In this document: positions 1 through 64,000 of the stretch, piece after piece | Layout: the number at the start of each line of letters is the position of its first letter | Position numbering within the stretch: position 1 is the first letter of the stretch | IMG/VR virus record: IMGVR_UViG_3300024308_000188 | Location: 1 to 64,000 of that record | Source of the DNA: a virus | Strand: one strand, 5' to 3' | Length of the DNA: 64,000 nt | Notes under the pieces: model-generated | The model's input: the letters and a program-made list of their open reading frames with translations, nothing else | Databases searched by the model: none | What the model was told of the DNA's origin: nothing | Made by a program: the position numbers and the translations under genes

Positions 1-1732
<1,732 letters not shown>

Positions 1733-1738
1733 GATCGC

Positions 1739-1771
1739 AAAAGGGAACCTCTTTCGGGGTTCCCTTTTTTA
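1739..1771 (+). terminator. Intrinsic terminator after groEL
   Basis: A strong hairpin (AAAGGGAACC, loop TCTTTCGG, GGTTCCCTTT) is followed by a T run, seven bases after the groEL stop codon. The A run on the 5' side means it could also work on the opposite strand. It closes the groESL operon. Confidence 0.85.
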
Positions 1772-1800
1772 TTTGTCAAAAACTGTTAAATTTTAGGTAA

Positions 1801-1823
1801 AAGAAAAGGGGCCGAAGCCCCTT
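1801..1823 (-). terminator. Intrinsic terminator at the end of the late operon
   Basis: Read on the minus strand: AAGGGGC, tetraloop TTCG, GCCCCTT, then TTTCTT. It lies just after the last minus-strand gene (stop at 1830) and faces the groEL terminator, so the two transcripts stop head-on. Confidence 0.85.
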
Positions 1824-1829
1824 CAATAA

Positions 1830-2348
1830 TCAACTTGAAAATGTTAAAAAGAATTGCTTTGTGTTATTTCCATCATACACAGCAGAAATTAATTTTTCCA
1901 AGTGTATATCATGTCCACAAATCCAAGTATGTTGATCGATAATTATCCAACGATACTTTTTAAACTCTGCTTTCTTAAGTGACTGACATAAACGTCCATA
2001 TTCTGCTGGCTGCCTGACTTTGTAGTAATCGACAAAACTAGGTAAAGAAAAGTCATTATCCTGAGTCGTTATCCACAAAATTCTCTCAGAACTATTTTCA
2101 AGTTCTAATTTCTTAGATTCTTCATAACAGAACCATTCCTGAAAAACTGACATTCCGGCTCTTTGTGGGGCGCGTAATCCAATAACTCGAAAAGCGGCTA
2201 CATCAGAGGCGTTGAATTCAATAGGTGAATAAGAACCATCTTCATTCGCTTTTACATGAATGGCTTCCGAAATTTTCATCGAACTTTCACGGCAGGCATT
2301 TATGTATGCAAGTGTTGCTTGCTGAACGTAGTTTAGTTGTATTTCCAT
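1830..2348 (-). CDS. Hypothetical phage protein, last gene of the late operon
   Basis: A 172-residue protein that I do not recognise. It has an SD (CTGGAG) nine bases before the ATG. It is a soluble mixed alpha/beta sequence with no signal peptide or membrane segment. The C-terminal half has a hydrophobic strand followed by a Cys/His cluster (HTWICGHDIHLE, about residues 141-152) that could bind metal, but no family pattern is complete. It is separated by 39 bases from the upstream gene and followed directly by an intrinsic terminator. Confidence 0.8.
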   Translation of the reverse strand: MEIQLNYVQQATLAYINACRESSMKISEAIHVKANEDGSYSPIEFNASDVAAFRVIGLRAPQRAGMSVFQEWFCYEESKKLELENSSERILWITTQDNDFSLPSFVDYYKVRQPAEYGRLCQSLKKAEFKKYRWIIIDQHTWICGHDIHLEKLISAVYDGNNTKQFFLTFSS

Positions 2349-2387
2349 CTTTACTTTCTCCAGATAAAGATCTGCACTATTACAGAT

Positions 2388-2747
2388 CTAATACTTAGCT
2401 GGAAGTTCGACTGTTTGACCTGCGTAACTGTGCGTACAATCAGGCAAATATCGAATCTTTCCATTCTCAATAAAAGAATGACACACTGTTCTAAAGCGCG
2501 GATCATTCAAAACCAAATTTCTTCCATTAGGTAATATAGAAATTCTGTCGTATTCTTCTTCAAGCTCAGGACTTAAATCTGGATTACATGATTTAATATC
2601 CACTGAAGGTTTAAGAGTAGGTGTATTCAGATTAAAATTGAATACCCATTTAGGATTCTTTGTAACATCTATGTTGACAGCATGTTCAAGATTACAACCT
2701 ACACAGAAAAATATAACAGACTTATCTACAACTTTTGCTCGGAACAT
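2388..2747 (-). CDS. DUF6527-like small zinc-binding-type phage protein
   Basis: 119 residues. The arrangement FFCVGC (Cys15, Cys18), KWVFNFNLNTPTLKPSV in the middle, and VCHSF...GKIRYLPDCTHSYAGQTVELP at the end (Cys89, His90, Cys104, His106) follows the small phage proteins grouped as DUF6527, often mislabelled 'ammonia monooxygenase'. The Cys/His pattern suggests one metal site. The molecular function of that family is not something I can state. The start ATG overlaps the upstream stop by one base (TAATG), showing translational coupling. Confidence 0.65.
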   Translation of the reverse strand: MFRAKVVDKSVIFFCVGCNLEHAVNIDVTKNPKWVFNFNLNTPTLKPSVDIKSCNPDLSPELEEEYDRISILPNGRNLVLNDPRFRTVCHSFIENGKIRYLPDCTHSYAGQTVELPAKY

Positions 2748-3139
2748 TAAAATCTGTCCTCTGGTTTACGATTAGCTAAAATGATTTTATTTTCGGCTAT
2801 ACTGGCTGCCAGTGTTATCTTTGACCAATGTTTGTAAGTAGGTGAATTGTTGAATTCTGCATTTACTGCCGCAATTTGAGGTAAGCGTCTGGTTACTCCA
2901 CGAGTACGCATTAACTCAACACAAGCTAATGCTAAATTTTCGTCACGTTCATCTTTAGCATCGTAGTACCAGTCAATAAGATCTCGAATCATATTTATCA
3001 ACTGCTTTTCCTGCATGTTCCCTACAACAATAGCATCACGCAACGGCCAAAATTTCCGTAACTCTTCGCGCTGTGAGTATTCACTTAACGGTTTATTTCT
3101 CAGATTGGTGGCCTTAGCTACAAATACTTTAACTTTCAT
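2747..3139 (-). CDS. Hypothetical protein with variant N-terminal tag
   Basis: 130 residues, not recognised. It begins MKVKVFVAKATNLRNK, a variant of the short N-terminal sequence shared by many proteins in this window. The rest is mainly helical and charged. The start overlaps the upstream stop by 4 bases (ATGA) and the SD AAGGAC lies within the upstream gene. If the tag is a head-targeting signal, this would be a small internal virion protein; that is inference. Confidence 0.75.
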   Translation of the reverse strand: MKVKVFVAKATNLRNKPLSEYSQREELRKFWPLRDAIVVGNMQEKQLINMIRDLIDWYYDAKDERDENLALACVELMRTRGVTRRLPQIAAVNAEFNNSPTYKHWSKITLAASIAENKIILANRKPEDRF

Positions 3140-3456
3140 TTCATGTCCTTAAAAACAATTCTATAAATTGGTTGAACAAAAGCGTTTTTGTTTCCATCAA
3201 AACGACATACGTAGTTTTCGTAAAAATCAAGACCATCCATGTTAATACGTTTACTAAGTTCTGCCTTAATAAGTTCACTTATTCTGTGAAGCCTGTTGGT
3301 ATTTATAGCAGGTCTTTCGTGCTGTAGACTTGGATTCTCGGCAACGCTATGTAGATAGTGCATGTATTCACGAGTTTCTTTGTTATAAGCATCAAATACT
3401 TTTTGAAACCTAGAATCAATGGCAACTGATGGGACATTTTTAAAATTTATTTTCAT
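3136..3456 (-). CDS. Hypothetical small protein
   Basis: 106 residues, not recognised. It begins MKINFKNVPSVAIDSRF; the first residues resemble the shared tag only weakly, lacking the S-x-S part. The middle is a predicted helix rich in charged residues. It overlaps the genes on both sides by 4 bases (ATGA-type coupling), so it belongs to a translationally coupled group of six small genes (2388-4360). Confidence 0.75.
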   Translation of the reverse strand: MKINFKNVPSVAIDSRFQKVFDAYNKETREYMHYLHSVAENPSLQHERPAINTNRLHRISELIKAELSKRINMDGLDFYENYVCRFDGNKNAFVQPIYRIVFKDMK

Positions 3457-3908
3457 ATGAATACAAACGTCATGCGTTTGCCCTCACCTTCAAGGAAGAA
3501 TCTTTTATTACGTTTAGTTATTTTACCGTTATCGATTAAATCTCGAATTCTCGCGTAACGTGGATCATCTTCCTCGCCATCAATGACATTTCGTAAATAT
3601 TCACGTAAATCAGATAAGGCTATTACGTTGTTCTGGTTTGCTGCCGTTTGATTTATATTAAGTGATTCTATTCTATTTGATATTGAAAGACGCAGCCCTT
3701 CATCACCAGGCAGTCCAAACTTATCTCTAAGTTCTCTGTTAATTCTTCCTAATTCGTCAGTTCTGAAATCCGTGTACCAGCGTTTAGCCTCGGCATCAAT
3801 AAATCTCTGCAATCTAGGCTTATCGCTTTCGGAAAGTTCAATTGCATCGTATCGCTGTGCCTTTCCATTGTTTTCGTTAACTACATCACGAGCAGTTGTT
3901 ATAGCCAT
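3453..3908 (-). CDS. Hypothetical protein, possible paralogue of its upstream neighbour
   Basis: 151 residues, not recognised. SD AGAGGAAC precedes the ATG. The last ~35 residues (RDLIDNGKITKRNKRFFLEG...TFVFI) resemble the end of the gene at 3923-4360 (EYLVDRGLFTKNGDGYKF...AFIEFI): same spacing of D-x-G-x-x-TK, an aromatic strand, and an identical F-x-x-FI-type end. This suggests an old tandem duplication. The two LSES/ESLN-like internal sequences are not at the N-terminus. No catalytic motif is visible. Confidence 0.75.
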   Translation of the reverse strand: MAITTARDVVNENNGKAQRYDAIELSESDKPRLQRFIDAEAKRWYTDFRTDELGRINRELRDKFGLPGDEGLRLSISNRIESLNINQTAANQNNVIALSDLREYLRNVIDGEEDDPRYARIRDLIDNGKITKRNKRFFLEGEGKRMTFVFI

Positions 3909-3922
3909 GTTTGTTCCTCTGC

Positions 3923-4360
3923 TCAGATAAACTCGATGAATGCTGTTTTGTATCTGTATTGAAATTTGTAACCGTCACCGTTTTTAGTGAATAGACCACG
4001 ATCTACAAGATATTCAACACCTATATAATTAAAGTGATTGTATTCACCGATTTTTGCTTTAATGCTCGCTAAAGCAACTTGCATATTCGTTTTACTTACA
4101 TTCAATCCGGCTATCAATCCAGCGATAGTGTCATCGATGTCTTGAAGTAATATGCTTTCATCATCCAATCTGTATCGACGAATTACTTCTTTTTTAGCCT
4201 GTTGTTCAACCTTAAGCATTTCGTCATCATAGTAGAATTCAGCAACAGATCTTGCATAAGATTCAAACATGCCTTTTGTTGAACTTGGCATGTCCAGAAC
4301 GAAATTTCTGGCACGAAACCCGTTAAAAGAATCACTAATACCGTATTGTATTCGAGCCAT
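3923..4360 (-). CDS. Hypothetical protein, possible paralogue of its downstream neighbour
   Basis: 145 residues, not recognised. SD CTGGAG lies 8 bases before the ATG. The N-terminal part (MARIQYGISDSFNGFRARNF) is followed by helices, and a short C-terminal winged-helix-like end (VEYLVDRGLFTKNGDGYKF) resembles the end of the adjacent 3453-3908 gene. No enzymatic motif is seen. It lies in the run of small coupled genes downstream of the tail module. Confidence 0.75.
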   Translation of the reverse strand: MARIQYGISDSFNGFRARNFVLDMPSSTKGMFESYARSVAEFYYDDEMLKVEQQAKKEVIRRYRLDDESILLQDIDDTIAGLIAGLNVSKTNMQVALASIKAKIGEYNHFNYIGVEYLVDRGLFTKNGDGYKFQYRYKTAFIEFI

Positions 4361-4374
4361 CTTATACTCCAGCC

Positions 4375-4638
4375 TTATTGTTTTGTCAGCATCTTAAGAT
4401 CTACAATGTTACCCAACAAAGATTCTTTGACTATCTTAAGTGCATCAATCCTTCCAACAATTTCATGAGCCATCATTTCACTGGCTTGTGTGCCTCGACT
4501 CTTAAGAGCGCGTAATTTTTTATCACTTGCCTTAATCGCATCATTTATAAGTTGCAGTGTTTCAGGAGCTGTTGTAGTTAGTGCAGCTATTTGTTTTGCA
4601 CTAGCTGATTCAGATAGCAAAAGTTGCTTCTTTTTCAT
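4375..4638 (-). CDS. Small tagged protein (putative internal head protein)
   Basis: 87 residues. It begins MKKKQLLLSESASAKQ: a clear copy of the shared N-terminal tag including the L-S-E-S sequence that would suit cleavage by the phage prohead protease between Glu10 and Ser11. The rest is helical and lysine-rich. Its start overlaps the upstream stop by 4 bases, and the SD AAAGGG is inside that gene. A role as packaged internal protein is inferred only from the tag. Confidence 0.75.
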   Translation of the reverse strand: MKKKQLLLSESASAKQIAALTTTAPETLQLINDAIKASDKKLRALKSRGTQASEMMAHEIVGRIDALKIVKESLLGNIVDLKMLTKQ

Positions 4639-5129
4639 AATGATTTATTTCCCTTTATAATGCTCTTTTTAAGAATACCAACAGTTCTTATGTCGTTGTA
4701 TTTTCCTTCAAGTGCATCTATATGAGTGTAGCCAGACTTCAATAACAATTCAGCAAGTTTTGGCTCAGACTGATACCACTCCCAAACTTTTTTATGGCCA
4801 CCATGATTTAATGAATTTAACTCATTGTACAGTGTCAGCGCTTTATCTTTTGATACAAGGTTAAATTTTTTATAGGAATCTATAATACCTTGTTTTATTC
4901 TGGAAATGATTTCACTAAAGGTCACTTGAGCATCAAGTGTACGAAAGCCAAAATTAAATCCTTGACCTAAGTTTATGTCATATTCCATTAAATGTCCGCC
5001 ATATTGCAAAGCATATTTGGCATCTTGTGTGACCCAAATTATATGAGTTCTATTTTGATATTCTTCAGAAAACTTTCCTTCAATACCACGATAGAATTTT
5101 TCACCAGATAAGCTGATTAAAATTTTCAT
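4635..5129 (-). CDS. Tagged ADP-ribosyltransferase-like protein (tentative)
   Basis: 164 residues. It begins with the tag MKILISLSG, followed at once by FYRGIEG (Arg14). Then come WVTQDAKYALQYGG (residues 32-45), a strand pair (LMEYDINLG) and, near the end, LLKSGYTHIDALEGKYND with Glu141. This order (R-G, a T/S strand with a following A-x-x-Y-G helix, and a GY-D-x-[LI] strand near the C-terminus) recalls small ADP-ribosyltransferase-fold toxins and phage enzymes. The full R-S-E triad cannot be proven by eye. T4 Alt, a head-packaged injected ART, gives a precedent for a tagged ART. It could instead be an unrelated alpha/beta protein. Confidence 0.4.
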   Translation of the reverse strand: MKILISLSGEKFYRGIEGKFSEEYQNRTHIIWVTQDAKYALQYGGHLMEYDINLGQGFNFGFRTLDAQVTFSEIISRIKQGIIDSYKKFNLVSKDKALTLYNELNSLNHGGHKKVWEWYQSEPKLAELLLKSGYTHIDALEGKYNDIRTVGILKKSIIKGNKSL

Positions 5130-5131
5130 TA

Positions 5132-5782
5132 CTAAGCTTCCAAATCCACTTCCGTAGATGGTACATAGTCAGGCCAAGTTACCCAAGGCATAGCTTCCAA
5201 TTCAGATAAGGATTTTATTTCAAGAATACGCCTCTTTAATATTCTGCGAATCCCTTCTATTGTTCCAAAATAAGATCTCAAGCTTGTGTCTGATCCGTGA
5301 AAGTTTTTGATTATGCCAAGCGCTAATTCGTATGGATTCTGACCTACCAATTGACTTTCATTTACTAAAAGCTGAGGAACTTCAACATTGCTTTTATCTT
5401 CTGCTAGATCGTAAGCAGTAACATAAGAAAAAGCATCATCGTATTTCATTCTGTAAATGTCGGTCTGAATCTGAGTTGTTGTTTTCGATACCGTGTGGTA
5501 GCCCGTGGCAGCTTCCTGTACTCGATTGGCTTGCTCAAAACTACGTTCAATATATAAATATTTCGCGTATTCAAGTCTTATGTTATCCAGAGAAGGTTTA
5601 GATACTTTTTCATAAGAATTCGGCCATACAATATCAGAGTATTCGTCACCGTAAGAGTAAACTTTTAAAGAAGGATAGTACCAAGATATTGATTCAACGT
5701 AACTTGGAAGCGGCGGTCTACCATCTAAATTTGCTCCAGCTAAATTCGGATTTATTTTTACGTTGAATGTCATTTTAACCAT
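5132..5782 (-). CDS. Hypothetical virion protein, fibre-associated (tentative)
   Basis: 216 residues, not recognised. The first half is strand-rich with many Tyr/Trp/Pro residues (SISWYYPSLKVYSYGDEYSD); the second half is helical (RSYFGTIEGIRRILKRRILEIKSLSELEAMPW). The C-terminal part might act as a fibre chaperone or connector. It overlaps the upstream jelly-roll-like gene by 8 bases, which suggests the two products act together. Met1 is used here; the Met at codon 4 is an equally possible start because the SD is weak. Confidence 0.6.
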   Translation of the reverse strand: MVKMTFNVKINPNLAGANLDGRPPLPSYVESISWYYPSLKVYSYGDEYSDIVWPNSYEKVSKPSLDNIRLEYAKYLYIERSFEQANRVQEAATGYHTVSKTTTQIQTDIYRMKYDDAFSYVTAYDLAEDKSNVEVPQLLVNESQLVGQNPYELALGIIKNFHGSDTSLRSYFGTIEGIRRILKRRILEIKSLSELEAMPWVTWPDYVPSTEVDLEA

Positions 5783-6275
5783 TGTTATTTACCGTAGTAA
5801 GTTCAATGGAAATAGATGCTTCATTAGGGCGCATAACTATTGTTCCATTATTTGTTAATCTGTATAGATACAATCTGATTACATCATTAGTGTTGATGTT
5901 AAGATTATCAAGTTCTGAAATAATAGAGGTCAATCCTCCACCTACCTCATATAATGAACCATAAGAAACAGATCTATCAACAGATACGTTATTAATAGCT
6001 AAAAATGCAACTACAGTATCGGCCCTATTGGAAGAAGATCCTTTAGATCCAGTTAAAGTGCAATTTAACTTGAATCCTATTTTTATACGTCCTGACATTC
6101 TTGAAACTATTTCAGATCGTCCTTTGATATGTGAAAAAAGTTTTGCGTTTGGTTGCCCTTCAACCTCTCCCCAAACAACAGGAATAGGTTGGTTAGTAGC
6201 TACTGAAATTGTTAGTGTGTTTTTCAATACAATAGAGTTTGCATTGGTAGGGGACATATTCCCTTTTAGTATCAT
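5775..6275 (-). CDS. Putative beta-jelly-roll virion protein (receptor-binding/fibre tip type)
   Basis: 166 residues composed almost entirely of short beta strands. The pattern (GRIKIGFKLNCTL...AFLAINNVSVDRSVSYG...LNINTNDVIRLYLYRL...EASISIELT) is typical of C1q/TNF-like jelly-roll domains at the tips of phage fibres: a strand with G-R-I-x-I, an 'A-x-L-x-I-N' strand, an N-D-x-I-R-L strand and a final I-S-I-E-L strand. No longer fibre shaft is attached. An ATG at codon 7 lies close to a GGGA sequence and is an alternative start. It could instead be a small decoration protein. Confidence 0.45.
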   Translation of the reverse strand: MILKGNMSPTNANSIVLKNTLTISVATNQPIPVVWGEVEGQPNAKLFSHIKGRSEIVSRMSGRIKIGFKLNCTLTGSKGSSSNRADTVVAFLAINNVSVDRSVSYGSLYEVGGGLTSIISELDNLNINTNDVIRLYLYRLTNNGTIVMRPNEASISIELTTVNNNG

Positions 6276-6333
6276 AAAGTAAGTCCAATTAGCTTACAGT
6301 GTGTCCCTCTACCAAAGCCTGTATGTTATGTAG

Positions 6334-8001
6334 TTAATCCTTAGCTACTTTGTTGATTGCTTTTTGAATAGTGCTGTTTGGACGAGCACCAACTTTCTCA
6401 AACCATTCTTTAATTAAGTTTGGATCAATATAGTTTTGAATTGCAGTAGTAGCAGTTACTTTTTCACCGTTAACATGACCTAATTCTTCACCAACTTTTT
6501 TCATGGCCTCAATAAACCATTTATTTATTTCGGCTTCAGATTTACCACGGAAAGCCGGAGCTTTATCAAGAACAGCACCTGCAACAATGGTTCCACGGGC
6601 ATGTCGGAATTTGTGAAGTGTAATGCTTTGATCTACACCTAACGAACGCAAATATTTATTTACGTAAGTACCATTCACATGTTTAACAGCACGACCGAAT
6701 TGAGCAGTCATTATTAAATCATTTGGCTTTTTACCTTCAACCAAACTATCTAATAACCCCTTCATCATTTTGCCTTCAGGCTTATTAGTATGTATTTTAT
6801 GAATTTGTTTAACGCCACTCTTGCCCAAATAATTCAATGTGAAATATCCGGTTCCACGAGAAGTATAGTTTTTACATACCAACGTGCTAATGCCTTGACC
6901 ACTTTGACCAGCAGTACCAATACGAGCAGAGGTTTCGTAAATAAGTTCAAGAATTAAAGCAGATACAGTGTCAGCATCTTCATAATGACCTGTCTTTAAT
7001 TCATGCAACCATTTTTTACGGGCAGCCGGAAGATCTTTTATTAGTGCATCAACAGTGTTAAACTTTTTACCCGCCTTCTCTTTGCGATACTCAACTGTGT
7101 AAATACGTTGAGGCTGCCCAGTACCAAACAGTGGATAGTGAAGGAAAACATAAGTGTTATCCAATTCAGGATCGTACTTAGGATTTGCTTCTAAGCGGCC
7201 TGTTATAGCACCATCAAGTTTTACTTTGTTCGTGTTGTAATAAGCACCGTTTTCATCAACGTAACCATTGAATCCTTCAGGCACTTTGCTACGAATTTTG
7301 TTCTGCTTTAGATAGCGAACTAACTCTGTAGCCTTAACAAGCTTTTCACCACTTTGTCTGACAAAGCTTAATGTTGCTTGCTTTGTCCCTTCGTTAATGT
7401 CCCGCATTAATTTCAGGAAAACTTTATACTGTTCAGGTTTTTTGTCACGTAACGAATTTTTATCTTCGACAGTTAAGTCGGCTTCAGGCTTACCGAAGAT
7501 TTTACGGCAGAATTTATTAAGTTCTGCAACTAAATCTTGTTGGTTACTTTGCTCAGCATCTTCGTGAAGGAAAACAGCTGTTAGATCAGGATCACCAAGT
7601 TTACTAATATGACGAGTAAGATTTTTTAAACTTGCGTCACTCCCACGAAGTACAATACCCATCATATACTTCAAAAGATCAATATGGTCTTTGGTAAGAT
7701 CCAACTCTTTTGTAAGCATACCAGCTTTTTCACGTTCTTTCAGAACACGAATTAAAGCATCAAGATCCCAATCCATATCGGCATTGTCGTTTAAGCAGCC
7801 ATTTACTATAGGATTGAAAGTTGATCTTGGAATACGAAATCTTTTCAAAAATTCTTCGGCGTCTGAATTCCACTTACGGATCTTAGATTTAACTTTAGCG
7901 CCCAAAGGTTCTTCAATCAAACACACCATTATTGAACTGGCTACAAGTTTGATGAATGATTCTGTAGAGTTTTTACTCACAGCAGAAATTGAAATAATCA
8001 T
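6334..8001 (-). CDS. DNA topoisomerase IB-like / tyrosine recombinase-fold protein with N-terminal tag
   Basis: 555 residues. The C-terminal domain carries the signature residues of topoisomerase IB and the related tyrosine recombinases in order: Arg360 in ETSARIGTAG, Lys394 in YLGKSGV (the beta-hairpin lysine), HKFRHARG with Arg466, His509 in ELGHVNG and the nucleophile candidate Tyr524 in QNYIDPNLI. The spacing and the GKSGV and NYIDP sequences favour topoisomerase IB, which relaxes supercoils by a 3'-phosphotyrosine intermediate. The ~350 residues before it are helical and unfamiliar. It begins MIISISAVSKNSTESF, a variant of the shared tag, so it may be packaged in the virion. SD TTAAGGA. 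Confidence 0.75.
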   Translation of the reverse strand: MIISISAVSKNSTESFIKLVASSIMVCLIEEPLGAKVKSKIRKWNSDAEEFLKRFRIPRSTFNPIVNGCLNDNADMDWDLDALIRVLKEREKAGMLTKELDLTKDHIDLLKYMMGIVLRGSDASLKNLTRHISKLGDPDLTAVFLHEDAEQSNQQDLVAELNKFCRKIFGKPEADLTVEDKNSLRDKKPEQYKVFLKLMRDINEGTKQATLSFVRQSGEKLVKATELVRYLKQNKIRSKVPEGFNGYVDENGAYYNTNKVKLDGAITGRLEANPKYDPELDNTYVFLHYPLFGTGQPQRIYTVEYRKEKAGKKFNTVDALIKDLPAARKKWLHELKTGHYEDADTVSALILELIYETSARIGTAGQSGQGISTLVCKNYTSRGTGYFTLNYLGKSGVKQIHKIHTNKPEGKMMKGLLDSLVEGKKPNDLIMTAQFGRAVKHVNGTYVNKYLRSLGVDQSITLHKFRHARGTIVAGAVLDKAPAFRGKSEAEINKWFIEAMKKVGEELGHVNGEKVTATTAIQNYIDPNLIKEWFEKVGARPNSTIQKAINKVAKD

Positions 8002-8009
8002 AAAATTCC

Positions 8010-8786
8010 TTAAGCAAATATAGCTTTAACTTCCGCAGCTATCTTTTCAAGTTCGGGCAATCTATCTGGAGCCACATAACGCTGACTTATATAATCTATA
8101 CTAGGTTTGCCGCCATATAGACTTGAAAATATTACATATTCAGCTATTCCGACTTCATTACCTTGAAAATAATTCGTCACGGCTGTACGCAATTCTTCTG
8201 GAAAATCCCATGTTTCAAAAATCTTAAGAGTAACTGATTTTTCAATTACCTGTAGATTAGATAAATCTAAATCTTTGAACATTGAACGATTAAAAGATTT
8301 TTCCATTTCACATAAAATGGCTAACATCCCTATTCTACTTGTAACCCCTAACAACATAAGAGGTTCAAATATTTTGGTATTCTTTCTAACCTGAGATAGC
8401 GCTATCGCGTATGCTGTAATACGCACACTGTCATCCCAAACACTTTTCAGTATTTTAGATATATAAGGATCAGCCGAAATAAAAAGTTGTTCCATAGCCA
8501 TAGCAACAACCAAAGCTTTTACTTGAGTAAATCCTATGCGAACAACTGCTTGATGTACAGTTTCCACAGGAACTCTTCTATTAAAATGAGCGCTGTTTGC
8601 TAATCGAATAAGTCGCAAAGATAATGCACTATCTCGCATCAACACACTAACAAGCAACTGCGCGTTTACTTCTTGTCTATCCGTAACTTCCATTACTTTA
8701 ATTGCAATATCTGGAAGAGTAGGTAGAGTCATGCTGTTATTATTTATTTTATCGAAGAACATTTGAAGCAGTGCAGTTTCTGGCAT
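8010..8786 (-). CDS. HDOD-domain protein
   Basis: 258 residues matching an HDOD domain over most of its length: LPTLPDIAIKVMEV (21-34), a helix with RDSALSLRLIRLANSAHF (51-68), then TVHQAVVRIGFTQVKALVVAMAMEQLF (77-102). These are the hallmark sequences of HDOD proteins, bacterial signalling or regulatory domains related to HD phosphohydrolases but lacking their metal-binding HD residues; no HD pair is seen here either. It stands alone, with no attached GGDEF, EAL or receiver domain. The family is common in proteobacteria but unexpected in a phage late region, suggesting acquisition from a host. SD CCGGAG precedes the ATG. Confidence 0.85.
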   Translation of the reverse strand: MPETALLQMFFDKINNNSMTLPTLPDIAIKVMEVTDRQEVNAQLLVSVLMRDSALSLRLIRLANSAHFNRRVPVETVHQAVVRIGFTQVKALVVAMAMEQLFISADPYISKILKSVWDDSVRITAYAIALSQVRKNTKIFEPLMLLGVTSRIGMLAILCEMEKSFNRSMFKDLDLSNLQVIEKSVTLKIFETWDFPEELRTAVTNYFQGNEVGIAEYVIFSSLYGGKPSIDYISQRYVAPDRLPELEKIAAEVKAIFA

Positions 8787-8799
8787 ATAAAACTCCGGT

Positions 8800-8827
8800 C
8801 GAAAATTGGGGCAAGTTTCCCTGCCCC
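8800..8827 (-). terminator. Probable intrinsic terminator or stabilising hairpin
   Basis: Read on the minus strand: GGGGCA, an eight-base loop, TGCCCC, then AATTTTC. It lies between the stop at 8836 and the HDOD start at 8786. The U tract is short, so termination may be partial. Confidence 0.5.
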
Positions 8828-8835
8828 TTCTTTTT

Positions 8836-11631
8836 CTAAGGGAAAACCTTAGAATGGCCGTTAAATGTGTAAAGTTCTTTTACTTGAGTAATAGTACGAT
8901 CTTTACCACGAACAGTACGCACACCAATCGTTCCATCTGGAATGCTATAGTCAACAGCTTCAACCGAAACAAAAGTGCCGGTTCCTGTTTTAATCGCATA
9001 GATAGGAACATTCAAAACTAATTCGCTGCTATAACGGAAATCTTTAGCAGATGTCATGGCATCGATTTTGTTTTGAATTTTAGCAACAGCTTCTTCTGTT
9101 TTGCGCTCAAGATTAGTCAGTTCAAATTCATATTCCTGATCTAAACTTTGTAAAGCTGTTTGATGACGCACTAAATCTTTTGCAGCACGAGCAGAACCTG
9201 CTGGATTTACTGTACGTTGGTTTGCAATAGTTTTAGCACGGATGATACTGTTCTTTAAGGTAGTGCGTTGTGTTTCAAACTTATCCTTCAAGATACTTGC
9301 ATCGGCAGCCGCATTCTTACGTAAAGCACTCATTTGTTCACTAAGTTTTATCAACTCAGATTCGGCCAGACTTTTCTTGGCAACACCTTGTTTATTTTCA
9401 AGAATGTTCTGCACAAGCTTATGAAGCTTACGACTACGCGCAATATCAACATCAGGACGACGAGCAAGATTCAGTTTAATAACAACAAACAATACACCAG
9501 ATCCATTTTGTGAAGTTTTAGTATGCTTTACAATAGATTTAAGTGCTGGCCCATAAACTCTGGCTAACCGACCTTGTATCTCTTCAGCTTCGTGTTGATA
9601 AAGCGGGTTGTCGTTTTGAGCAGCAAGTACCAACATGAAATCATCGTTCGATGGATCATTAGATACAATACCAAAGCTAGGGTCTTGTGCAGCTAACTTG
9701 TTGTCAATATTAATCGACGACTTACCTGTTATCTGCGTGATTCTGAAAGCTTTAGTAAAGTGTCCGGCCAGAATAGCTTGCTTAACTTCAGAAAGCACGG
9801 CAAAACTGTTGCCGTAATACAAAGGTTCTTTGCGTTTGAACTTTCCTGAATTTGGTTGCTCTGGACGTTCTTTAAAATGCTCTATGTTTATTCCGGCTTC
9901 CAACTTTTCATGCTTTTGTGTAGCAAGAATTCTTTGTGCAACTTGTGTATGCAAACGCATTTTTCCAGAAGTACCTAACAATGAGCGTACCCAAGGTAAA
10001 CTTGTTTTAACCTTCATCACATAAGAAACTGGAATACCATTTTTAGTACGGCGCATTGCATCAAGCAGTTCATCTTCTAAATCTTCTTTATCATCATCCA
10101 TGAACACATCAAAGTCATCAGCAAATGCAGAAGATTGAAAGAAACCAACATAAGTTGTATCACGGCTCAAAGCTTCTTCTTGAGACACACGACTTAAATC
10201 AATTTTGCCGTCACCAGTGATAACAGAATTCTTTAACTTAGGTTCCACTTTTTTCTTAGCTGCTTCTAACTCAGCAATTTTCTGTTTTTCTTTTGGTGTC
10301 AATGGACGATCAGTAGAAAGTTTTGGAATTGGTACTTCTTTACGTTGAATAACCTGACCTTCAACTTTACCACGGAATGGTTTACAAACTTTTAAAACCG
10401 ATTCCATTTCTTTCGCACTTAATTTGAATTTTATGTTGCGATTATCTTCAAACACAACATAAAATTCACCACCACGAATCGCACGATAACCAAACACTTC
10501 ATTCATGTCCAAAGACATTTCGTGCTGACGATGATGATTATTGAAGTGACGGCTTCGCCCATTCGGTGGACTGTAACGCATCCAAATATAATCGTGAACA
10601 GTGTCAGAACTTTGTGAACGCAAATCACTGCTCGTTACATAAAGAGTAGGTGGATTTGGGTGGCCTTGTTGAATGTGCTCACCACTAATTTTTGAACGAT
10701 TCATTTGAGGCTTCGTTGGAATAGTTGGTTTTGCGTCAGTCGGTACACCATGCTGTATATGATCACCGCTTTGACGACGATTGTTGAACACACTTTTGTT
10801 TGAATCTACGTTATGCTGTTTGTGTTCGCCACTTATCTTTCCGTGGTCAGAATGGTATGGGCCACCAACAGTACGAACTTGAACAGGTTGTGGTGCAGAT
10901 TTTTGTTCAAACAAAGAAACTAAATCGCCAAACATTTCCTTAAACACTTCATTTTGCTCAGGAGTTGGCAGGTTATCACGAATAAGGTTTTCAAATTCTT
11001 CAGGAGTTTCACCGCGACGTTCACGTAACGCCTGAAGTTTTAATTCCATTGGAGTAGATTCTTCTTGATCGCAAATTTCTTTTAGCTCAGGATCAACAGT
11101 ATGTTTTTCTGTTGCTATTGGATTCTGCAAGCGAGTGGCAACGGTTTCAAGAATACGAGTCATACTTGGGCTGGTTAAAAACCGCTGAGCAAATAACTTG
11201 TCAACATTAAACTCAGATTCGATACTAATGTTGAACTCGCCAATCATTTTGCTAAATTCGGCAGCATCTTCACGGCATCTGTGAATTGAAAGTCCGTGCA
11301 TAGACCATTGAACCCAAGACTCCAAAAAGCGAGAATAACCAACAGAGCAGACTACATCTTCAGCACAAGCTAACTCAGGTTCAATAACATCAAGCAGTTG
11401 TAATGCTGCAATCACAGGTTTTGTCCCAATGTAATTGCGATCAATAGTGTAGTAAACACCAGTTTCTTCACAGTACATATAATTGTCTCTGTGATGTAGT
11501 TTTGGAATACCCTCTATTTTGCAGGTAGATCCGCCAACCAGTGCATTTGTAGAACCGCAACCAACTGAACAAGTGGCTACCATACCTAAAGACTGCAAAC
11601 GATCTATTTTCTTTTGAATGTGTGGAAACAT
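8836..11631 (-). CDS. Large multidomain phage protein, unknown function
   Basis: 931 residues. The N-terminal ~60 residues hold cysteines (CSVGCGS, CKIEG, MYCEETG) that might bind metal. At ~265-340 there are three short repeats related to K-I-S-G-E-H-x-Q-H. At ~355-420 there is a domain (YIWMRY, NEVFGYRAIRGGEFYVVFED) also present in the proteins at 27013 and 53381. An acidic stretch (DDFDVFMDDDKEDLEDE) and long C-terminal coiled coils follow, ending in a beta-rich domain. No enzymatic motif was recognised. It is likely a structural or internal virion component. SD AAGGGA. I do not see the usual N-terminal tag. Confidence 0.75.
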   Translation of the reverse strand: MFPHIQKKIDRLQSLGMVATCSVGCGSTNALVGGSTCKIEGIPKLHHRDNYMYCEETGVYYTIDRNYIGTKPVIAALQLLDVIEPELACAEDVVCSVGYSRFLESWVQWSMHGLSIHRCREDAAEFSKMIGEFNISIESEFNVDKLFAQRFLTSPSMTRILETVATRLQNPIATEKHTVDPELKEICDQEESTPMELKLQALRERRGETPEEFENLIRDNLPTPEQNEVFKEMFGDLVSLFEQKSAPQPVQVRTVGGPYHSDHGKISGEHKQHNVDSNKSVFNNRRQSGDHIQHGVPTDAKPTIPTKPQMNRSKISGEHIQQGHPNPPTLYVTSSDLRSQSSDTVHDYIWMRYSPPNGRSRHFNNHHRQHEMSLDMNEVFGYRAIRGGEFYVVFEDNRNIKFKLSAKEMESVLKVCKPFRGKVEGQVIQRKEVPIPKLSTDRPLTPKEKQKIAELEAAKKKVEPKLKNSVITGDGKIDLSRVSQEEALSRDTTYVGFFQSSAFADDFDVFMDDDKEDLEDELLDAMRRTKNGIPVSYVMKVKTSLPWVRSLLGTSGKMRLHTQVAQRILATQKHEKLEAGINIEHFKERPEQPNSGKFKRKEPLYYGNSFAVLSEVKQAILAGHFTKAFRITQITGKSSINIDNKLAAQDPSFGIVSNDPSNDDFMLVLAAQNDNPLYQHEAEEIQGRLARVYGPALKSIVKHTKTSQNGSGVLFVVIKLNLARRPDVDIARSRKLHKLVQNILENKQGVAKKSLAESELIKLSEQMSALRKNAAADASILKDKFETQRTTLKNSIIRAKTIANQRTVNPAGSARAAKDLVRHQTALQSLDQEYEFELTNLERKTEEAVAKIQNKIDAMTSAKDFRYSSELVLNVPIYAIKTGTGTFVSVEAVDYSIPDGTIGVRTVRGKDRTITQVKELYTFNGHSKVFP

Positions 11632-11640
11632 GGCTATCCC

Positions 11641-12189
11641 TTAATCTATCCAAATTTGATCTTTAGGCATTTCTAAGACATTTCCTTTGGAACCATCTTC
11701 GTTCAATACCATGACTCGACATTTCTCGCTGAGCGGCAGAATATAAAGCAAAATACCCTTCTTCTTTTGACCAGCTGGCCCGTATGTAACAGGTAGGTGC
11801 AAGTTATCTTGCTCACGACCACGAACAGCAATACGAATATTCAAAGAATGTACGCCTTCGTAATCTTTAATGATTTCACCTATCCATTTACGTGCGGCCA
11901 ATACTTGTTCATCAGCAACTTTTAAAATACTGCAATTGCCAAAGAACATTAGCAGACCTTGCTTTAAATCTTTCGTATCTAATTGAGTTTCTGGAAGATT
12001 AGGGCCAGCTGAACTCACAAGATAATTCTTTTGTCCCATCTTAGCAAAGTTTGCAGTAGCATTTTTCATTTTATTTGTCCAACTTACTGCATACATATTT
12101 CTGTCAGCACGTTGTACTTTAAGATGCAGAGGCCCGAACGACTGCTCAATACGAATAGCCTTACTGGATAGACTAATTAATATTCTCAT
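11641..12189 (-). CDS. Tagged hypothetical protein
   Basis: 182 residues, not recognised. It starts MRILISLSSKAIRIEQ, a good copy of the shared N-terminal tag. The remainder is alpha/beta, with a strand-rich middle and a conserved-looking end (LLYILPLSEKCRVMVLNEDG). Its ATG overlaps the upstream stop by 4 bases. It precedes the 931-residue protein by nine bases and is probably translated with it. A role as head-internal cargo is inferred from the tag only. Confidence 0.75.
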   Translation of the reverse strand: MRILISLSSKAIRIEQSFGPLHLKVQRADRNMYAVSWTNKMKNATANFAKMGQKNYLVSSAGPNLPETQLDTKDLKQGLLMFFGNCSILKVADEQVLAARKWIGEIIKDYEGVHSLNIRIAVRGREQDNLHLPVTYGPAGQKKKGILLYILPLSEKCRVMVLNEDGSKGNVLEMPKDQIWID

Positions 12190-12578
12190 TTCTCAACCTT
12201 TTTAATCATTAGAGTAAACACGTACTCGTAAGTTTCGGCATCCGTGGAATCGTCGAAGCCTTGAATAAAAACCATTACCTCAAATACGCTCTCTTTTGGA
12301 AATTTTTCTGAAACAGCATCGAGCGTATTAAATATCTCACCTAAAGGTTTTGGCTTACCTTGTGTAGCAAAAACTGTAGCTGACTTCTTGACAAGTTTTT
12401 CTATTTGTGCATTTTTATTTGGAAGAACAGGCACAAATCTCAGTGCTTTAGATTTTAAACCTTTGAGAACAGAATTGGGTTTAACTTCGTCAAGAAATTT
12501 CACAGCAATAATACTTAAATTTGTTTTGTTTCTTGTCCAATCGGATAGAAACTTATTAGCGTCAAGATCTATTCGCAT
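12186..12578 (-). CDS. Hypothetical protein
   Basis: 130 residues, not recognised. It starts MRIDLDANKFLSDW; the first three residues fit the shared tag but the S-x-S part is missing. Strands alternate with helices (SVFEVMVFIQGFDD, YEYVFTLMIKKVEK). The SD GGGTGGG lies 3-9 bases before the ATG, inside the 3' end of the upstream nuclease-like gene, which it overlaps by 10 bases. Confidence 0.75.
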   Translation of the reverse strand: MRIDLDANKFLSDWTRNKTNLSIIAVKFLDEVKPNSVLKGLKSKALRFVPVLPNKNAQIEKLVKKSATVFATQGKPKPLGEIFNTLDAVSEKFPKESVFEVMVFIQGFDDSTDAETYEYVFTLMIKKVEK

Positions 12579-13216
12579 ATCCCACCCGTAATAAACTTAG
12601 CATCTAGCAAAGGATAGTTAATGTATTTCTTGAATCCACACCTTGGATTAGCTGCAAAATAAATCGTGCGTTCGCTTTTTGGCATGGTGAGAAATTCAAG
12701 AAGATTAACTTCTCTATGTGGAGTCTGAACAGATCGCAGATTAAAACGCATTGATCTATCAGCAGTGGCTTTGCAGAATCCGCCACGCCAAGCCATTTTG
12801 GTAATGACCCAACGCTTTAAGCTTCCATCTACTTTTCTGTGTTTTGCATTTTGCTTGATAATGACATTACCGCCATCAGTAACAACCATTAAACCTACAC
12901 CATGCGCTTTTAATCGCTGCTTGATATAAGCTCCATGTTTGCTTTCAAACAATTCAATAGATATAGCAAAATACATCTTATTTGCGAATGGTAAGTAAGA
13001 TTCCCATTTTGTATCGCTAGTAAAATCGGCCCAACAACTTTTAACCTCAACAATAACTGTTTGCCCTCTAACAGTTAAGCCAAGTATGTCGGCTCTTAAT
13101 TTGCTATATTTATTGTCAGATTTTAATCCAACTTCGTCATAGACAGAATACAGCTTATCCACAAGATAATAAGTTGCGGCCCGTTTAAGCCGCAATGTAT
13201 CATTTTTTCTTGTCAT
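12569..13216 (-). CDS. MmcB-like PD-(D/E)XK nuclease-fold protein
   Basis: 215 residues. RADILGLTVRGQTVIVEVKS (residues 41-60) followed by WADFTSDTKWESYLPFANKMYFAI reproduces the MmcB-family core: catalytic-type Asp43, Glu57 and Lys59, then the DF-x-SD-x-KW and Y-x-x-x-x-[DN]-x-x-Y/FFA pattern. MmcB is a DNA-repair-associated putative endonuclease in alphaproteobacteria. In a phage it could act in recombination, repair or host DNA damage; this is not shown. The C-terminal ~90 residues are extra. Two bases separate it from the Acb1-like gene upstream. Confidence 0.7.
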   Translation of the reverse strand: MTRKNDTLRLKRAATYYLVDKLYSVYDEVGLKSDNKYSKLRADILGLTVRGQTVIVEVKSCWADFTSDTKWESYLPFANKMYFAISIELFESKHGAYIKQRLKAHGVGLMVVTDGGNVIIKQNAKHRKVDGSLKRWVITKMAWRGGFCKATADRSMRFNLRSVQTPHREVNLLEFLTMPKSERTIYFAANPRCGFKKYINYPLLDAKFITGGICE

Positions 13217-13217
13217 A

Positions 13218-13673
13218 TTAATCGTCTACTAATTCTTCGCTGTATTCATTAGTGAGGATTAAAGTAATTTGCTTACTATTCTCCAAATATTTTTTCAGGT
13301 CAATCAGATAACCTTCAACATCGTCACCGTAAGCAAGTGAAATGTGTGGTTTAAAATCTGGATAGCTATGTTCAAGCCCTTTCGTTTTAGCATAGTTAAA
13401 CCGTCTTTCTAAGGCAGGGCAATGAAGCTTTAAAACTATAGCTCTCCAAGGAGAACCTACATCACCCATAACATCGCAACCAACTACTTCAGCCGAATAT
13501 CGAACATTCGGACTAGGTACATAATCTGTACCCTGTTTTTCTTTGCTGTACATAAGTGTACAATGCAATTTTTCTTTGGGAATCGGATTTGCAAATTTAA
13601 TTGCACGTTGAATCTTTTGAATATCTGTGACAGCAAAAGCATCAGGTTTAACAGCTAGGTAAGTTCCGACCAT
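13218..13673 (-). CDS. 2H phosphoesterase, Acb1-like (anti-CBASS candidate)
   Basis: 151 residues. It has the two catalytic motifs of 2H phosphoesterases: LHCTLMYS (His37, Thr39) and KPHISLAY (His110, Ser112). Size, motif spacing and the overall order (N-terminal GTYLAVK strand, LHCTL, a long beta region, PALERR helix, PDFKPHISLAYG) match the Acb1 family, the T4 gene 57B product and relatives, which degrade cyclic oligonucleotides to block CBASS defence. The ATG chosen has the SD TGGAGG six bases upstream and overlaps the upstream gene by 26 bases. It could alternatively be an RNA ligase-type 2H enzyme. Confidence 0.65.
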   Translation of the reverse strand: MVGTYLAVKPDAFAVTDIQKIQRAIKFANPIPKEKLHCTLMYSKEKQGTDYVPSPNVRYSAEVVGCDVMGDVGSPWRAIVLKLHCPALERRFNYAKTKGLEHSYPDFKPHISLAYGDDVEGYLIDLKKYLENSKQITLILTNEYSEELVDD

Positions 13674-14634
13674 GATAGCCTCCAAATTCTTGTAGTAATG
13701 GTTTTAATGGATGTCGTGACGTTTCTCTGTAAATTGCATCACGATCATAGGCAGAAATGCCAAAGTTTTTGAAATTAAGATTCACGCTGTTGCACAGAGC
13801 TTTCGGATCAGAAGCCATTACATAAGGCTTTCCGTTTCTTACTACAATGCGTTGGCCATGCTCGTTAAGAATCCAAACAATGTTCCAATCATTCATGGAT
13901 CTATCTTGTCTAATAAAATTCCCGACATAATATCTGTCAGAATTTTTATCGAAGTTTGTATGTAAATACAAAGCCTCTAAGACATTTTCAATTTCTCTGG
14001 CGTTACTCAATCCCCAATATCCTGCCCACTGTGGAAAGTCTACGTGTTTACCGCAGCAGTGTGCTATTGCTCTACGCACAACATTTTGACTGTCGGTATA
14101 TTTAATTTCATTTACATACTGATCTACGTAATGATGACAAATGAATTCAGGATTGCACAAATAACTGCGAAGAGTTGTGTAGTCAATTTCTGATAAAACT
14201 CTTTGAGTGAAAACATAAGTTTCTTGAGTTTTCCTATCAACAGACTCATAACTTATTTGTTTACGCTGAGAATCATAAAGTTCATCAACTCTGGTTTTAT
14301 TACGCGCATCAAAAGCGAAAGGATATAAATGAGGGAAATTTTTATCAGCTGACCAAGTATCAACAACACATATTTCAGGGAATTTAGGTTCACCTATAAA
14401 CAATAAAATTTGTGTTGCAGATAATAAATTCCTACGTAACCATTCGACGCCTTGCTCAAACTTTTGAGCATCAGCCGGATATTCTTCATCCACCATTTCA
14501 AGAGAATCGCCTGTTATTCCTTTGCAAACTTTTTTCAGTGCTTGCAGAATCTCAGGTGAATATTGATTACGGTTTTTGGAAAGTTGCTGATCTAATTTAT
14601 CGAATTCAGCGCCGTATATGGAACGTAATGACAT
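13648..14634 (-). CDS. Hypothetical phage protein
   Basis: 328 residues, not recognised. It is soluble and aromatic-rich, with a Cys/His group in the middle (ICHHYVDQYVNEI ... AIAHCCGKHVDF) and a conserved-looking region YWGLSNAREIENVLEALYLHT. The C-terminal part has strands (NIVWILNEHGQRIVVRNGKPYVM). The ATG at 14634 is preferred over an in-frame TTG two codons earlier, because AAGG lies seven bases before it. It lies between a small tagged gene and the Acb1-like gene. Confidence 0.75.
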   Translation of the reverse strand: MSLRSIYGAEFDKLDQQLSKNRNQYSPEILQALKKVCKGITGDSLEMVDEEYPADAQKFEQGVEWLRRNLLSATQILLFIGEPKFPEICVVDTWSADKNFPHLYPFAFDARNKTRVDELYDSQRKQISYESVDRKTQETYVFTQRVLSEIDYTTLRSYLCNPEFICHHYVDQYVNEIKYTDSQNVVRRAIAHCCGKHVDFPQWAGYWGLSNAREIENVLEALYLHTNFDKNSDRYYVGNFIRQDRSMNDWNIVWILNEHGQRIVVRNGKPYVMASDPKALCNSVNLNFKNFGISAYDRDAIYRETSRHPLKPLLQEFGGYHGRNLPSC

Positions 14635-14636
14635 AA

Positions 14637-15059
14637 TCAAGCCTTCTCAATTCGTGACATAATAGCTTTGTGAGTATAGGAAACGTAAGTAAAATACTCA
14701 GCCTTTATATCTGTTTTCCCTGCACGATAAATAATGCTAGAATTTTGATCGTAAATTTGAGTACGTCTGAATTTCTCAGCAGGATCATAAAGAATTTGAG
14801 TACCAAGAACAATGATTGCTCTTATGTTATCGCCAGATTCTGTTTCCAGCACAACAAGCTTTGTTTTTGCGTCATTAATATTTTGCATTTCAATGACGCA
14901 AAGTGCAAGCGCTTTAACTCGTGAGTCACGTTCACTGGCTAAGAGTCTGCGATCTTTAATTAAGAGAACAGCGCGTGTAAGTAAAGATGAAATATCAAGC
15001 GAACGAGGTTCAACACTACTAATGGAAAGAAAGCGTTTTAATGGTATTAGAATATTCAT
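14637..15059 (-). CDS. Hypothetical protein with tag-like N-terminus
   Basis: 140 residues, not recognised. With the second ATG as start (better spacing from the SD TTGGAG) it begins MNILIPLKRFLSISSVEP, a longer variant of the shared tag in which the S-x-S-S part comes after an insertion. The rest is alpha/beta (SRVKALALCVIEMQN, LVVLETESGDNIRAIIVLG). A small virion-internal role is possible but unproven. Confidence 0.7.
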   Translation of the reverse strand: MNILIPLKRFLSISSVEPRSLDISSLLTRAVLLIKDRRLLASERDSRVKALALCVIEMQNINDAKTKLVVLETESGDNIRAIIVLGTQILYDPAEKFRRTQIYDQNSSIIYRAGKTDIKAEYFTYVSYTHKAIMSRIEKA

Positions 15060-15115
15060 CATGTCTCCAAAAACGGATTTGGGGCCACAGATTAATGCAG
15101 CCCCACATTTACAAC

Positions 15116-15991
15116 TTATTCCAGTTCATCTTCTGTGTAAGCTTCAGCAGCAGCTTTTTTAGCTGTGTTGAAGTTAGTCATAGTGCTCAAGCCTACAGTC
15201 ATTACTTTGCCACTTGGCAATTTAACATACAACGTCTGGCCTGAAATAGATTTACCTAACACGATGTTAGAAGTTTTGATACCGGCTTCTGTCAGCATCT
15301 TGACAACTTCTTTCGCCAGAAGGCCATATTCTTTTGCTTTGGCTGCGCGATTTTTATCCGCAACTTTTCCAGCAGCTTCTTTAGTCGCAGGAACTTTTTT
15401 GATGTGACTGTTAAGTGCAGAAGCAGCAGCTTTCATTTTCTTTTCCAGCGCGGCAGACAAAACGCCGTTAGCATAAATAGGAAGAATTTGAGTTGCTGTC
15501 TCAGTCATTTTGCTACGCAAAGAAACTGCGATTGCCCGTTTCTTCATGTAATTTGGTTCTTTGGCTTTAGCGCGAGCCGCACTATACTGCATGGCTTTGC
15601 TACGTTTCGGAACAGTGTAATATCCCATTGGTGCAGGAACAACACTTGATTTGCCAAAAGCGGCAACAGCTTTTTCAGCAGTGGCTTTATCTTCACACAA
15701 AAAGTTTAATGTGAACTTACCAGCTTCGCCTTCGATCTTAACTTTACCGTCAGCTGTATGCGGCTTGATAACAGCACTTAAGGTTACTGCCTCTTTACGC
15801 ATTTTAACCGGAGCAACAACACTCACGGAAAAACCATCACGCGATTTTTTGATGGTAGAGATTGGCTTCATGTTACGTAAATAAGATTCAATGTCTTTAC
15901 GTACAGCCAAAATGTTTGGCAGATTAGCCAAACCATCAGCAGCTAAATAAGTGTTACCTGCATTCAGACTTACCAAACTTTCGATTTTCAT
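15116..15991 (-). CDS. Basic alanine/lysine-rich protein under its own promoter
   Basis: 291 residues, very rich in Ala and Lys, with long helices in the middle (about residues 130-225) and a strand-rich end (GQTLYVKLPSGKVMTVGLS). It starts MKIESLVSLNAGNTY, a weak tag-like sequence. It has the strongest promoter candidate of the window 42 bases upstream and the SD AAGGAA, so it is probably abundant. The basic composition and own promoter suggest a DNA-binding internal head protein, which is inference. No named domain was recognised. Confidence 0.7.
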   Translation of the reverse strand: MKIESLVSLNAGNTYLAADGLANLPNILAVRKDIESYLRNMKPISTIKKSRDGFSVSVVAPVKMRKEAVTLSAVIKPHTADGKVKIEGEAGKFTLNFLCEDKATAEKAVAAFGKSSVVPAPMGYYTVPKRSKAMQYSAARAKAKEPNYMKKRAIAVSLRSKMTETATQILPIYANGVLSAALEKKMKAAASALNSHIKKVPATKEAAGKVADKNRAAKAKEYGLLAKEVVKMLTEAGIKTSNIVLGKSISGQTLYVKLPSGKVMTVGLSTMTNFNTAKKAAAEAYTEDELE

Positions 15992-16032
15992 AGCAAATTC
16001 CTTGAATAAGATGCTGTTTTGAAGTTGATTAA

Positions 16033-16051
16033 CTTACTCTACTAAATTATA
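16033..16051 (-). promoter_or_regulatory. Late promoter candidate
   Basis: On the minus strand the sequence TATAATTTAGTAGAGTAAG lies about 42 bases before the start of the 15116-15991 gene. It matches 17 of 19 positions of the element at 38775-38793. No good -35 box is seen at 16-18 bases, so a phage-modified or phage-encoded polymerase specificity is possible. Confidence 0.55.
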
Positions 16052-16070
16052 AAAATACAGCCCATAAATG

Positions 16071-16097
16071 CAAAGAGCAGCAATTAAGCTGCCTTTG
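16071..16097 (-). terminator. Hairpin after the GNAT gene, possible weak terminator
   Basis: Inverted repeat CAAAG-A-GCAGC / loop AATTAA / GCTGC-CTTTG, ten base pairs with one bulge, just after the stop at 16100. The minus-strand sequence that follows (CATTTATG) is not a real U tract, so it may only define the 3' end of the upstream mRNA. Confidence 0.4.
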
Positions 16098-16099
16098 GG

Positions 16100-16462
16100 T
16101 TATTGTTTAGGCAGTCTGTACATTTTATACGATGCCTTTATCAGTTTAGGATCTACAGGTTGAAATCCAAATCTTGTATAAAATTGTGTAAGTCTTTTAA
16201 GATTGCTTCCGAAGGCTGTGGATGGATTCAACACAATTATAAAACTGTGCTGATCCGCATACTCAGTTATACTACGCATTATCTTACTGCCGTACCCTAA
16301 GTTTCGCATTAAGATTGGCAGTATGATACTTTCTAACTCTAATGCCTTGTAAGCACGTTCGCAAAAAAGTACATCAGGTATTTCCAACAAACACAATTTT
16401 AACTCTGGATAAACTTTCTTAAGAACCAAACCAAATGTAAGTGGCGATACTGCATAGCTCAC
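16100..16462 (-). CDS. Small GNAT-family acetyltransferase
   Basis: 120 residues. ALELESIILPILMRNLGYGSKIMRSI contains the acetyl-CoA-binding motif A (R-x-x-G-x-G at RNLGYG, about residues 53-58), and RLTQFYTRFGFQPV is the typical motif B end (F-Y-x-x-x-GF). These are the core of the GNAT fold; the acceptor could be a protein, peptide or small molecule and is not evident. The start is GTG two bases after the upstream stop, without a clear SD. The N-terminal strands are short but sufficient for a minimal GNAT. Confidence 0.75.
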   Translation of the reverse strand: MSYAVSPLTFGLVLKKVYPELKLCLLEIPDVLFCERAYKALELESIILPILMRNLGYGSKIMRSITEYADQHSFIIVLNPSTAFGSNLKRLTQFYTRFGFQPVDPKLIKASYKMYRLPKQ

Positions 16463-16463
16463 T

Positions 16464-16817
16464 TTAAATTACCGCAGATTGAACAGGACAAATTTCTTTA
16501 AATTTGGCTTTCACAAGATTAGTATCAGCTTTAGTAAGCTCAAACTTTTCTAAAAGTTCTTCAAAGCAAAATCCATTAGCTGTTAAATCATCCATTTCAT
16601 ATTCGCTAATGATATTATTAGCGTACTCACCATCACAGTCAAACTCAACAACACCAAGTTTGTTACCGTATGCGCTTAAATTGATTCCTTTAGAATATCC
16701 TGAAAATGTTTTAGCGTATTGCAGTAAAGATAATCCTCGGAATCTCACACAATCATGTAAGGACTTATCTACAAGCAACAATAAATGACATGAACCAAGT
16801 TGAGTTCTGGTTTCCAT
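16464..16817 (-). CDS. Hypothetical protein
   Basis: 117 residues, not recognised. SD AGGTGA precedes the ATG. It begins METRTQLGSCHLLLLVDKSL; the middle has GVVEFDCDGEYANNII and the C-terminal part is helical (FEELLEKFELTKADTNLVKAKFKEI). It is followed two bases later by the GNAT gene. No membrane segment, tag or catalytic motif was seen. Confidence 0.75.
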   Translation of the reverse strand: METRTQLGSCHLLLLVDKSLHDCVRFRGLSLLQYAKTFSGYSKGINLSAYGNKLGVVEFDCDGEYANNIISEYEMDDLTANGFCFEELLEKFELTKADTNLVKAKFKEICPVQSAVI

Positions 16818-16851
16818 GATAAGTCACCTACTTGTATTAGATAAGCTTAAA

Positions 16852-17238
16852 TTATATTGCGATGTATTTCCTTCTACGTAAATTAAATGTTTTGGCTGCG
16901 CTCAAAGATAATTCATCAAACTTTTTACGATGTTCGCCTGTTTTCCCTACCACAAGTAAATACGTTACTTCAGGTAATATGTCTGATTGTTTATCTTTCC
17001 ATGACATACCAGCAAATTTTGTGGATCTGAATTGACGAGTAACATGCTCAATGCTAGGGTCTTTTTTACATATTACTATGTGTCCTGCTCCCCACATAAG
17101 ATGCTCTTTTCTGAGCGCAGCATCAACAAGTCTTTCCAGTTCAGGCAAATCGTACTCAACAAAAGTGATTACACCGATTTTTACGTATTCACCCATAGGA
17201 ATAATCCTTTTACGATTTTTCTTTAAATCAAGTTTCAT
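16852..17238 (-). CDS. Hypothetical basic protein
   Basis: 128 residues, not recognised. It begins MKLDLKKNRKRIIPMGEYV and ends in a basic cluster (FNLRRRKYIAI). The core is alpha/beta (VKIGVITFVEYDL, HIVICKKDPS, VTYLLVVGKTG), reminiscent of small nucleotide-handling or phosphatase-like folds, but without a decisive motif. Its ATG comes directly after the upstream TAA. An in-frame ATG at codon 15 is an alternative start. Confidence 0.7.
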   Translation of the reverse strand: MKLDLKKNRKRIIPMGEYVKIGVITFVEYDLPELERLVDAALRKEHLMWGAGHIVICKKDPSIEHVTRQFRSTKFAGMSWKDKQSDILPEVTYLLVVGKTGEHRKKFDELSLSAAKTFNLRRRKYIAI

Positions 17239-18057
17239 TTAACAGCCGCCACGATAAACATAAGGATCAAAAGTTGTAACCTCACCCTTACGTTTTAGTC
17301 TGCGTAAAAAAGTACAATTGGATAATTCTTCTAATTGTTCTTCTATTTCGTCTCGGTCACAGCTGAATAGATTATAAGATTTTACGTATTCCATGAATTC
17401 AGGTTGATCCAGCAAATGTAGTGCAGACAAACTGTTTAACAAAGGTTCATACTTGATTGCACCATCTACCACAAACTGCAAACTTGATGGAAAATATAAT
17501 TCAAGCTCTAAGCACAAAATTTGTTGGTGCGGCTCAAGATCCGTTTCATAAACGAAAGCATAGCGTTTTGTATTTACATCAGATCTTTCTGACGCAACTA
17601 CATTAAATTTCCCAAAAATTCGAGAAGAGTTGTTTAAATCTATTGAATCAGATTGTGAATGTTGTTCTTGCAAAATGGAATGTCCTTCAAGTGGAGCAAC
17701 ATAAATATCACTACAGTAAACTGCTTGTGATACGTACTGGTTTACTTTAAGATTATAGAAGCGTTGGTTACTGGCTGGTTTAAAACGTACTCTTCTTTTG
17801 AATTCGTCCAGAGTTAAATATCCGTATTTAATAAGGCCAGCAAACGCTTCCTCTAGCCAAGAAGCTGCGATAGAAAGTTCTTCTTTGGTTTCAGGGTTAA
17901 TAAAATCGATTAATATTGTTTCGTGTTGTGTTAAAGCCGGAACAAGCACACTTTGCCTGAAGTATTCAGCAGTGTTTTCTTTTACATAAGGAATACCTAT
18001 GTGCTTACCTTCAGGAGTATTCGTGGTGTCATAAATTTTGATTTCAACTTCTGACAT
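17239..18057 (-). CDS. DUF4325/STAS-like domain protein (tentative)
   Basis: 272 residues. Residues ~30-110 (TILIDFINPETKEELSIAASWLEEAFAGLIKYGYL...RRVRFK) match the pattern of DUF4325, a STAS-like domain: a hydrophobic strand ending in DF, then S-x-x-[FW]-L-[DE]-E-[AL]-F-x-x-L and a following strand. The rest is a strand-rich and then acidic helical C-terminal part not recognised. The position, 11 bases after the tail-spike gene, would also suit a baseplate wedge component. SD AAGGAA. The domain assignment needs a profile search. Confidence 0.4.
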   Translation of the reverse strand: MSEVEIKIYDTTNTPEGKHIGIPYVKENTAEYFRQSVLVPALTQHETILIDFINPETKEELSIAASWLEEAFAGLIKYGYLTLDEFKRRVRFKPASNQRFYNLKVNQYVSQAVYCSDIYVAPLEGHSILQEQHSQSDSIDLNNSSRIFGKFNVVASERSDVNTKRYAFVYETDLEPHQQILCLELELYFPSSLQFVVDGAIKYEPLLNSLSALHLLDQPEFMEYVKSYNLFSCDRDEIEEQLEELSNCTFLRRLKRKGEVTTFDPYVYRGGC

Positions 18058-18068
18058 TTTAACATTCC

Positions 18069-18872
18069 TTACGCTAAATCGATTCGAGTACCATTGATTT
18101 TATAGGTAGAGCTTGTAGTGTAATCGACGCTTCCTTTAACTTGGATTACTTGCTTTCCACCTATTTTCATTTCATGATCGCCCTTTATGTCTTGTGTGAA
18201 ATCACCTTCGACGATAACGTGCATATTACCGCTGTCTTTTTTACGGAAACCAGCAAACGGAACACGACCTTTTTGTTGCTTACCAAGGCTATCAAGAATT
18301 GAACTTACGTTATCTTTTAAATACTGAGGAATCGCATTTACATCTTTTGCTACATGCAGCTGATGATTACCTATAACTGTTTGGCGAAGATCTCCAAAAA
18401 CAGTAACATGGTGATCACCAGGAAAATTTACAAAAGTTTCTCTGGTTCTTTCATCTATTACAAAATAGTGGCCGCTTGGAAGCACGTAACCTAGACGATC
18501 AGGATAATTAACTTCAAATTCTTCGGCCAATGTAGTGCTGTTAAAGGGAACTCTTGTTGAATAAGATCCTAAGTGCGGATCTCCATCATGTTTATAACTA
18601 ACGGAAACCCAAGAACCACGAACTGGAGTTCCCCAAACACAAGCTGTATGTCCCAACACACCGCCCATTAGACCGCGAGGATGAATATTATCTTCAGGTA
18701 TTAACCAAGGAAGTTCATCATCCTTTATTGCGTCCTGTAAAATTGGAATACGTGCGCGTATTCTAAAAAGTCTATCAGGATCATTATTGTCAACGACGAT
18801 TGCATTATAAGGAATTTTAGGATCAAGTCCTTTACGTTCCAACTCACGGAGCAAATTAATTGTTGGTTTCAT
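18069..18872 (-). CDS. Baseplate central spike protein (gp5/VgrG-type OB fold)
   Basis: 267 residues. The N-terminal part (YNAIVVDNNDPDRLFRIRARIPILQDAI...LPWLIPED) is a typical phage/T6SS spike OB-fold: 'G/A-x-V-x-x-N-x-D-P-x-x-x-x-R-[IV]-x-[AV]-R-[IV]-P'. This is followed by VWGTPVRGSWVSVSYKHDGDPH. The C-terminal half has repeated short strands (HHVTVFGDLRQTVIGNHQLHV, GNMHVIVEGDFTQDIKGDHEMKIGG) typical of the triple-stranded beta-helix needle. It follows the hub gene with a 4-base overlap, as expected for the gp27-gp5 pair. No lysozyme domain is inserted. Confidence 0.85.
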   Translation of the reverse strand: MKPTINLLRELERKGLDPKIPYNAIVVDNNDPDRLFRIRARIPILQDAIKDDELPWLIPEDNIHPRGLMGGVLGHTACVWGTPVRGSWVSVSYKHDGDPHLGSYSTRVPFNSTTLAEEFEVNYPDRLGYVLPSGHYFVIDERTRETFVNFPGDHHVTVFGDLRQTVIGNHQLHVAKDVNAIPQYLKDNVSSILDSLGKQQKGRVPFAGFRKKDSGNMHVIVEGDFTQDIKGDHEMKIGGKQVIQVKGSVDYTTSSTYKINGTRIDLA

Positions 18873-20788
18873 TCTGTGGCATTCTCACCTAAAGCGCAAA
18901 GAAGATCGCGTAAAAAAGAAAGAAGTAATCTTTTCAATCTGTTCAATTTATTGAAGGGAAAGCGCAATCTATTCATGTTGAAATTGTCTATACATTGGTC
19001 AGGATATAAACCACGTAAAGCCGCATTCAAGTGGTCTTGAGCAAAAGCTCGGCAACTAACATTTAATTGAGGTGCTTTTAAATAACCACCATTTAGATCT
19101 CCAAGAGCAAGCAAGGCATTTATTTCATTAAGAAGTCTGGCACTCAATCCTTCAATTCTTCCAATACGATCAATAACCGCATTAACTAGATCATCAAGAT
19201 TAAGTTTAATAAAATCTATTACCAGAGATTCAAGTGGATTTAACTCGCCACAGTTTTCTAAAATAGATTTTGCCATGCTGAACTCACTGAGTAAATTCAA
19301 CAGTTGATCTTTTCCTGCTCCGTATTTTGCAGACAAAGCTCCGAATCCGAAACGATCACTTTCAGACGCAAAAGAATTTTCAAGAGCATCTATGCTTCCG
19401 GTAGCTTTATCAATGAAGCCGTCAAATCCAGTTTTAATATTTTGTTGTGCAGCATCAGCAGCTTGAATTGGAGTTTGCGTATCACCGCCAGCCAGTGTAG
19501 TGCTTGCTTGTTGGCTTATGGCCTGTTCTTTTATTGGATCATTATAATCAACAACGCTGTCAGCTTTTTCCATTTTTGGTTTTTTGCTGTCAGATCTTTG
19601 ATTCTTAGATCCTAGTAGTGGGGTGTTTCCGCTTTGAGTAACAAAACAGCGATAAAGAGTGTAAAACTCTCTGTAGTTATTTCCTACACATGCAGCCGTT
19701 TTACCTCCAACAATATAAATGCCTTGAACGGTTTCCTGAACATCAAGCTCTTGAAATTGATTGAAAGCTTTCACTTCAACCACAGAAAATAATGGAATGT
19801 TAGCCATTTTGGGAATGTTAACGCGAATACCGCTGTTGAACAAACTTAGATAACGCATATTCTGCGTTTTGGCCTCATAATATTTTTCGTGCGCGTTTGA
19901 GCCACTTAAATTCTTGCCAATACCACTGTCATAATATTTTGCGCTAACCGAACTACTGTAAGCAAAGCTGTTACGCACTTCTTGGTTTATAGGTAAACCA
20001 TCTTGTATTACTGGAGGATTTACAGATTCGTATGTATCAATCTTTCCATCAGCACGAGCTTGAGTTCGTACATGACCATAGTTAAACATTAAATTTGTTA
20101 AGCCAGAATGTTTAAATGGTTTGTATTCAAGCGCAAAGAAAGTATTGGCTTCTTTCTTTTCTGGCATATCACCTAATAATATTGTGTACTCAGGGTCTTG
20201 TTGAATAGTGGAAAACAACTCACGAATGATAAAAGTGTTATCTATGTCATGCAAACCAGCAATAACACTTTCAGTATCTTTAAAAGATCTGGCTAAAATA
20301 TCTTGAACAAATTGAGCACGACTTTTACCGACATTTAACCAAGTCATGGAGTCGTCAGAAGTTACATCGCTATCAACCGTAATGCCATGTGCTTGAAGAA
20401 TTTGGGTAACAGCATCGATGCTTGTGCCTTTTTGAGCTTGCTGTTGTGCGCCAAAAACATAAGAAGGTTCGCCAAGAACAGCAACTATATCATAACGAAC
20501 ACCTGCACCTGCAATTTCTTCTTCTTTGCAGCTTACTGTAGTAAAGTTAAGTTCTAGTTTTGGCTTATCTGAAAAACTATAGGTTAGTGTAATCTTAGAT
20601 CCATCAACTAAAGCAAGAGGGCCAGATAATATACGATTTCTATCTTCAAACTTAAATTCTATGGCTGGTGTATTATAACCAAAGCCACCATTAAGAATAA
20701 AAGATTGGAAAAAGTTATTAGCAGGAGGCAACTCTCTACCATTTATTTTTAATTGGATCTCGGTTCCAGCAACGCTTAAAGCAATCAT
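18869..20788 (-). CDS. Baseplate hub protein (gp27/gpD-like)
   Basis: 639 residues. The N-terminal ~350 residues look like the hub domain of gp27/gpD/VgrG proteins: a strand-rich start (AGTEIQLKINGRELP), then TSIDAVTQILQAHGITVDSD, WLNVGKSRAQFVQDILARS and NTFIIREL, the usual 'helper' region in which a short helix follows 'FVQ-[DF]-[IL]'. A long low-complexity/helical C-terminal part (~400-639) is additional. The hub carries the spike encoded directly downstream (4-base overlap) and connects to the tail tube. It overlaps the upstream LysM-like gene by 4 bases. Confidence 0.8.
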   Translation of the reverse strand: MIALSVAGTEIQLKINGRELPPANNFFQSFILNGGFGYNTPAIEFKFEDRNRILSGPLALVDGSKITLTYSFSDKPKLELNFTTVSCKEEEIAGAGVRYDIVAVLGEPSYVFGAQQQAQKGTSIDAVTQILQAHGITVDSDVTSDDSMTWLNVGKSRAQFVQDILARSFKDTESVIAGLHDIDNTFIIRELFSTIQQDPEYTILLGDMPEKKEANTFFALEYKPFKHSGLTNLMFNYGHVRTQARADGKIDTYESVNPPVIQDGLPINQEVRNSFAYSSSVSAKYYDSGIGKNLSGSNAHEKYYEAKTQNMRYLSLFNSGIRVNIPKMANIPLFSVVEVKAFNQFQELDVQETVQGIYIVGGKTAACVGNNYREFYTLYRCFVTQSGNTPLLGSKNQRSDSKKPKMEKADSVVDYNDPIKEQAISQQASTTLAGGDTQTPIQAADAAQQNIKTGFDGFIDKATGSIDALENSFASESDRFGFGALSAKYGAGKDQLLNLLSEFSMAKSILENCGELNPLESLVIDFIKLNLDDLVNAVIDRIGRIEGLSARLLNEINALLALGDLNGGYLKAPQLNVSCRAFAQDHLNAALRGLYPDQCIDNFNMNRLRFPFNKLNRLKRLLLSFLRDLLCALGENATE

Positions 20789-21102
20789 ATTGACATCCTA
20801 GTGGCAGTCTGACGTTTTTCTACGCGACTTAAAATTTCTTTCACTTGATTAGGATCTGGAATATTTAAAGTCATTCCTCTCGTAACCTGAAAGCTATCAC
20901 AAAGGCCATTGTAATTAAGTATGACGAAATATAATTCAACATCACCTAAAGTATCGTAGGCTAACAGTTGCGGATTACTTAAATATGTAGCGTCAATCTC
21001 TACACTAAAGGCCAGATCAATAGCGCATATTTCATCAAGCAAGGTCAAGGCTAATGGATCTGGCCCATATTCATCGACCACAACAGTTTTGGCTTTACTC
21101 AT
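20785..21102 (-). CDS. Small baseplate protein with LysM-like end (gp53/gpX-type, tentative)
   Basis: 105 residues. The segment DVELYFVILNYNGLCDSFQVTRGMTLNIPD resembles the LysM-like module of tail protein X and T4 gp53: Y-x-x-I-x-x-x-N-[GN]-x-x-[DN]-x-F-x-[VI]-x-x-G-x-x-L-x-IP. Such proteins lie beside the hub in contractile tails. The start has the SD AAGGTG, and the stop overlaps the hub start by 4 bases. Confidence 0.6.
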   Translation of the reverse strand: MSKAKTVVVDEYGPDPLALTLLDEICAIDLAFSVEIDATYLSNPQLLAYDTLGDVELYFVILNYNGLCDSFQVTRGMTLNIPDPNQVKEILSRVEKRQTATRMSI

Positions 21103-21110
21103 GATGCACC

Positions 21111-21893
21111 TTAAGTTCTTTCACTGAAGTCATTACCAAAGCCGCCAGCAAACCATTTTTCTATATCTTGCTGAGTAACCGCGAAATAACTTGTTAGCTC
21201 TAAATTGAAATCAACACCTAAAGGATTACCGGATTCATCTTCCATTTGACCATCAAGTGCAGCAACTACGTTTGTTACTATACAAGGGGTCATGCGAAAA
21301 AATTTACCAACTTGACAAATGATTTCAAATTCATCGTCAATAGAAAAGTTTGTACCATCGGCAACACTATCAAGAATGGCAACACCAGCAGCCGGACCAG
21401 GAGGTTGAAGCGCACCGAATTTAACAGTGCCATCAAAATTTCCCTTTTCGTTAGGTGTAACAAATTTACTCATGCGAATAAGTTGGTTAATAACTTCTTC
21501 TTTAGTATCTTGATATGCGTGTATTTCAATAGGTAGACTTATTTGCAGATAAGCTGGTTCTGTCCAAGCTTGGGCAGTAGCTGCTTTAACTCGTGAACTC
21601 GCACCTAATAAACTGGCAGCGCCAGAAAATAAATCAGCACTGCTTTGTTTTATTAAACCAGTTTGACCTGCAAGATCCGCCATAGATCCAGAGAATAAAG
21701 GTTGCCAACCACTAGCCATAGCTATTTGAAAATCAGTAGGAACATAACCGGAAAAGTTTAGGGTTCCACTGCGATTTCTAATGACTGTTCTGTAAATTGG
21801 ATCAACTTCAATCCCTTTACGTACAGCCGGATTATTGTGTACAATTCCTTGAACTCCAGGAAGAGTACCGCCTCTCTGTAAATAGTTTGCCAT
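21111..21893 (-). CDS. Putative baseplate tube-junction protein
   Basis: 260 residues, beginning MANYLQRGGTLPGVQGIVHN. The middle (PAYLQISLPIEIHAYQDTKEEVINQLIRMSKFVTP) and C-terminal half, rich in strands with FRMTPCIVTNVVAAL and GVDFNLELTSYFAVTQQDIEKWF, resemble baseplate proteins that prolong the tail tube into the baseplate (gp48/gp54-type). The order sheath-tube-tape measure-this gene-hub supports it. The assignment is from order and general appearance, not a diagnostic motif. Its start follows the tape measure stop directly. Confidence 0.5.
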   Translation of the reverse strand: MANYLQRGGTLPGVQGIVHNNPAVRKGIEVDPIYRTVIRNRSGTLNFSGYVPTDFQIAMASGWQPLFSGSMADLAGQTGLIKQSSADLFSGAASLLGASSRVKAATAQAWTEPAYLQISLPIEIHAYQDTKEEVINQLIRMSKFVTPNEKGNFDGTVKFGALQPPGPAAGVAILDSVADGTNFSIDDEFEIICQVGKFFRMTPCIVTNVVAALDGQMEDESGNPLGVDFNLELTSYFAVTQQDIEKWFAGGFGNDFSERT

Positions 21894-24218
21894 TTATAAA
21901 ATTCCAAGGTTCACTAAATTGAGTGTTGCATCTTCCATATGAACAGGAGTATTTGCTAACGAAGGAACACCGCTGCCAGTACCGCTTTGAGTTTTGCCAC
22001 CAAAATCTTTTCGGCTAACTGTTTTAATGCTGGCTTTTTCTGGACGTTTCTGTTCACGCTTGCTGGAATTTCCGTAACCAGATTTTTCTACGGGACGTTC
22101 TTCAACAAAGTTGTTTATTACTGGAGCAGGATCTGGATTAACAACCATGCCAGCTTCTGTAACATTAACCGCTGTTCCATAATCCGAATCAATATTTAGA
22201 TTAGGATCTAATGGAGTTGCAGTGTAAGTTTGTTTTGGTTTAAGTCGGCCGACAGGAGCAACAGGAGCAGTGTTATTAACTACAACTGTTTTACTATCGT
22301 TACCAAAACCAAAAAAGTTGCTGAATATACCAGACTCTTGTTTTGTGTTGCTATCAAACTTTTTCTGAGCGTCTTTTAAAGCGCGTTCAGTATCACTATC
22401 ACCTTCAAAAATTCCAACGATGTTGTCCCAAAGAGCATCACCTATTTCAGAAATTTCTTCTTTCAAACTATCTATGCTGTCTGTCAGTGAAATGCCGAAA
22501 GTAGAGAATAATCCAACTAATCCTTCAGTAGAAAGATTTATAATCGGACTTAAAGAGGCCGGAAGTAATCCAATAGACTTCGCTAACATTCCTATTGAAT
22601 TTTGCTCAGTAGAATTCACATCAAATGCAGAATAAGTTTCCATAGAGAAATCGGAAGTGCTCTCCAAAACTTTCATTTTGGTGCTTAGCGTATTATCTAC
22701 AATAGCATTGGCTGTTGTTTCATTTGAAGTAAACAAACTGTTTGCAAAATTTGTTATTGCATTTCCTGCACCAGCTAAAAGTTCTTTACCTGATTTAACA
22801 GTAGCATCAACACTAGCGACCGTATCTTTATAAAGCTGATCGGCAGAGTCAGTTAAATTTGAGGAAGTTTCGTAAACATCGACTGCAAGATTTTGGCCAA
22901 ATTCAACGAGGCCAGAATTCTCAGCGAGTTCAATAGCTCCCATACTGCCTGCAATACCACCAAGCACACCAAGAAGAGGAACCATAATTGGTGCAGCTGG
23001 CCCAGTTAATAAACCAGCACTTGCTCCAAGTTTTGCACCAACAGCGCCACCTGCCCAAGCTGCACCACCAGAAGCAACAGTAGATCCTACAAGATCAGCG
23101 GTCGCTACATTTTTTTGTTCTTGAGTAAGTGTTTCGTCATTACGAATATTAACTATCTCAGAAACTGTCATTGCGGTAGTAACAGCAGCACCAGCTAAAC
23201 CAGCTTTATTGAAATTCTTCAATCCGAATTTTTTATCCGGTGATTTATCTGTATCATTTGAAACAGAATTCTTTTTATCGGAATCAGAATCAACTTCTTT
23301 CGGTTTATCTGCTTCCGCAGTATCAGCAGTTTCCACAACATCTTTTGGTGCCGTGTAAGCTTGATAAACTTTTTTACCGCCAAGATAAGTCGCACCTACT
23401 AAACCAGCAGTGGCCGCAGCATCTGCAATAGGGCTATCGCTATTACCTTCTGAATCTTCACCAGTAAATGGAACCCACTCTGGAAGTTTACCTCCAAGTT
23501 TATCGTAAGCAGTTGCTCCGACTAAAGCCGCAATAGCTGCAAGTCCAGTTGCTTTTATTCCAGTACGCGCACCACTTCTTATTTTTTCACTTGTTGTCTG
23601 GTCTTTCCATTTTTTATTCTTTGCTTTTTCGTCTTTGTTGTTACCGCCTCGTGCGGCAGCAGCGGCAGCAGCGGCAGCCGCTAGATCTCCAAGCATTCCA
23701 CCGTTTTGTCCAGCACGACCACTCAAGCTTGAATCCGATCCTATTAAAAAATCAAACGGAGTAGTTTCATTTATAATAGCATCTTTTCTTCGTTGCTTTT
23801 CATCGGCTTCAAATTGATTTCTTAACGTAGCATCTATGCTACCAAGCAAATCTTGCTGTTGTTCATTTCCTTCAACAGTAACACCGACAAGATCTTGAGT
23901 GACTTCTCCAAGATCAGAAATACCTTCACTTAACTGAGTATCATCTGACTGTGTGGTATATTCATTTGTGGTGTTACTGACTTCTGTAATAGAAGTATTG
24001 TTTATTACAGTGTTTCCTGATTCATCTTCTGATATATCTTGAACAGTATCTTCAACACTACTTGAATTTTCTGTTGTCTGCACATCAACAATTTGATCAG
24101 GAGCAAAATCTTCAGCGGTTATATTTGTGTCGTCGTTGTTATCTGGCGTAACCACAGTATCGTCTGGAACATAATTATCCAGTAGATCGATAATGGTCAA
24201 TTCGGTTTTTTCTTCCAT
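21894..24218 (-). CDS. Putative tail tape measure protein
   Basis: 774 residues. The N-terminal ~130 residues are acidic and Thr/Asn-rich. Then come a run of ten alanines (~180-190), helical segments and glycine/alanine-rich hydrophobic stretches (about 340-430, including GPAAPIMVPLLGVLGGIAGS) as in phage tape measure proteins. The C-terminal ~200 residues are low complexity. It lies between the gp26-like pair and the hub genes, the expected position. The ATG with the SD TTGAGG at 24218 is preferred over an upstream in-frame ATG. The tape measure sets tail length and lies inside the tube; the hydrophobic part may enter the host membrane on injection. Confidence 0.65.
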   Translation of the reverse strand: MEEKTELTIIDLLDNYVPDDTVVTPDNNDDTNITAEDFAPDQIVDVQTTENSSSVEDTVQDISEDESGNTVINNTSITEVSNTTNEYTTQSDDTQLSEGISDLGEVTQDLVGVTVEGNEQQQDLLGSIDATLRNQFEADEKQRRKDAIINETTPFDFLIGSDSSLSGRAGQNGGMLGDLAAAAAAAAAARGGNNKDEKAKNKKWKDQTTSEKIRSGARTGIKATGLAAIAALVGATAYDKLGGKLPEWVPFTGEDSEGNSDSPIADAAATAGLVGATYLGGKKVYQAYTAPKDVVETADTAEADKPKEVDSDSDKKNSVSNDTDKSPDKKFGLKNFNKAGLAGAAVTTAMTVSEIVNIRNDETLTQEQKNVATADLVGSTVASGGAAWAGGAVGAKLGASAGLLTGPAAPIMVPLLGVLGGIAGSMGAIELAENSGLVEFGQNLAVDVYETSSNLTDSADQLYKDTVASVDATVKSGKELLAGAGNAITNFANSLFTSNETTANAIVDNTLSTKMKVLESTSDFSMETYSAFDVNSTEQNSIGMLAKSIGLLPASLSPIINLSTEGLVGLFSTFGISLTDSIDSLKEEISEIGDALWDNIVGIFEGDSDTERALKDAQKKFDSNTKQESGIFSNFFGFGNDSKTVVVNNTAPVAPVGRLKPKQTYTATPLDPNLNIDSDYGTAVNVTEAGMVVNPDPAPVINNFVEERPVEKSGYGNSSKREQKRPEKASIKTVSRKDFGGKTQSGTGSGVPSLANTPVHMEDATLNLVNLGIL

Positions 24219-24229
24219 TGCGAAATACC

Positions 24230-25174
24230 TCAACGACTAGAGCGCCTCTTGGCCTTGTTAGCCAATTCTTTTTGTTTACGTTCTGCCGCATTCTTTTGAT
24301 AAACACTGTGCCAATACAAGAGTTTTTTGATTGGGGTATCTTCAATTACCTGAATGTTCATGGCTTGCATGATATTAAATTGCATGTTCATTACAGATTT
24401 TTCAGTAATGTTAGGCAACACATCGTGAGGCCCAAGACGTTTAACCATTTGAGGTCTGTTTCCGCACTCAGCGCAATCAAGTTCATATCGTAATTCTACG
24501 CCATGATAAGAATCGGAATAGAATTTATTTACTTCCTTGACGAATTTTGCAGAATATTTAACAGAGAACAATTCAAGTTTTTGCTCAAATGTACTTCCAT
24601 CTAGGCAAGCAATAACATCTTTAAATTTTCTGTATTTAAGCCAATCTTGTTCGTTAGAGTCAGAATATTCTTCAATCAAATGAAGATCGTGTAGCGTCGG
24701 AACATGACAGTCTGAGGGTATGACAAGGTTATTCCATTTTGGAATTATAGGAACATACTTGTATTTATTACCATAGACTAAATTCGTGTTCTTAGTTCCA
24801 CACGTAGATCTTTTCATTTTATTTCGTAAAAGCCAGCGATCATCTTTATCGCTATACTCACGAAAAATTGTTCCTCTTGCATTTTTGACGGCAGAAGAAT
24901 GACAATCCCAAGTCATAGTTAAATGACTTTCGGTGTAACAGGTTTTTCTTAAATAAGCTAGAATATAAATTGCATCACCGCAAGTAAGATTCCAAATATC
25001 AGATTCAGACCAATCAGTAAACTCACTCAATAAACTGACTGTATCTTGCATACGAGATTGCGATTTACTTCTTTCAATAGCTGACATATCGCTCAGAAGA
25101 ATTTGACGAACATTCAAAGCTTTTATGTCGTACCAGCGGTATTCGCTAGGTAAACCACCAATGCTACTATACAT
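24230..25174 (-). CDS. Baseplate hub assembly protein, T4 gp26-like (tentative)
   Basis: 314 residues. It carries a zinc-type sequence LDCAECGNRPQM late in the protein (about 225-236) after a long helical region, and a basic tail. The arrangement resembles its upstream neighbour and the T4 baseplate hub assembly family (gp26/gp51 type), in which the protein ends with a C-x-x-C element. It also fits the position of tape-measure chaperones, just upstream of the tape measure gene. Start context: GGATAACTT before the ATG. Confidence 0.5.
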   Translation of the reverse strand: MYSSIGGLPSEYRWYDIKALNVRQILLSDMSAIERSKSQSRMQDTVSLLSEFTDWSESDIWNLTCGDAIYILAYLRKTCYTESHLTMTWDCHSSAVKNARGTIFREYSDKDDRWLLRNKMKRSTCGTKNTNLVYGNKYKYVPIIPKWNNLVIPSDCHVPTLHDLHLIEEYSDSNEQDWLKYRKFKDVIACLDGSTFEQKLELFSVKYSAKFVKEVNKFYSDSYHGVELRYELDCAECGNRPQMVKRLGPHDVLPNITEKSVMNMQFNIMQAMNIQVIEDTPIKKLLYWHSVYQKNAAERKQKELANKAKRRSSR

Positions 25175-25177
25175 AAG

Positions 25178-26068
25178 TTATCCAACAAAGAACATTTTTG
25201 GAGTTATGTTAAGTGAATAAGGTTCAGTTCGAGCACCGCAACACGAACATGGAGGACAAGTTATAATTTTTGAAATTCCGGCACGATAATCAGCATCATA
25301 TTTAAGTGCTTGCTGAACAATAGGCATCACTATATTATTTGGCTTTGTCTGCATAAACTTCAAACGGTCTTGTAGTGTGGAGCCAAAACTTTCATCCATC
25401 CACATTAAGACAGGTCTTAGTTTTTTCAGCGCAGGATTTTTACCCATAGCATTGTAATCTGCTATATCAATGGCTTTTGGAGTTTGATAACCTTGTTCAA
25501 GCTGCATATCACTTGGATAGTGCTTAACGAATTCCATTAAATGATCTACAGTTAGATCTTGGGAATTCTCGGTTTTACAGGTAAACCAAGATCCTTTAGC
25601 AACCTCTGAATAATTAGCCGTTATCTCAGCATTAAAAGTTTTGTATTGAGATTCAGTTACTGAGTACAACAACCATGTGTTGCTTTCACTATCAAAATTG
25701 AAATGCTGCTCAATAAGAAATTGAACGGCAGCTTGAGAAATTTCTGAATCGCCAGTTATCTGAACTCGTAGATGATTTTCTCTGCACATCCAATTCATTT
25801 GAATTGGCATATCTGTCAGAGTTATGATGCGTAACAGTGCTACAATAAAATAAAAGTCTACTACCTCTAAATTCTGTATGCCGCAATGATCTTGCACGGC
25901 AAGAATGAAAGGTAAGTAATCATCGGTTTCTATAGCTTCACTAACTTTCATCAGGGAATTAAAGTCAAATGGAACTAACTGTGCAATTTGAGTAGAGCTT
26001 TCGTAGTTCAGTCCCAAGCTTGGAAGTTTGTTGAATGGAATTTCTAGTGGTTGCTGTTGACTATACAT
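25178..26068 (-). CDS. Baseplate hub assembly protein, T4 gp26-like (tentative)
   Basis: 296 residues. The N-terminal half is helical with DFNSLMKVSEAIETDDYLPFILAVQDHCGI and VVDFYFIVALLRIITLTD; the C-terminus holds CPPCSCCGARTEPY, a metal-type cysteine cluster. The same plan (helical body, IxxLRxxT-type segment, late C-x-x-C) occurs in the T4 baseplate family that includes gp26. It may assist tape measure or hub assembly together with its neighbour at 24230. SD AGGATAAT precedes the ATG. Confidence 0.5.
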   Translation of the reverse strand: MYSQQQPLEIPFNKLPSLGLNYESSTQIAQLVPFDFNSLMKVSEAIETDDYLPFILAVQDHCGIQNLEVVDFYFIVALLRIITLTDMPIQMNWMCRENHLRVQITGDSEISQAAVQFLIEQHFNFDSESNTWLLYSVTESQYKTFNAEITANYSEVAKGSWFTCKTENSQDLTVDHLMEFVKHYPSDMQLEQGYQTPKAIDIADYNAMGKNPALKKLRPVLMWMDESFGSTLQDRLKFMQTKPNNIVMPIVQQALKYDADYRAGISKIITCPPCSCCGARTEPYSLNITPKMFFVG

Positions 26069-26073
26069 AGTTA

Positions 26074-26607
26074 TTATCCTGAAAAGTTTATTCTTTTGGA
26101 AGGAAGGAAAATCTGAGCAGTACAGACAAATTGTACGTTCACCCTTAGCCTTCCAGTTTCCTGATTAAGTTGTGGATTCCCTAAACTTATAGGCCAGACA
26201 TTTCTTATCGTTGAAGTAGCAGCTACTTCATTTTTATTGTTATAAAGTTCTACCGCAAAATCTTTCCAATAATGTGACGGTGTTCTGTAGCCACCTGTCC
26301 TCGGATTTTGCACCAGTGACTGCCAATCTTGTATGTAGGCTATGCTACTTAAAACACTGTCCTCATACATAATCATTTCAAAACTATCAATGCTGGTATT
26401 TCCAGGAAATGTAACGGTAGTTCCAGCGATTTCTTTTTGTTTGGTAGCAAATGCTGGAAACGGTAAACCGATTTCCTCACAGTAAGAAGGAGGTAACGTA
26501 AATCCGCCAATTTCTGGAAAAGAAACTAACGACCATTTCCACGATTGAAACGGTTCTCTATCTCCACTGTGAAGATCGGCTAAATCATCGATCTTCAATA
26601 TGCCCAT
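26074..26607 (-). CDS. Tail-tube-like virion protein (tentative)
   Basis: 177 residues. A beta-rich protein with a tube-like order: FQSWKWSLVSFPEIGGFTLP at the start, then ATKQKEIAGTTVTFPG, a helix (YWKDFAVELYNNKNEV) and a final strand pair (RVNVQFVCTAQIFLPSK). Tail tube and tube-cap proteins of contractile tails have this layout (T4 gp19/gp54 fold). It could form the first ring of the tube or a tail terminator. It is the second or third such candidate in the module. The function is inferred from architecture and order. Confidence 0.45.
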   Translation of the reverse strand: MGILKIDDLADLHSGDREPFQSWKWSLVSFPEIGGFTLPPSYCEEIGLPFPAFATKQKEIAGTTVTFPGNTSIDSFEMIMYEDSVLSSIAYIQDWQSLVQNPRTGGYRTPSHYWKDFAVELYNNKNEVAATSTIRNVWPISLGNPQLNQETGRLRVNVQFVCTAQIFLPSKRINFSG

Positions 26608-26609
26608 AA

Positions 26610-27008
26610 TTAATCGACCTCAAATGGAAAGAAAGTGTTTACCATTTCATGTGCATATTGTTCAAACAAATCCGACAATCTTTGATTACGAAACCTGTTT
26701 GCTTTATTGTTTGCCTTTCTTTCGAGTGTAGATGTAAAGCGCAGATCAACTACTTCTCGAATATCATCACGATTGGCAAAGAAAGTTTGCTTAACGCTAT
26801 TGTTAAAATTGCCGGATAGACAGCAAAGCATGTAAGCTGCTTCTTTTCTCCATGATTCTATATTGGAGTGCTTAGCAATTTTATAAAGTTTCTGAGCAAG
26901 ATCACGAGGCAACTTCGCTCCATCCAAATTGCTCATTACTATATTCGCGGAAAGATGAAACTTTCCATTTCGCATACCAACATGAGTTCCTGGTAGAAAT
27001 ACCAACAT
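26610..27008 (-). CDS. Hypothetical tail-module protein
   Basis: 132 residues, not recognised. The ATG at 27008 is chosen because AGAGGAG lies 7-13 bases upstream; a farther in-frame start lacks an SD. It begins MLVFLPGTHVGMRNGKFHLS and is then helical with basic patches (ERKANNKANRFRNQRLSDLFEQYAHEM). It is located between tube-like and Trp-x-Arg-domain genes. A tail assembly role is likely from position only. Confidence 0.7.
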   Translation of the reverse strand: MLVFLPGTHVGMRNGKFHLSANIVMSNLDGAKLPRDLAQKLYKIAKHSNIESWRKEAAYMLCCLSGNFNNSVKQTFFANRDDIREVVDLRFTSTLERKANNKANRFRNQRLSDLFEQYAHEMVNTFFPFEVD

Positions 27009-27012
27009 GCTA

Positions 27013-27693
27013 TTACTCCTCTGCAACAGACATTATGTGTTTTACTTCGCCAAGATAACGAACAGTATTACACTCAATATCTAAATCAGGTTCCATACTT
27101 TCAATTAAAGCTTCTATTTCGTCACCCCAGTTTTTAGGTGCTACTCTAAAGCCATTGTTTTTCAAATATTGATTGTAAACATTTCGGATTTCATAGTAAT
27201 ACACTATTTCTCCAGGAATCAATTCTTGTGCCTGAAGGAACTTAATACTCTTCATTCCGTCAATATCTAAGGACTTAAGCTTTTTAGTAAGTGCAGCATT
27301 TTCTTCGGGTGCAATAAATTTAGCCTTTACGCTTTTCGGTTCCTTTGGTGGAACAAAAGGTTTATTGTCTAGCAAAGTGTTCGCAGGTTTAGGTTCAGCA
27401 CCACCAAGACTACCAGCAAATACTTTTATCTTGGAGACAGTACCAGTCCAACCAATTGAACGCTTGAGAACAAGTAAGGCAATTTTTTCGCTGAGGCGGA
27501 AAAGGATTTCAGGATATTCTTTGAAGATCAGTTGATAGTTTTCACCAACTTTTCTAACTCCGAATATATCGTTTTCTGAAATGTCGGCTTCAGGATTTGA
27601 CTTAGGTATGTCAACGGATCTTTTACCTTTGAATTTATACCAGTCAAAATCTTTGACACTTCTTTTATTTGTAGCGGAGACTACAATAAGCAT
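27013..27693 (-). CDS. Tagged protein with the recurrent W-x-[RK] / D-I-F-G-x-R domain
   Basis: 226 residues. It begins MLIVVSATNKRSVKDF, a short form of the shared tag, and continues directly into a domain (DWYKFKG...SENDIFGVRKVGENYQLIF...LFRL) that recurs in the proteins at 8836-11631 and 53381-55078. A linker rich in Pro/Lys and a C-terminal helical domain (EIVYYYEIRNVYNQYLKNNGFRV) follow. The domain is not one I can name; the pattern suggests a small SH3-like beta barrel. It lies between tail genes although the tag is otherwise head-linked. Confidence 0.7.
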   Translation of the reverse strand: MLIVVSATNKRSVKDFDWYKFKGKRSVDIPKSNPEADISENDIFGVRKVGENYQLIFKEYPEILFRLSEKIALLVLKRSIGWTGTVSKIKVFAGSLGGAEPKPANTLLDNKPFVPPKEPKSVKAKFIAPEENAALTKKLKSLDIDGMKSIKFLQAQELIPGEIVYYYEIRNVYNQYLKNNGFRVAPKNWGDEIEALIESMEPDLDIECNTVRYLGEVKHIMSVAEE

Positions 27694-27699
27694 ATGACC

Positions 27700-28029
27700 T
27701 CACATAAGCCGAGGCTTTGTTTTTTGAATCTGTTCCATCTTCTCAATCTGTTGCTTCAATCTTTTGTACTGTAGATAAAGCGAAATTGTTTCAGATTTCT
27801 TTTTAGATAGTTTTTTAGGATCACCTAAGCGGAAAGTTGTTGCATTCAAGCGTTGTTTTATTTGCGCTCTGATGTTACTTAACTTGCGTTTTAGAATGTC
27901 CAAGCGTTTAAAAGGTTTCGGAAGTTTTCTACGAGGCCCAAAGCGTCTTTTAGGACGGTGAAGTCTTAAGACAGGTTTCGTGCTTCCTATGTCCTCATAA
28001 CCAACAGACAAACTCACTAAAATTTTCAT
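27700..28029 (-). CDS. Small, very basic tagged protein
   Basis: 109 residues. It begins MKILVSLSVGYEDIGS, an excellent tag copy, followed by a strongly basic sequence rich in Arg, Lys and Pro (RPKRRFGPRRKLPKPFKR) and long helices. A much longer frame continues upstream into the tail tube gene, but the tag and position after the hairpin support the ATG at 28029. The composition suggests nucleic acid binding, as in phage internal proteins; this is inferred. The SD is weak (GGGCC). Confidence 0.7.
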   Translation of the reverse strand: MKILVSLSVGYEDIGSTKPVLRLHRPKRRFGPRRKLPKPFKRLDILKRKLSNIRAQIKQRLNATTFRLGDPKKLSKKKSETISLYLQYKRLKQQIEKMEQIQKTKPRLM

Positions 28030-28050
28030 AATGTGTGGCCCAAACGTAAA

Positions 28051-28073
28051 TGGGGCTTCAATACGAAGCCCCA
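28051..28073 (-). terminator. Hairpin after the tail tube gene
   Basis: Perfect inverted repeat TGGGGCTTC / loop AATAC / GAAGCCCCA, nine bases after the tube stop. The minus-strand sequence after it (TTTACGTTT) has few Ts, so it may be a partial terminator or mRNA-stabilising element giving more tube than downstream products. Confidence 0.5.
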
Positions 28074-28081
28074 ACGGTTTA

Positions 28082-28633
28082 TTAAGAGGCTGGAACACCT
28101 GAAGGTTCAACCGGAGCAGGAATAGTGCGATAAAAGTGATCGTAAGAAAAATCACAGTTTACCGGAACAGCGGCAGCAGTACCATCAAAGCTAATATCTT
28201 GCAGACCTTTAGGGAAGAAACCACGCAGTTCACCTGCATAAGTAATCGCACCTTTTTGGTCAAAGATATTAATTGTTGCGGTAACAGAATATTCGCGCTT
28301 GAACAGACCTAACTGGAATTCTGTAGAACGAGTTACGTTCACCCAATCTTCCAACACAGTGTACATACGCATCTGGCTGTTTTCAACAAACTCTGAGCTG
28401 ATTGAACCAGAGAAAGTTTTACGACCTGCATAGCGCAACGTATGGCCATAAGCTTCTTGCAAAACTTCTTCCAGTGTTGCACCAGGCTTTGTAAATGTTT
28501 TACATTGCAGTCGGAAAAAACGACCACCTTGACTATTCAAGCCCGTAGGCAAGTTTGGAATGATGATTTCAAAAGCGTCAGACAATAAAGGATCGCCTAC
28601 GCTAGTGAATTCATCCAAAGTTACTTTTGACAT
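28082..28633 (-). CDS. Tail tube protein
   Basis: 183 residues with the features of T4 gp19-type tube proteins. An N-terminal strand (DAFEIIIPNLPTG) is followed by FRLQCKTFTKPGATLEEVLQEAYGHTLRYAGRKTFSGSISSEFVE, the typical loop and strand region. Then come MRMYTVLEDWVNVTR and a final strand series (YSVTATINIFDQKGAITYAGELRGFFPKGLQDISFD). The gene follows the sheath directly (25 bases), as usual. SD AAAGGAA; the sequence TTTAGTTAAAGGAA before it also occurs before the 40555-41775 gene. Hexamers of this protein form the inner tube for DNA passage. Confidence 0.9.
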   Translation of the reverse strand: MSKVTLDEFTSVGDPLLSDAFEIIIPNLPTGLNSQGGRFFRLQCKTFTKPGATLEEVLQEAYGHTLRYAGRKTFSGSISSEFVENSQMRMYTVLEDWVNVTRSTEFQLGLFKREYSVTATINIFDQKGAITYAGELRGFFPKGLQDISFDGTAAAVPVNCDFSYDHFYRTIPAPVEPSGVPAS

Positions 28634-28658
28634 AATTGGTTCCTTTAACTAAAAAATC

Positions 28659-30284
28659 TTAGGCAGCATCCAAGAAAGTTTCAGAGAACGAAATAGCGCC
28701 TTTCTTCGGCACGATTGCATTCAAGTGGATACGTTTAGTGTAACGTGTAGGATCTAAATACACATCACAAACTAAATCGCCGTTTGCAATTTGATCGTTC
28801 GGGTTATTAACACGACTGCAAACAACTTCGTACCAATCCAAACCACGATCACGACGAATAGGTGCAAGTAATGCAATCATATCGTCACGAATTTTACGAC
28901 GTAAGAAATCATCGTTAGGTTGGAAAACAGATTGAAGTTGAGCGCGACGAACAATACGGTGTAAGATCGCAAGTAAACGACGAACACCAATGTCTTGTAA
29001 TGGGCCGCCACTCGCATAAAGTGTATCAGCTAACCAAATTACATTTCCGTAACCTTGCTTCTCAATAATAAAGTTGATTTGGTTTTGAGTAAGCATGTTA
29101 CGATCAGCTTGCTTGAACACACTACCAAGTTCTTCAACGCCAGAAAGAATAGCGCGATTCAAACCAGCAGGAGCAAACCAACTACGTGCAATACTATCTG
29201 TTTTTGCGTAAACAGCACCAACTTTACCTGAAGGTGGAACGAAATAAGAACGTGAATTATCTGTGTCCAACATTTTCAGGTAAGGAGTATAAAGTGCGGC
29301 ACTACTGCTATTCAGATTTAAAGTGTTACGTCTGAAGTTAACTAAGTCAGAAGCGTCAGTTAATATCTCAGGCGCATCTAAAACAGCAATACAATCTAAA
29401 CGACGAGCAGCAATGTCGTTGATTGTATGCAGAATAGGAAGATCTGTGTAGCCAGCAGACATCAGAATATCTACAGCAACTTTTTCATGATCTTCATATA
29501 AATTCCAGCCGTTAATTAAATCACCGTTAGTAATTGGCAAACCGTTATCGCCACCAAATAATTGTCCGTTGTTTTGTCCAGAAACTGGATCAAATGGGCC
29601 GCCAATTATTGCGTTTACTAACAGTGGAGAATCATTGGATGCAAAAACAAAATGCTCATGGTTGAATTTTACTTTAACCAATTTACTTCTGTTATTAATA
29701 ACATCCTCGACAAACAACTGAGAACCACTGTCATTCTTTTTATAGAATGTAGTACATGAGAATCTCTCAGCCGGAACAGTAGAAGTAGTTCCTTCGTAAA
29801 TTTCAAAAATGAACTGATGTCCATCAACATCATCTACATCAGGGTACATTACTACGTAAAGATCATCGCCCCACTTTCCTTGGTTATCAGCATAAACCAA
29901 CATGATGTCAGCTTCACCCAATCCAACACTGGTTGGATCTGAAATACCAGCAGAAAGTTTAATTGTGGTAGCAAAGTTTGATACTGTGCGAATTAAAATG
30001 CCAGCATACTTTGAATCACGGGCAACACGAGTAACGTAAAGTGCGTTACTTTCTTCTAAAAAGTGTTCAGCACAATTCAAAGCTTTTGTAAGCTTTGGAT
30101 TATTTTTTCCGAACTTTGTACGCAGGTCGCCTTTATTTCCGACAAAGATTCTTTGTCCTACACGACCGCGATCAGCAGCCGTTACAATGACACCGGTACT
30201 AACGCTTGTTGAAGCGATTTGTTCTGGTATCACGTTCTCGGAAGTATAGACGCCCGCACTCGGATTGTTAGGCGCTAAAGACAT
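28659..30284 (-). CDS. Tail sheath protein
   Basis: 541 residues. The N-terminus (NNPSAGVYTSENVIPEQIASTSVSTGVIVTAADRG) has the sheath signature P-x-x-GVY-x-x-E followed by a strand and an A-x-RG turn. ALYVTRVARD is the usual 'L-x-V-x-RV' strand. The C-terminal domain (RRDRGLDWYEVVCSRVNNPND...GDLVCDVYLDPTRYTKRIHLNAIVPKKG) is the conserved sheath fold that joins neighbouring subunits. The sheath contracts to drive the tube through the host envelope. The gene has a promoter candidate 27-38 bases upstream and the SD TTAGGAG, consistent with high expression. Confidence 0.93.
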   Translation of the reverse strand: MSLAPNNPSAGVYTSENVIPEQIASTSVSTGVIVTAADRGRVGQRIFVGNKGDLRTKFGKNNPKLTKALNCAEHFLEESNALYVTRVARDSKYAGILIRTVSNFATTIKLSAGISDPTSVGLGEADIMLVYADNQGKWGDDLYVVMYPDVDDVDGHQFIFEIYEGTTSTVPAERFSCTTFYKKNDSGSQLFVEDVINNRSKLVKVKFNHEHFVFASNDSPLLVNAIIGGPFDPVSGQNNGQLFGGDNGLPITNGDLINGWNLYEDHEKVAVDILMSAGYTDLPILHTINDIAARRLDCIAVLDAPEILTDASDLVNFRRNTLNLNSSSAALYTPYLKMLDTDNSRSYFVPPSGKVGAVYAKTDSIARSWFAPAGLNRAILSGVEELGSVFKQADRNMLTQNQINFIIEKQGYGNVIWLADTLYASGGPLQDIGVRRLLAILHRIVRRAQLQSVFQPNDDFLRRKIRDDMIALLAPIRRDRGLDWYEVVCSRVNNPNDQIANGDLVCDVYLDPTRYTKRIHLNAIVPKKGAISFSETFLDAA

Positions 30285-30310
30285 ACGGGTGACTCCTAAG
30301 TTTTTTGGGA

Positions 30311-30322
30311 TCTATTATAAAT
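30311..30322 (-). promoter_or_regulatory. Promoter candidate upstream of the tail sheath gene
   Basis: Minus strand: ATTTATAATAGA about 30 bases before the sheath start, in a 61-base gap. It shares the TATAAT core of the elements at 16033 and 38775 but not the downstream GTAAG part. Support is weaker than for those two. Confidence 0.4.
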
Positions 30323-30345
30323 TATCTACTATTTGCAACTATAGC

Positions 30346-30729
30346 CTAAGCGAATACAATTTTACAGGCCGTAGGTTCAGTGTAATCACCAACCAATTTT
30401 AACTGCCCTATAAAATTTCCGTTCAGGATAAATTGTTTATCGCACACAGAAAGCAAAACATAATCGTCTACAACAGAACTTCTAAACATTAAACGGAAAC
30501 GATGTGCCGATGTGATTATCAGAACTTTATTTATAGAGTTTATTGGAAGTTCATATTCTTGAGTCTCAGAAACAGCCAACTCAACTTCTTGCAAACGATC
30601 TGCTTCTCCTAAGTGAACACTTGTGTCTCCTGAAATTTTAGTTTCACGAGTCTTAGCCGTTGTTGAAGTAACAACAACGGAAGTTGTTAGTGTACGACCA
30701 ACTTGTCTGTATCTATTAATTCCTGCCAT
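30346..30729 (-). CDS. Small virion protein, neck/tail region
   Basis: 127 residues, not recognised by motif. It is beta-rich throughout (TLTTSVVVTSTTAKTRET, NKVLIITSAHRFRLMFRSS, FIGQLKLVGDYTEPTACKIVFA). It overlaps the upstream gene by 14 bases and lies directly upstream of the sheath promoter. The position between the capsid and sheath genes suggests a head-tail joining or tail terminator protein. Confidence 0.7.
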   Translation of the reverse strand: MAGINRYRQVGRTLTTSVVVTSTTAKTRETKISGDTSVHLGEADRLQEVELAVSETQEYELPINSINKVLIITSAHRFRLMFRSSVVDDYVLLSVCDKQFILNGNFIGQLKLVGDYTEPTACKIVFA

Positions 30730-31402
30730 GTTGACGTTCCGCCCTTATATTTGTTGTTACAATACCTTCGTTATTAAGTTTAGGAACTTCAACGCTAACG
30801 CCAAATTGTGTCCAAATTGTAAGTGCGTGATTTAAAATAAACCAGTTTGGGTTAGAAGGATCATCTTTTGTCGCAGATTGAATTGGAATAGATGACGCAG
30901 ACTGATCTATAGTTACTGACCATTTGTTTCCATTGACAACCGGAAAGCAAGAAAAACCACCAGACTTAATGGCGATACTTAGTTTTTCGCAAAAAGCAAA
31001 AAACTTTTGAAATTCTCTAAAGCCCACACATAGCTCAATTTGAACATCGGCCCAAAAGTGATAGTTCTTTTCAACAAGAGAATTACTAAGATCTCCTGTT
31101 TCTTCCCCACTTATATTGTAACCAGAGCCAAATCTCGCAATACCTTTTGCGTTGTGTGCGCCTTCTCTTAACCCAAGATTAGTTATTTTTAAATAACAAT
31201 AGGGATCAGGAAGTTTTGATTCTATGTTGTTGGCAATGCCATGAACTTTTTTCAACGCACCTTTCCAATCGTCATCTAAAACTAATGGAACATGCTCGAA
31301 TTTAAAAATTTGAATTAGTTTTTGGGCGAAAGCAGATACACCAACTAATGTTCCGCTATAACCATCAAGATCTTCATCTGCAATTTGTACGTAACCAGTC
31401 AT
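30716..31402 (-). CDS. Putative neck/tail-completion protein
   Basis: 228 residues, not recognised by motif. Helical N-terminus (GVSAFAQKLIQIFKFEHVPLVL) and beta-rich middle and end (PYCYLKITNLGLREGAHN, NYHFWADVQIELCVGFREF, ALTIWTQFGVSVEVP). The layout resembles tail-completion or terminator proteins that close the tube and meet the head; the position between capsid and sheath fits. SD AAGGTGG. The gene lies after the capsid terminator, so it may depend on read-through or an unseen promoter. Confidence 0.55.
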   Translation of the reverse strand: MTGYVQIADEDLDGYSGTLVGVSAFAQKLIQIFKFEHVPLVLDDDWKGALKKVHGIANNIESKLPDPYCYLKITNLGLREGAHNAKGIARFGSGYNISGEETGDLSNSLVEKNYHFWADVQIELCVGFREFQKFFAFCEKLSIAIKSGGFSCFPVVNGNKWSVTIDQSASSIPIQSATKDDPSNPNWFILNHALTIWTQFGVSVEVPKLNNEGIVTTNIRAERQHGRN

Positions 31403-31421
31403 TGTGAATCCACCTTAGAAA

Positions 31422-31457
31422 TGAGAAAACCCGTACCAAGTTGCCTCGATACGGGTT
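31422..31457 (-). terminator. Intrinsic terminator downstream of the major capsid gene
   Basis: Minus strand: AACCCGTA, 14-base loop, TACGGGTT followed by TTCTC. It lies within the 226-base gap after the capsid gene and separates the head genes from the tail genes. Confidence 0.7.
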
Positions 31458-31490
31458 CCTGTGCGTCACGATTACTTTACTAAGCTACTT

Positions 31491-31516
31491 CATAGAAAAG
31501 TGAGAGGTTTTCTATG
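31491..31516 (-). other. Nine-base-pair hairpin in the capsid 3' region
   Basis: Perfect inverted repeat CATAGAAAA / loop GTGAGAGG / TTTTCTATG, between the capsid stop and the terminator. It may protect the abundant capsid mRNA or be an RNA-processing site. On the minus strand, just downstream of it, TAGCTTAGTAAAGTAATC (31470-31487) resembles the promoter candidates only loosely. Confidence 0.4.
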
Positions 31517-31556
31517 GCCTAGCAAATCAGCTAACACCTGCACCCTCAATCGAAGA

Positions 31557-31628
31557 TTAGGCTAATTGAATGGCTGGAGAGCAATTGCCACATGGCGAAC
31601 ATTCAAAGTTAGCTTGTAACCTAATTTC
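31557..31628 (-). other. In-frame extension beyond the capsid stop codon
   Basis: After the capsid TAA, the same frame stays open for 23 codons and then ends with TAA. The extension ends ANFECSPCGNCSPAIQLA, with a C-x-x-C-x-x-C pattern that looks like real protein. There is no ATG start at its beginning, so it would need stop-codon read-through, or it may be the remains of a small gene. An internal ATG frame (MFAMWQLLSS...) exists in another phase. No SD supports independent translation. Confidence 0.2.
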
Positions 31629-32723
31629 TTACAGCTTTTGCATTTTAACTACAGAGCGAGTATTTGGAATTATCAGAGACATAACCTCTGACAGTAACCA
31701 GCCCTTAGTTGTATCGCCTTGGTTTGCACCATCGGTCGGAGTAGATTCAATGCCACCGCGAGAACCTAAAGTTGCGTGATATTCATTATCAGCAACAATG
31801 TACGCTTCACCGCGAGACAGAACACGTTGGTTTTCAGGACGGAAACCGTCAGTAGTTAATTCCAGACCGAAGATAGTTGCAACACGGCCAGTCATAACTA
31901 ATTCGTACTGAGATACTGGAGTCAGTGTATTGGCCCAGGCACCTTCAGATTGAATATCTTCCCAAAAACTGTTTGCGATAACAGCGCGACTTACTGGTAA
32001 GTTCCAATCACGAATTTGTGTTGAAGCACGAGCGATAACGGCAGGAGTAAATGCACCAGCGAAAGCAGCTAAAGTATTTGCTTTACCTACAGTTGCATCA
32101 GCAGCACGTTTCCACACGCGGTCAGCAGCAGTGATCATACCTTCAACAGCATCGTTGTAAGCGTGGTCTAACAGATCGTGAGTCGCTTGACCCAAATCCA
32201 GTTTGTTCACGCGAACAGCAGCTTTCAATTCAAACTCTGGTGGCGTGAAATATTTATCACGCATCATTTGGTAAGAAATTGAAGTTGGGCCAGTAGCTAA
32301 AACGGCTTTAGCTTGATGGCGAGGCATTGGAACTTTTTGAGTTTCACCTTGCTTCAGGTTATTGATCACACACAGATTGCGTGAAAAACCTTGACGACTT
32401 GCTTGTTCACGAACGTCAGCAGCAATGTGAGCACCTAAAGCAGCCCACTTATTAGGACATGCTTTTGCGGCAACTAAAATATCACGTTTCTGCTCGGCAG
32501 ATAATGACAGGAAAGAATCAGGCGTTGCAGCTTGAACAACAGTACCGCTTGATACTGATTGTAAAAGTTGGCCAATTTGTTTTAACAGATCTGCATTGCT
32601 TGATGCGTTAATTTCACCGTTAGATGAAAGTGCAGCCATACCTTGTCCGGCAAAACGAAGATCGTGCAAAGGTGCGCCGTTCTTCAGTTGATAAGAAGCG
32701 CCGACTTGTAAATTGGTTTTCAT
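31629..32723 (-). CDS. Major capsid protein (HK97-type fold)
   Basis: 364 residues from the ATG at 32723 (SD GTGGAG); a frame starting earlier lacks an SD. The N-terminal ~75 residues look like a cleavable arm with candidate protease sites at SSNGE-INA (Glu37) and LSAE-Q (Glu77). The body shows the capsid plan: an E-loop-like hairpin (GETQKVPMPRHQAKAVL), a P-domain helix (QATHDLLDHAYNDAVEGMITAADRVWK), A-domain strands (NLPVSRAVIANSFWEDI, TGRVATIFGLELTTDGF) and SRGEAYIVADNEYHATLG. It follows the decoration-like gene and is followed by a terminator, as expected for a highly expressed head gene. Confidence 0.8.
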   Translation of the reverse strand: MKTNLQVGASYQLKNGAPLHDLRFAGQGMAALSSNGEINASSNADLLKQIGQLLQSVSSGTVVQAATPDSFLSLSAEQKRDILVAAKACPNKWAALGAHIAADVREQASRQGFSRNLCVINNLKQGETQKVPMPRHQAKAVLATGPTSISYQMMRDKYFTPPEFELKAAVRVNKLDLGQATHDLLDHAYNDAVEGMITAADRVWKRAADATVGKANTLAAFAGAFTPAVIARASTQIRDWNLPVSRAVIANSFWEDIQSEGAWANTLTPVSQYELVMTGRVATIFGLELTTDGFRPENQRVLSRGEAYIVADNEYHATLGSRGGIESTPTDGANQGDTTKGWLLSEVMSLIIPNTRSVVKMQKL

Positions 32724-32770
32724 ACTGTATTTCTCCACAAAAATTTGATTCAAGTTTTAATCAGTAACTA

Positions 32771-33472
32771 TTAGTTACCAACTTCAACTGTCAGGAAAGG
32801 TGAACCAGCGTTCGGCACTTGTACAACTTTAACATTCGTTAATTCTGTACCATTACCTGAAGCACGTAACATACCGCCAGCGCCCATCTTCGGATGGATA
32901 ACACCAGTCCAGTCGTCAGAAGCAAAGAACAAGTTTGTAGAGATTGTGCCTTCGATTACAGCACCAACTACACCCATAACAGAAGCCGGACTGTTACCTA
33001 CACCACCGAAGTAATCGCCAGTTTCAGCAACTGCTTCAGAAGCTAACAGTTCATAATGATACTGAATTAATACTGATTCGCCAGCAGCATTACCGTGGAA
33101 CAGTAAAGTGTTGGCTGGAGTCAGAACAACTGAAGTATCAGCAGTTGGTGCAGCTGTGCCAGTTTCAACAGTTAATTTAACGCCAGCAACTTTAACCAGA
33201 ATCTGTGCAGATTGTGGAGTACGATCTAACTGAACAGTCAAATCATCCAGTTCAGCAATTTCAACAACTTTAGTTGAGAAAGTTGTTGGCAGGTTTGTTG
33301 AACAAGCGAAGCCACCAAAAATTTCACCAGAAACGCCAGTTGAAAGACGAGCACGTAACTCACCTTCTTCCTGAACTAAAGCTAAAGTGAAACCTTCTTC
33401 TTTGATACCAACGCCGTCGGCCAGAACGCGGTCAACGGTCTTGAAGAAACGAGTATTTGCATAGTTAAGCAT
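32771..33472 (-). CDS. Putative capsid decoration or head-stabilising protein
   Basis: 233 residues, beta-rich and free of long helices, beginning MLNYANTRFFKTVDRV. Segments such as EGFTLALVQEEGELRARLSTGVSGE and VILIQ-like strands alternate with Gly/Thr-rich loops. It stands between the scaffold-like gene and the capsid gene; decoration proteins are often encoded directly beside the capsid gene. SD CTGGAG eight bases before the ATG. It might instead be a minor capsid (vertex) protein. No diagnostic motif is present, so the call is from position and composition. Confidence 0.5.
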   Translation of the reverse strand: MLNYANTRFFKTVDRVLADGVGIKEEGFTLALVQEEGELRARLSTGVSGEIFGGFACSTNLPTTFSTKVVEIAELDDLTVQLDRTPQSAQILVKVAGVKLTVETGTAAPTADTSVVLTPANTLLFHGNAAGESVLIQYHYELLASEAVAETGDYFGGVGNSPASVMGVVGAVIEGTISTNLFFASDDWTGVIHPKMGAGGMLRASGNGTELTNVKVVQVPNAGSPFLTVEVGN

Positions 33473-33506
33473 GGTTTATCTCCAGAACTGAAAAATTTCA
33501 AAGCCG

Positions 33507-35840
33507 TTACGAATCTAAAAGACTCAGGTAACGATTTGTTTGTGGTTTGTGAGCAGATTCAGATTGAAGAGTTTGAGGCTTAACCGTGGTTAAGTTAGAC
33601 AAACGATCTTCCACTGTATTACTTTCACTTGTTAAGCCACCGCGATTCACAGAAGCAGAAACTACAAGTTGTGTAATTTCGTCTTGAGTATCTTCTGATT
33701 TTTCCAGAAGTTCACGAGCTTGACCTAAAAGGATTTCGCTGTAACGATCACCGTGTTGAGCAAAAGCATCTGAAACCAATGAGTCAGCGTTACGAACTCC
33801 AGCAGAAGATAATGCACTAATCAGAGCATCAGCAACTGGGTTTCTTACATTTGCAAAAACATGACGGTTAATGCCTAAAGCCGAAGTAGCTAATGCTGAC
33901 ATTAAACGATCCATACGATGTTCCATATCTGCATTTATTTCAGCTTGAACATTTGCAGAGTATGATTGCATTTGTGTCTCGACTTCACGAACACGGCTTT
34001 CGCTGCGTTTAATGATTTCGTTAGACACAACAGCATCAACATCAAGGTCTGGACTGATACGTTCAAAGTTAAATTCAGCTAATGCACTTTCAATGCCTTC
34101 AGCTTTCGCATGAGCCATGATAGCGGAACCGAATTTAGCGCTTTCAAAAATATCTTTCAGTGCAGCTTTATCAGCGACACTTGACTCAGACGCCATAGCT
34201 ACAGGAAGTTTTCCATAGAATGCTGTCCAAGTTGATTGACCTTCAATTTTACCGCAGTGAGCAACATGGAATTTATCAACAGATAAATCTTCCGTTGCAG
34301 AAATTGCAGATAACAAATCGACGTCGAATTCCATTACAGGAGATTCAGAACTTTCTGATTCTAAATCCAGACCTTCGATGTCACCGTAGTCACCTTCGTC
34401 ATCTAATTCAGTATCTTCGATTTCTTCTTCAGATTCTTCTTCAGATTCATCCATTTCAATGGACTCTTCTTCAGTTTCGTCATCTTCCATTTCTTCATCT
34501 TCTGATTCGGCCAGAAGTGCGGCAATGTCGGAATCCAATTCAATGTCATCAGAACTTTCTGATTCCATATCGTCTGAATCTAAAGCAGACATTTCTTGAT
34601 CAAGAGCATCTAAATCATACTCTTCATCTTCGTCAGCACTTACAGATTCAAACTCGTCGTTTTCATCATAAGATTCTGATTCAAGAATGTCATCGCTTGA
34701 TAAATCTTCTTCAGCATCTGGATCTAAATCTTCATCCAGATCGCTGTCAGAACTTTCAGATTCCAGTTCTTCTTCGAATTCTAAATCAGAGGCAAGATCT
34801 GCTTCGAGGTCGTCATAATTAACTTCCTCCATTTCTTCCTCTTCTTCGGTTTCTTCTTCGTCACCTGATTCAGCAAGTAACGCAGCGATTTCAGCATCTA
34901 ACTCTTCGTCAGCGCTTTCGCTTGAGATACCTAATTCGTTTTCCAGTTCTTCGATTTCAGCCGACAGTGCTTCCAGTTCTTCATCTTCAGAATCATCTTC
35001 TGAGTGTGAATGGAAATCAGCCGGATCTAACAAACCGCTGGCACAACGAGGACAGTTCAATACAGAACTTGAGGTACTGATTACGTGTGCGCCACAACCG
35101 TCAACATCTGAACAAATATAATGTTCAGCTTCTACGTTGTCGCTACCGTCAGAACTTTCACTCTGCATAGTAATTTCAGAGGCTTCAGCTTCTTCGATGT
35201 CTGGCGATCCGGTTAATGGATCATAATCAAATGAATCACTGGCATGAGTTACAAAAACCGAATGGCCTGAAGTAATAACACGTTGACTTTGATTTGAAGC
35301 TACGGCACGGAAGTTTTCAAGTGCTTCATCTAAGTTATCACCTGAAACTACAATCATGCCTTCAGAAGCTTCAGCTTCTAAATCTTCGTATTCAACATCA
35401 TCCATTTCTTCTTCAGTTTCTTCTTCCGGTTCTTCATCTTCCATCGATACCAGATCTTCATCATCTGATAAATCGACTCCTTCATCTTCTTCAGGCATAG
35501 CGCTTGAACATGAAGGACAGAAAGTGACAGGGCAGTCAGCAACAACATGCTCACCGCAACCATCAGAACATACGCCGTAGAAAACATCTACGGCTCCAGT
35601 ACGAGCGCTGGCTTCAGCAGAAAATTCACCATTGTCCAAAGCATCAAGATCAAAATCTCCTGTGTCTGGATTATATAAAGATGTTGCTGACGCATGAGTA
35701 TAAAACTCATTTGTACCGTCTGTGAAAGCTTGAAGGCTTTCTCCAGAAGCAACAGCTGTATATTTAGCGATAGCCTCTGCCTCACTTGCGCCATGAACTA
35801 TGATAGCCTGTTTTGAGGCTTTCATTTTTGTCTTGATCAT
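33507..35840 (-). CDS. Acidic scaffold/prohead-core-like protein with twin zinc-ribbon repeats
   Basis: 777 residues from the ATG with the SD CAGGAG. Two repeat units (~10-125 and ~165-280) each consist of a strand/helix domain with a THAS sequence followed by a zinc ribbon (CSDGCGEHV...CPSC and CSDVDGCGAHV...CPRC). Residues ~280-515 are extremely acidic (Asp/Glu/Ser). The last ~260 residues are helical (VREVETQMQSYSANVQAEIN). Many S-E-S sites of the kind proposed for the prohead protease are scattered through it, including LTSESN and LQSESA near the C-terminus. Its position just upstream of the capsid genes and its composition fit a cleavable scaffold. Rubredoxin-like ribbons in a scaffold are unusual. 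Confidence 0.5.
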   Translation of the reverse strand: MIKTKMKASKQAIIVHGASEAEAIAKYTAVASGESLQAFTDGTNEFYTHASATSLYNPDTGDFDLDALDNGEFSAEASARTGAVDVFYGVCSDGCGEHVVADCPVTFCPSCSSAMPEEDEGVDLSDDEDLVSMEDEEPEEETEEEMDDVEYEDLEAEASEGMIVVSGDNLDEALENFRAVASNQSQRVITSGHSVFVTHASDSFDYDPLTGSPDIEEAEASEITMQSESSDGSDNVEAEHYICSDVDGCGAHVISTSSSVLNCPRCASGLLDPADFHSHSEDDSEDEELEALSAEIEELENELGISSESADEELDAEIAALLAESGDEEETEEEEEMEEVNYDDLEADLASDLEFEEELESESSDSDLDEDLDPDAEEDLSSDDILESESYDENDEFESVSADEDEEYDLDALDQEMSALDSDDMESESSDDIELDSDIAALLAESEDEEMEDDETEEESIEMDESEEESEEEIEDTELDDEGDYGDIEGLDLESESSESPVMEFDVDLLSAISATEDLSVDKFHVAHCGKIEGQSTWTAFYGKLPVAMASESSVADKAALKDIFESAKFGSAIMAHAKAEGIESALAEFNFERISPDLDVDAVVSNEIIKRSESRVREVETQMQSYSANVQAEINADMEHRMDRLMSALATSALGINRHVFANVRNPVADALISALSSAGVRNADSLVSDAFAQHGDRYSEILLGQARELLEKSEDTQDEITQLVVSASVNRGGLTSESNTVEDRLSNLTTVKPQTLQSESAHKPQTNRYLSLLDS

Positions 35841-35919
35841 CGTGTGGCTCCTGTTAAAGTTCATATACAGAGTGTCATTCCGTATACCATTAAATTAAGT
35901 TTTACAACTAAGAACAGCA

Positions 35920-35963
35920 CGAAAATCGACAAAAAATAGAAAATAAATTTAAGTCGATTTTCG
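35920..35963 (-). other. 11-bp perfect inverted repeat upstream of the scaffold-like gene
   Basis: CGAAAATCGAC and GTCGATTTTCG separated by 22 AT-rich bases, in the 128-base gap between the genes at 35840 and 35969. There is no U tract after the stem on the minus strand. It could be an operator, a weak terminator or an RNA-processing site. Confidence 0.5.
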
Positions 35964-35968
35964 TTGGT

Positions 35969-37012
35969 TTAAGACAATTGCTTCATAATTGCTCTAAGCT
36001 TTTTATGTCCAGGTTTGCCAATATTGACGTATCTTCTATTCATTCCTGTAGTGTAAGCTAAAATACCTAAGCTTGACATTAAAGTTTTAGCTGCTTTTGC
36101 TTTTGCTTCTTCACCAAAATTTACTTGAATGTTTCCGTGACCATCATCTTTAGCCTTCATAAATAAAGCAAGCGTTTTTTTATTTGCTTCATCTAATTTT
36201 GGTTTTTTAGCCATTTCAGATCTTATAGATTTCAGGTCTTTCAGGTAGTAGTTAAGTTCAATACTGTCACCTAAATGTTTGCTTTTGTTTTCAGGTGAAG
36301 TTAAAACATCGTACATCTTTTGCATTTTAGCTATAGCAGCATCAACAGCAGCTAAAGTTTCTTTTGTTGGAATACCTTCGGACTCAAGTTTTTTGTCCAA
36401 GGCTTTCCATACTTTGATTGCGTCATTAACAGGATCTTTTGTTGGAACATAAAGTTCACTTACTTTAGATACTTTAACCGGAGTATTGTCTCCAATATCA
36501 TGTTTGGTTTCTTTTGTATCAGGCTTACCATTATTAGATTGGCTCTCAGACTTAACAAGAGAAAGTAATTTTCTTCCGCTTAAACGTGGGCCAACATACT
36601 GACGAGTAACCTTACCGCCGTCTTTATGGAAAAGCCACCAACCTGGAGCCATCATTCCAGGAGCACGTTTTTTAACGCCCATCTTTGTAGAGGCTGCATT
36701 ATTTTTTGCACCAGGTGCTTTAGCTGCCGCTTCTGCTTGCAATTCATCTTCAGGTTCAGAGTAAGCTTCTGTACTTACATTGAAATCTTCCGATTTAGAA
36801 ACCATTTTATTGCTAAACATTTTCACATTCATAGATGGTGAAAATTTAGTTTCGTCTTTGAAACGGGCTAAAGCAAAATCGCCTTGTCTTGTTTTGAAAA
36901 CATAACGTCCTGATTCCGCAAAAACTAAACGGCCTTTAGCTTGTTCCAAAACATACTGAACACTGTTCGGCACGGCTGGCTTCTTTGCCGAAACGCTCAA
37001 CGAGATAATCAT
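35969..37012 (-). CDS. Basic internal-type protein, paralogue of the upstream gene
   Basis: 347 residues, basic. It begins MIISLSVSAKKPAVPN, a tag variant. Residues ~15-160 are clearly homologous to the gene at 37045: PNSVQYVLEQAKGRLVFAES-GRYVFK, the SPSMNVKMF block, APGAKN, KMGVKKRAPG, GWWLFHKDGGKV and SGRKLLSLV. The rest is helical with KLDEANKKTLALFMKAKDDG and a basic end. Probably a DNA-associated head-internal protein, by composition and position between scaffold and protease. SD TTAAGGA. The shared domain is not one I can name. Confidence 0.7.
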   Translation of the reverse strand: MIISLSVSAKKPAVPNSVQYVLEQAKGRLVFAESGRYVFKTRQGDFALARFKDETKFSPSMNVKMFSNKMVSKSEDFNVSTEAYSEPEDELQAEAAAKAPGAKNNAASTKMGVKKRAPGMMAPGWWLFHKDGGKVTRQYVGPRLSGRKLLSLVKSESQSNNGKPDTKETKHDIGDNTPVKVSKVSELYVPTKDPVNDAIKVWKALDKKLESEGIPTKETLAAVDAAIAKMQKMYDVLTSPENKSKHLGDSIELNYYLKDLKSIRSEMAKKPKLDEANKKTLALFMKAKDDGHGNIQVNFGEEAKAKAAKTLMSSLGILAYTTGMNRRYVNIGKPGHKKLRAIMKQLS

Positions 37013-37023
37013 TGTTTTTCCTT

Positions 37024-37041
37024 AATGGGCCGAAGCCCATT
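37024..37041 (-). other. Hairpin with TTCG tetraloop between the paralogous genes
   Basis: Minus strand: AATGGGC TTCG GCCCATT followed by AAGGAAAAAC, which holds the SD of the next gene. With no U tract it is unlikely to stop transcription; it may influence mRNA stability or translation of the downstream paralogue. Confidence 0.5.
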
Positions 37042-37044
37042 TTA

Positions 37045-38745
37045 TCAAGAAACGTAGTGAGTTAATTCAAATGGATTTTGAGTGCGATCATCTGCATGAT
37101 AAACAGCAACAGTTAAACCTTTAGCGCTCTTACTGATCAAGCCGCCTTTAGATTTAATTGGCAACACAAAGCGAGTTGTTTTACCAGCAGCAGGTTTTGC
37201 TGTTCCATGTGTGACGATGCGTTCAAAATCGGCAGCTTCGTAGGCTAATCCTTTTGAAGCTAAACCATCGACGGCATGTTGAACGGCAGCTGAGTAAGTA
37301 GGGAAGTAAATTTGCTCACTGCTTTTTGATTGCAGTACGCTATTCGCACCACTTTGCTTACGAGCTTTTAAATCAATACGCTTGTTAAGACCATCAATGC
37401 TGGCCTGAAGTTTTTTACGACGATTAACGTCTTTTGTTTTTTCAAGCATGTCTTTCAAACGATCTATTGTTTGAACGTCACGATCAATTTCTTGATCCAA
37501 CTTTTTAACTTCTTGTTTGGCCTGTTTTACTTCAGCATTTGGAACCGTAGCTTTTGGCTTAGCTGCCGGAGCTTTAGATGCTGGCTCAGCCTTTGGTTTT
37601 TTAGCAGGAGGAACTGCTTTACCAGCTTCAGGTGATTTTGAAGGTTTTTGTTTATGAGCAGGAACTACCTGACCTGCACTTCCATTACGAATTTTTTCAT
37701 GGAAGTCAGCTAAAGCTTTTACAACCTTATCACGAAGTTTTGTTTGCTTAGCAATCTCAGCTTCTACTTTGGCTTTAGCTGGTTTTGTTTTCAACTTAGT
37801 CAACTTTTCTCTCAGTGCTTTAATAGCCTGAACAATAGCCGTGCCTTTTTCCTTCAGATTCATATAAGCTGTTTGTTGGCGTTTAGGTAACGCACTAATA
37901 TCAGACTTAGTGATCTTTCCTGTAGCAGCAGGTTTCTTAACGGCAGGAGCCTTAGCTGAAGGATTAATTTTTGGTGCAGGTTCACCAGATTTCAAAGCTT
38001 TAATCTCAGCAGAAATTTCTTTACGACGGGCAATTATTTTCTTCAGCTTTTCTTTCAAAGCAATTTTAGATGTTGCACGTTGTAAAGTGGTTAAGCGTTC
38101 TTTGCCAGCAGTAAGTTCGCCACCAAGTTTTTTGAACTCAGTCTGCAAAGCTTTGATTTGACCAGCTGCTTTTAATTCAGCACCAGTTTTCTTGGCCGGA
38201 GCTTTTTTGGTTTCGTCAATCACTTCAGTTTTTGGCTTAGGTGCTTGAGAAGGATCGATTAAAGATAAGATACGACGACCACTGATGCGGCCACCAGCAA
38301 AAGCTTTTGCAACTTTACCGTCATTACCTTTACGGAAAACCCACCAACCTTTTGATAAGGTATTTGGTGCATGTGTTTTCTTGCCCATCTTTGAGTCAAG
38401 ACCAGAAACTTTCGCACCAGGTGCAGCACTCAAAGAATCCATTTCAATTGGCTCAAGTGCAAAGATTTGTTCTTGTGTAAGATCCATATCACTTGCAGTA
38501 ACCTTGAAAACTTTAGTGGCTACGCTTGGACTCATTTTAACGTCATCTGCAATCCGCACAATAGCGAAGGTTGCACGACGATTTTTTAAAATGTAACGGC
38601 CTGGAACAGCAAACACAACACGAGATTTCGATTTTTCCGCAGCATACTTAATGCTATTCGGAATTACAACTGGTTTCTTAGCTTTTGGCTTGGCTGCATT
38701 TTTATCATGCACAGGCGTAACCTTGGCTTTAATCGGCTTTTTCAT
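37045..38745 (-). CDS. Large basic internal-type protein, paralogue of the downstream gene
   Basis: 566 residues, rich in Lys, Ala and Pro, from the ATG at 38745 (SD AAAGGAAC). After a basic leader, residues ~30-175 repeat the domain of the 35969 gene (PNSIKYAAEKSKSRVVFAVPGRY, MSPSVATKVF, APGAKVSG, KMGKKTHAP, GWWVFRKGNDGKV, SGRRILSLI). Then follow several coiled coils joined by Ala/Lys/Pro linkers, and a final beta-rich domain. A promoter candidate lies 30 bases upstream. Histone-like composition suggests packaging with DNA; not proven. The tag is absent or diverged (MKKPIKAKVTPV). Confidence 0.7.
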   Translation of the reverse strand: MKKPIKAKVTPVHDKNAAKPKAKKPVVIPNSIKYAAEKSKSRVVFAVPGRYILKNRRATFAIVRIADDVKMSPSVATKVFKVTASDMDLTQEQIFALEPIEMDSLSAAPGAKVSGLDSKMGKKTHAPNTLSKGWWVFRKGNDGKVAKAFAGGRISGRRILSLIDPSQAPKPKTEVIDETKKAPAKKTGAELKAAGQIKALQTEFKKLGGELTAGKERLTTLQRATSKIALKEKLKKIIARRKEISAEIKALKSGEPAPKINPSAKAPAVKKPAATGKITKSDISALPKRQQTAYMNLKEKGTAIVQAIKALREKLTKLKTKPAKAKVEAEIAKQTKLRDKVVKALADFHEKIRNGSAGQVVPAHKQKPSKSPEAGKAVPPAKKPKAEPASKAPAAKPKATVPNAEVKQAKQEVKKLDQEIDRDVQTIDRLKDMLEKTKDVNRRKKLQASIDGLNKRIDLKARKQSGANSVLQSKSSEQIYFPTYSAAVQHAVDGLASKGLAYEAADFERIVTHGTAKPAAGKTTRFVLPIKSKGGLISKSAKGLTVAVYHADDRTQNPFELTHYVS

Positions 38746-38774
38746 ACGAGTTCCTTTGTACACGGTTAATTTGT

Positions 38775-38793
38775 CTTACCTAACTAAATTATA
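38775..38793 (-). promoter_or_regulatory. Late promoter candidate
   Basis: Minus strand: TATAATTTAGTTAGGTAAG, starting about 48 bases before the ATG at 38745 and just after the terminator at 38822-38858. It differs from the element at 16033-16051 at two of 19 positions, which makes chance unlikely. Confidence 0.55.
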
Positions 38794-38821
38794 GATTTAA
38801 GTGGAAAACAATGAGGGAAAT

Positions 38822-38858
38822 GAAAAAAGCCAGCGAACACTTGGTTCAACTGGCTTTT
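38822..38858 (-). terminator. Intrinsic terminator
   Basis: Minus strand: AAAAGCCAG, 16-base loop, CTGGCTTTT followed by more Ts. It starts two bases after the stop at 38861 and separates the upstream head operon from the 37045 gene, which has its own promoter. Confidence 0.8.
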
Positions 38859-38860
38859 GA

Positions 38861-39679
38861 TTAATTAAAAACAAGACTTTCAATTTTTGGATAGGTTCCA
38901 CGCTTTGCACTGTCAGGATATTTCCAGCGAATACGATCAGCATTATTTGTATCTTGAAAAACAGACAATAAAGCTTGGCCATCCATGCTAGATTCAAATG
39001 CAGGAACTGGGGATAAACTTTCAAATCTTTCTTTTGCATTAAAATAATAAGTGGCGTATTGCTCCATACGAGAAAGAAATTCGTGAGTTGATAAGCTTGA
39101 CTCAAGTGTAGAAAGATTTGCTTTTAAGTAGTTGGCGAGAAAAGCTGTGGTTCTTGAATCTACTTTGGATAATTCTTTATGATTAAAATCCAATGGAATC
39201 CAAAGTTCTTTTATTGGACTACCATTCCCACCGAAACGATGTAGACCATAAACACTTTTTCCGTCAGCAGCGTCATCAATAATTCTGTAAGTTCCTTCAG
39301 GATAATGTTTTTGGCGCAATCTAGTAGAATCCACCATAGCAAACAAATCTGGAATACTATCAGCGGCATACAGAATTTTTGAAGAATAGACTGGGCCTTG
39401 CCACCAAATTTTAAAGCGGCCTTCATCTTTTGTTTCATCACAAGAACAACCAGAACGACTTATAAGTGCGCCAGTTGTTGTGCTTACAGACACAATAGTT
39501 TGAACCGAGGATATACCTAAGCTACGTTTAAAAATGCCCATTGTGTAACGGTAAAACTTTTCGGTATTTTCCTTAAACTTTTTACCTGCTATTTGCTTAG
39601 CCTGATCCCAAAGAGCCTCAACTTCTTTTACAGATTTGCCCGTCTTTTCCGCATAAGATTTAACCACAGCATTAGGCAT
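38861..39679 (-). CDS. Hypothetical virion-associated protein
   Basis: 272 residues from the ATG with the SD AAGGAA eight bases upstream; an earlier in-frame start lies inside the neighbouring gene. It begins MPNAVVKSYAEKTGKSVKEV, then EALWDQAKQIAGKKF, a helical N-terminal segment of a kind seen in other phage proteins of unknown role. A cysteine pair GCSCDETKDEG follows, then an alpha/beta region (HYPEGTYRIIDDAADGKSVYGLHRFGG) and a C-terminal helical part. Not identified. Last gene before a terminator. Confidence 0.7.
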   Translation of the reverse strand: MPNAVVKSYAEKTGKSVKEVEALWDQAKQIAGKKFKENTEKFYRYTMGIFKRSLGISSVQTIVSVSTTTGALISRSGCSCDETKDEGRFKIWWQGPVYSSKILYAADSIPDLFAMVDSTRLRQKHYPEGTYRIIDDAADGKSVYGLHRFGGNGSPIKELWIPLDFNHKELSKVDSRTTAFLANYLKANLSTLESSLSTHEFLSRMEQYATYYFNAKERFESLSPVPAFESSMDGQALLSVFQDTNNADRIRWKYPDSAKRGTYPKIESLVFN

Positions 39680-39689
39680 AATAAATTCC

Positions 39690-40346
39690 TTAACCAAAAT
39701 TCTTGAAAACCTGAGCAAACACTTTCATGTAATCTTTACGAATGCCGTGTTTGTATATACGAATAAGAATAGGTTCATATAACTCAAGAACTTTATGCAA
39801 TTCGGTTACAGCAGCCGAATACGTAACTTGAGATAAAGAACTTTGACCGCTGTTTGACATATCCAAATAAAACTTAGCGCAAGCGTATAACAGATTAGCT
39901 ATATTTTCGCTTTTAAAGTTTGCGATCATTCTAACACTATCAAGTAACTCTCTGCGAAGTTTTGAAGCTACTTCTATATACTGGGTTTCATTATTCGCTT
40001 GTATTAGTGAAGGATTGGCAATAAGTGAGGTAGAACATTTTGCTATAAATTCTTTAACCCACTCGCTATCTTTACTTTTCCACGGAGAAGTACCGTATAA
40101 AATTCTGCGTTTGAGATTTGAGATTTCAAGATCAAACTTTGCAACCTCTTCCTGAAGATTTCGTTTACGAGTATTAAAGCTTTTATCACTTTCTATTTCG
40201 TTTGCGTCCTGAGTTGTGGCGTTTACCACACGGTCGATTTCACCTAAAGCACGTACTACGGATTGACGCTCAAGGTACAACGCGCAAATTCTTTGAAACT
40301 CTTCATCTTCTTGACTTGATTCTGAAATGAATACACGAATTTTCAT
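39690..40346 (-). CDS. Tagged helical protein (putative internal head protein)
   Basis: 218 residues. It begins MKIRVFISESSQEDEE: one of the clearest tag copies, with the I-S-E-S cleavage-like sequence at residues 7-10. The rest is almost entirely helical (EVAKFDLEISNLKRRIL, LLDSVRMIANFKSENIANLLYACAKFYLD). No enzyme motif. Downstream of a terminator and the structured intergenic region at 40400-40541. Confidence 0.75.
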   Translation of the reverse strand: MKIRVFISESSQEDEEFQRICALYLERQSVVRALGEIDRVVNATTQDANEIESDKSFNTRKRNLQEEVAKFDLEISNLKRRILYGTSPWKSKDSEWVKEFIAKCSTSLIANPSLIQANNETQYIEVASKLRRELLDSVRMIANFKSENIANLLYACAKFYLDMSNSGQSSLSQVTYSAAVTELHKVLELYEPILIRIYKHGIRKDYMKVFAQVFKNFG

Positions 40347-40369
40347 ATTTGTTCCTTAGTGGAAACCTT

Positions 40370-40399
40370 ATTAGAAAGAGCACCCAAAAGAATGCTCTT
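40370..40399 (-). terminator. Probable intrinsic terminator
   Basis: Minus strand: AAGAGCA, ten-base loop, TGCTCTT then TCTAAT. It is located 24 bases upstream of the gene starting at 40346, at the end of the structured intergenic segment. Confidence 0.5.
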
Positions 40400-40409
40400 G
40401 AAATAAAGT

Positions 40410-40430
40410 TTAGATAAGAAGTGCCTTCAT
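40410..40430 (-). other. Six-codon reading frame with SD (possible leader peptide)
   Basis: ATG AAG GCA CTT CTT ATC TAA, encoding MKALLI, preceded by CTGGAG at a good distance. It lies ten bases before the terminator hairpin at 40370-40399, an arrangement seen in attenuators. The tiny size means it could be chance. Confidence 0.25.
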
Positions 40431-40441
40431 AATGATCTCCA

Positions 40442-40541
40442 GTTAAAGTTGATCAAATCACTGACTCTATGCAGCGGAGCGGTTGCTCTACTACCTTCTT
40501 TAACGTGGTGTAGTTACCACGAGATATGGATCACCTCCTTA
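40442..40541. other. Structured intergenic RNA candidate with a 16S rRNA 3'-end-like sequence (plus strand) / extended SD (minus strand)
   Basis: On the plus strand, GTTAAAG (40442-40448) can pair with CTTTAAC (40498-40504), enclosing GAGCGGTTGCTC. A hairpin CGTGGT/ACCACG (40504-40521) follows, and then TGGATCACCTCCTTA (40527-40541), identical to the last 15 bases of bacterial 16S rRNA, which also follow a hairpin (h45). On the minus strand the same bases are TAAGGAGGTGATCC, a maximal Shine-Dalgarno sequence; a GTG six-codon frame (40500-40520) begins 13 bases after AGGAGG. Direction and function are unknown. Confidence 0.4.
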
Positions 40542-40554
40542 TCCTATGGAAAAA

Positions 40555-41775
40555 TTATTTAAGTAAGGGAGCGACAATTTTGCTGATAACAGCTTTACTA
40601 ATTGGTTTACTCATGTCAAAAGTTTCACCAAAACTGGCCTTATACTTAGTCATGTGCATCATCTTACCATTTTTGATTCCGAAACGTGCTTTAACGGTTC
40701 CGCGACGTGGATGATAAAAACTAATGCCACCAGGTGTAGGTATTAAGTCAATACCTTTTGCCTTAAGATCTTTGCCGAATTTATCAACAACATATTGACT
40801 TGCTTCATTGAATTTTCCTGTTGACGCAGGTTTTTCAACAGTATTGGTTTTGATCTTAAGATTCTTGGTAATAGCCTCCAAAACTTCTGCGTTAGTTCCT
40901 TTCACCAGTTTATGGTTAGTAACCTTAGTAGATTTCGGCCCATCCTCTTCGATCATTACAATGCCAGTACCGACATAAATATTTAGTTTATTGTTGCCGC
41001 CTACAGTAATCATATTGATAGGTAAGGAAACAGCAAAGTGATTGTATCTGTGTGCAGGTACATTAGGTGACGGACTAAAGTGCTCACGTACACGAGCTTT
41101 AATAGTCATGCCATCACCGAAAGCTTTTTTCAAGCTACGTGCAATAGAGGCTCCTAATTTCTTCACTGAATCTGCGTCTTTGTACAAAACCATATCCAAC
41201 TCTTTTACAGCATTACCAGTTATTTTTGCTAACTGGTAAACATCAGCATCCGTATCTTTATAAAGTTTCAATTCGATTGCACGATCTAAAACTTCTGACC
41301 AAATATCGTCGGCAGTGACAGGATTTCTCACTGCTTTTTCTGTGGTCTTAGAACGCATAAAATTCCGAACACCCATACCAAGGCCATGATGCGATCTGGC
41401 ATAGGCTTTAGCACGATCTGTTTTATTCAGTTGAGCTAAAGTAGCTATAGCTTCTGGAAATTCTTTTGCCACCAAACGTACAGTTGCATCAGAGAAAAGC
41501 TGTTTCTTTGTTTTTGAATCAGCAGCTGAAGGTTTAACCTTAACTTCACGGGAATCAGCTTTACCAAGCTTAGCAATCTGAGCAAACACACGTTTGATTT
41601 CTGCGCCATTGAATTCTTTCTTTTGCAATTTTTCTGTAATAGTATCAGGTGTTGCTTTGCCAGTAAACTTAACCAGAACTTTATCGTCAACAGACACTTC
41701 AAAACTGGTGCCAACTTGATTTACTACAATATCACGCTTACGCGCTGAGGTTGATGTGAATACACGAATTTTCAT
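40555..41775 (-). CDS. Tagged basic protein, unknown function
   Basis: 406 residues. It begins MKIRVFTSTSARKRDIV: the shared tag with T-S-T-S-A in place of the S-E-S sequence. Long, basic, mixed helices and strands, with HHGLGMGVRNFMRSKT and a middle beta domain (RYNHFAVSLPINMITVGGNNKLNIYVGTGIVMIEEDG). The end contains FYHPRRGTVKARFGIKNGKMM. No named domain. SD AAAGGAA, with the TTTAGTTAAAGGAA sequence also found before the tail tube gene. Candidate head-internal protein. Confidence 0.7.
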   Translation of the reverse strand: MKIRVFTSTSARKRDIVVNQVGTSFEVSVDDKVLVKFTGKATPDTITEKLQKKEFNGAEIKRVFAQIAKLGKADSREVKVKPSAADSKTKKQLFSDATVRLVAKEFPEAIATLAQLNKTDRAKAYARSHHGLGMGVRNFMRSKTTEKAVRNPVTADDIWSEVLDRAIELKLYKDTDADVYQLAKITGNAVKELDMVLYKDADSVKKLGASIARSLKKAFGDGMTIKARVREHFSPSPNVPAHRYNHFAVSLPINMITVGGNNKLNIYVGTGIVMIEEDGPKSTKVTNHKLVKGTNAEVLEAITKNLKIKTNTVEKPASTGKFNEASQYVVDKFGKDLKAKGIDLIPTPGGISFYHPRRGTVKARFGIKNGKMMHMTKYKASFGETFDMSKPISKAVISKIVAPLLK

Positions 41776-41832
41776 TTTTGATTTCCTTTAACTAAAATAT
41801 TTAATTACTTGAATTCTTTTTAGAGCGACCAA

Positions 41833-42510
41833 TTACTTGAATTCTTTTTTCACTGGACGACCCTGAGAAGGTCGAGATTTTTGATCCAGCTTTAGTTTGA
41901 CAGTTATATAAACTTCGTCTGTGCCGACAGTGCTTGTCATTTGTGGATAGTCAACAACTTCCATACTAAAACTTCTGACATCATGTGTTTTAGTATTTTT
42001 AGCAACAAGCTTATCAATGCGGTCAGCAAAAGCCAGTTTACATTTAGCTGCAACTTCAAGACCTTTATCTTGAACAATATTCTCTTTCTGACGAGTCATT
42101 TGTTGGATTGCTACATTCCAACCGAAGTCTGCGGTCTTAGATTTTTTAGCAGGTGCTCCAACTGATTTGGCTTTAGCCATTCTTTTTAATGTAGCAATTG
42201 CTTTGGTAGCAGCACCAGAGCTAAAGTGGAGACAATAGCCAGTTTTATCCACAGCAGAAGTTATATGTGCTGGATTGACTCCGAGCAAAGTAGCTAACTC
42301 TTCAACTTTATTTTGAGCAACGTGTGATTTACGTGCAAGTCGGATAGCATAAGCTAATCCATCAATGGTCTTAACAAAAGGTTTAGTTACCTTTAGTTCC
42401 CTGATCAATTTATTATCTGACTCAAACAATAAGGAACCTAATTCAGCAAGTTTTGCTTTAAATGCACGAGTTGTCGAAGCAGATTCAGAAATTAATATAT
42501 TAACCTTCAT
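41833..42510 (-). CDS. Tagged hypothetical protein
   Basis: 225 residues from the ATG at 42510, which directly follows the upstream stop and has the SD TAGGGA. It begins MKVNILISESASTTRAF: a full tag with I-S-E-S-A. A helical region ends in LATLLGVNPAHITSAVDKTG, followed by GVGAPAKKSK-like basic linkers and a terminal domain with strands (SMEVVDYPQM, DEVYITVKLKLD). Not identified beyond the tag. Confidence 0.75.
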   Translation of the reverse strand: MKVNILISESASTTRAFKAKLAELGSLLFESDNKLIRELKVTKPFVKTIDGLAYAIRLARKSHVAQNKVEELATLLGVNPAHITSAVDKTGYCLHFSSGAATKAIATLKRMAKAKSVGAPAKKSKTADFGWNVAIQQMTRQKENIVQDKGLEVAAKCKLAFADRIDKLVAKNTKTHDVRSFSMEVVDYPQMTSTVGTDEVYITVKLKLDQKSRPSQGRPVKKEFK

Positions 42511-42518
42511 AGAATTCC

Positions 42519-42851
42519 CTACCAAAGATCGTTGTATGCCCAATACGCAGCTTGCCATTTATCTTTATAAGCTGGCTTACCATTAGACTTTAAGATGCCA
42601 CGAAATCTTTTGCGAAAATTTTCTCTACGTTCAGGATCTTTGTGAGTAGTGAAATCTTCATAGTCAACATGGCCATACTTTATTAGTTTAAAATTATTTC
42701 CTTTACGTGCTAATACCGCACGTTTGTAGCGCTTATCCTTTATTTCAATGGGTTTATCAAAATCAATGAAAGTCATTCCCTTGTATACAAGTTTACCATT
42801 TTCTTTTTGAATACTGTCTACACTTGTACAAAGACTCACAAGAATTTTCAT
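42519..42851 (-). CDS. Tagged DUF5754-like protein
   Basis: 110 residues. It begins MKILVSLCTSVDSIQK (tag). The C-terminal half (NNFKLIKYGHVDYEDFTTHK, then DPERRENFRKRFRGI, KDKWQAAYWAYNDLW) follows a pattern known from small proteins of phages and large DNA viruses grouped as DUF5754: [FY]G-x-x-x-YxD[FY]T-x-H-x-DPERR-x-x-[FY]-x-x-R[HF]...aromatic...LW. The family function is not known to me. Preceded by a terminator, SD AGGTGA. Confidence 0.65.
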   Translation of the reverse strand: MKILVSLCTSVDSIQKENGKLVYKGMTFIDFDKPIEIKDKRYKRAVLARKGNNFKLIKYGHVDYEDFTTHKDPERRENFRKRFRGILKSNGKPAYKDKWQAAYWAYNDLW

Positions 42852-42861
42852 AAGCTCACCT

Positions 42862-42883
42862 AAAGAAAAGGGCCGAAGCCCTT
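42862..42883 (-). terminator. Intrinsic terminator overlapping a small gene's stop codon
   Basis: Minus strand: AAGGGC TTCG GCCCTT then TTCTTTAG, starting within the stop codon of the 52-residue gene. The stem and tetraloop are nearly the same as in the operon-end terminator at 1801-1823. Confidence 0.75.
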
Positions 42884-43040
42884 AATTAAACTTCGATTTA
42901 CGCATAAAGGCAAAGGGGCCAGTTTTTTGTTTAAGGCGTGCATGAATCTCAGGAATTTCATCAACTAATTTTTGTTGACGTTTATTGCGCTGATCTTCAG
43001 GAATTTTCTTAGCAAGATTAGCCACCATGAGTTTTTTCAT
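42882..43040 (-). CDS. Small basic protein (52 residues)
   Basis: A short frame that begins at an ATG two bases after the upstream stop and encodes MKKLMVANLAKKIPEDQRNK and then a basic helical sequence ending FAFMRKSKFN. It is completely contained between two tagged genes and ends in a terminator hairpin, which supports it being a real gene. The start resembles the tag only in the first residues. SD AAGAGTAAGA is modest. No function recognised. Confidence 0.6.
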   Translation of the reverse strand: MKKLMVANLAKKIPEDQRNKRQQKLVDEIPEIHARLKQKTGPFAFMRKSKFN

Positions 43041-43042
43041 TC

Positions 43043-43645
43043 TTACTCTTCCGCTTGAACTTTACTTAGCTTACTTAAAAGCTGTCTACCAAGCTGATTC
43101 TTAAATTTATCCAACTTACCAGGAGTCTTTAAAACATCCAAAGCTTTCTGGTGAGCAAGCTTTAACTCTTTGTAGTTATCTCGTTCACGCTCAAAAGTAG
43201 CTAAAGCTTTCTTTTTGGCGATAGGATTAGTTGCGTTTTCTGCATCTTTCTTTGCTTTCAACGCTCTATTTTTGTGACTTTCCAGTGAAGCAGTTGTTTC
43301 TTCACTATCAGCATCCAAACCAAACTCTTCCATAGCGCCAGAAAATCTTTTGGCGAAACTTTGCTGCAAATCGTCATCCAGTTTAGATACTTCTTTTAAT
43401 AGATTAGGATCTAAACCTTTAGATGCTTCTGCAAATCTAGGATCTAAGCCGGATGCGAATTGGCCAGTCCTTGATTTACGTTCCTTATGTTTTGCCATAC
43501 GCATATGATGTTTAGCGTACTGACTATTTGGATGTTCTTCAATATATTCTTTTTTAGCTTCGTCTGAAAGTTCATCAAACCAATTGGAGCCTCCAATTTT
43601 TTTAGGTTTGTTATTTGAAGAGCTAATAAATACTTTGATTTTCAT
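43043..43645 (-). CDS. Tagged protein with W-x-x-L-S...H-x-x-S-Q-x-A motif
   Basis: 200 residues. It begins MKIKVFISSSNNKPKK (tag with S-S-S). Residues ~21-45 (NWFDELSDEAKKEYIEEH, then PNSQYAKHH) match the N-terminal region of the 47207 protein (DWWKKLSTNQQKKYLEKH, then KTSQLAKYL). The motif, W-[FW]-x-x-LS-x-x-x-x-x-x-Y-x-x-x-H-x-x-SQ-x-AK, is a small helical element seen in phage internal or head proteins. The rest is helical and charged. No enzyme motif. Confidence 0.7.
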   Translation of the reverse strand: MKIKVFISSSNNKPKKIGGSNWFDELSDEAKKEYIEEHPNSQYAKHHMRMAKHKERKSRTGQFASGLDPRFAEASKGLDPNLLKEVSKLDDDLQQSFAKRFSGAMEEFGLDADSEETTASLESHKNRALKAKKDAENATNPIAKKKALATFERERDNYKELKLAHQKALDVLKTPGKLDKFKNQLGRQLLSKLSKVQAEE

Positions 43646-43682
43646 AGGGCCGCCTTAATAGTAGGAATCGAACGCATTAAGT

Positions 43683-44510
43683 TCATACATCAAACTTTTT
43701 CTGTGCAGCAGCTGAAGTAAAGAACCAATTATATCCTTTAAGGACTCTTTTGGTTACAGGATCTTTAGCTGACCACGTAAGAATCTTTGAGCGTTTACCT
43801 GCTAATACAGCAAAAATCGAAGCGGTTTCACCGATCTTTGGTCTGACTGAACGGGCTTCACTTAAAGTTTTTTTCTTTGTTTCTTTACCTTCAATAACAA
43901 CTAAATAACTATAGCCTTGTGCTTTAAGTTCAGCACGTTTCTTAGCGGATTCCGCATCGTGTATAGCATCGTTACGCTTTTTCTGAACTCCAGCTAATTC
44001 TTCACGTTGTTTTTGAAGTTTAGCTATTTGTTCATCTAAGGCTTTTATGCGTTGTTTGTCTTTTGCCTCAGTTTTGTTAAAGAATGCTGTTGTATCTTTA
44101 GAATTTGTAGTAAGTGTTATACTCTGACTTCCAACATCTTCTTTTGTTATTTTGTTTCCGATTAAACTCAAAAGTTTAGCTTTAGTTAATGTTAAAGTTG
44201 ATAAATTGCCGGGATGCTTACGTGTAAGAGAATTGTCACGCTCTGCAACAGCAACTATGGATTTAACTGATCCAGATTTAGTGCTATTCACTTCGGTTAT
44301 ACGATAGTTAGTGGCCGCCTTTGTTATAACAGGAGGCATCTTTTTGTAGCGCTCTATAGTTTCTTTCGGAATAAAGCCAATGCTCGGTCTTGGTGGAGTC
44401 TTTTTAGTTGATACTATTGTATATAAAGTAAAAGTACCGCCAACAACAATTTTCTTTTCTTGGGCAGCAGTTAAATCTGCGCTCTCAGACAACATAACTT
44501 GAATTTTCAT
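43683..44510 (-). CDS. Tagged hypothetical protein with coiled coil
   Basis: 275 residues. It begins MKIQVMLSESADLTAAQ, a complete tag including L-S-E-S-A. Next a beta-rich region (IVVGGTFTLYTIVSTKKTPPRPSIGF), then a coiled coil (about 165-205: RIKALDEQIAKLQKQREELA), and a final beta domain (GYSYLVVIEGKETKKKTL). Basic overall. SD TAGGAA. Not identified; putative internal head protein. Confidence 0.75.
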   Translation of the reverse strand: MKIQVMLSESADLTAAQEKKIVVGGTFTLYTIVSTKKTPPRPSIGFIPKETIERYKKMPPVITKAATNYRITEVNSTKSGSVKSIVAVAERDNSLTRKHPGNLSTLTLTKAKLLSLIGNKITKEDVGSQSITLTTNSKDTTAFFNKTEAKDKQRIKALDEQIAKLQKQREELAGVQKKRNDAIHDAESAKKRAELKAQGYSYLVVIEGKETKKKTLSEARSVRPKIGETASIFAVLAGKRSKILTWSAKDPVTKRVLKGYNWFFTSAAAQKKFDV

Positions 44511-44528
44511 AAGATTTTCCTATTGAAT

Positions 44529-44927
44529 TTATTTAAGAGAAGCACTTTTGGTGCCTTTCTTAGATTTAAGAGTAGCCTTTTCGCCGTTCAACAGTTTTGC
44601 CAAAGCAGCCGCAGATAAAGGTTTAATTTCATCTTTTGAATGTTTACCTTCTGGAGCAATCAACACTCTTTTTAATTTTCCGTTGCCAGCTATTTCAACT
44701 TCTTTGATGACAAGAGTATATTTGTTTAGTTGTGGAGTTACTTTGTTATCAGCCTTACGTGTGTAAGCACCTGTAACAACCATAAGAAGTTTCGTTCCTT
44801 TGGTCATAAGTTTTTTGATTTGTGACGAAGTAAATCTGTCGTCAGCCAACTGTCTGAATTTAGAGTCAGATGCTTTAAGTCTGGCCAAAGAGTACGAACT
44901 TTGCGAAACGAATACTTTGATTTTCAT
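44529..44927 (-). CDS. Small tagged basic protein
   Basis: 132 residues. It begins MKIKVFVSQSSYSLAR (tag with S-Q-S-S). A central beta region (KLLMVVTGAYTRKADNK, KYTLVIKEVEIAGNGKLKRVLIAP) follows and the C-terminus is a lysine-rich tail (GEKATLKSKKGTKSASLK). SD AAGGAA. It lies nine bases after the metallopeptidase gene. Putative internal head protein. Confidence 0.75.
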   Translation of the reverse strand: MKIKVFVSQSSYSLARLKASDSKFRQLADDRFTSSQIKKLMTKGTKLLMVVTGAYTRKADNKVTPQLNKYTLVIKEVEIAGNGKLKRVLIAPEGKHSKDEIKPLSAAALAKLLNGEKATLKSKKGTKSASLK

Positions 44928-44936
44928 ATGTTTTCC

Positions 44937-45857
44937 TTAAATTTTAATTAAGCGATCACCAGTTGGATTTCCGTTAATTAAAAAGTTGTTATCGAAGTAT
45001 TGTTTTGCAAGTTCCCAACCATCTGTGCAGCTTAAACCACGTTCAGATTTACCGTGAACCATATACTCACACAATGTAGCCCAAGCTTCTTCATACCAAG
45101 GATAAGTATATCCTGCATGATTAAATTGATCTGGATGCAAACGTCTTGCAACCAAAGCTTGTTTGTAACGCTCCATCTGAGATTGACGTACAATGCCATC
45201 ATACATTAAAAAGTGAGCAAGCTCGTGCGTGATAACTTGAGCAAGGAATCCTGAAGTTATTGCACCTGAACGTAAGCCTTGAAGTTGATTGAAGTTCAGA
45301 ACAAGCAACTGACGCGCTTTTATAGAGGCATCGGTTTGACGACTGAAGCAAGTAGGTACTACATCAGATTTACACAGAATAAAATGATTTAAGTTGATCT
45401 TCTTCTTAAATCCTGTGTAATCTAAAGCTTGATTTACGGCCTTACGCTCAATGTCAGCTAATGGGTAGCACCATTCATTTCTTCTGCGTTCAAGATTTTC
45501 CTCAAGAAAACCTATTGCTAATGGATGCGCTTTTTTAATTGCAGGAGGTTGAAGAACAACACGGTAGTTGTAATTCAATGTTGCACTTTCGCTAACAATA
45601 TCCTTAGAGTCAATGGCAACAGGTTTAATGTTGTTTAGTGTAATCCAAACAGAATCGAACAAAGCAGGATCGCCATTAAGCATTAAGCTTTTTTCAACAA
45701 GATCTCGCAAAGTACGTTCATCAACTACAGCAACAGCGCCTTTGTCATCACGAATTTTAATACGTGAATCTAAGTACACATGCCAGAAATGATTACGCTC
45801 TATTTTAAACCATTCACCTAATTGGAATGGAGTATCTGAATTGTATCTGAATTCCAT
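44937..45857 (-). CDS. Zinc metallopeptidase (HExxH) next to the prohead protease
   Basis: 306 residues. VITHELAHFLMYDG (His211, Glu212, His215) is a typical zincin motif and PWYEEAWATLCEYMVHG (Glu256/Glu257, ~40 residues later) supplies a gluzincin-type third ligand with an E-x-x-x-[AG] neighbourhood. The preceding beta/helical domain (LNHFILCKSDVVPTCFSRQTD) fits a minimal M-type peptidase core. An internal IVSESATLN sequence (about 87-95) resembles the proposed cleavage site of the phage protease, so activation by processing is possible. The ATG overlaps the prohead protease stop by one base (TAATG). Confidence 0.7.
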   Translation of the reverse strand: MEFRYNSDTPFQLGEWFKIERNHFWHVYLDSRIKIRDDKGAVAVVDERTLRDLVEKSLMLNGDPALFDSVWITLNNIKPVAIDSKDIVSESATLNYNYRVVLQPPAIKKAHPLAIGFLEENLERRRNEWCYPLADIERKAVNQALDYTGFKKKINLNHFILCKSDVVPTCFSRQTDASIKARQLLVLNFNQLQGLRSGAITSGFLAQVITHELAHFLMYDGIVRQSQMERYKQALVARRLHPDQFNHAGYTYPWYEEAWATLCEYMVHGKSERGLSCTDGWELAKQYFDNNFLINGNPTGDRLIKI

Positions 45858-46651
45858 TAGCGCACCATCATAATGTTTTTAGGATCGTGTTGGTTACTTA
45901 CGTAAGCCGGATTTTCAACTTGGCTGCATTCAAAACCAGTTGAATCGTGACACCAACGGTAAACAATTTGCCCATCTTTCAAGTACGGCTTGCGACCTAA
46001 ACGAGTATGTGAACAAGTTAACATAGTGTCTTGGTGGGTAGTGTGGCCGCAATAACTGCAAGTGTAACTTGTGTAATAAAATCCTACGCTATGCGTATTG
46101 CATTCGTTTGTCAGAATGCGATTACAGATTTCAGGATCACGAGTACGATCATATGCCAACAGCAGAATTAATTTTGCGTGATTGTTACGGAAACCACGAA
46201 GCGGTTTTAAATAAGCATCTAAAATAATGCCACGCGCTTTGGTGTGATCCTGATTATCATGTTCGCGGAAAGTTGGTTTACCTTTGTAAGTTTTGTATGC
46301 TTGCATACCCAACTTAGGTTTGAACTGTAACAACTCACTCAAGCTTGCACTATCGCCATTTGTATTTGGCAGATCTGTGATTAATGCCGGAGTAGGAACC
46401 ATTACATAATCACGAATATCAGGACTTGTGTTGTAAACTTTTGCAGCGGCTGGAAGCCAAGCATTAACATCAAGTACAACACCCTCACAGCCACCAACCA
46501 TTTCTGGTTTAGCTGTGATTGCCATATTGTTTTTTGAAAGTTTGTGCAGATCTATACCGCGACCTTCACCTTCACGAACTGAATAACGGCCAATATCAAA
46601 AGAAGAAGATACAAACTTACCTATATCCGTATTTAACTTAACAGGAACCAT
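45857..46651 (-). CDS. Prohead maturation protease with C-terminal zinc ribbon
   Basis: 264 residues from the ATG with the SD AAGGAG, 13 bases after the upstream stop. The sequence PTFREHDNQDHTKARGIILDA (about 126-146, His131) and THSVGF (Ser188) show the His/Ser pair of herpesvirus-assemblin-fold prohead proteases. Next comes a Cys/His ribbon (CSYCGH...MLTCSH, Cys198, Cys201, Cys213, His215) and then VYRWCHDSTGFECSQVENPAYVS, typical of a large group of phage head proteases. It would cut scaffold, capsid arm and internal proteins. It opens the head module and is coupled to the metallopeptidase. Confidence 0.8.
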   Translation of the reverse strand: MVPVKLNTDIGKFVSSSFDIGRYSVREGEGRGIDLHKLSKNNMAITAKPEMVGGCEGVVLDVNAWLPAAAKVYNTSPDIRDYVMVPTPALITDLPNTNGDSASLSELLQFKPKLGMQAYKTYKGKPTFREHDNQDHTKARGIILDAYLKPLRGFRNNHAKLILLLAYDRTRDPEICNRILTNECNTHSVGFYYTSYTCSYCGHTTHQDTMLTCSHTRLGRKPYLKDGQIVYRWCHDSTGFECSQVENPAYVSNQHDPKNIMMVR

Positions 46652-46664
46652 TGTGTACTTCTCC

Positions 46665-47210
46665 TTAATCAATGTTTTCAGCAATTTGCTGCTCTAAGCG
46701 TTTTTGCTGAGCAAGCAACAGTGTGGGATTACGTTTAAATTTCTGACCATCAGTAAATATGTAATCAGAAATAAGATCGATGCCTTTATTTTGTTCGATA
46801 AAGTGTTTGCAAATAACGTCAAGATAAGCAAACATTTCTACAAGACTTGCAAGAGGAAATTCTTTACGTATTTCCAACTCAACACGGTTACGCAAACTAT
46901 TGAATAAGTTGTATAACTCGTGTTTGTTATTGTGGCCGCTTAAGCTTGCTTGATAAGCTTGCTGTAAACTTTCTAAATCGCTGGCAAGCTTTCCTTGAGT
47001 AAATTCACTGTTACCCGCAGGAACAACAGCGACTTTCATTTCTTTAAGTGCTTGCTTACCTAAGAAATCTATTTGCTCAACAGCTCTTTTAACATCAAGT
47101 TGTTGATTTGGCGGAAAGCATTGAAGTGCAGCCATATAAACAGGAGTCTGGTAGCCTTTTACAATAGCACTGACACCTGATGTACTTAAAAACAATTTAG
47201 CTTTTTTCAT
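46665..47210 (-). CDS. Tagged helical protein (head module)
   Basis: 181 residues. It begins MKKAKLFLSTSGVSAIV, a tag with S-T-S-G. The rest is helical (QLDVKRAVEQIDFLGKQALKEM, ELYNLFNSLRNRVELEIRKEF) with a basic end. The ATG overlaps the upstream stop by 4 bases (ATGA), and the SD AAGGAA lies in that gene. Not identified. The location directly before the protease suggests a core or internal head protein. Confidence 0.7.
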   Translation of the reverse strand: MKKAKLFLSTSGVSAIVKGYQTPVYMAALQCFPPNQQLDVKRAVEQIDFLGKQALKEMKVAVVPAGNSEFTQGKLASDLESLQQAYQASLSGHNNKHELYNLFNSLRNRVELEIRKEFPLASLVEMFAYLDVICKHFIEQNKGIDLISDYIFTDGQKFKRNPTLLLAQQKRLEQQIAENID

Positions 47211-48904
47211 AAAAATTCCTTGTCTATGTTCAATTTAGCCCAAGCATAACATTCATCAAATGTTTGTTTGATTGGCTGAACAAGATAAATTTTTCCGCGT
47301 TTGATAAGTGTGTACGGTTGATCATTTTTAATTGGACGACCTGAACGATATACGCTTTCGTCAAATCCATCCTCTAACACACATATCCATTTACGTGAAA
47401 ATTTTCCGCCGGTTGTTTTGTCAACACAACGAATATTTCCTATAATACGATTTCCAAAGCGTAAGTTATAGCGCCAGCGTTGATCAACAGGAAGTTTGGC
47501 GCATTCTTTATCGCAGCGTAGTGTAAGCTTTTTAGGCTTATCGTCAGAAACTTCAACATAAAGCTGTTCGTAATCTTCATCAGAGTCATCAGAACTATTG
47601 GACACAAGTTCTTCTATTTCTTGACGAGGACTTAAAACAGCGTCAAGTTCGTCATCGGATAAATCACTAAGCTTTGGTTGCCAACCTTCGGCCTTCATTT
47701 CTTCTATAGCAATGTATTCAGAGATCTTACGTGCAATCAAATCTAAATCTTGATCTTGTAACCACACAGCAAAATCAGCTGTTAAGAATTCAACAGGATC
47801 ATCTTCAATTTCTGCATCAGAAGATTTACTTTCCAATTCCTCTGGAGCTTTTTCAGAAGCAGGTTCTTCTTCCTCTAAACTTTTATGTGCATTTTCCAGC
47901 ATACGATCAAGTTCTGAATCGTCATCTTCAAAATCTAGATCGTCTTTTTCTTTAACTGGCTCAGTCTTAACTTCTTCCACTTTAGTTTCAGAAGGAACTG
48001 TCTCTTGTTGATTACTTGTATCAGTGCTTTCCTGCGCTTTGGTTTCAGTAGAGTTCTGTTCAACTTCAGCTGGATTTTCTTGCTCTTGTTGTGGAACAGG
48101 AATATCTTTTTTACGTGAACGTGGAATAGTTGATTTATAATCACGGAAACCAAGATAAGCGGCAGTCAATGCTCCAGCTATAACAGCAGCACCTGAAAAA
48201 ACTGCTACTAACGCACCTAAGCCTAATGCAACTTCAGCAAGACCAAAACCTACATCACGAGCAACTTGTTCACCTTTAGAATCATTCTTGGTACTCATTC
48301 CCTTAGATTTTGCTTTAAGGTAAGAACCTAATTCTTTTTTCTTTGCAGGTGATAATTGATCGCTTATGGCACTAGCAACAGATTTTACTTTATTGCTAAA
48401 TTTGGATGTCTGTTCTGCGATTGTAGATCTGACTTGTGGAAATTTATCGTTTGCTCTGCGATCAATTTCGTCACGAGTTACACGTTCTATAGCAACCGCT
48501 AATTCTTCTGGAGATCTTTTCTTACGTTTTAAAATTGGAGCAACAGCTTTACGTAATCTGCTAAAAATACTTTCCTTCTTTTTAGCAGGATCTACAGGAG
48601 TCAGTGGAGGAACCAAATCAACTTCAGGCTCTGGAACTTCAAGTTCCGCTATATCCTGATCAAGTTCTTCAGGTTCAACGTCAACTGCTTTATTCGCACG
48701 TTCCGCCTTCTTTTTAGCCAGACGTTTTTTCTGCGCTTCTTTTTCACGCAGGTATTTGGCAAGTTGACTTGTTTTGTGTTTTTCCAGATACTTCTTTTGC
48801 TGATTGGTGGATAATTTTTTCCACCAATCAGGCTCTTTAGTTATTTTTCTTGCGGATTCAGATACAAACAATGAATCCACTAGATCAAGTTGTACTTTCT
48901 TCAC
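47207..48904 (-). CDS. Tagged head protein with acidic region and hydrophobic (membrane-type) segment
   Basis: 565 residues starting at a GTG with the SD AGGAGA. It begins MKKVQLDLVDSLFVSESARK, a long form of the tag with V-S-E-S-A (Glu16), followed by the W-W-x-x-LS...H-x-x-SQ-x-AK motif shared with the 43043 protein. Residues ~218-252 form a strongly hydrophobic segment (GLAEVALGLGALVAVFSGAA...). Then come Pro/Glu/Thr-rich linkers, acidic stretches and a C-terminal beta domain. A membrane segment in a tagged head protein could serve DNA or protein delivery; this is inference. It overlaps the upstream gene by 20 bases. Confidence 0.7.
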   Translation of the reverse strand: MKKVQLDLVDSLFVSESARKITKEPDWWKKLSTNQQKKYLEKHKTSQLAKYLREKEAQKKRLAKKKAERANKAVDVEPEELDQDIAELEVPEPEVDLVPPLTPVDPAKKKESIFSRLRKAVAPILKRKKRSPEELAVAIERVTRDEIDRRANDKFPQVRSTIAEQTSKFSNKVKSVASAISDQLSPAKKKELGSYLKAKSKGMSTKNDSKGEQVARDVGFGLAEVALGLGALVAVFSGAAVIAGALTAAYLGFRDYKSTIPRSRKKDIPVPQQEQENPAEVEQNSTETKAQESTDTSNQQETVPSETKVEEVKTEPVKEKDDLDFEDDDSELDRMLENAHKSLEEEEPASEKAPEELESKSSDAEIEDDPVEFLTADFAVWLQDQDLDLIARKISEYIAIEEMKAEGWQPKLSDLSDDELDAVLSPRQEIEELVSNSSDDSDEDYEQLYVEVSDDKPKKLTLRCDKECAKLPVDQRWRYNLRFGNRIIGNIRCVDKTTGGKFSRKWICVLEDGFDESVYRSGRPIKNDQPYTLIKRGKIYLVQPIKQTFDECYAWAKLNIDKEFL

Positions 48905-50009
48905 TATTAGTCTCCTGAGCAGCTTGAATCAACTTAGCTAAATCATTCTTAAGTGCAACAGAATTAGGATCTAGCTGAATAGCTTGCTCTAAGTATTTTA
49001 TGGATTCACCAAGTAAAACCTCGGAATCAATTCTGTATAAAGCAGTGGAAAGTAAGTGATATGTCTTTGACAGAATGTTCGGATCGCGATATACAATAAA
49101 ATTATCAGCATCTTGAGGAATCTTGAGGATTTGATGACAAATGCCTATACACTGCCAGTAATCTTCATCCAAGAAAAAGTCATGAGCAAGAGAATAAAAT
49201 ACATCTCTTGAGGTAGGGCAATAGGAAAGAGCACGATATAAAAATTTACTATCATCTGTTATTTGATTTAACAGACAACAAATTTCTACACATAGATCCA
49301 GACTACTATCAAGCTCAAGGTTCAATGCTGCCTCTAGTGTAGGCAAAAAGCTTTTGATATTAGAGCTATTGGATAGCGCACGAGCAGCATAATAAGTGGC
49401 AAGTTGACTTGAACGATTCTTGTTCCAGTAATCTATGTTTTGTTGTATAAAATCATAGATACCAAAACTTGAGGTTGACATTGTAATGCTGGCATAAGCG
49501 TTATCACCAACGGCCTTTAAAACGGGAAAAACTGGGTGTTCCCATACAGCACGAGCTGTACCACTTACAATAGTGGTAACTTGTGTTGTGGAGGAAATAC
49601 CCAGTGTAGTGTTATTATCCCTTAACTGTAGAAGTGAGTGGGATATAGAAAAATTTGTCGCGCTTGGATTTTCTGAAACAGCTTTCTCCAGAGCGGAAAA
49701 CCAGCCACCTTTAGTAAATAAAGATAAGTTGCAGTCTATATTAAAATTTACACACCAATCAGCATAAGTATTTTGGCACATATGAAGAAGCATGTTTTTA
49801 GCCGCAGCCAAATCCATTCCACTAGCAGCCCCAAATTCAGAAACTTTAATTCTGGAATCTGAGTTTTCAGCGGCTTTAAGTGCTTCATAAGATCCATCTG
49901 TACTTCCAAGATCCATAATAAAGATCAAACTTGCTTGCTTTGTTTCCGCAAGAAAATTCTCAATGATACTTAAATTGTTAAAGCATGTTGTATAAACTGC
50001 AACTCTCAT
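48885..50009 (-). CDS. Glycosyltransferase family 2-like protein with TPR end
   Basis: 374 residues. The N-terminus MRVAVYTTCFNNLSIIENFL and LIFIMDLGSTDGSYEAL (about 28-44) is a GT-A (GT2-type) start with the N-x-GSTDG-like loop. DLAAAKNMLLHMCQNTYADWCVNFNIDCNLS occupies the position where active enzymes have a D-x-D ('WI-x-x-x-D-x-D'); here the metal site reads NIDCN, so activity is doubtful. The second half is TPR-like helical repeats, the last being SIKYLEQAIQLDPNSVALKN. It lies among virion genes. It might glycosylate a virion protein or be a degenerate scaffold. Confidence 0.65.
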   Translation of the reverse strand: MRVAVYTTCFNNLSIIENFLAETKQASLIFIMDLGSTDGSYEALKAAENSDSRIKVSEFGAASGMDLAAAKNMLLHMCQNTYADWCVNFNIDCNLSLFTKGGWFSALEKAVSENPSATNFSISHSLLQLRDNNTTLGISSTTQVTTIVSGTARAVWEHPVFPVLKAVGDNAYASITMSTSSFGIYDFIQQNIDYWNKNRSSQLATYYAARALSNSSNIKSFLPTLEAALNLELDSSLDLCVEICCLLNQITDDSKFLYRALSYCPTSRDVFYSLAHDFFLDEDYWQCIGICHQILKIPQDADNFIVYRDPNILSKTYHLLSTALYRIDSEVLLGESIKYLEQAIQLDPNSVALKNDLAKLIQAAQETNSEESTT

Positions 50010-50017
50010 AAATTCCC

Positions 50018-50938
50018 CTACACTGGTGGTAGTATTATTTTTCCGCTGGTGTTCCAGCTTCTTGTAAATAAAGATTCGATTGGTAAAGTATAAACTTCAG
50101 GTCTGCTCATGTCAGTGACCAAATAGAAAGCAGGGCTATCAGAAGCGTAATAAACTCTTCTTGAGTACGGAAAATTCCAGAACTCACATTCTATTTTAGG
50201 AAACTTGTTTGTTGGTACATAGCGCAGATTAGTGCGAGGATCTATACCAACAATGTCAGAGTCTGTTTTAAATGTTCTTTCGCTAAGATTTCTAGCGCGA
50301 TCAATCATGGTTGTACGTTGATCTGAATTGGTAAATGTTTCAAATCCGTACATGAATGTTCTTACATTACGAACAAAGCCATCTTGATCCACATAAATAC
50401 GTTCATAGTACCAACGGAAACCGTGAATCGTATCAAGAAAGAAACTTGGATGATTGGCCGCAACGCTAATGCTCATTCTGAAACGCGCAGGAGATATACC
50501 TGTAACATCATCACGAGTTTTAGCATATATTTTCCAATCTACTTTAAATGGCTCAATTACATTTATAGAGATTTTGCCAAAATTGGATTTTTGTGTTCCA
50601 TTGCTGAATTGATAGTTAAAGCAATCCTCCGTATTACCAATCTCACCATAAGGTCTATAAATAAATCCTTTCTTGAATTCATCTTTTCGTAAAGTGCCTT
50701 TCTTTGGCATAACTTCAGCAATATAATCCAAACGCCAACCACGTTGAACAGGAACACGTAAAGGTAGAACTAAAGGATCTGGACTTGAACTATCAAAGAA
50801 ATCACGAGCGCCCTGAATTATATAAGGCTCAAGATCAATAAATACCTCTTGCCCCAAAGTGACTGATACTTCAATGTCAGGAGCAAAAGGTATAAAGTGT
50901 CTCCAATAGTCGCTGGCTACAATCATGCTACCAAACAT
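50018..50938 (-). CDS. Hypothetical virion protein
   Basis: 306 residues, beta-rich and aromatic, beginning MFGSMIVASDYWRHFIPFAP. Segments such as SVTLGQEVFIDLEPYIIQGARDFFD, PARFRMSISVAANHPSFFLDT and FRWYYERIYVDQDGFVRNVRTFMYGFETF look structural. No enzyme motif, tag or membrane segment. SD TAGTAGG. A likely tail or head-tail structural protein, from position only. Confidence 0.7.
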   Translation of the reverse strand: MFGSMIVASDYWRHFIPFAPDIEVSVTLGQEVFIDLEPYIIQGARDFFDSSSPDPLVLPLRVPVQRGWRLDYIAEVMPKKGTLRKDEFKKGFIYRPYGEIGNTEDCFNYQFSNGTQKSNFGKISINVIEPFKVDWKIYAKTRDDVTGISPARFRMSISVAANHPSFFLDTIHGFRWYYERIYVDQDGFVRNVRTFMYGFETFTNSDQRTTMIDRARNLSERTFKTDSDIVGIDPRTNLRYVPTNKFPKIECEFWNFPYSRRVYYASDSPAFYLVTDMSRPEVYTLPIESLFTRSWNTSGKIILPPV

Positions 50939-50948
50939 AATGTACCTA

Positions 50949-51413
50949 CTATTCGTTGTCTAAGTTTACAATCAAATGAGAAAGAAATGGGCGCAATTTT
51001 GCATTAAGTTTTTTCAAAGCATCTTTGGCTTCAAACCATTTGCGAACGCGCATATCTTTTTCTGGAAACTTTTTGTACATATTCTCTACCTTAAGGCCGT
51101 ACACAGTTACTTTTTGAGCAACACCAGTAGATCCTTTGCGGTAAGAGTATTGGCCGAGATTGAAGGTAACATCACCATCGACTCCGGCTTCTTCCCAAGC
51201 TTCAACTTCAGCACTTTCTTTTTTGCCCAAGTCTTTTTCTTTTTTACCTTTTGGTATGCCCCAGTTTCCAGCATGGCGTGAACTAATTAATAAAATATGT
51301 AACACGCCCTTTTTATCGTAAGCATAAGGTATAACACCAGTCTGTTTACGAACACGTTCACCAGCAGCCAAACTTTTTAAAGGTATGTTCAATTGGATTC
51401 TGCGTTTTTTCAT
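50949..51413 (-). CDS. Nudix hydrolase
   Basis: 154 residues from the ATG directly after the ligase stop (SD CAGGGTG); a longer frame would overlap the ligase and lacks support. WGIPKGKKEKDLGKKESAEVEAWEEAG (about 59-86) is the Nudix box: G-x5-E...E-x-x-E-E-x-G, with the box Arg replaced by Val. The W-G-x-PKG start and AGVDG end are as in diphosphoinositol-polyphosphate/diadenosine-type Nudix enzymes. It hydrolyses some nucleoside diphosphate-linked substrate; which one is not evident. It follows an NAD-dependent ligase, so a role in nucleotide housekeeping is conceivable. Confidence 0.85.
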   Translation of the reverse strand: MKKRRIQLNIPLKSLAAGERVRKQTGVIPYAYDKKGVLHILLISSRHAGNWGIPKGKKEKDLGKKESAEVEAWEEAGVDGDVTFNLGQYSYRKGSTGVAQKVTVYGLKVENMYKKFPEKDMRVRKWFEAKDALKKLNAKLRPFLSHLIVNLDNE

Positions 51414-51414
51414 A

Positions 51415-53379
51415 TTACACCCTGTATTTTTTGCGGAATTGTTCCACAGACATAATTGGAATACCAGCATCCTGCGCTTTACCTGTGGTTCCACTTGAGA
51501 AGCCAAGATCTTTCACTAAGACTAAATTAGTGTCCTTGCGCCAGTCCTGTACCTTGCCGCCTTGCTCTGTAATGAACTTTTTCAGTTCTTCGTCACGTAC
51601 ACCAGTAAAGGTTACGTTTGTTCCCGACAATTTATTGCCTTTAATAACTTTCTTAACAACCTTAATCTTGAGTTTGAATGTATCTACAAACTTTTTGATC
51701 TTAGGTAAGGCAATAGCAAATTCATCGGCCAAATCTTTAAAACCAGTGAGCATACGTATTTTAGTTTCTATCTGACTCTGACTATATTTATCAGCCCAAG
51801 ATAAAACATCAGGATATGCTTCAGAAATAGCGTCAAGTCTACGAGTACCAAAATTCAAAAGATAACCGCTGGCATCAGCAACTTTAGTAAAGGTAAGTTC
51901 ACTCAAAGCTTTCTCTAAACTTTGTTCAAACAGTTGGGCTTTACGTGTACCTAGACCTTCGATGTTGATAAAATCTTCGGCATCCAATTTAAGAAATTGG
52001 CTGAGTTTTTTGTAACCGTTGTCCCAAAACTTTTGTACGGTACTAAGTTTGAATCCATCCACACCGATACGAACAAAGAAGTGTTCAATTTTCTTTTGCT
52101 TCTGAAGATCAGAACCTGAACTTGTTTTGTTTAAAAGTTTGGCGTGTATACCAGATATTTTATAAGGAACATCTGGCATCTGTGGTTTAGGTGCGGCCTT
52201 AACCACTTCAACAATATAAGGAATTACACCGCCAGATCTTACAGCACGAATGATCGCGCCTTTACCTAAAGGTCGAGCTTTATATGGAGGTGTATCTTTC
52301 AACTCACTTTTATATCCATGTTGAATATAAAATGCGTTGTGTCCAGTAAAGTTGCTTACTGTAACTCCACCAATTCGAGTAGGTTTAATGGTAACAACCG
52401 GAATTAAATTTCCAGTACGACTTGCTTCCCACTCAACAGATTTAACTGGAATATCCACCATACTGGCTGCGCTATTTTCTTTAAAAGACTTAGCGTGTTT
52501 TGGATCTTCATGACCTACAGGATAGTAGTTATCTTCTTCGACAACAATGCCGTCAATTTCATAATCACTAAGTTGAATGCGTTTTGCCAAGTATTCCGAA
52601 AGAATACTGAAGTTGATTGTTTTGACAACTTTATGAGGCACTACTTTGAAGCCAAGCGATTCAAGCAATTTAAACTGAGCGCTTGGTTTAAGTTTACTTC
52701 CTTGGCCGTTAAGAATTTTAAAGGCGAACAGAGTCAAATGTTTTGCGTAGTTTGCGTACTTTGCAAAATCTTTACTGGTAGGTAACTTATTAATGATGCC
52801 ACCAGCCGCATTACGTACTGCACTAAAATCTCCACCAGAATCCTTATGCAGATGTTTATCAAAAGTAGAGTTAGCCGCAATTGCTTCGACACGAATGTCA
52901 AAACGTGTTTTAATTTTAATGCGTTTTGGAATCTTTAGATAAGGAAGTAAATGAGAAATATCTTGGCCCTTTAATCCATCACCACGAGAATACAATTCGA
53001 CTGGAACACCTTTGTCATAACAAAGTTGTAAACTCATTCCATCTTCTTTGTCACTGAGAACGTAAGGGCCACTGTATTTCTTGGTGAATAATCCAATTTT
53101 TTTATCGTCTTTGATTTTATCAAGACTACTCATTGGATTAGGTAAACGCACTTCGACTCTTTTATTCCCAACCTTATGTCCCACTTTGAACTTACGAGGT
53201 GATTTAGGAAACCGAGATAAATATTTTTCCTTCAGATCATCGTAATCATTATCTGCAATCGGTTTTTTAGCCAGATTGTAGTATTGGTGATCTAAATAAT
53301 CCAATAGTGCATCAAACTCAGTGCGAGTGGCTTTACGCCACCCATCACTAAGAAAAGATTTTAATTGAGTTTTTGTCAT
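51415..53379 (-). CDS. ligA: NAD-dependent DNA ligase
   Basis: 654 residues from the ATG at 53379. Order of features: Ia domain (YYN...PIADNDYDDL), LPNPMSSLDKIKDD, the active-site K-x-D-G (SDKEDGMS, Lys111), RGDGLKGQDIS, DYEIDGIVVEED and an OB-fold with VEWEASRTGNLIPVV and VRSGGVIPYIVEV. Next comes a region where bacterial LigA has its four-cysteine zinc finger; here no cysteine is seen. Helix-hairpin-helix (NIEGLGTRKAQLFEQSLEKAL) and a C-terminal BRCT (NVTFTGVRDEELKKFITEQGGK...) follow. This is the phage-type branch of LigA. It joins nicks using NAD+. It is placed, oddly, among late virion genes. Confidence 0.95.
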   Translation of the reverse strand: MTKTQLKSFLSDGWRKATRTEFDALLDYLDHQYYNLAKKPIADNDYDDLKEKYLSRFPKSPRKFKVGHKVGNKRVEVRLPNPMSSLDKIKDDKKIGLFTKKYSGPYVLSDKEDGMSLQLCYDKGVPVELYSRGDGLKGQDISHLLPYLKIPKRIKIKTRFDIRVEAIAANSTFDKHLHKDSGGDFSAVRNAAGGIINKLPTSKDFAKYANYAKHLTLFAFKILNGQGSKLKPSAQFKLLESLGFKVVPHKVVKTINFSILSEYLAKRIQLSDYEIDGIVVEEDNYYPVGHEDPKHAKSFKENSAASMVDIPVKSVEWEASRTGNLIPVVTIKPTRIGGVTVSNFTGHNAFYIQHGYKSELKDTPPYKARPLGKGAIIRAVRSGGVIPYIVEVVKAAPKPQMPDVPYKISGIHAKLLNKTSSGSDLQKQKKIEHFFVRIGVDGFKLSTVQKFWDNGYKKLSQFLKLDAEDFINIEGLGTRKAQLFEQSLEKALSELTFTKVADASGYLLNFGTRRLDAISEAYPDVLSWADKYSQSQIETKIRMLTGFKDLADEFAIALPKIKKFVDTFKLKIKVVKKVIKGNKLSGTNVTFTGVRDEELKKFITEQGGKVQDWRKDTNLVLVKDLGFSSGTTGKAQDAGIPIMSVEQFRKKYRV

Positions 53380-53380
53380 G

Positions 53381-55078
53381 TCAACTCTCAATAGGTTCTT
53401 TATTTTTTGTTAGTGTGTCAGCTAAACTTTGTTTTTCAATCAACTGACGAACCGGAAGCTTGCGAACAAATTCGGCCATATCTTCGATTCTACGTTTCTG
53501 ACGTTTATCAATACGTACAGTACGATAGTCATCAGGCTCGTTGGTCAAATCATAAAGTTTGTAGATGATAATGTGATCGCTACCTTCCATAGTAGATATG
53601 TCGAAAATCAAGAATTCCCGTTGTTCACTGCGATCATTATTGAACTTTATGATCGAACCTTCTTCAAAATCTTTAACGACTTTTTTCACTTCAGGTTCTT
53701 CAAGCTCTTTAATAGCAGTATCTACTTCTGAATCATCAGTATCTAAATCAACTGGATCTTCATCTTCAACCAATTCTTCTTCCGGTTCCTCAACAACTTC
53801 ATCTTCAAACTCTTCTTCAGATTCTTCCTGATCTTCATCGGACTCGTACTCTACTTCTTCGTCTGCCTCAAGATCATCAACAGTTTCTTCTTCAGCAAAT
53901 TGAGAAAGATCCAGTTTAGGTTTTGGTATAGTCTTTTTAAGATCGGAAATTGCCTGTTCAAACATTTCAGCAACTTCTACTTTTTTCGCTTCGCGCTCAG
54001 GTTCATCCTTTTTATTGAACTCACCTTCTATCTGAAGATTGTCAAGATCTAAATTCAAATCGAAATCTTCTTCATCAGCCAAATGATCAACACGCAAGCC
54101 AAGATCTTCAGCGTTAACTAAACGTCTACGTTTAATCTGCTTGGCAATTTCCTTGTCAGACATTTTAACTGTTTGGGATTTACGAACTTTAATCATGTGT
54201 TCTTCAAGAGTTTGCAAATGAGCTTTAGCATCTTCAGCTTCTTGTTTACGTCTTTGACGTTCAGCCGCACGTTTCTCACTTAACTCCTGAATTTGCTTAC
54301 GTTTTGCAGCAGCTTCCCGTTCACGAATTAATTGACGTTCCCTTGCTCTCTTTTCTTTTTCACGCAAACGCTGTTCTTCCATACTGTTTTCCATATCAGC
54401 CTTGGTGAATCCACCTTCAGGCCATTTATTTTTTGGTAAAACAGTTGTCATTGAAAGAATTATGTCATAGGTGTCAAGGTTAATAGCGAACCGATTAAAA
54501 TTCTGATCTATTAACACTCCACCAGTGGCAGGTTTTATAAAGCGAATGCCAAACACATCACCACGTTTGTAGTGAATTTTTTTATCAGCTTTCTTTACGG
54601 TAAAGCCTGAAGGATCACCAACTCTACGCCATTGGTAATTGGCAAAATTTACACCTTCTTTTGCTTCAGCATTAACAGCACGAGCGGCTTTAAAATAAGC
54701 CGCATCCCATGCACGATTGTCGGATTGTTTATTGATAACCCGAACAATCTTGCCGTCTTGACCTGCTAAATTTTTAATAGCAGGTCTTTTGACTTTTTTA
54801 CTGTTCTCCAGAAGTTTGTTAGCTTCTTTTTGAGTTATTGCAAAATTTACATGGTATAAATCAGGAAGCACAACATAAAAGTTGCCGCTTCTGGCAGCGC
54901 GAATACCATAAATATCGTTCTGAGTTATAGTGCGAGTATGACTACGCTGGACAATTTTTATTCCACGAGATCCATGAAATCTATGCCAAGAAAAATCATC
55001 AAGTTCATCATATTTAGCACTAAGAGAAAGCAAGTTAGAAACCGATAACGGATTTAAGTTGAAACGAAGTTTTTTCAT
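53381..55078 (-). CDS. Two-copy W-x-[RK]-domain protein with coiled coil and acidic region
   Basis: 565 residues (ATG at 55078, after AAGGAAAAATTTTG). Leader MKKLRFNLNPLSVSNLLSLSAKYDELDD resembles a long tag variant. Two copies of a domain follow: residues ~30-95 (FSWHRFHG...NDIYGIRAARSGNFYVVL) and ~140-205 (YQWRRVGD...GDVFGIRF). The same domain occurs in the genes at 27013 and 8836. A long coiled coil rich in Arg/Glu (about 235-305), a very acidic region (~385-465) and a last domain (EQREFLIFDISTMEG) complete it. Function unknown; probably a virion-internal or assembly protein. Confidence 0.7.
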   Translation of the reverse strand: MKKLRFNLNPLSVSNLLSLSAKYDELDDFSWHRFHGSRGIKIVQRSHTRTITQNDIYGIRAARSGNFYVVLPDLYHVNFAITQKEANKLLENSKKVKRPAIKNLAGQDGKIVRVINKQSDNRAWDAAYFKAARAVNAEAKEGVNFANYQWRRVGDPSGFTVKKADKKIHYKRGDVFGIRFIKPATGGVLIDQNFNRFAINLDTYDIILSMTTVLPKNKWPEGGFTKADMENSMEEQRLREKEKRARERQLIREREAAAKRKQIQELSEKRAAERQRRKQEAEDAKAHLQTLEEHMIKVRKSQTVKMSDKEIAKQIKRRRLVNAEDLGLRVDHLADEEDFDLNLDLDNLQIEGEFNKKDEPEREAKKVEVAEMFEQAISDLKKTIPKPKLDLSQFAEEETVDDLEADEEVEYESDEDQEESEEEFEDEVVEEPEEELVEDEDPVDLDTDDSEVDTAIKELEEPEVKKVVKDFEEGSIIKFNNDRSEQREFLIFDISTMEGSDHIIIYKLYDLTNEPDDYRTVRIDKRQKRRIEDMAEFVRKLPVRQLIEKQSLADTLTKNKEPIES

Positions 55079-55090
55079 CAAAATTTTTCC

Positions 55091-58000
55091 TTAACCGCCG
55101 TGAATGTAACCACGAGGAGGGCAATCGTCTGGATTACATAAGTTTTCGCAAGGCATTATGGCTGTCCAAGCCCATCCTTTCTCTTCAACGTAAACAGCGT
55201 AAAATTGTCCTGACGTATAACCATAGGTTAGTGCGTTATCTTCAGCAAGCTCTTGAGTTGCAAAATAACCAGGATGCAATTCATTAGCAGGTGGAGTACG
55301 AACAAACGTAGATGTAAATTCAAGTGGTTCAACAGCAGCCACAGCAAATACAAAGTTTCTATCTGTATCTGTGTAAGCAACTTCACGAATAACAACAGGC
55401 GAATTTGTCTTATGTACTACAGTATCGAATGGATCTTTGATGTAAATGCGATTCGATGGATCTCCATCAGTCATACGAGTTAATCCAAATTTTGGATCTG
55501 TTCCACTCAATCGTGCATCATATTTTGGAGCAAAACTTATTAAATCACTTACCATTGGAACCGCATATTGCGTAGTGAACGTGTAGGCAGATCCCAAATC
55601 GCTGACCGAATATTTAGTATTGGCATACACAACATTGGAGTCATTAACTGAATAATCCAAAACAAATTTAACAGGATCTGGTTGTTTAACAATCCAAAAA
55701 TTCGTAGATGTTTTTACTTCAGTGTGTGATTCAGATACTGACCAATTTCTCGATGCAGTAATAAAGTTTCTATTTTGCTCGTCATCAAACCAACCATCAC
55801 GATCAATGTAATAAGCAGTGTCGGATCTCCAAACATAGTTAGGTGTGTAAGTTGGAGAGTGTCCAAATTGCAGAACCTGACCATTCGACATATCAAATAA
55901 AGTGAAAGGCTTATTGTCATACCTAACAACGGTAAACTCAGTCAATATTACTGGATTATCATAACCACTGAACACAACGGCTTGAACATTGTTGGTGTCC
56001 AAGACATTGACTGTGTAAGTAGCGTTTGAATAAACAACGGCTATACTTGATTTTAAATTTACTAAATGAGCTGAATTGTCTACAGCAACTTTTCGGCCAA
56101 CATCAATCAAATGTTCTGTGTTATTAGGAGTAACAACTTCCAGTAACATTGGTATAGATAAAACATTGTTTGCGTAACCTACATTAATTCTCAGTCCACG
56201 CATTGAAACTAAATCTACACCAGCATCAAACACATAGTTGAAATCTGAAGGTGTGACAATATTCGGTTTGGTAACAACATAGTTTGAATCACGTAGTATC
56301 TCAGAGAAGTTTTTATTTTTCTGAGGAACTACTTCACTGTGATCAGCCAAAACCAAACTTTTATTTGATTCAGGCACTATGCTATTAGGTTGACCTAAAA
56401 CAACAGGTGCATTAGAGACTTTTATTGGTTTAAGAACAGTGGCCGCTTTAGTTCCATTACTATGATTTACTTTCATGCTATAACTTTGAGCACGAACATA
56501 ATCAACTGTCGTATCTGTTTCAACAGCAGAACCTAACTGACCAAAATAAAGTTCGGGATCTAGTGTAACACTGATATTGCTATCAAAAGTCTCAATAGTC
56601 CAAAAGCCTCGACGCCCTCCAACATATACACTTAGATTTACAGTATCACCATGTATTGGTCGGCCATAACCTTTAAGTTGAAGTGTATCACCATCATCCA
56701 TATTGATTGTACGAAATACATCATTTAATGGCATACCGCGCCAATCAAGTCGAGCAGATCCTAAATCAACACGCTGTCCATTATGATATAATTCTGTGCC
56801 GTAAGGAACAACCACCGGAACATTAACTGAATTTCCAATTCCAGTTATTGAAACTGTGTTACTGGATAAAAAATCCTTTATACTTGCACCGACAATAGTT
56901 CCAAAGTTAAATGCGTCAGGAGTAGTATCACCAATAGTATAAGCAACGAATCCACCCACCGCATAACAAGTCGAGACCGCAACATTGTGCGGTGTGTCGT
57001 AGTTATACGTTGTTTTAACTTTGATCTTGATTTTATCGCCTGTTCTGGCGGTGATTGTTTGTCCTGATTCAATTCCGTTGACGACAAACTGCGCCTCATA
57101 TTGATCAGGGATTTTGAATACAGTCGGCTCATAGTTTGTTCCACTCAAATTAATTTCATTCGAGTAAACAAAAGTACCAAGTGGATTGTCATATGTGCTA
57201 TCAAATTCAAGTACAGGTCTTGGCAATACAGCAGTATCTGACTCAGCAAGCGTACTAACACTAAATGGAGTTTCAAATCTTTCCTGTTCAATAGTTATTC
57301 TTGCGGTAACAACAGCACAACCTAAAGCATCAGCTTGAACTCGAACGGCCAGTGTGTCACCATTTTGAATTATAACCGAAGTTCCTACGAAATTTCCGTT
57401 GTGTACAAAAATACCAGTATCAGTTTCTACTTCAACAGGAGAAGTTAAATGTGAGATTGTTACGGTGTTACTGACAACAAAAGATTCTGGAGCCGCACCA
57501 AATACAGGATTGAATTTAAAATCAAATGGAACAATTCTGCTATCATCAAGATAAACTGAAGCAGTGAAAATTTGTTGGTCTACAACAACGCCAAAGAAAA
57601 GAGGATCTGGAACTCCAGGAATATAATCAAAACGAACTTGAATACTATCGTTGGAAGTAACTGAAGTAACATTTGGTTGTGGTACACCATTTACCATTAA
57701 AGTGTAATTAGATTCCGCCGGAAACAATTGGATTCTTATTGGCTTATTAGCGGTAAGGATTTCAATTGGGCCAGTTACACCTGTATCACCTAATGGAAAA
57801 TCTGTTATATCAATAAATTCCGAAGAATCCAGAGTATAAACAAGTTGATCCATATCAATCTTGTTTGGAATGTTCGCATAGGCATCAAATAAATAAATTT
57901 CATCTGCTAATGCTATACCATAAGCACCAAAGCCTACAGACCAATCTTGATTAAATTCGTCACGAACATAAACTTTTTTAGCTTCTACGTCACTGACATA

Positions 58001-59086
58001 AATGCGGCCGCTTGCTTGAACAATCACAACATCTAAAAATAATGCGTCAGGTATATTTATTTTTTGCGTAGAAAAGTCGGTGAGGTTTATTTTTGTAATG
58101 AATGAATTAAAGCCGTGAGTTATGTAAAGAGTATTATCATTTACATAACTGTTTCTTGCGTCAGCATCTAGTGCAGCTAAAGCCACATCATTAAGATCCA
58201 CAAGTTCATGCTCAGACATAACATATATGGTTGTGTCTTTTGAGGCAAGACTGTGAATTCTTCCAGCAAATGTTATATCTGGCTGTGCGACAAAATTTAA
58301 AGATGAATCTACTGCCCAAACTTTTAAAACTGTGGAGCCTTGTGCATAAGCATAAAGCTTATTGTCATTGAATAAGACTCCGGCAACATCGCTCAAGCTT
58401 AAAGATGTTATTGGAGAAAAGAAAGCATCATATATGACAATACTATTGTCTTTATTGTAAGCAACTGCTGTACAAAGACGAATTTGGTCTGAGCCATATA
58501 AATTTGAGGAACTTATTGGGCCAGCACCTGCTAAAGTTTTTGCAATAGTTTTAGAGTCTGTATCAAAGATGATTGTTTGATTACGATTAAAATCTAATAC
58601 AGCAAACGCATTTAAAGCAAACGCATTTGTAGGCTGAGCATTAAGATCGTAACTGTGAGTTTGAATGCCATTGAAATCGAAACTTTTTAAATACCGTTGG
58701 CTATTAGGAGCCCAAGTTAATTCTGGAATCACTTCAGCACTAAATAAATCGTTGTATCGTTCATCATAGCTAAATGTGGCTATGTTTTTTGTGATAAGAG
58801 CGTAATAGCCTACTACAACTCCATTTTGTCGAACCACACTAACAGCGCTTGCGCCATTTGTATTTGAAGAACTTAATAAAATTTTCAATTCAGCATCAGG
58901 AGCAACGTCTGCACCGGAACCTAAAACTGATCCTGATTGTGTTTGCAACTGACCATTGCTGATAGTTATATTAGCAAACGGATTGCCTTGAGCATCAAAA
59001 AGAAATAATGCAGGATCTGGTGTAAATGTAAGAGAGGTATAGCGCTGACCCGCTTCACGATCTGGACGAACATCTATTAAGCGCAT
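55091..59086 (-). CDS. Giant beta-rich virion protein (fibre, whisker or surface protein)
   Basis: 1331 residues (SD GGAGAAAT). The first ~440 residues have repeated short strands of a beta-propeller type (QTIIFDTDSKTIAKTLAG, NLYGSDQIRLCTAVAYN, NTLYITHGFNSFITKINL). Next are at least three Ig-like units, each with S-N-x-[VI]-x-[IL] (VSNTVTISHLTSP, YSNEINLSGTNYEP, SSNTVSITGIGNS). Further beta repeats and a C-terminal cysteine-containing end (CENLCNPDDCPPRGYIHGG) follow. Such a plan suits a tail fibre or an appendage for host contact. A terminator stands upstream. The exact role is not known. Confidence 0.65.
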   Translation of the reverse strand: MRLIDVRPDREAGQRYTSLTFTPDPALFLFDAQGNPFANITISNGQLQTQSGSVLGSGADVAPDAELKILLSSSNTNGASAVSVVRQNGVVVGYYALITKNIATFSYDERYNDLFSAEVIPELTWAPNSQRYLKSFDFNGIQTHSYDLNAQPTNAFALNAFAVLDFNRNQTIIFDTDSKTIAKTLAGAGPISSSNLYGSDQIRLCTAVAYNKDNSIVIYDAFFSPITSLSLSDVAGVLFNDNKLYAYAQGSTVLKVWAVDSSLNFVAQPDITFAGRIHSLASKDTTIYVMSEHELVDLNDVALAALDADARNSYVNDNTLYITHGFNSFITKINLTDFSTQKINIPDALFLDVVIVQASGRIYVSDVEAKKVYVRDEFNQDWSVGFGAYGIALADEIYLFDAYANIPNKIDMDQLVYTLDSSEFIDITDFPLGDTGVTGPIEILTANKPIRIQLFPAESNYTLMVNGVPQPNVTSVTSNDSIQVRFDYIPGVPDPLFFGVVVDQQIFTASVYLDDSRIVPFDFKFNPVFGAAPESFVVSNTVTISHLTSPVEVETDTGIFVHNGNFVGTSVIIQNGDTLAVRVQADALGCAVVTARITIEQERFETPFSVSTLAESDTAVLPRPVLEFDSTYDNPLGTFVYSNEINLSGTNYEPTVFKIPDQYEAQFVVNGIESGQTITARTGDKIKIKVKTTYNYDTPHNVAVSTCYAVGGFVAYTIGDTTPDAFNFGTIVGASIKDFLSSNTVSITGIGNSVNVPVVVPYGTELYHNGQRVDLGSARLDWRGMPLNDVFRTINMDDGDTLQLKGYGRPIHGDTVNLSVYVGGRRGFWTIETFDSNISVTLDPELYFGQLGSAVETDTTVDYVRAQSYSMKVNHSNGTKAATVLKPIKVSNAPVVLGQPNSIVPESNKSLVLADHSEVVPQKNKNFSEILRDSNYVVTKPNIVTPSDFNYVFDAGVDLVSMRGLRINVGYANNVLSIPMLLEVVTPNNTEHLIDVGRKVAVDNSAHLVNLKSSIAVVYSNATYTVNVLDTNNVQAVVFSGYDNPVILTEFTVVRYDNKPFTLFDMSNGQVLQFGHSPTYTPNYVWRSDTAYYIDRDGWFDDEQNRNFITASRNWSVSESHTEVKTSTNFWIVKQPDPVKFVLDYSVNDSNVVYANTKYSVSDLGSAYTFTTQYAVPMVSDLISFAPKYDARLSGTDPKFGLTRMTDGDPSNRIYIKDPFDTVVHKTNSPVVIREVAYTDTDRNFVFAVAAVEPLEFTSTFVRTPPANELHPGYFATQELAEDNALTYGYTSGQFYAVYVEEKGWAWTAIMPCENLCNPDDCPPRGYIHGG

Positions 59087-59102
59087 GAATATTTCTCCAA
59101 AC

Positions 59103-59128
59103 GAAAAAGGCGGCGCTTGGCCGCCTTT
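59103..59128 (-). terminator. Strong intrinsic terminator
   Basis: Minus strand: AAAGGCGGC, loop CAAGC, GCCGCCTTT followed by TT. It stands between the tandem paralogue at 59144 and the 1331-residue gene. Confidence 0.85.
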
Positions 59129-59143
59129 GTTTAGTTTTGTAAC

Positions 59144-60445
59144 TTAAGGAGTAACAGGAGCAGGTAAATCACCACCGGCCTTTAAGAACATTAAACGCAT
59201 ACCTTTGTTGTCACGACGGTTTGCTTTCAATGCCTTATACACACGTTTATGCGGATCATTACCGTTCATTTCGTTGTACACGTTAACTTCTACTTCAGCA
59301 AACTGAGAAACAACATCAGCTGAAATATAAGTAATCATATCCAATTCGTGTGGGTATGAATAACGCTGTGTACTCAGACCTTTGATCATGTTCATGGTCA
59401 GGTCGTTGTTTTCACTGATACTTACTTGTTGCATCACGTTGATAATACGTGAGCTGTCGTTTGTATCAAAACAAGCGGTAACTGGAACTGTTGGAGTGTG
59501 AACATCACTTTCACGAACAACGAAATAGTAAACGTCATCGAAAGCATCCAACAGATCTGGCCCTTGAATATCATCACCAAGGCTTGAAGCCAGATCACCA
59601 CCACCTGCCATACTGAATACGCAGAATAATGGAGACTTACCAACAACACCAGGAGTTTCATTTCCTAAAATTGTTTGTCCAGTATCTTTATCAACCATGC
59701 GTTGAACAGTCCACCAATGGAAACGATCACCAGTGTTATCACGAGCTTCTGTCCACATCATAAATGCAACACCGTGATCGGTTGTTGATAATGCGTAAGT
59801 CAGTGGAATAGATTCTTCGTTAACTACATCAGTACCTTGGCGGTTGATATAGAAGCCGAAGTGTTCATAGCGCCAGCTTGGACGATCTTGATACGCAAGA
59901 GCAGCCCAACTTGCAGCGTCAGTACCTTGCTTACAATCTGGATGAATCCAATCTTTACCATTAGGAGTTTTAGCAATTGAATTTGTAGTTAACAAACCAG
60001 TGCGAGAAACTTGACGGTTAGTGCCAACCATAACATCTTTACTGATTGCAACTTTAAATTCGCCATCAGCATCGATAATGTTTGTTGGTGTACAAACATA
60101 CCAGTTGATCCAACCTTTAGCGCTTGCAAGTGGAATACCGCCAGCGCCTTCAGAATTCACTTCGATAACAAAACGCCACGGTTGACGATTATCATAAAGT
60201 GGATTCGGAGTAGTGCCGTCTGGCATCATTGTTGCGCCATCTTCGATAGCCAACGGATCTACTTGTTCCGTTGCAGCTAACAACACACGTTTAACAGTGC
60301 TATCAACAGTTGTTGGGTGAGCAGTTACTGCTGAATCGTTTATGTTCAACACTTTGAAACCACGAGCTTGCAAATCCATCACTAAAGAAGCGACCATGCT
60401 TTGCACGTTGATAAAATTACCACGTTCGATATAACTTGTAGCCAT
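59144..60445 (-). CDS. Virion structural protein, tandem paralogue A
   Basis: 433 residues. It is homologous to the gene at 60464: shared ERGNFINVQSMVASLVMDLQARGFK / GFVNLQVMVRDIVTDLKSAGF, DPLAIEDGAT / DPLAVEEGAT, RQPWRFVIEV / RQPWRLVIQV, YVCTPT / WACTPT, the YALSTTDHGV / YMLSVTDHGV block, FHWWTVQRMVDKDTGQ / FNWFAIQRLVKEDG, SPLFC, RESDVHTPTVP / REEDISAPTIP and the HELDMITYISADV / YKLDMIGYASAEL end. No known fold was recognised; the pattern suggests a fibre- or baseplate-associated protein. SD TAGGAG. Followed by a terminator. Confidence 0.75.
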   Translation of the reverse strand: MATSYIERGNFINVQSMVASLVMDLQARGFKVLNINDSAVTAHPTTVDSTVKRVLLAATEQVDPLAIEDGATMMPDGTTPNPLYDNRQPWRFVIEVNSEGAGGIPLASAKGWINWYVCTPTNIIDADGEFKVAISKDVMVGTNRQVSRTGLLTTNSIAKTPNGKDWIHPDCKQGTDAASWAALAYQDRPSWRYEHFGFYINRQGTDVVNEESIPLTYALSTTDHGVAFMMWTEARDNTGDRFHWWTVQRMVDKDTGQTILGNETPGVVGKSPLFCVFSMAGGGDLASSLGDDIQGPDLLDAFDDVYYFVVRESDVHTPTVPVTACFDTNDSSRIINVMQQVSISENNDLTMNMIKGLSTQRYSYPHELDMITYISADVVSQFAEVEVNVYNEMNGNDPHKRVYKALKANRRDNKGMRLMFLKAGGDLPAPVTP

Positions 60446-60463
60446 TTAGCTATCTCCTAAAAT

Positions 60464-61555
60464 TTACTGTATACCAGCACCTTGTTTCATAACGCAAATA
60501 CGAACACCTTTGTTATAAGGTGAATTGGCTTGAATAGCCTCATAAACTCTTTGTTGCCCAAACATCGTTAACGGCTGCACAGATTTTTGAGAAAGTAATT
60601 CTGCACTAGCATATCCAATCATGTCCAACTTATACGGATAGTAGTAACGATGTGTGTTCATACCTTTAGGGAAATGAATAACAAAGTTACGATTTACCAT
60701 CATACCTACTTGTTGAATAGGATTTATTAATGGGAAACTATCAGCAGACGCAACAACTGCACTTAACGGAATTGTTGGTGCAGAAATATCTTCTTCACGT
60801 ACAACAAAATAAAGAATTCCATCAGGTGAAATTGCATTGTCATCTGTTCCACCGCCACCATCTTGAGTAAACAAACAAAACAGTGGAGATTTTTCATCTA
60901 ACAGTATTGAACCATCTTCTTTCACAAGACGTTGGATAGCAAACCAGTTAAAGCATTTGCCACTACTGTCATAACTTTCTGCCCATGTGTTTAATGTTAC
61001 ACCATGATCGGTCACACTCAACATATAGGACATAGGTAAGGCTTCATAATCCAACTCTTCACCATTAAAGCTAGGCCACACAGTATTATTCGCATCTTTG
61101 AAAGCACGGAAGAAATACTTTTGATTTGGCCCAACAGAAACAATATTATTTTTTCCAAAGAAACCAGATTGACGAACATCTGTTGCATCTGCTTTATACG
61201 CAGAGACAGAAATTAATCCGTTGGCTTCAGTAATAACTTGTGTTGGGGTACAAGCCCAATAACGTATATAATGATCTGCATGTGAAACTTGAATCACAAG
61301 TCTCCAAGGTTGACGACGAGAATAGTTTGGATCTGAAGTTGCACCTTCTTCTACCGCTAATGGATCAACGGCAGTCGTTGGAGCAAGAACATAAACGTGT
61401 GTATTTTCATCGTGGTTAGGTGCAGTATTTGCACCTTGCGCGACTGCTGTATAAGCAGTTAACAAAGTAAAACCAGCTGATTTTAAATCGGTAACTATGT
61501 CACGCACCATAACCTGAAGATTTACGAAGCCAGTTCTGTTAAAATGTCCGGGCAT
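60464..61555 (-). CDS. Virion structural protein, tandem paralogue B
   Basis: 363 residues, homologous over its length to the gene at 59144, but shorter by ~70 residues because of several missing loops. It begins MPGHFNRTGFVNLQVMVRD and ends RVYEAIQANSPYNKGVRICVMKQG, like the KALKANRRDNKGMRLMFLKAGG end of its neighbour. The tandem pair may form a hetero-oligomer or alternative appendage. SD CAGGAG. Downstream gap of 18 bases, so co-transcribed. Confidence 0.75.
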   Translation of the reverse strand: MPGHFNRTGFVNLQVMVRDIVTDLKSAGFTLLTAYTAVAQGANTAPNHDENTHVYVLAPTTAVDPLAVEEGATSDPNYSRRQPWRLVIQVSHADHYIRYWACTPTQVITEANGLISVSAYKADATDVRQSGFFGKNNIVSVGPNQKYFFRAFKDANNTVWPSFNGEELDYEALPMSYMLSVTDHGVTLNTWAESYDSSGKCFNWFAIQRLVKEDGSILLDEKSPLFCLFTQDGGGGTDDNAISPDGILYFVVREEDISAPTIPLSAVVASADSFPLINPIQQVGMMVNRNFVIHFPKGMNTHRYYYPYKLDMIGYASAELLSQKSVQPLTMFGQQRVYEAIQANSPYNKGVRICVMKQGAGIQ

Positions 61556-61566
61556 GTTAACTCCTG

Positions 61567-62370
61567 TTATTGCAATGTCAAAGCTGTGATTGTTACTGTA
61601 GGTCTTGAGTCAACAGCACCAACATTTTTTAAAGTAAAATATTGCATTGTGCTAGGTGCTTCAGACAAATTAAGCATAAAGCTAAAACGCCTGTGATTAA
61701 TGTAGTCACCATTTATATTGGTAATACCTTCATCAAACAGAAATTCTGGACTACTTACAAATTTGTAAGGATTTCGATCAGTACGAGCGGCTGTTGTAAA
61801 TCCTTTTAATTCAAAATCAGGTGTGTTAACTTCTACATAAGCAAGTAATACACTCAATCCTAAATTAAGTTCAAAAGGATGTTCTTCACCAGCTGCAATA
61901 CTGTTCAACGGTTGGTAAGTTCTTGTAACTCGTTGACCAGCACCAAGGCCAACATATTCCCAACCTATAGTGCCGTCAAGTCGAACAGTTAAAACTTTAC
62001 TAACTGCCTTTCCTTGTTGCGGAACCAAATAGTTCGGATTGATAGATAAACGATCTTGGTTTTCACCTAAAAATTCCAATGGAGTTTCTGTGGTAAAAAC
62101 TAAGCCGCTTTCATACTCAAGCCAAGCTTCTTTGGTTTCATCCAGATAATAAATGATCCCTGGAGTTTCCATAACACCACAGAGCATCATTTTCTTACGA
62201 GCATCAAATTGTTCAATACCAAAACTTTTAGATGCAGCGTCAACCAAAAATTGATCACGATCAGCAATTGTAGCAAAAACTCTGTAGCCACCCTTGAGGA
62301 AATTATCCTCAAGGATGAACGGAACAAAGTTTGTCGCTGGCTGATAAAAATCTGTAGCTGCCAACGGCAT
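61567..62370 (-). CDS. Hypothetical virion protein
   Basis: 267 residues beginning MPLAATDFYQPATNFVPFIL. It has a beta-rich layout (RVFATIADRDQFLVDAASKSF, YYLDETKEAWLEYESGLVF, GLSVLLAYVEVNTPDFELKGF) and no enzyme motif. SD TAGGAG. It stands between the Ig-like protein and the paralogous pair, so it is probably part of the same fibre or surface complex. Not recognised. Confidence 0.7.
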   Translation of the reverse strand: MPLAATDFYQPATNFVPFILEDNFLKGGYRVFATIADRDQFLVDAASKSFGIEQFDARKKMMLCGVMETPGIIYYLDETKEAWLEYESGLVFTTETPLEFLGENQDRLSINPNYLVPQQGKAVSKVLTVRLDGTIGWEYVGLGAGQRVTRTYQPLNSIAAGEEHPFELNLGLSVLLAYVEVNTPDFELKGFTTAARTDRNPYKFVSSPEFLFDEGITNINGDYINHRRFSFMLNLSEAPSTMQYFTLKNVGAVDSRPTVTITALTLQ

Positions 62371-62387
62371 AAAACTAACTCCTAGTC

Positions 62388-64000
62388 TTATGGAATACTT
62401 GAATCTGGAACACTGGAGCCATAACTAATGCGCCAAGTGATCGCAGGGCCATAAGGGAATGTAACACGATAAACATAATACTGCTTGCCATTAACAGTGA
62501 CTTCTTCAGCACTATTAAATGTACCATCGCTTGCAGTTGTTCCAGCGCCATCCCAAGAACCAGCAACATTATTACCAGTGTTGACAATATAAATGTAACC
62601 CCAAGATTTAGGATACATAATATAAGCCAACGATTGCATGTTAGTGCTTGCACCAGTAGTGAATGTTTCGTTGTTTACTCCAGTTAAAGTTCCTGTCAAC
62701 AAATCATAGAATGCAGATGTTGCGTAATCTGCTTTTAAGTTTTGCTGTGGAGCCATACCAAAACGTGGAGAAATGTCAGTGCTAATTGCTTTTGCGTTAA
62801 TTGTGTAACTGGCGTTAGCGGTGCCACCGTCATTCACATAACTTGCAATTAATTGCACTGTGCGGTTTTGATCTAAACTCAATGGAACTGAAACAAGAAT
62901 ATTGTTACTGTTATTTGGATCAACAACAGCAGTTATTCCATAGTTTGGTGACGCAATTGAGAACGTAACTTGTCCACTGTTTGCTGCTATAGCTGTCCAC
63001 TGTGTTGGAGTGAATGACATTTTTGCAGCAAGTTTGAAATCTTCTGTTGTTCCTGCATTCACGTTAATGCTGGTAACAGCACCATCATAGTTTGCTGGAG
63101 CAACACTGGCTTCAAATATTTTCAGTGTGTTTGGTGTATTTAAACGAGCGCGAATAGTTAAGTTTTGCTCAACCGCATAATCAACACCGTTATAAGTTAC
63201 AACAACACGAATACGAACTGTTTGGTTCGCAGTTATATTGTTTGGAACTAAAGTTGCAGATCCGTCAGTTGGATGTTCTGTGATAGAGGCATGAGCGCCA
63301 CCATTCACAATACTCCAGACTGTACGTGTACTATCTGTAACCGCAAGTGTTGTGTTATTATCAAAACGAATACGACTACGGAAAACTTGAGGCTGATCTT
63401 CAAAGAAGTCAGTTAATCCGTTATAAATTTCGGCACCTGTTGGAACAGCAACATCAGTAACAGTAATATTCATACTGTCATTTAAAGTTACTCCACCTTC
63501 AATATAGCTGGCGTTTAATCGTACCGTTGTATTTGTTGTAACACTTCCAGCAGTACCAGTTGCTACACCACCATTTTGATTTACAGCAAGTACAGCTGTA
63601 TTCTCGCTTGCGAAAATATTAGTTGTGTTATAAACAACTATACTTCCATCGCTGTATGTAACACGGAAAGTAAATACAAAACTTTCACCTTCCATTAATG
63701 TAGCCGGACTTGGGCCAATAATTGCAAGCGATTGTGGGACAACAGGAGCTTCAATAACTGTAACTTGTTTTGTTGCTGTAGCAGTAGCGCCACCAAAACT
63801 ATAGGTTGCAGTAAGAATTGTTGGAGTAGCTGCGTTAACTTCACCAACAGTTAGACTTCTGTTTGGATTTATCGACACAAGTGCCGGAGAGTTTGTAACA
63901 AAAGTAAGTGGAGTTACAATTGACTGCGAGTTATCGCTGAAAGTTGCACGTACACTATAAACACTTGACGTTGTGTTTTCAGTTACTTCATCAGCACCTA
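62388..64000 (-). CDS. Ig-like (Big_2-type) surface protein, partial
   Basis: The frame is open to the window edge; only the C-terminal ~537 residues are present and the start is outside. It consists of repeated bacterial-Ig-like units of ~85-100 residues with the pattern LxI-x-x-x-x-x-x-x-x-x-GES-[FY]-x-F-x-[VA]-x-x-x-x-[SD]-x-S, then an 'N-x-x-I-F/VW' strand and T-V-R-L-x-A-[ST]-Y, as in MEGESFVFTFRVTYSDGSI and NTTVRLNASYIEGG. A different end domain (about the last 130 residues, STNMQSLAYIMYPKSWGYIYI) follows. Such domains decorate phage virions or fibres and help adhesion. Confidence 0.75.
   Translation of the reverse strand, partial: GADEVTENTTSSVYSVRATFSDNSQSIVTPLTFVTNSPALVSINPNRSLTVGEVNAATPTILTATYSFGGATATATKQVTVIEAPVVPQSLAIIGPSPATLMEGESFVFTFRVTYSDGSIVVYNTTNIFASENTAVLAVNQNGGVATGTAGSVTTNTTVRLNASYIEGGVTLNDSMNITVTDVAVPTGAEIYNGLTDFFEDQPQVFRSRIRFDNNTTLAVTDSTRTVWSIVNGGAHASITEHPTDGSATLVPNNITANQTVRIRVVVTYNGVDYAVEQNLTIRARLNTPNTLKIFEASVAPANYDGAVTSINVNAGTTEDFKLAAKMSFTPTQWTAIAANSGQVTFSIASPNYGITAVVDPNNSNNILVSVPLSLDQNRTVQLIASYVNDGGTANASYTINAKAISTDISPRFGMAPQQNLKADYATSAFYDLLTGTLTGVNNETFTTGASTNMQSLAYIMYPKSWGYIYIVNTGNNVAGSWDGAGTTASDGTFNSAEEVTVNGKQYYVYRVTFPYGPAITWRISYGSSVPDSSIP

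Follow-up and report, generated by a model that had tools for sequence, protein, structure and literature searches.

An N-terminal S-x-S tag shared by unrelated phage proteins as a putative capsid-targeting propeptide with a proposed prohead-protease site at its core

Results and Discussion

In the window analyzed here, namely the whole 64,000-nt stretch of phage DNA, 17 proteins with unrelated bodies begin with a short hydrophobic segment followed by S-x-S, in which x is free and the next residue is often A or S. Many of the genes encoding them are grouped with head genes in the vicinity of the prohead protease gene. The same core is observed in the capsid protein, the scaffold-like protein, the cargo proteins and the protease, with exceptions, and its change from S to A in relatives is largely parallel. 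From these patterns we infer, with a probability of about three in four, that the tag serves as a capsid-targeting propeptide with a prohead-protease site at its core, the tagged proteins being packaged and cleaved.

The tag and its occurrence in the window

All 18 starts named in a preliminary description of this DNA open a minus-strand reading frame, each of at least 87 codons. The tagged proteins (putative cargo) and two weak candidates are as follows.

47207..48904 (-), tagged, 565 aa, GTG start: VKKVQLDLVDSLFVSESARK, core deeper, S-x-S at residues 15-17; phrog_31537; L009 homologue MKKKCVEIKPFYSISARRE, 44% identity
46665..47210 (-), tagged, 181 aa: clear tag MKKAKLFLSTSG
44529..44927 (-), tagged, 132 aa: clear tag MKIKVFVSQSSY
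43683..44510 (-), tagged, 275 aa: clear tag MKIQVMLSESAD; L009 homologue MKVFISHSAEF, 44% identity
43043..43645 (-), tagged, 200 aa: clear tag MKIKVFISSSNN, then a WFDELS...HPNSQYAK motif; L009 homologue MKITLVSTSKS, 67% identity
42519..42851 (-), tagged, 110 aa, DUF5754 (PF19058 E 3.1e-9): variant core MKILVSLCTSVD (MKILVSLCTSV); L009 homologue MKKLTITLVSTSKS, 89% identity
41833..42510 (-), tagged, 225 aa: clear tag MKVNILISESAS; L009 homologue MKIKVRLISTSAS, 78% over 99 residues
40555..41775 (-), tagged, 406 aa: clear tag MKIRVFTSTSAR
39690..40346 (-), tagged, 218 aa: clear tag MKIRVFISESSQ
35969..37012 (-), tagged, 347 aa: clear tag MIISLSVSAKK; homologues also tagged, MIISISSRTS (L009) and MKIISISARS (NCTB)
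27700..28029 (-), tagged, 109 aa: clear tag MKILVSLSVGYEDIG; NCTB homologue MKIFIDIPSESVTYEDIG, 36% identity
27013..27693 (-), tagged, 226 aa, KMPT-N domain (PF20294 E 3e-12): variant tag MLIVVSATNK; relatives with canonical tags, NCTB MLISLSAAIN and JA29 MLFFVSVSAP
11641..12189 (-), tagged, 182 aa: clear tag MRILISLSSKA
6334..8001 (-), tagged topoisomerase IB, 555 aa (PF01028 E 1.1e-15): clear tag MIISISAVSKN; tagged homologues in NCTB, PaBG, Lu11 and HRDY3
4635..5129 (-), tagged, 164 aa: clear tag MKILISLSGEK
4375..4638 (-), tagged, 87 aa: clear tag MKKKQLLLSESAS
53381..55078 (-), tagged, 565 aa, KMPT-N domain (PF20294 E 2.6e-13): MKKLRFNLNPLSVSNLLSLSAKY; homologues MLSQSATYDEA (JA29) and MNKNLKLFLSQSAKF (L009)
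2747..3139 (-), weak candidate, 130 aa: MKVKVFVAKATN, core in the A-x-A form
14637..15059 (-), weak candidate, 140 aa: MNILIPLKRFLSISSVE, S-x-S confined to residues 12-14

The protein at 53381-55078 was absent from the preliminary description, which had included the last two with a "perhaps"; these remain weak. The tags of 27013-27693 and 42519-42851 are degenerate, and three genes within the tagged cluster (44937-45857, 38861-39679 and 37045-38745) are untagged.

Tags were counted on genes of at least 60 aa and compared with those in four further 20-kb regions of this phage; 41833-42510 and 27700-28029 were left out of the pattern counts because the gene caller picked upstream starts for both. 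A stricter pattern was found on 11 of 67 window genes versus 2 of 103 elsewhere (Fisher 0.00074), with 0.45 expected in the window and a maximum of 4 over 1000 shuffles, and in 4 of 1436 internal protein segments. A looser pattern gave 13 of 67 versus 5 of 103 (Fisher 0.0041), with 1.9 expected by shuffling (maximum 8) and 25 of 1436 internal segments; its match at 3923-4360 is probably due to chance. The shared tag originally claimed is therefore borne out, and it is not equally frequent on other genes of the phage.

The same core in the head machinery

The core recurs in three head proteins of the window.

45857..46651 (-), prohead protease, T4 gp21-like: phrog_18299 E 5.9e-88; FVSSSFDI, S-x-S at residues 15-17
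31629..32723 (-), major capsid protein: junction of the N-arm contains FLSLSAEQ, with LSLSA at residues 72-76 of 364
33507..35840 (-), probable scaffold/core protein of 777 aa: Asp+Glu content 28%, repeated S-x-S[AS] sites

The protease is predicted by its structural model (pLDDT 79 overall, <50 for residues 1-27) to have the gp21/herpesvirus assemblin-type prohead protease fold. Alignment of the model with T4 gp21 (5jbl, VIA-align) gave Z 9.6 over 139 residues with an rmsd of 3.0, and the next-best matches were herpesvirus proteases (Z ≤5.5); Foldseek alone also placed T4 gp21 first, as a weak match (E 0.18). H131 and S188, invariant in 21 protease sequences, are the candidate catalytic His and Ser. 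The S-x-S core sits in the N-terminal tail, which is predicted to be disordered. There, S-x-S-F is found in 26 of 32 distinct sequences versus 0.69 expected, with S, K, T, R, A, Q, H or E as the middle residue. In Lu11-like relatives, A-x-A is present in 2 of 4 proteases, A-L-G-F being found in Lu11 and HRDY3, while PaBG retains S-R-S; 4 of the 32 (L040, L042, L045 and L046) match neither form.

In the linker of the capsid N-arm, S-x-S is present in 15 of 16 S-type sequences versus 6.3 expected, and NCTB has VTSA in its place. The PaBG capsid protein loses approximately 20% of its mass, as estimated from gels (PMC7412058); a cut after residues 75-82 would, by calculation, remove 20.0-21.5%. 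The S-x-S location approximates this site and is likely the maturation junction.

The scaffold-like protein contains 11 S[^S]S[ASG] sites versus 3.0 expected, the highest ranking among 47 proteins of at least 300 aa. A Pfam search returned no domain for it, and PHROG and public annotations label its relatives "ATPase"; here it is considered probably the scaffold. Enrichment of S[^S]S[ASG] extends over 10 S-type scaffold-like sequences (z 3.0-8.4), that of NCTB heading its ranking narrowly (z 3.3 versus 3.1), while A[^A]A[ASG] reaches z 5.2-9.0 in the five sequences from Lu11, HRDY3 (two pieces), L043 and PaBG. A-x-A[ASG] is also enriched in the scaffold-like protein of the window (6 versus 2.0 expected) and in that of L059 (7 versus 2.0). 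Phi-S-x-S is not enriched in the window protein (2 versus 3.3 expected), and none of the 10 S-type scaffolds has an S-x-E-type pattern above expectation (z -0.3 to -2.6). Furthermore, the heptamer QVATASS is common to the Lu11 capsid protein and the Lu11 scaffold. The core shared by cargo tags, protease, capsid protein and probable scaffold points to a putative protease site.

The tag in relatives

Homologues of the tagged window proteins retain the tag, even at <50% identity. An unsupervised motif search on a set of 111 N-termini, drawn from four loci in relatives, recovered [LI][IV]S[LET]S[ANKS] with a score of 190.9 versus 114.4-140.8 in 20 shuffled sets at equal search effort, the set including orthologues. 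Among cargo N-termini of S-type loci, phi-S-x-S was found in 51 of 325 (10.2 expected) and phi-A-x-A in 1 (5.2 expected), at least 6 of the 51 being non-tags (four MK[ST]LSGSLAALA orthologues, one antisense frame and one wrong start). At A-type loci, phi-A-x-A was found in 13 of 115 (3.0 expected; one is the L041 protease itself) and phi-S-x-S in 4 (1.5 expected). It should be noted that these locus counts are not independent, because the loci include orthologues and L044 repeats L043. In Lu11-like relatives, A-x-A replaces S-x-S on capsid, scaffold, cargo and topoisomerase IB, the last of these starting with MIISISAVSK in the window versus MNVHIAVAAAS in Lu11; PaBG has mainly the A-x-A form. 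The S-to-A change is one or a few phylogenetic events and is incomplete.

The predicted cargo includes topoisomerase IB and proteins with KMPT-N or DUF5754 domains, to which relatives add DarA_C proteins and DNA ligase. Among the tagged families are DarA_C proteins (relatives), and one tagged protein (42519-42851) matches phrog_220, "minor head protein and DNA pilot", with E 3.7e-15. PaBG gp83, the N-terminus of which is the tag MLIKINLLEAVAAK, is listed as a virion protein (PMC7412058 Table 1, 14 bands), and this protein of a relative is the single tagged one for which published virion evidence was found.

Proposed mechanism

By means of the short hydrophobic N-terminus, cargo proteins would enter the core of the prohead, and the [I/L/V]-S-x-S core, often followed by A or S, would be the recognition site of the T4 gp21-type protease. 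Once the shell is assembled, the protease would cut at this motif in each of its substrates (itself, the N-arm of the capsid protein, the acidic scaffold and the tags of the cargo), and the trimmed cargo would be left free in the DNA-filled head, ready for injection. Cleavage after the second Ser (S-x-S|) is a guess, made because of the P3-x-P1 spacing in phiKZ and SPN3US sites; Ser or Ala would stand where T4, phiKZ and SPN3US require Glu. We infer targeting, cleavage, the exact bond and injection, the first two being inseparable by sequence. The head-packaging role and the T4 comparison proposed originally are both supported by the clustering with head genes, the rarity of the tag elsewhere and the internal or injected head protein families; the packaging proposal had overlooked S-x-S as a probable protease site.

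A wider reading is also favored, with less assurance: PaBG/Lu11/NCTB-like jumbo phages would use a single peptide code, in which a hydrophobic start is followed by S-x-S or A-x-A, both as head address and for cutting by a Glu-independent gp21-type protease. The code would co-evolve with the head machinery, topoisomerase IB and NAD+ DNA ligase would join or leave the injected proteome by tag gain or loss, and this proteome would be readable from the genomes of uncultured phages. If true, sequence alone lists the proteins that a jumbo phage packs and injects, and many unknown genes become testable injected proteins. Moreover, a prohead protease with a new specificity is predicted, the conserved "ATPase" gene is reread as a scaffold, enzymes such as DNA ligase would be recruited into virions by a movable tag, and there would be a short peptide to try in packing large phage heads with foreign proteins.

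Alternative explanations

Instead of being cleaved, the tag could stay on as a docking peptide, a beta strand at the N-terminus by which cargo attaches to scaffold, capsid or portal and is packaged, with S-x-S being no protease site. Short alternating strands are common among the tags (MLISLS, MIISIS), the middle residue is L or I in 17 of 51 S-type N-termini, and tag cleavage in the window phage is a prediction; however, docking leaves unexplained the same core in the disordered protease N-terminus, the capsid N-arm junction and the scaffold repeats, as well as the joint S-x-S to A-x-A change of capsid, scaffold and cargo, and we regard it as unlikely.

Inheritance or acquisition of the N-terminus by descent or recombination, with no present-day signal, would suit tagged 35969-37012, which adjoins its untagged paralogue 37045-38745. 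When 20 proteins (the 19 tagged or weak ones and 37045-38745) were compared by BLASTP from residue 26 onward, these two formed the single matching pair; the bodies of the 19 tagged or weak proteins yielded no related pair, as the preliminary description had it. Moreover, of the 13 distinct N-termini of the NAD+ DNA ligase in relatives, 6 bear the tag and 7 do not, and the tag is therefore gained and lost as a module. With the persistence of the tag on homologues <50% identical, this makes descent highly improbable.

A destination other than the head, e.g., a replication compartment or membrane, is scarcely credible. DNA-acting proteins are among those tagged (topoisomerase IB; DNA ligase in relatives), and the accessible part of PMC13282480 describes sorting to a nucleus-like compartment in some jumbo phages. 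Against this, the tag is rare elsewhere in the phage (2 of 103 genes) and is found on 4 of 242 NCTB genes outside the head region, with 4.6 expected. None of 8 annotated NCTB replication or recombination proteins (primase, RecA, gyrase A, gyrase B, DnaB, two DNA polymerase I and a helicase) is tagged. The core is also present in capsid protein, protease and scaffold, and the tagged families have matches among head proteins that are internal or injected.

A functionless peptide, due to chance or to an effect at the translation start (MK with A-rich codons), is largely excluded: MK[IV] starts are common (10 of 67 window genes and 8 of 103 elsewhere), but the tag serines are encoded by TCN as well as AGY codons, and the signal therefore lies in the protein and not the DNA, as first proposed, while the first core serine ranges from residue 3 to residue 18 and the shuffles, internal segments and S-to-A difference on topoisomerase homologues also oppose it.

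Comparison with known systems

KMPT-N and DarA_C domains of polyvalent or injected phage proteins are found on tagged proteins, and to our knowledge these families are domain-defined, without a common N-terminal tag. DarA_C proteins, tagged in relatives of the window phage, also provide a likeness to phage P1. An N-terminal peptide of P1 DarB, >9 and ≤30 residues, suffices for packaging a reporter, and BLAST revealed no consensus among P1 Dar N-termini (PMC9024508); the P1 capsid protein is cleaved between E120 and S121, according to the accessible portion of its description.

In the available parts of PMC9026906 and PMC10052503, phiKZ and SPN3US sites are given as S/A-x-E and A-x-E, and one protease processes the capsid protein, itself and internal proteins. 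P3 is small and P2 free, as in the window, whereas their P1 is Glu; E is unconserved in the tags and is the middle residue in just 10 of 51 S-type N-termini. Those texts, as far as available, give SPN3US two N-terminal propeptides of 20 and 24 residues and others of 111-254, and mention no short tag that many unrelated proteins share (PMC9026906, PMC10052503).

The tag resembles the capsid-targeting sequence of T4 internal proteins and Alt, cut by gp21, in being a short N-terminal peptide with a targeting part and then a cleavage part, and the window protease is of the gp21 fold. The T4 cleavage consensus is [L/I]-x-E. By sequence and structural model, a shared short N-terminal segment on unrelated proteins and a gp21-type protease are present in the window, whereas the Glu after which gp21 cuts, according to the accessible text of PMC5694885, is not conserved: any residue may stand there, and conservation is limited to the pair S-x-S or A-x-A. 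The tag also differs in its presence on 17 window proteins and the recurrence of its core in the scaffold-like protein. In T4 IPIII, residues 4 and 7 serve targeting and residues 8 and 10 processing, as reported in the available part of PMC9026906; the two core serines of the window tag MKIRVFISESS are likewise residues 8 and 10.

Tag on unrelated proteins of the window

The record comprises 214.5 kb, of which the window forms the first 64 kb, and belongs to a contractile-tailed jumbo phage related to NCTB, with an identity of 46% in the tail sheath and 51% in the prohead protease. Further kin are PaBG, Lu11, Dickeya JA29 and the Erwinia phages, named the Lupandier group in PMC7412058. A 319-kb IMG/VR contig (L008) encodes a protease 100% identical to that of the window and, over the 20 kb covered, carries the same tagged genes. 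Nearly all genes of the window lie on the minus strand.

Head and tail genes of the window
28082-28633, tail tube
28659-30284, tail sheath
31629-32723, major capsid protein
45857-46651, prohead protease

The tag consists of a short hydrophobic N-terminus followed by an S-x-S core (A-x-A in Lu11-like relatives). The preliminary description had claimed that it is common to many window proteins, and pattern counts bear this out. The stricter pattern was found in 11/67 window genes against 2/103 in 20-kb stretches from four other places in the phage genome (Fisher 0.00074), with 0.45 expected from shuffled N-termini and 4/1436 internal segments matching; corresponding values for the looser pattern were 13/67 against 5/103 (Fisher 0.0041), 1.9 and 25/1436. 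The core was also recovered by an unsupervised motif search across 111 N-termini of four loci. With search effort held equal, it scored 190.9, and 20 shuffled sets reached 114.4-140.8; the 111 N-termini include orthologues. Core serines are written with codons of both kinds, confirming the proposed signal at the protein level; together with the shuffles and internal segments, this codon variety largely rules out chance or a start-codon effect. A shared N-terminal domain is likewise rejected, since the tagged bodies are as unrelated as had been stated: BLASTP gave 0 related pairs among 19 tagged or weak bodies, and the single match outside these 19 joined one tagged body with the untagged 37045-38745. 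The main set of tagged genes originally listed also stands, while two genes entered with a "perhaps" are weak and the tagged 53381-55078 had been overlooked.

Beyond the window, the best tag in the other stretches, a clear one, is on a 69-aa, very basic protein at L051:7891-8100 (G000:C1:107891-108100) with the sequence MKVFVSVSKKKGG; its tag reads MKVFVSVSKKKGGKKK. The NCTB protein L054:9071-9514 (start MNILISLSSNP), distant from the head genes, is a possible tagged outlier; it is annotated as an FHA domain protein, and Pfam detected no domain in it.

Tag in relatives and on individual enzymes

Tags in NCTB include MKVFLSESKN, MLISISLGK, MKIISISARS, MKIVSISAQK and MLISLSAAIN, and its topoisomerase IB starts MLITLSRVA. 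JA29 has MLFFVSVSAP and MLSQSATYDE, with ISLSS at residues 17-21 of gp136, and the relative L009 has MKIFVSQSAEV, MKVFISHSAEF and MKIKLFISESN among others. BLASTP of the bodies upheld 14 of the 16 window-relative pairs tried, the other two being without a match. Near the capsid genes of Motura, BcepSauron and Aura no such tag was seen, a result that is not firm because several genes were called on the wrong strand.

The tag behaves as a movable module. Among 13 distinct N-termini of NAD+ DNA ligase, recognized by its ligase domains, six are tagged (e.g. MKVRLSISASVSLKQL) and seven start MQISLKRL, a count leaving out the untagged L023, window, PaBG and Lu11 ligases. Upstream of the seven, the open frame holds no tag. 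This variation is a gain or loss of the tag on one enzyme.

Tag-variable NAD+ DNA ligase loci of Dickeya/Erwinia-type phages
L021:4613-6583
L028:4654 onward
L003:36685-38655
L019:4607 onward

Adjacent homologues of the window also differ, 35969-37012 being tagged and 37045-38745 untagged, and L009 too has one tagged member (15870) and one untagged (17735).

Among S-type loci, phi-S-x-S occurs on 51/325 N-termini, at least six of these matches not being tags, and phi-A-x-A on only one. The first core serine lies at residues 3-12 of the 51, and deeper in some proteins; such variable depth is more in keeping with a site to be recognized than with a fixed fold at the N-terminus. Any residue may stand in the middle of the core, and the position after the core is A in 22/51 and S in 6/51. 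A Glu-dependent site of the T4 type (I-S-E|S) is excluded as a general rule, E being present in only 10/51.

Core in the head proteins

We read the tag as a capsid-targeting propeptide whose core is a gp21-type prohead-protease site, with a probability of roughly three in four. At the N-terminus of the protease itself, 26 of 32 distinct sequences show S-x-S-F, where 0.69 would be expected, and the middle residue occurs in eight variants. In the window protease this region falls within residues 1-27, modelled with pLDDT under 50; the best likeness of the model is T4 gp21 (Z 9.6), and a PDB sequence search by protease profile gave no relevant match.

In the capsid protein, the variable linker ahead of the conserved core contains S-x-S in 15/16 S-type sequences against 6.3 expected. 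These derive from 21 distinct rows after near-duplicates L031, L032 and L037 were dropped and the A-type rows Lu11 and L043 removed; HRDY3 and PaBG, which came from outside these rows, were also kept separate. A capsid scan of IMG/VR yielded only 2 loci. The linker reads FLSLSAEQ in the window and EVSESH in JA29, and among Erwinia-type phages it is mostly VHS[TVQHE]S, the exception being NCTB (VTSA). According to PMC7412058, the PaBG capsid protein loses about 20% of its mass at maturation; the computed loss for a cut after residues 75-82 is 20.0-21.5%, and in the 364-residue window protein LSLSA ends at residue 76. The structure model of the capsid protein is poor (pLDDT 42.5) and no reading rests on it. 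A propeptide island, LS..GE[IFV]NA, is kept in 6/6 phages of one alignment (ILSESTGEVNA in JA29). A cut there, at residues ~32-40, would by residue count remove only ~1/10 of the PaBG protein against the reported 20%, and is rejected as the explanation of that loss; the island may be a second capsid cut site.

The gene at 33507-35840, separated from the capsid gene by one virion gene, is labelled ATPase by PHROGs and in public annotation of relatives. Pfam gave no family in the window or JA29 protein and two sub-threshold matches in Lu11. The window protein contains 28% Asp+Glu and 11 S[^S]S[ASG] sites (3.0 expected), and it or its counterpart comes out on top in six sets of proteins at least 300 aa long (n = 47, 79, 16, 9, 13 and 10), narrowly in NCTB; the PaBG set lacks this gene, missed in gene calling. 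T4 gp22 is a scaffold that is chopped up, and the acidity, the many S-x-S[AS] sites and the lack of a Pfam family fit a protein of this kind. It is probably a misnamed scaffold.

Co-variation of S-x-S and A-x-A

The two forms of the core largely change together across different proteins. L043 has A-x-A in its protease (EAMAFS) and capsid (IAVAN) as well as in scaffold and cargo, and the L041 protease has IATAFS. Lu11 and HRDY3 have it in capsid (VATAS, IATAS) and cargo, including the topoisomerase IB starts MNVHIAVAAAS (Lu11) and MMEMSIAAAAPA (HRDY3); their scaffolds are enriched in A[^A]A[ASG] (z 5.2-7.1) with no S-x-S[ASG], and QVATASS is common to the Lu11 scaffold and capsid protein. Their proteases carry A-L-G-F instead of A-x-A, which reduces confidence in the tag readings. 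In A-type loci, phi-A-x-A occurs on 13/115 N-termini against 3.0 expected, one being the L041 protease and two being L043 repeated in L044. PaBG is mixed, with MSRSFA in the protease, mainly A-x-A in the scaffold plus 5 S-x-S[ASG] (1.3 expected), and EAVAA in gp83, the L004 gene 26731-27660 and the capsid linker. A-x-A is mildly enriched in window-type scaffolds too. The change represents one or few events, so its strength lies in the agreement of different proteins and the hypervariable middle residue rather than in the number of lineages. With somewhat less assurance than for the propeptide, we favor one S-x-S/A-x-A code for head addressing and cutting, gained and lost by enzymes.

In a more distant lineage, neighboring genes at L042:721-8083 start MKKLVVRIIETSS, MRKIIVRFTETGS, MRKVVIASTG and MRFVIIAGEE, and the protease beside them, also present in L040, has YASAHR; this series is perhaps a third tag dialect.

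Known systems and cargo

In the T4 capsid-targeting sequence (CTS), as described in PMC9026906, a stretch of ten residues serves both purposes, positions 4 and 7 acting in targeting and positions 8 and 10 in processing. The tag would serve as a similar address to the head, yet it breaks the sequence rule of known ones; cleavage at the core, the exact bond, packaging and injection are what we infer for it. Prohead cuts of phiKZ and SPN3US are reported after S/A-x-E and A-x-E, respectively (PMC9026906, PMC10052503). The spacing is identical, whereas Ser or Ala replaces Glu in the group of the window phage. Among the open-access papers searched, judged by their titles, the opening of their abstracts and selected passages, none describes a capsid-targeting tag or prohead-protease motif for this group.

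Tagged window proteins include topoisomerase IB, KMPT-N proteins and a protein of family DUF5754, for which the PHROG match is "minor head protein and DNA pilot". DarA_C proteins are tagged in NCTB and in relatives L010 and L012, and for that of NCTB there is also a match to the PHROG "released from the phage upon host infection". In P1, DarA belongs to the internal proteins of the head and is reportedly trimmed by P1 protease (PMC12810830). The window protein 4635-5129 had no BLASTP match to the NCTB DarA_C protein, and its candidacy as an ADP-ribosyltransferase (KFYRG...) received no support from Pfam or PDB sequences.

Several cargo proteins have a second motif in common, located after the tag and approximating W[WF]xxLSxxAxxxYIxxHPxSxYAK. 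A BcepSauron protein (L061:17540 onward) has a stretch resembling it close to its N-terminus.

Occurrences of the second motif
43043-43645, window
47207-48904, window
L002:3554-5005
L009:17247-17630

Regarding virions, gp83 is band 9 of PaBG (PMC7412058, Table 1), and we take it from the numbering to be O152_gp083, which starts MLIKINLLEAVAAK. Its average mass computes to 35,148.6, and the paper lists 35,127.3; the PaBG capsid protein displays the same 0.06% offset, as would be expected if the listed masses were monoisotopic.
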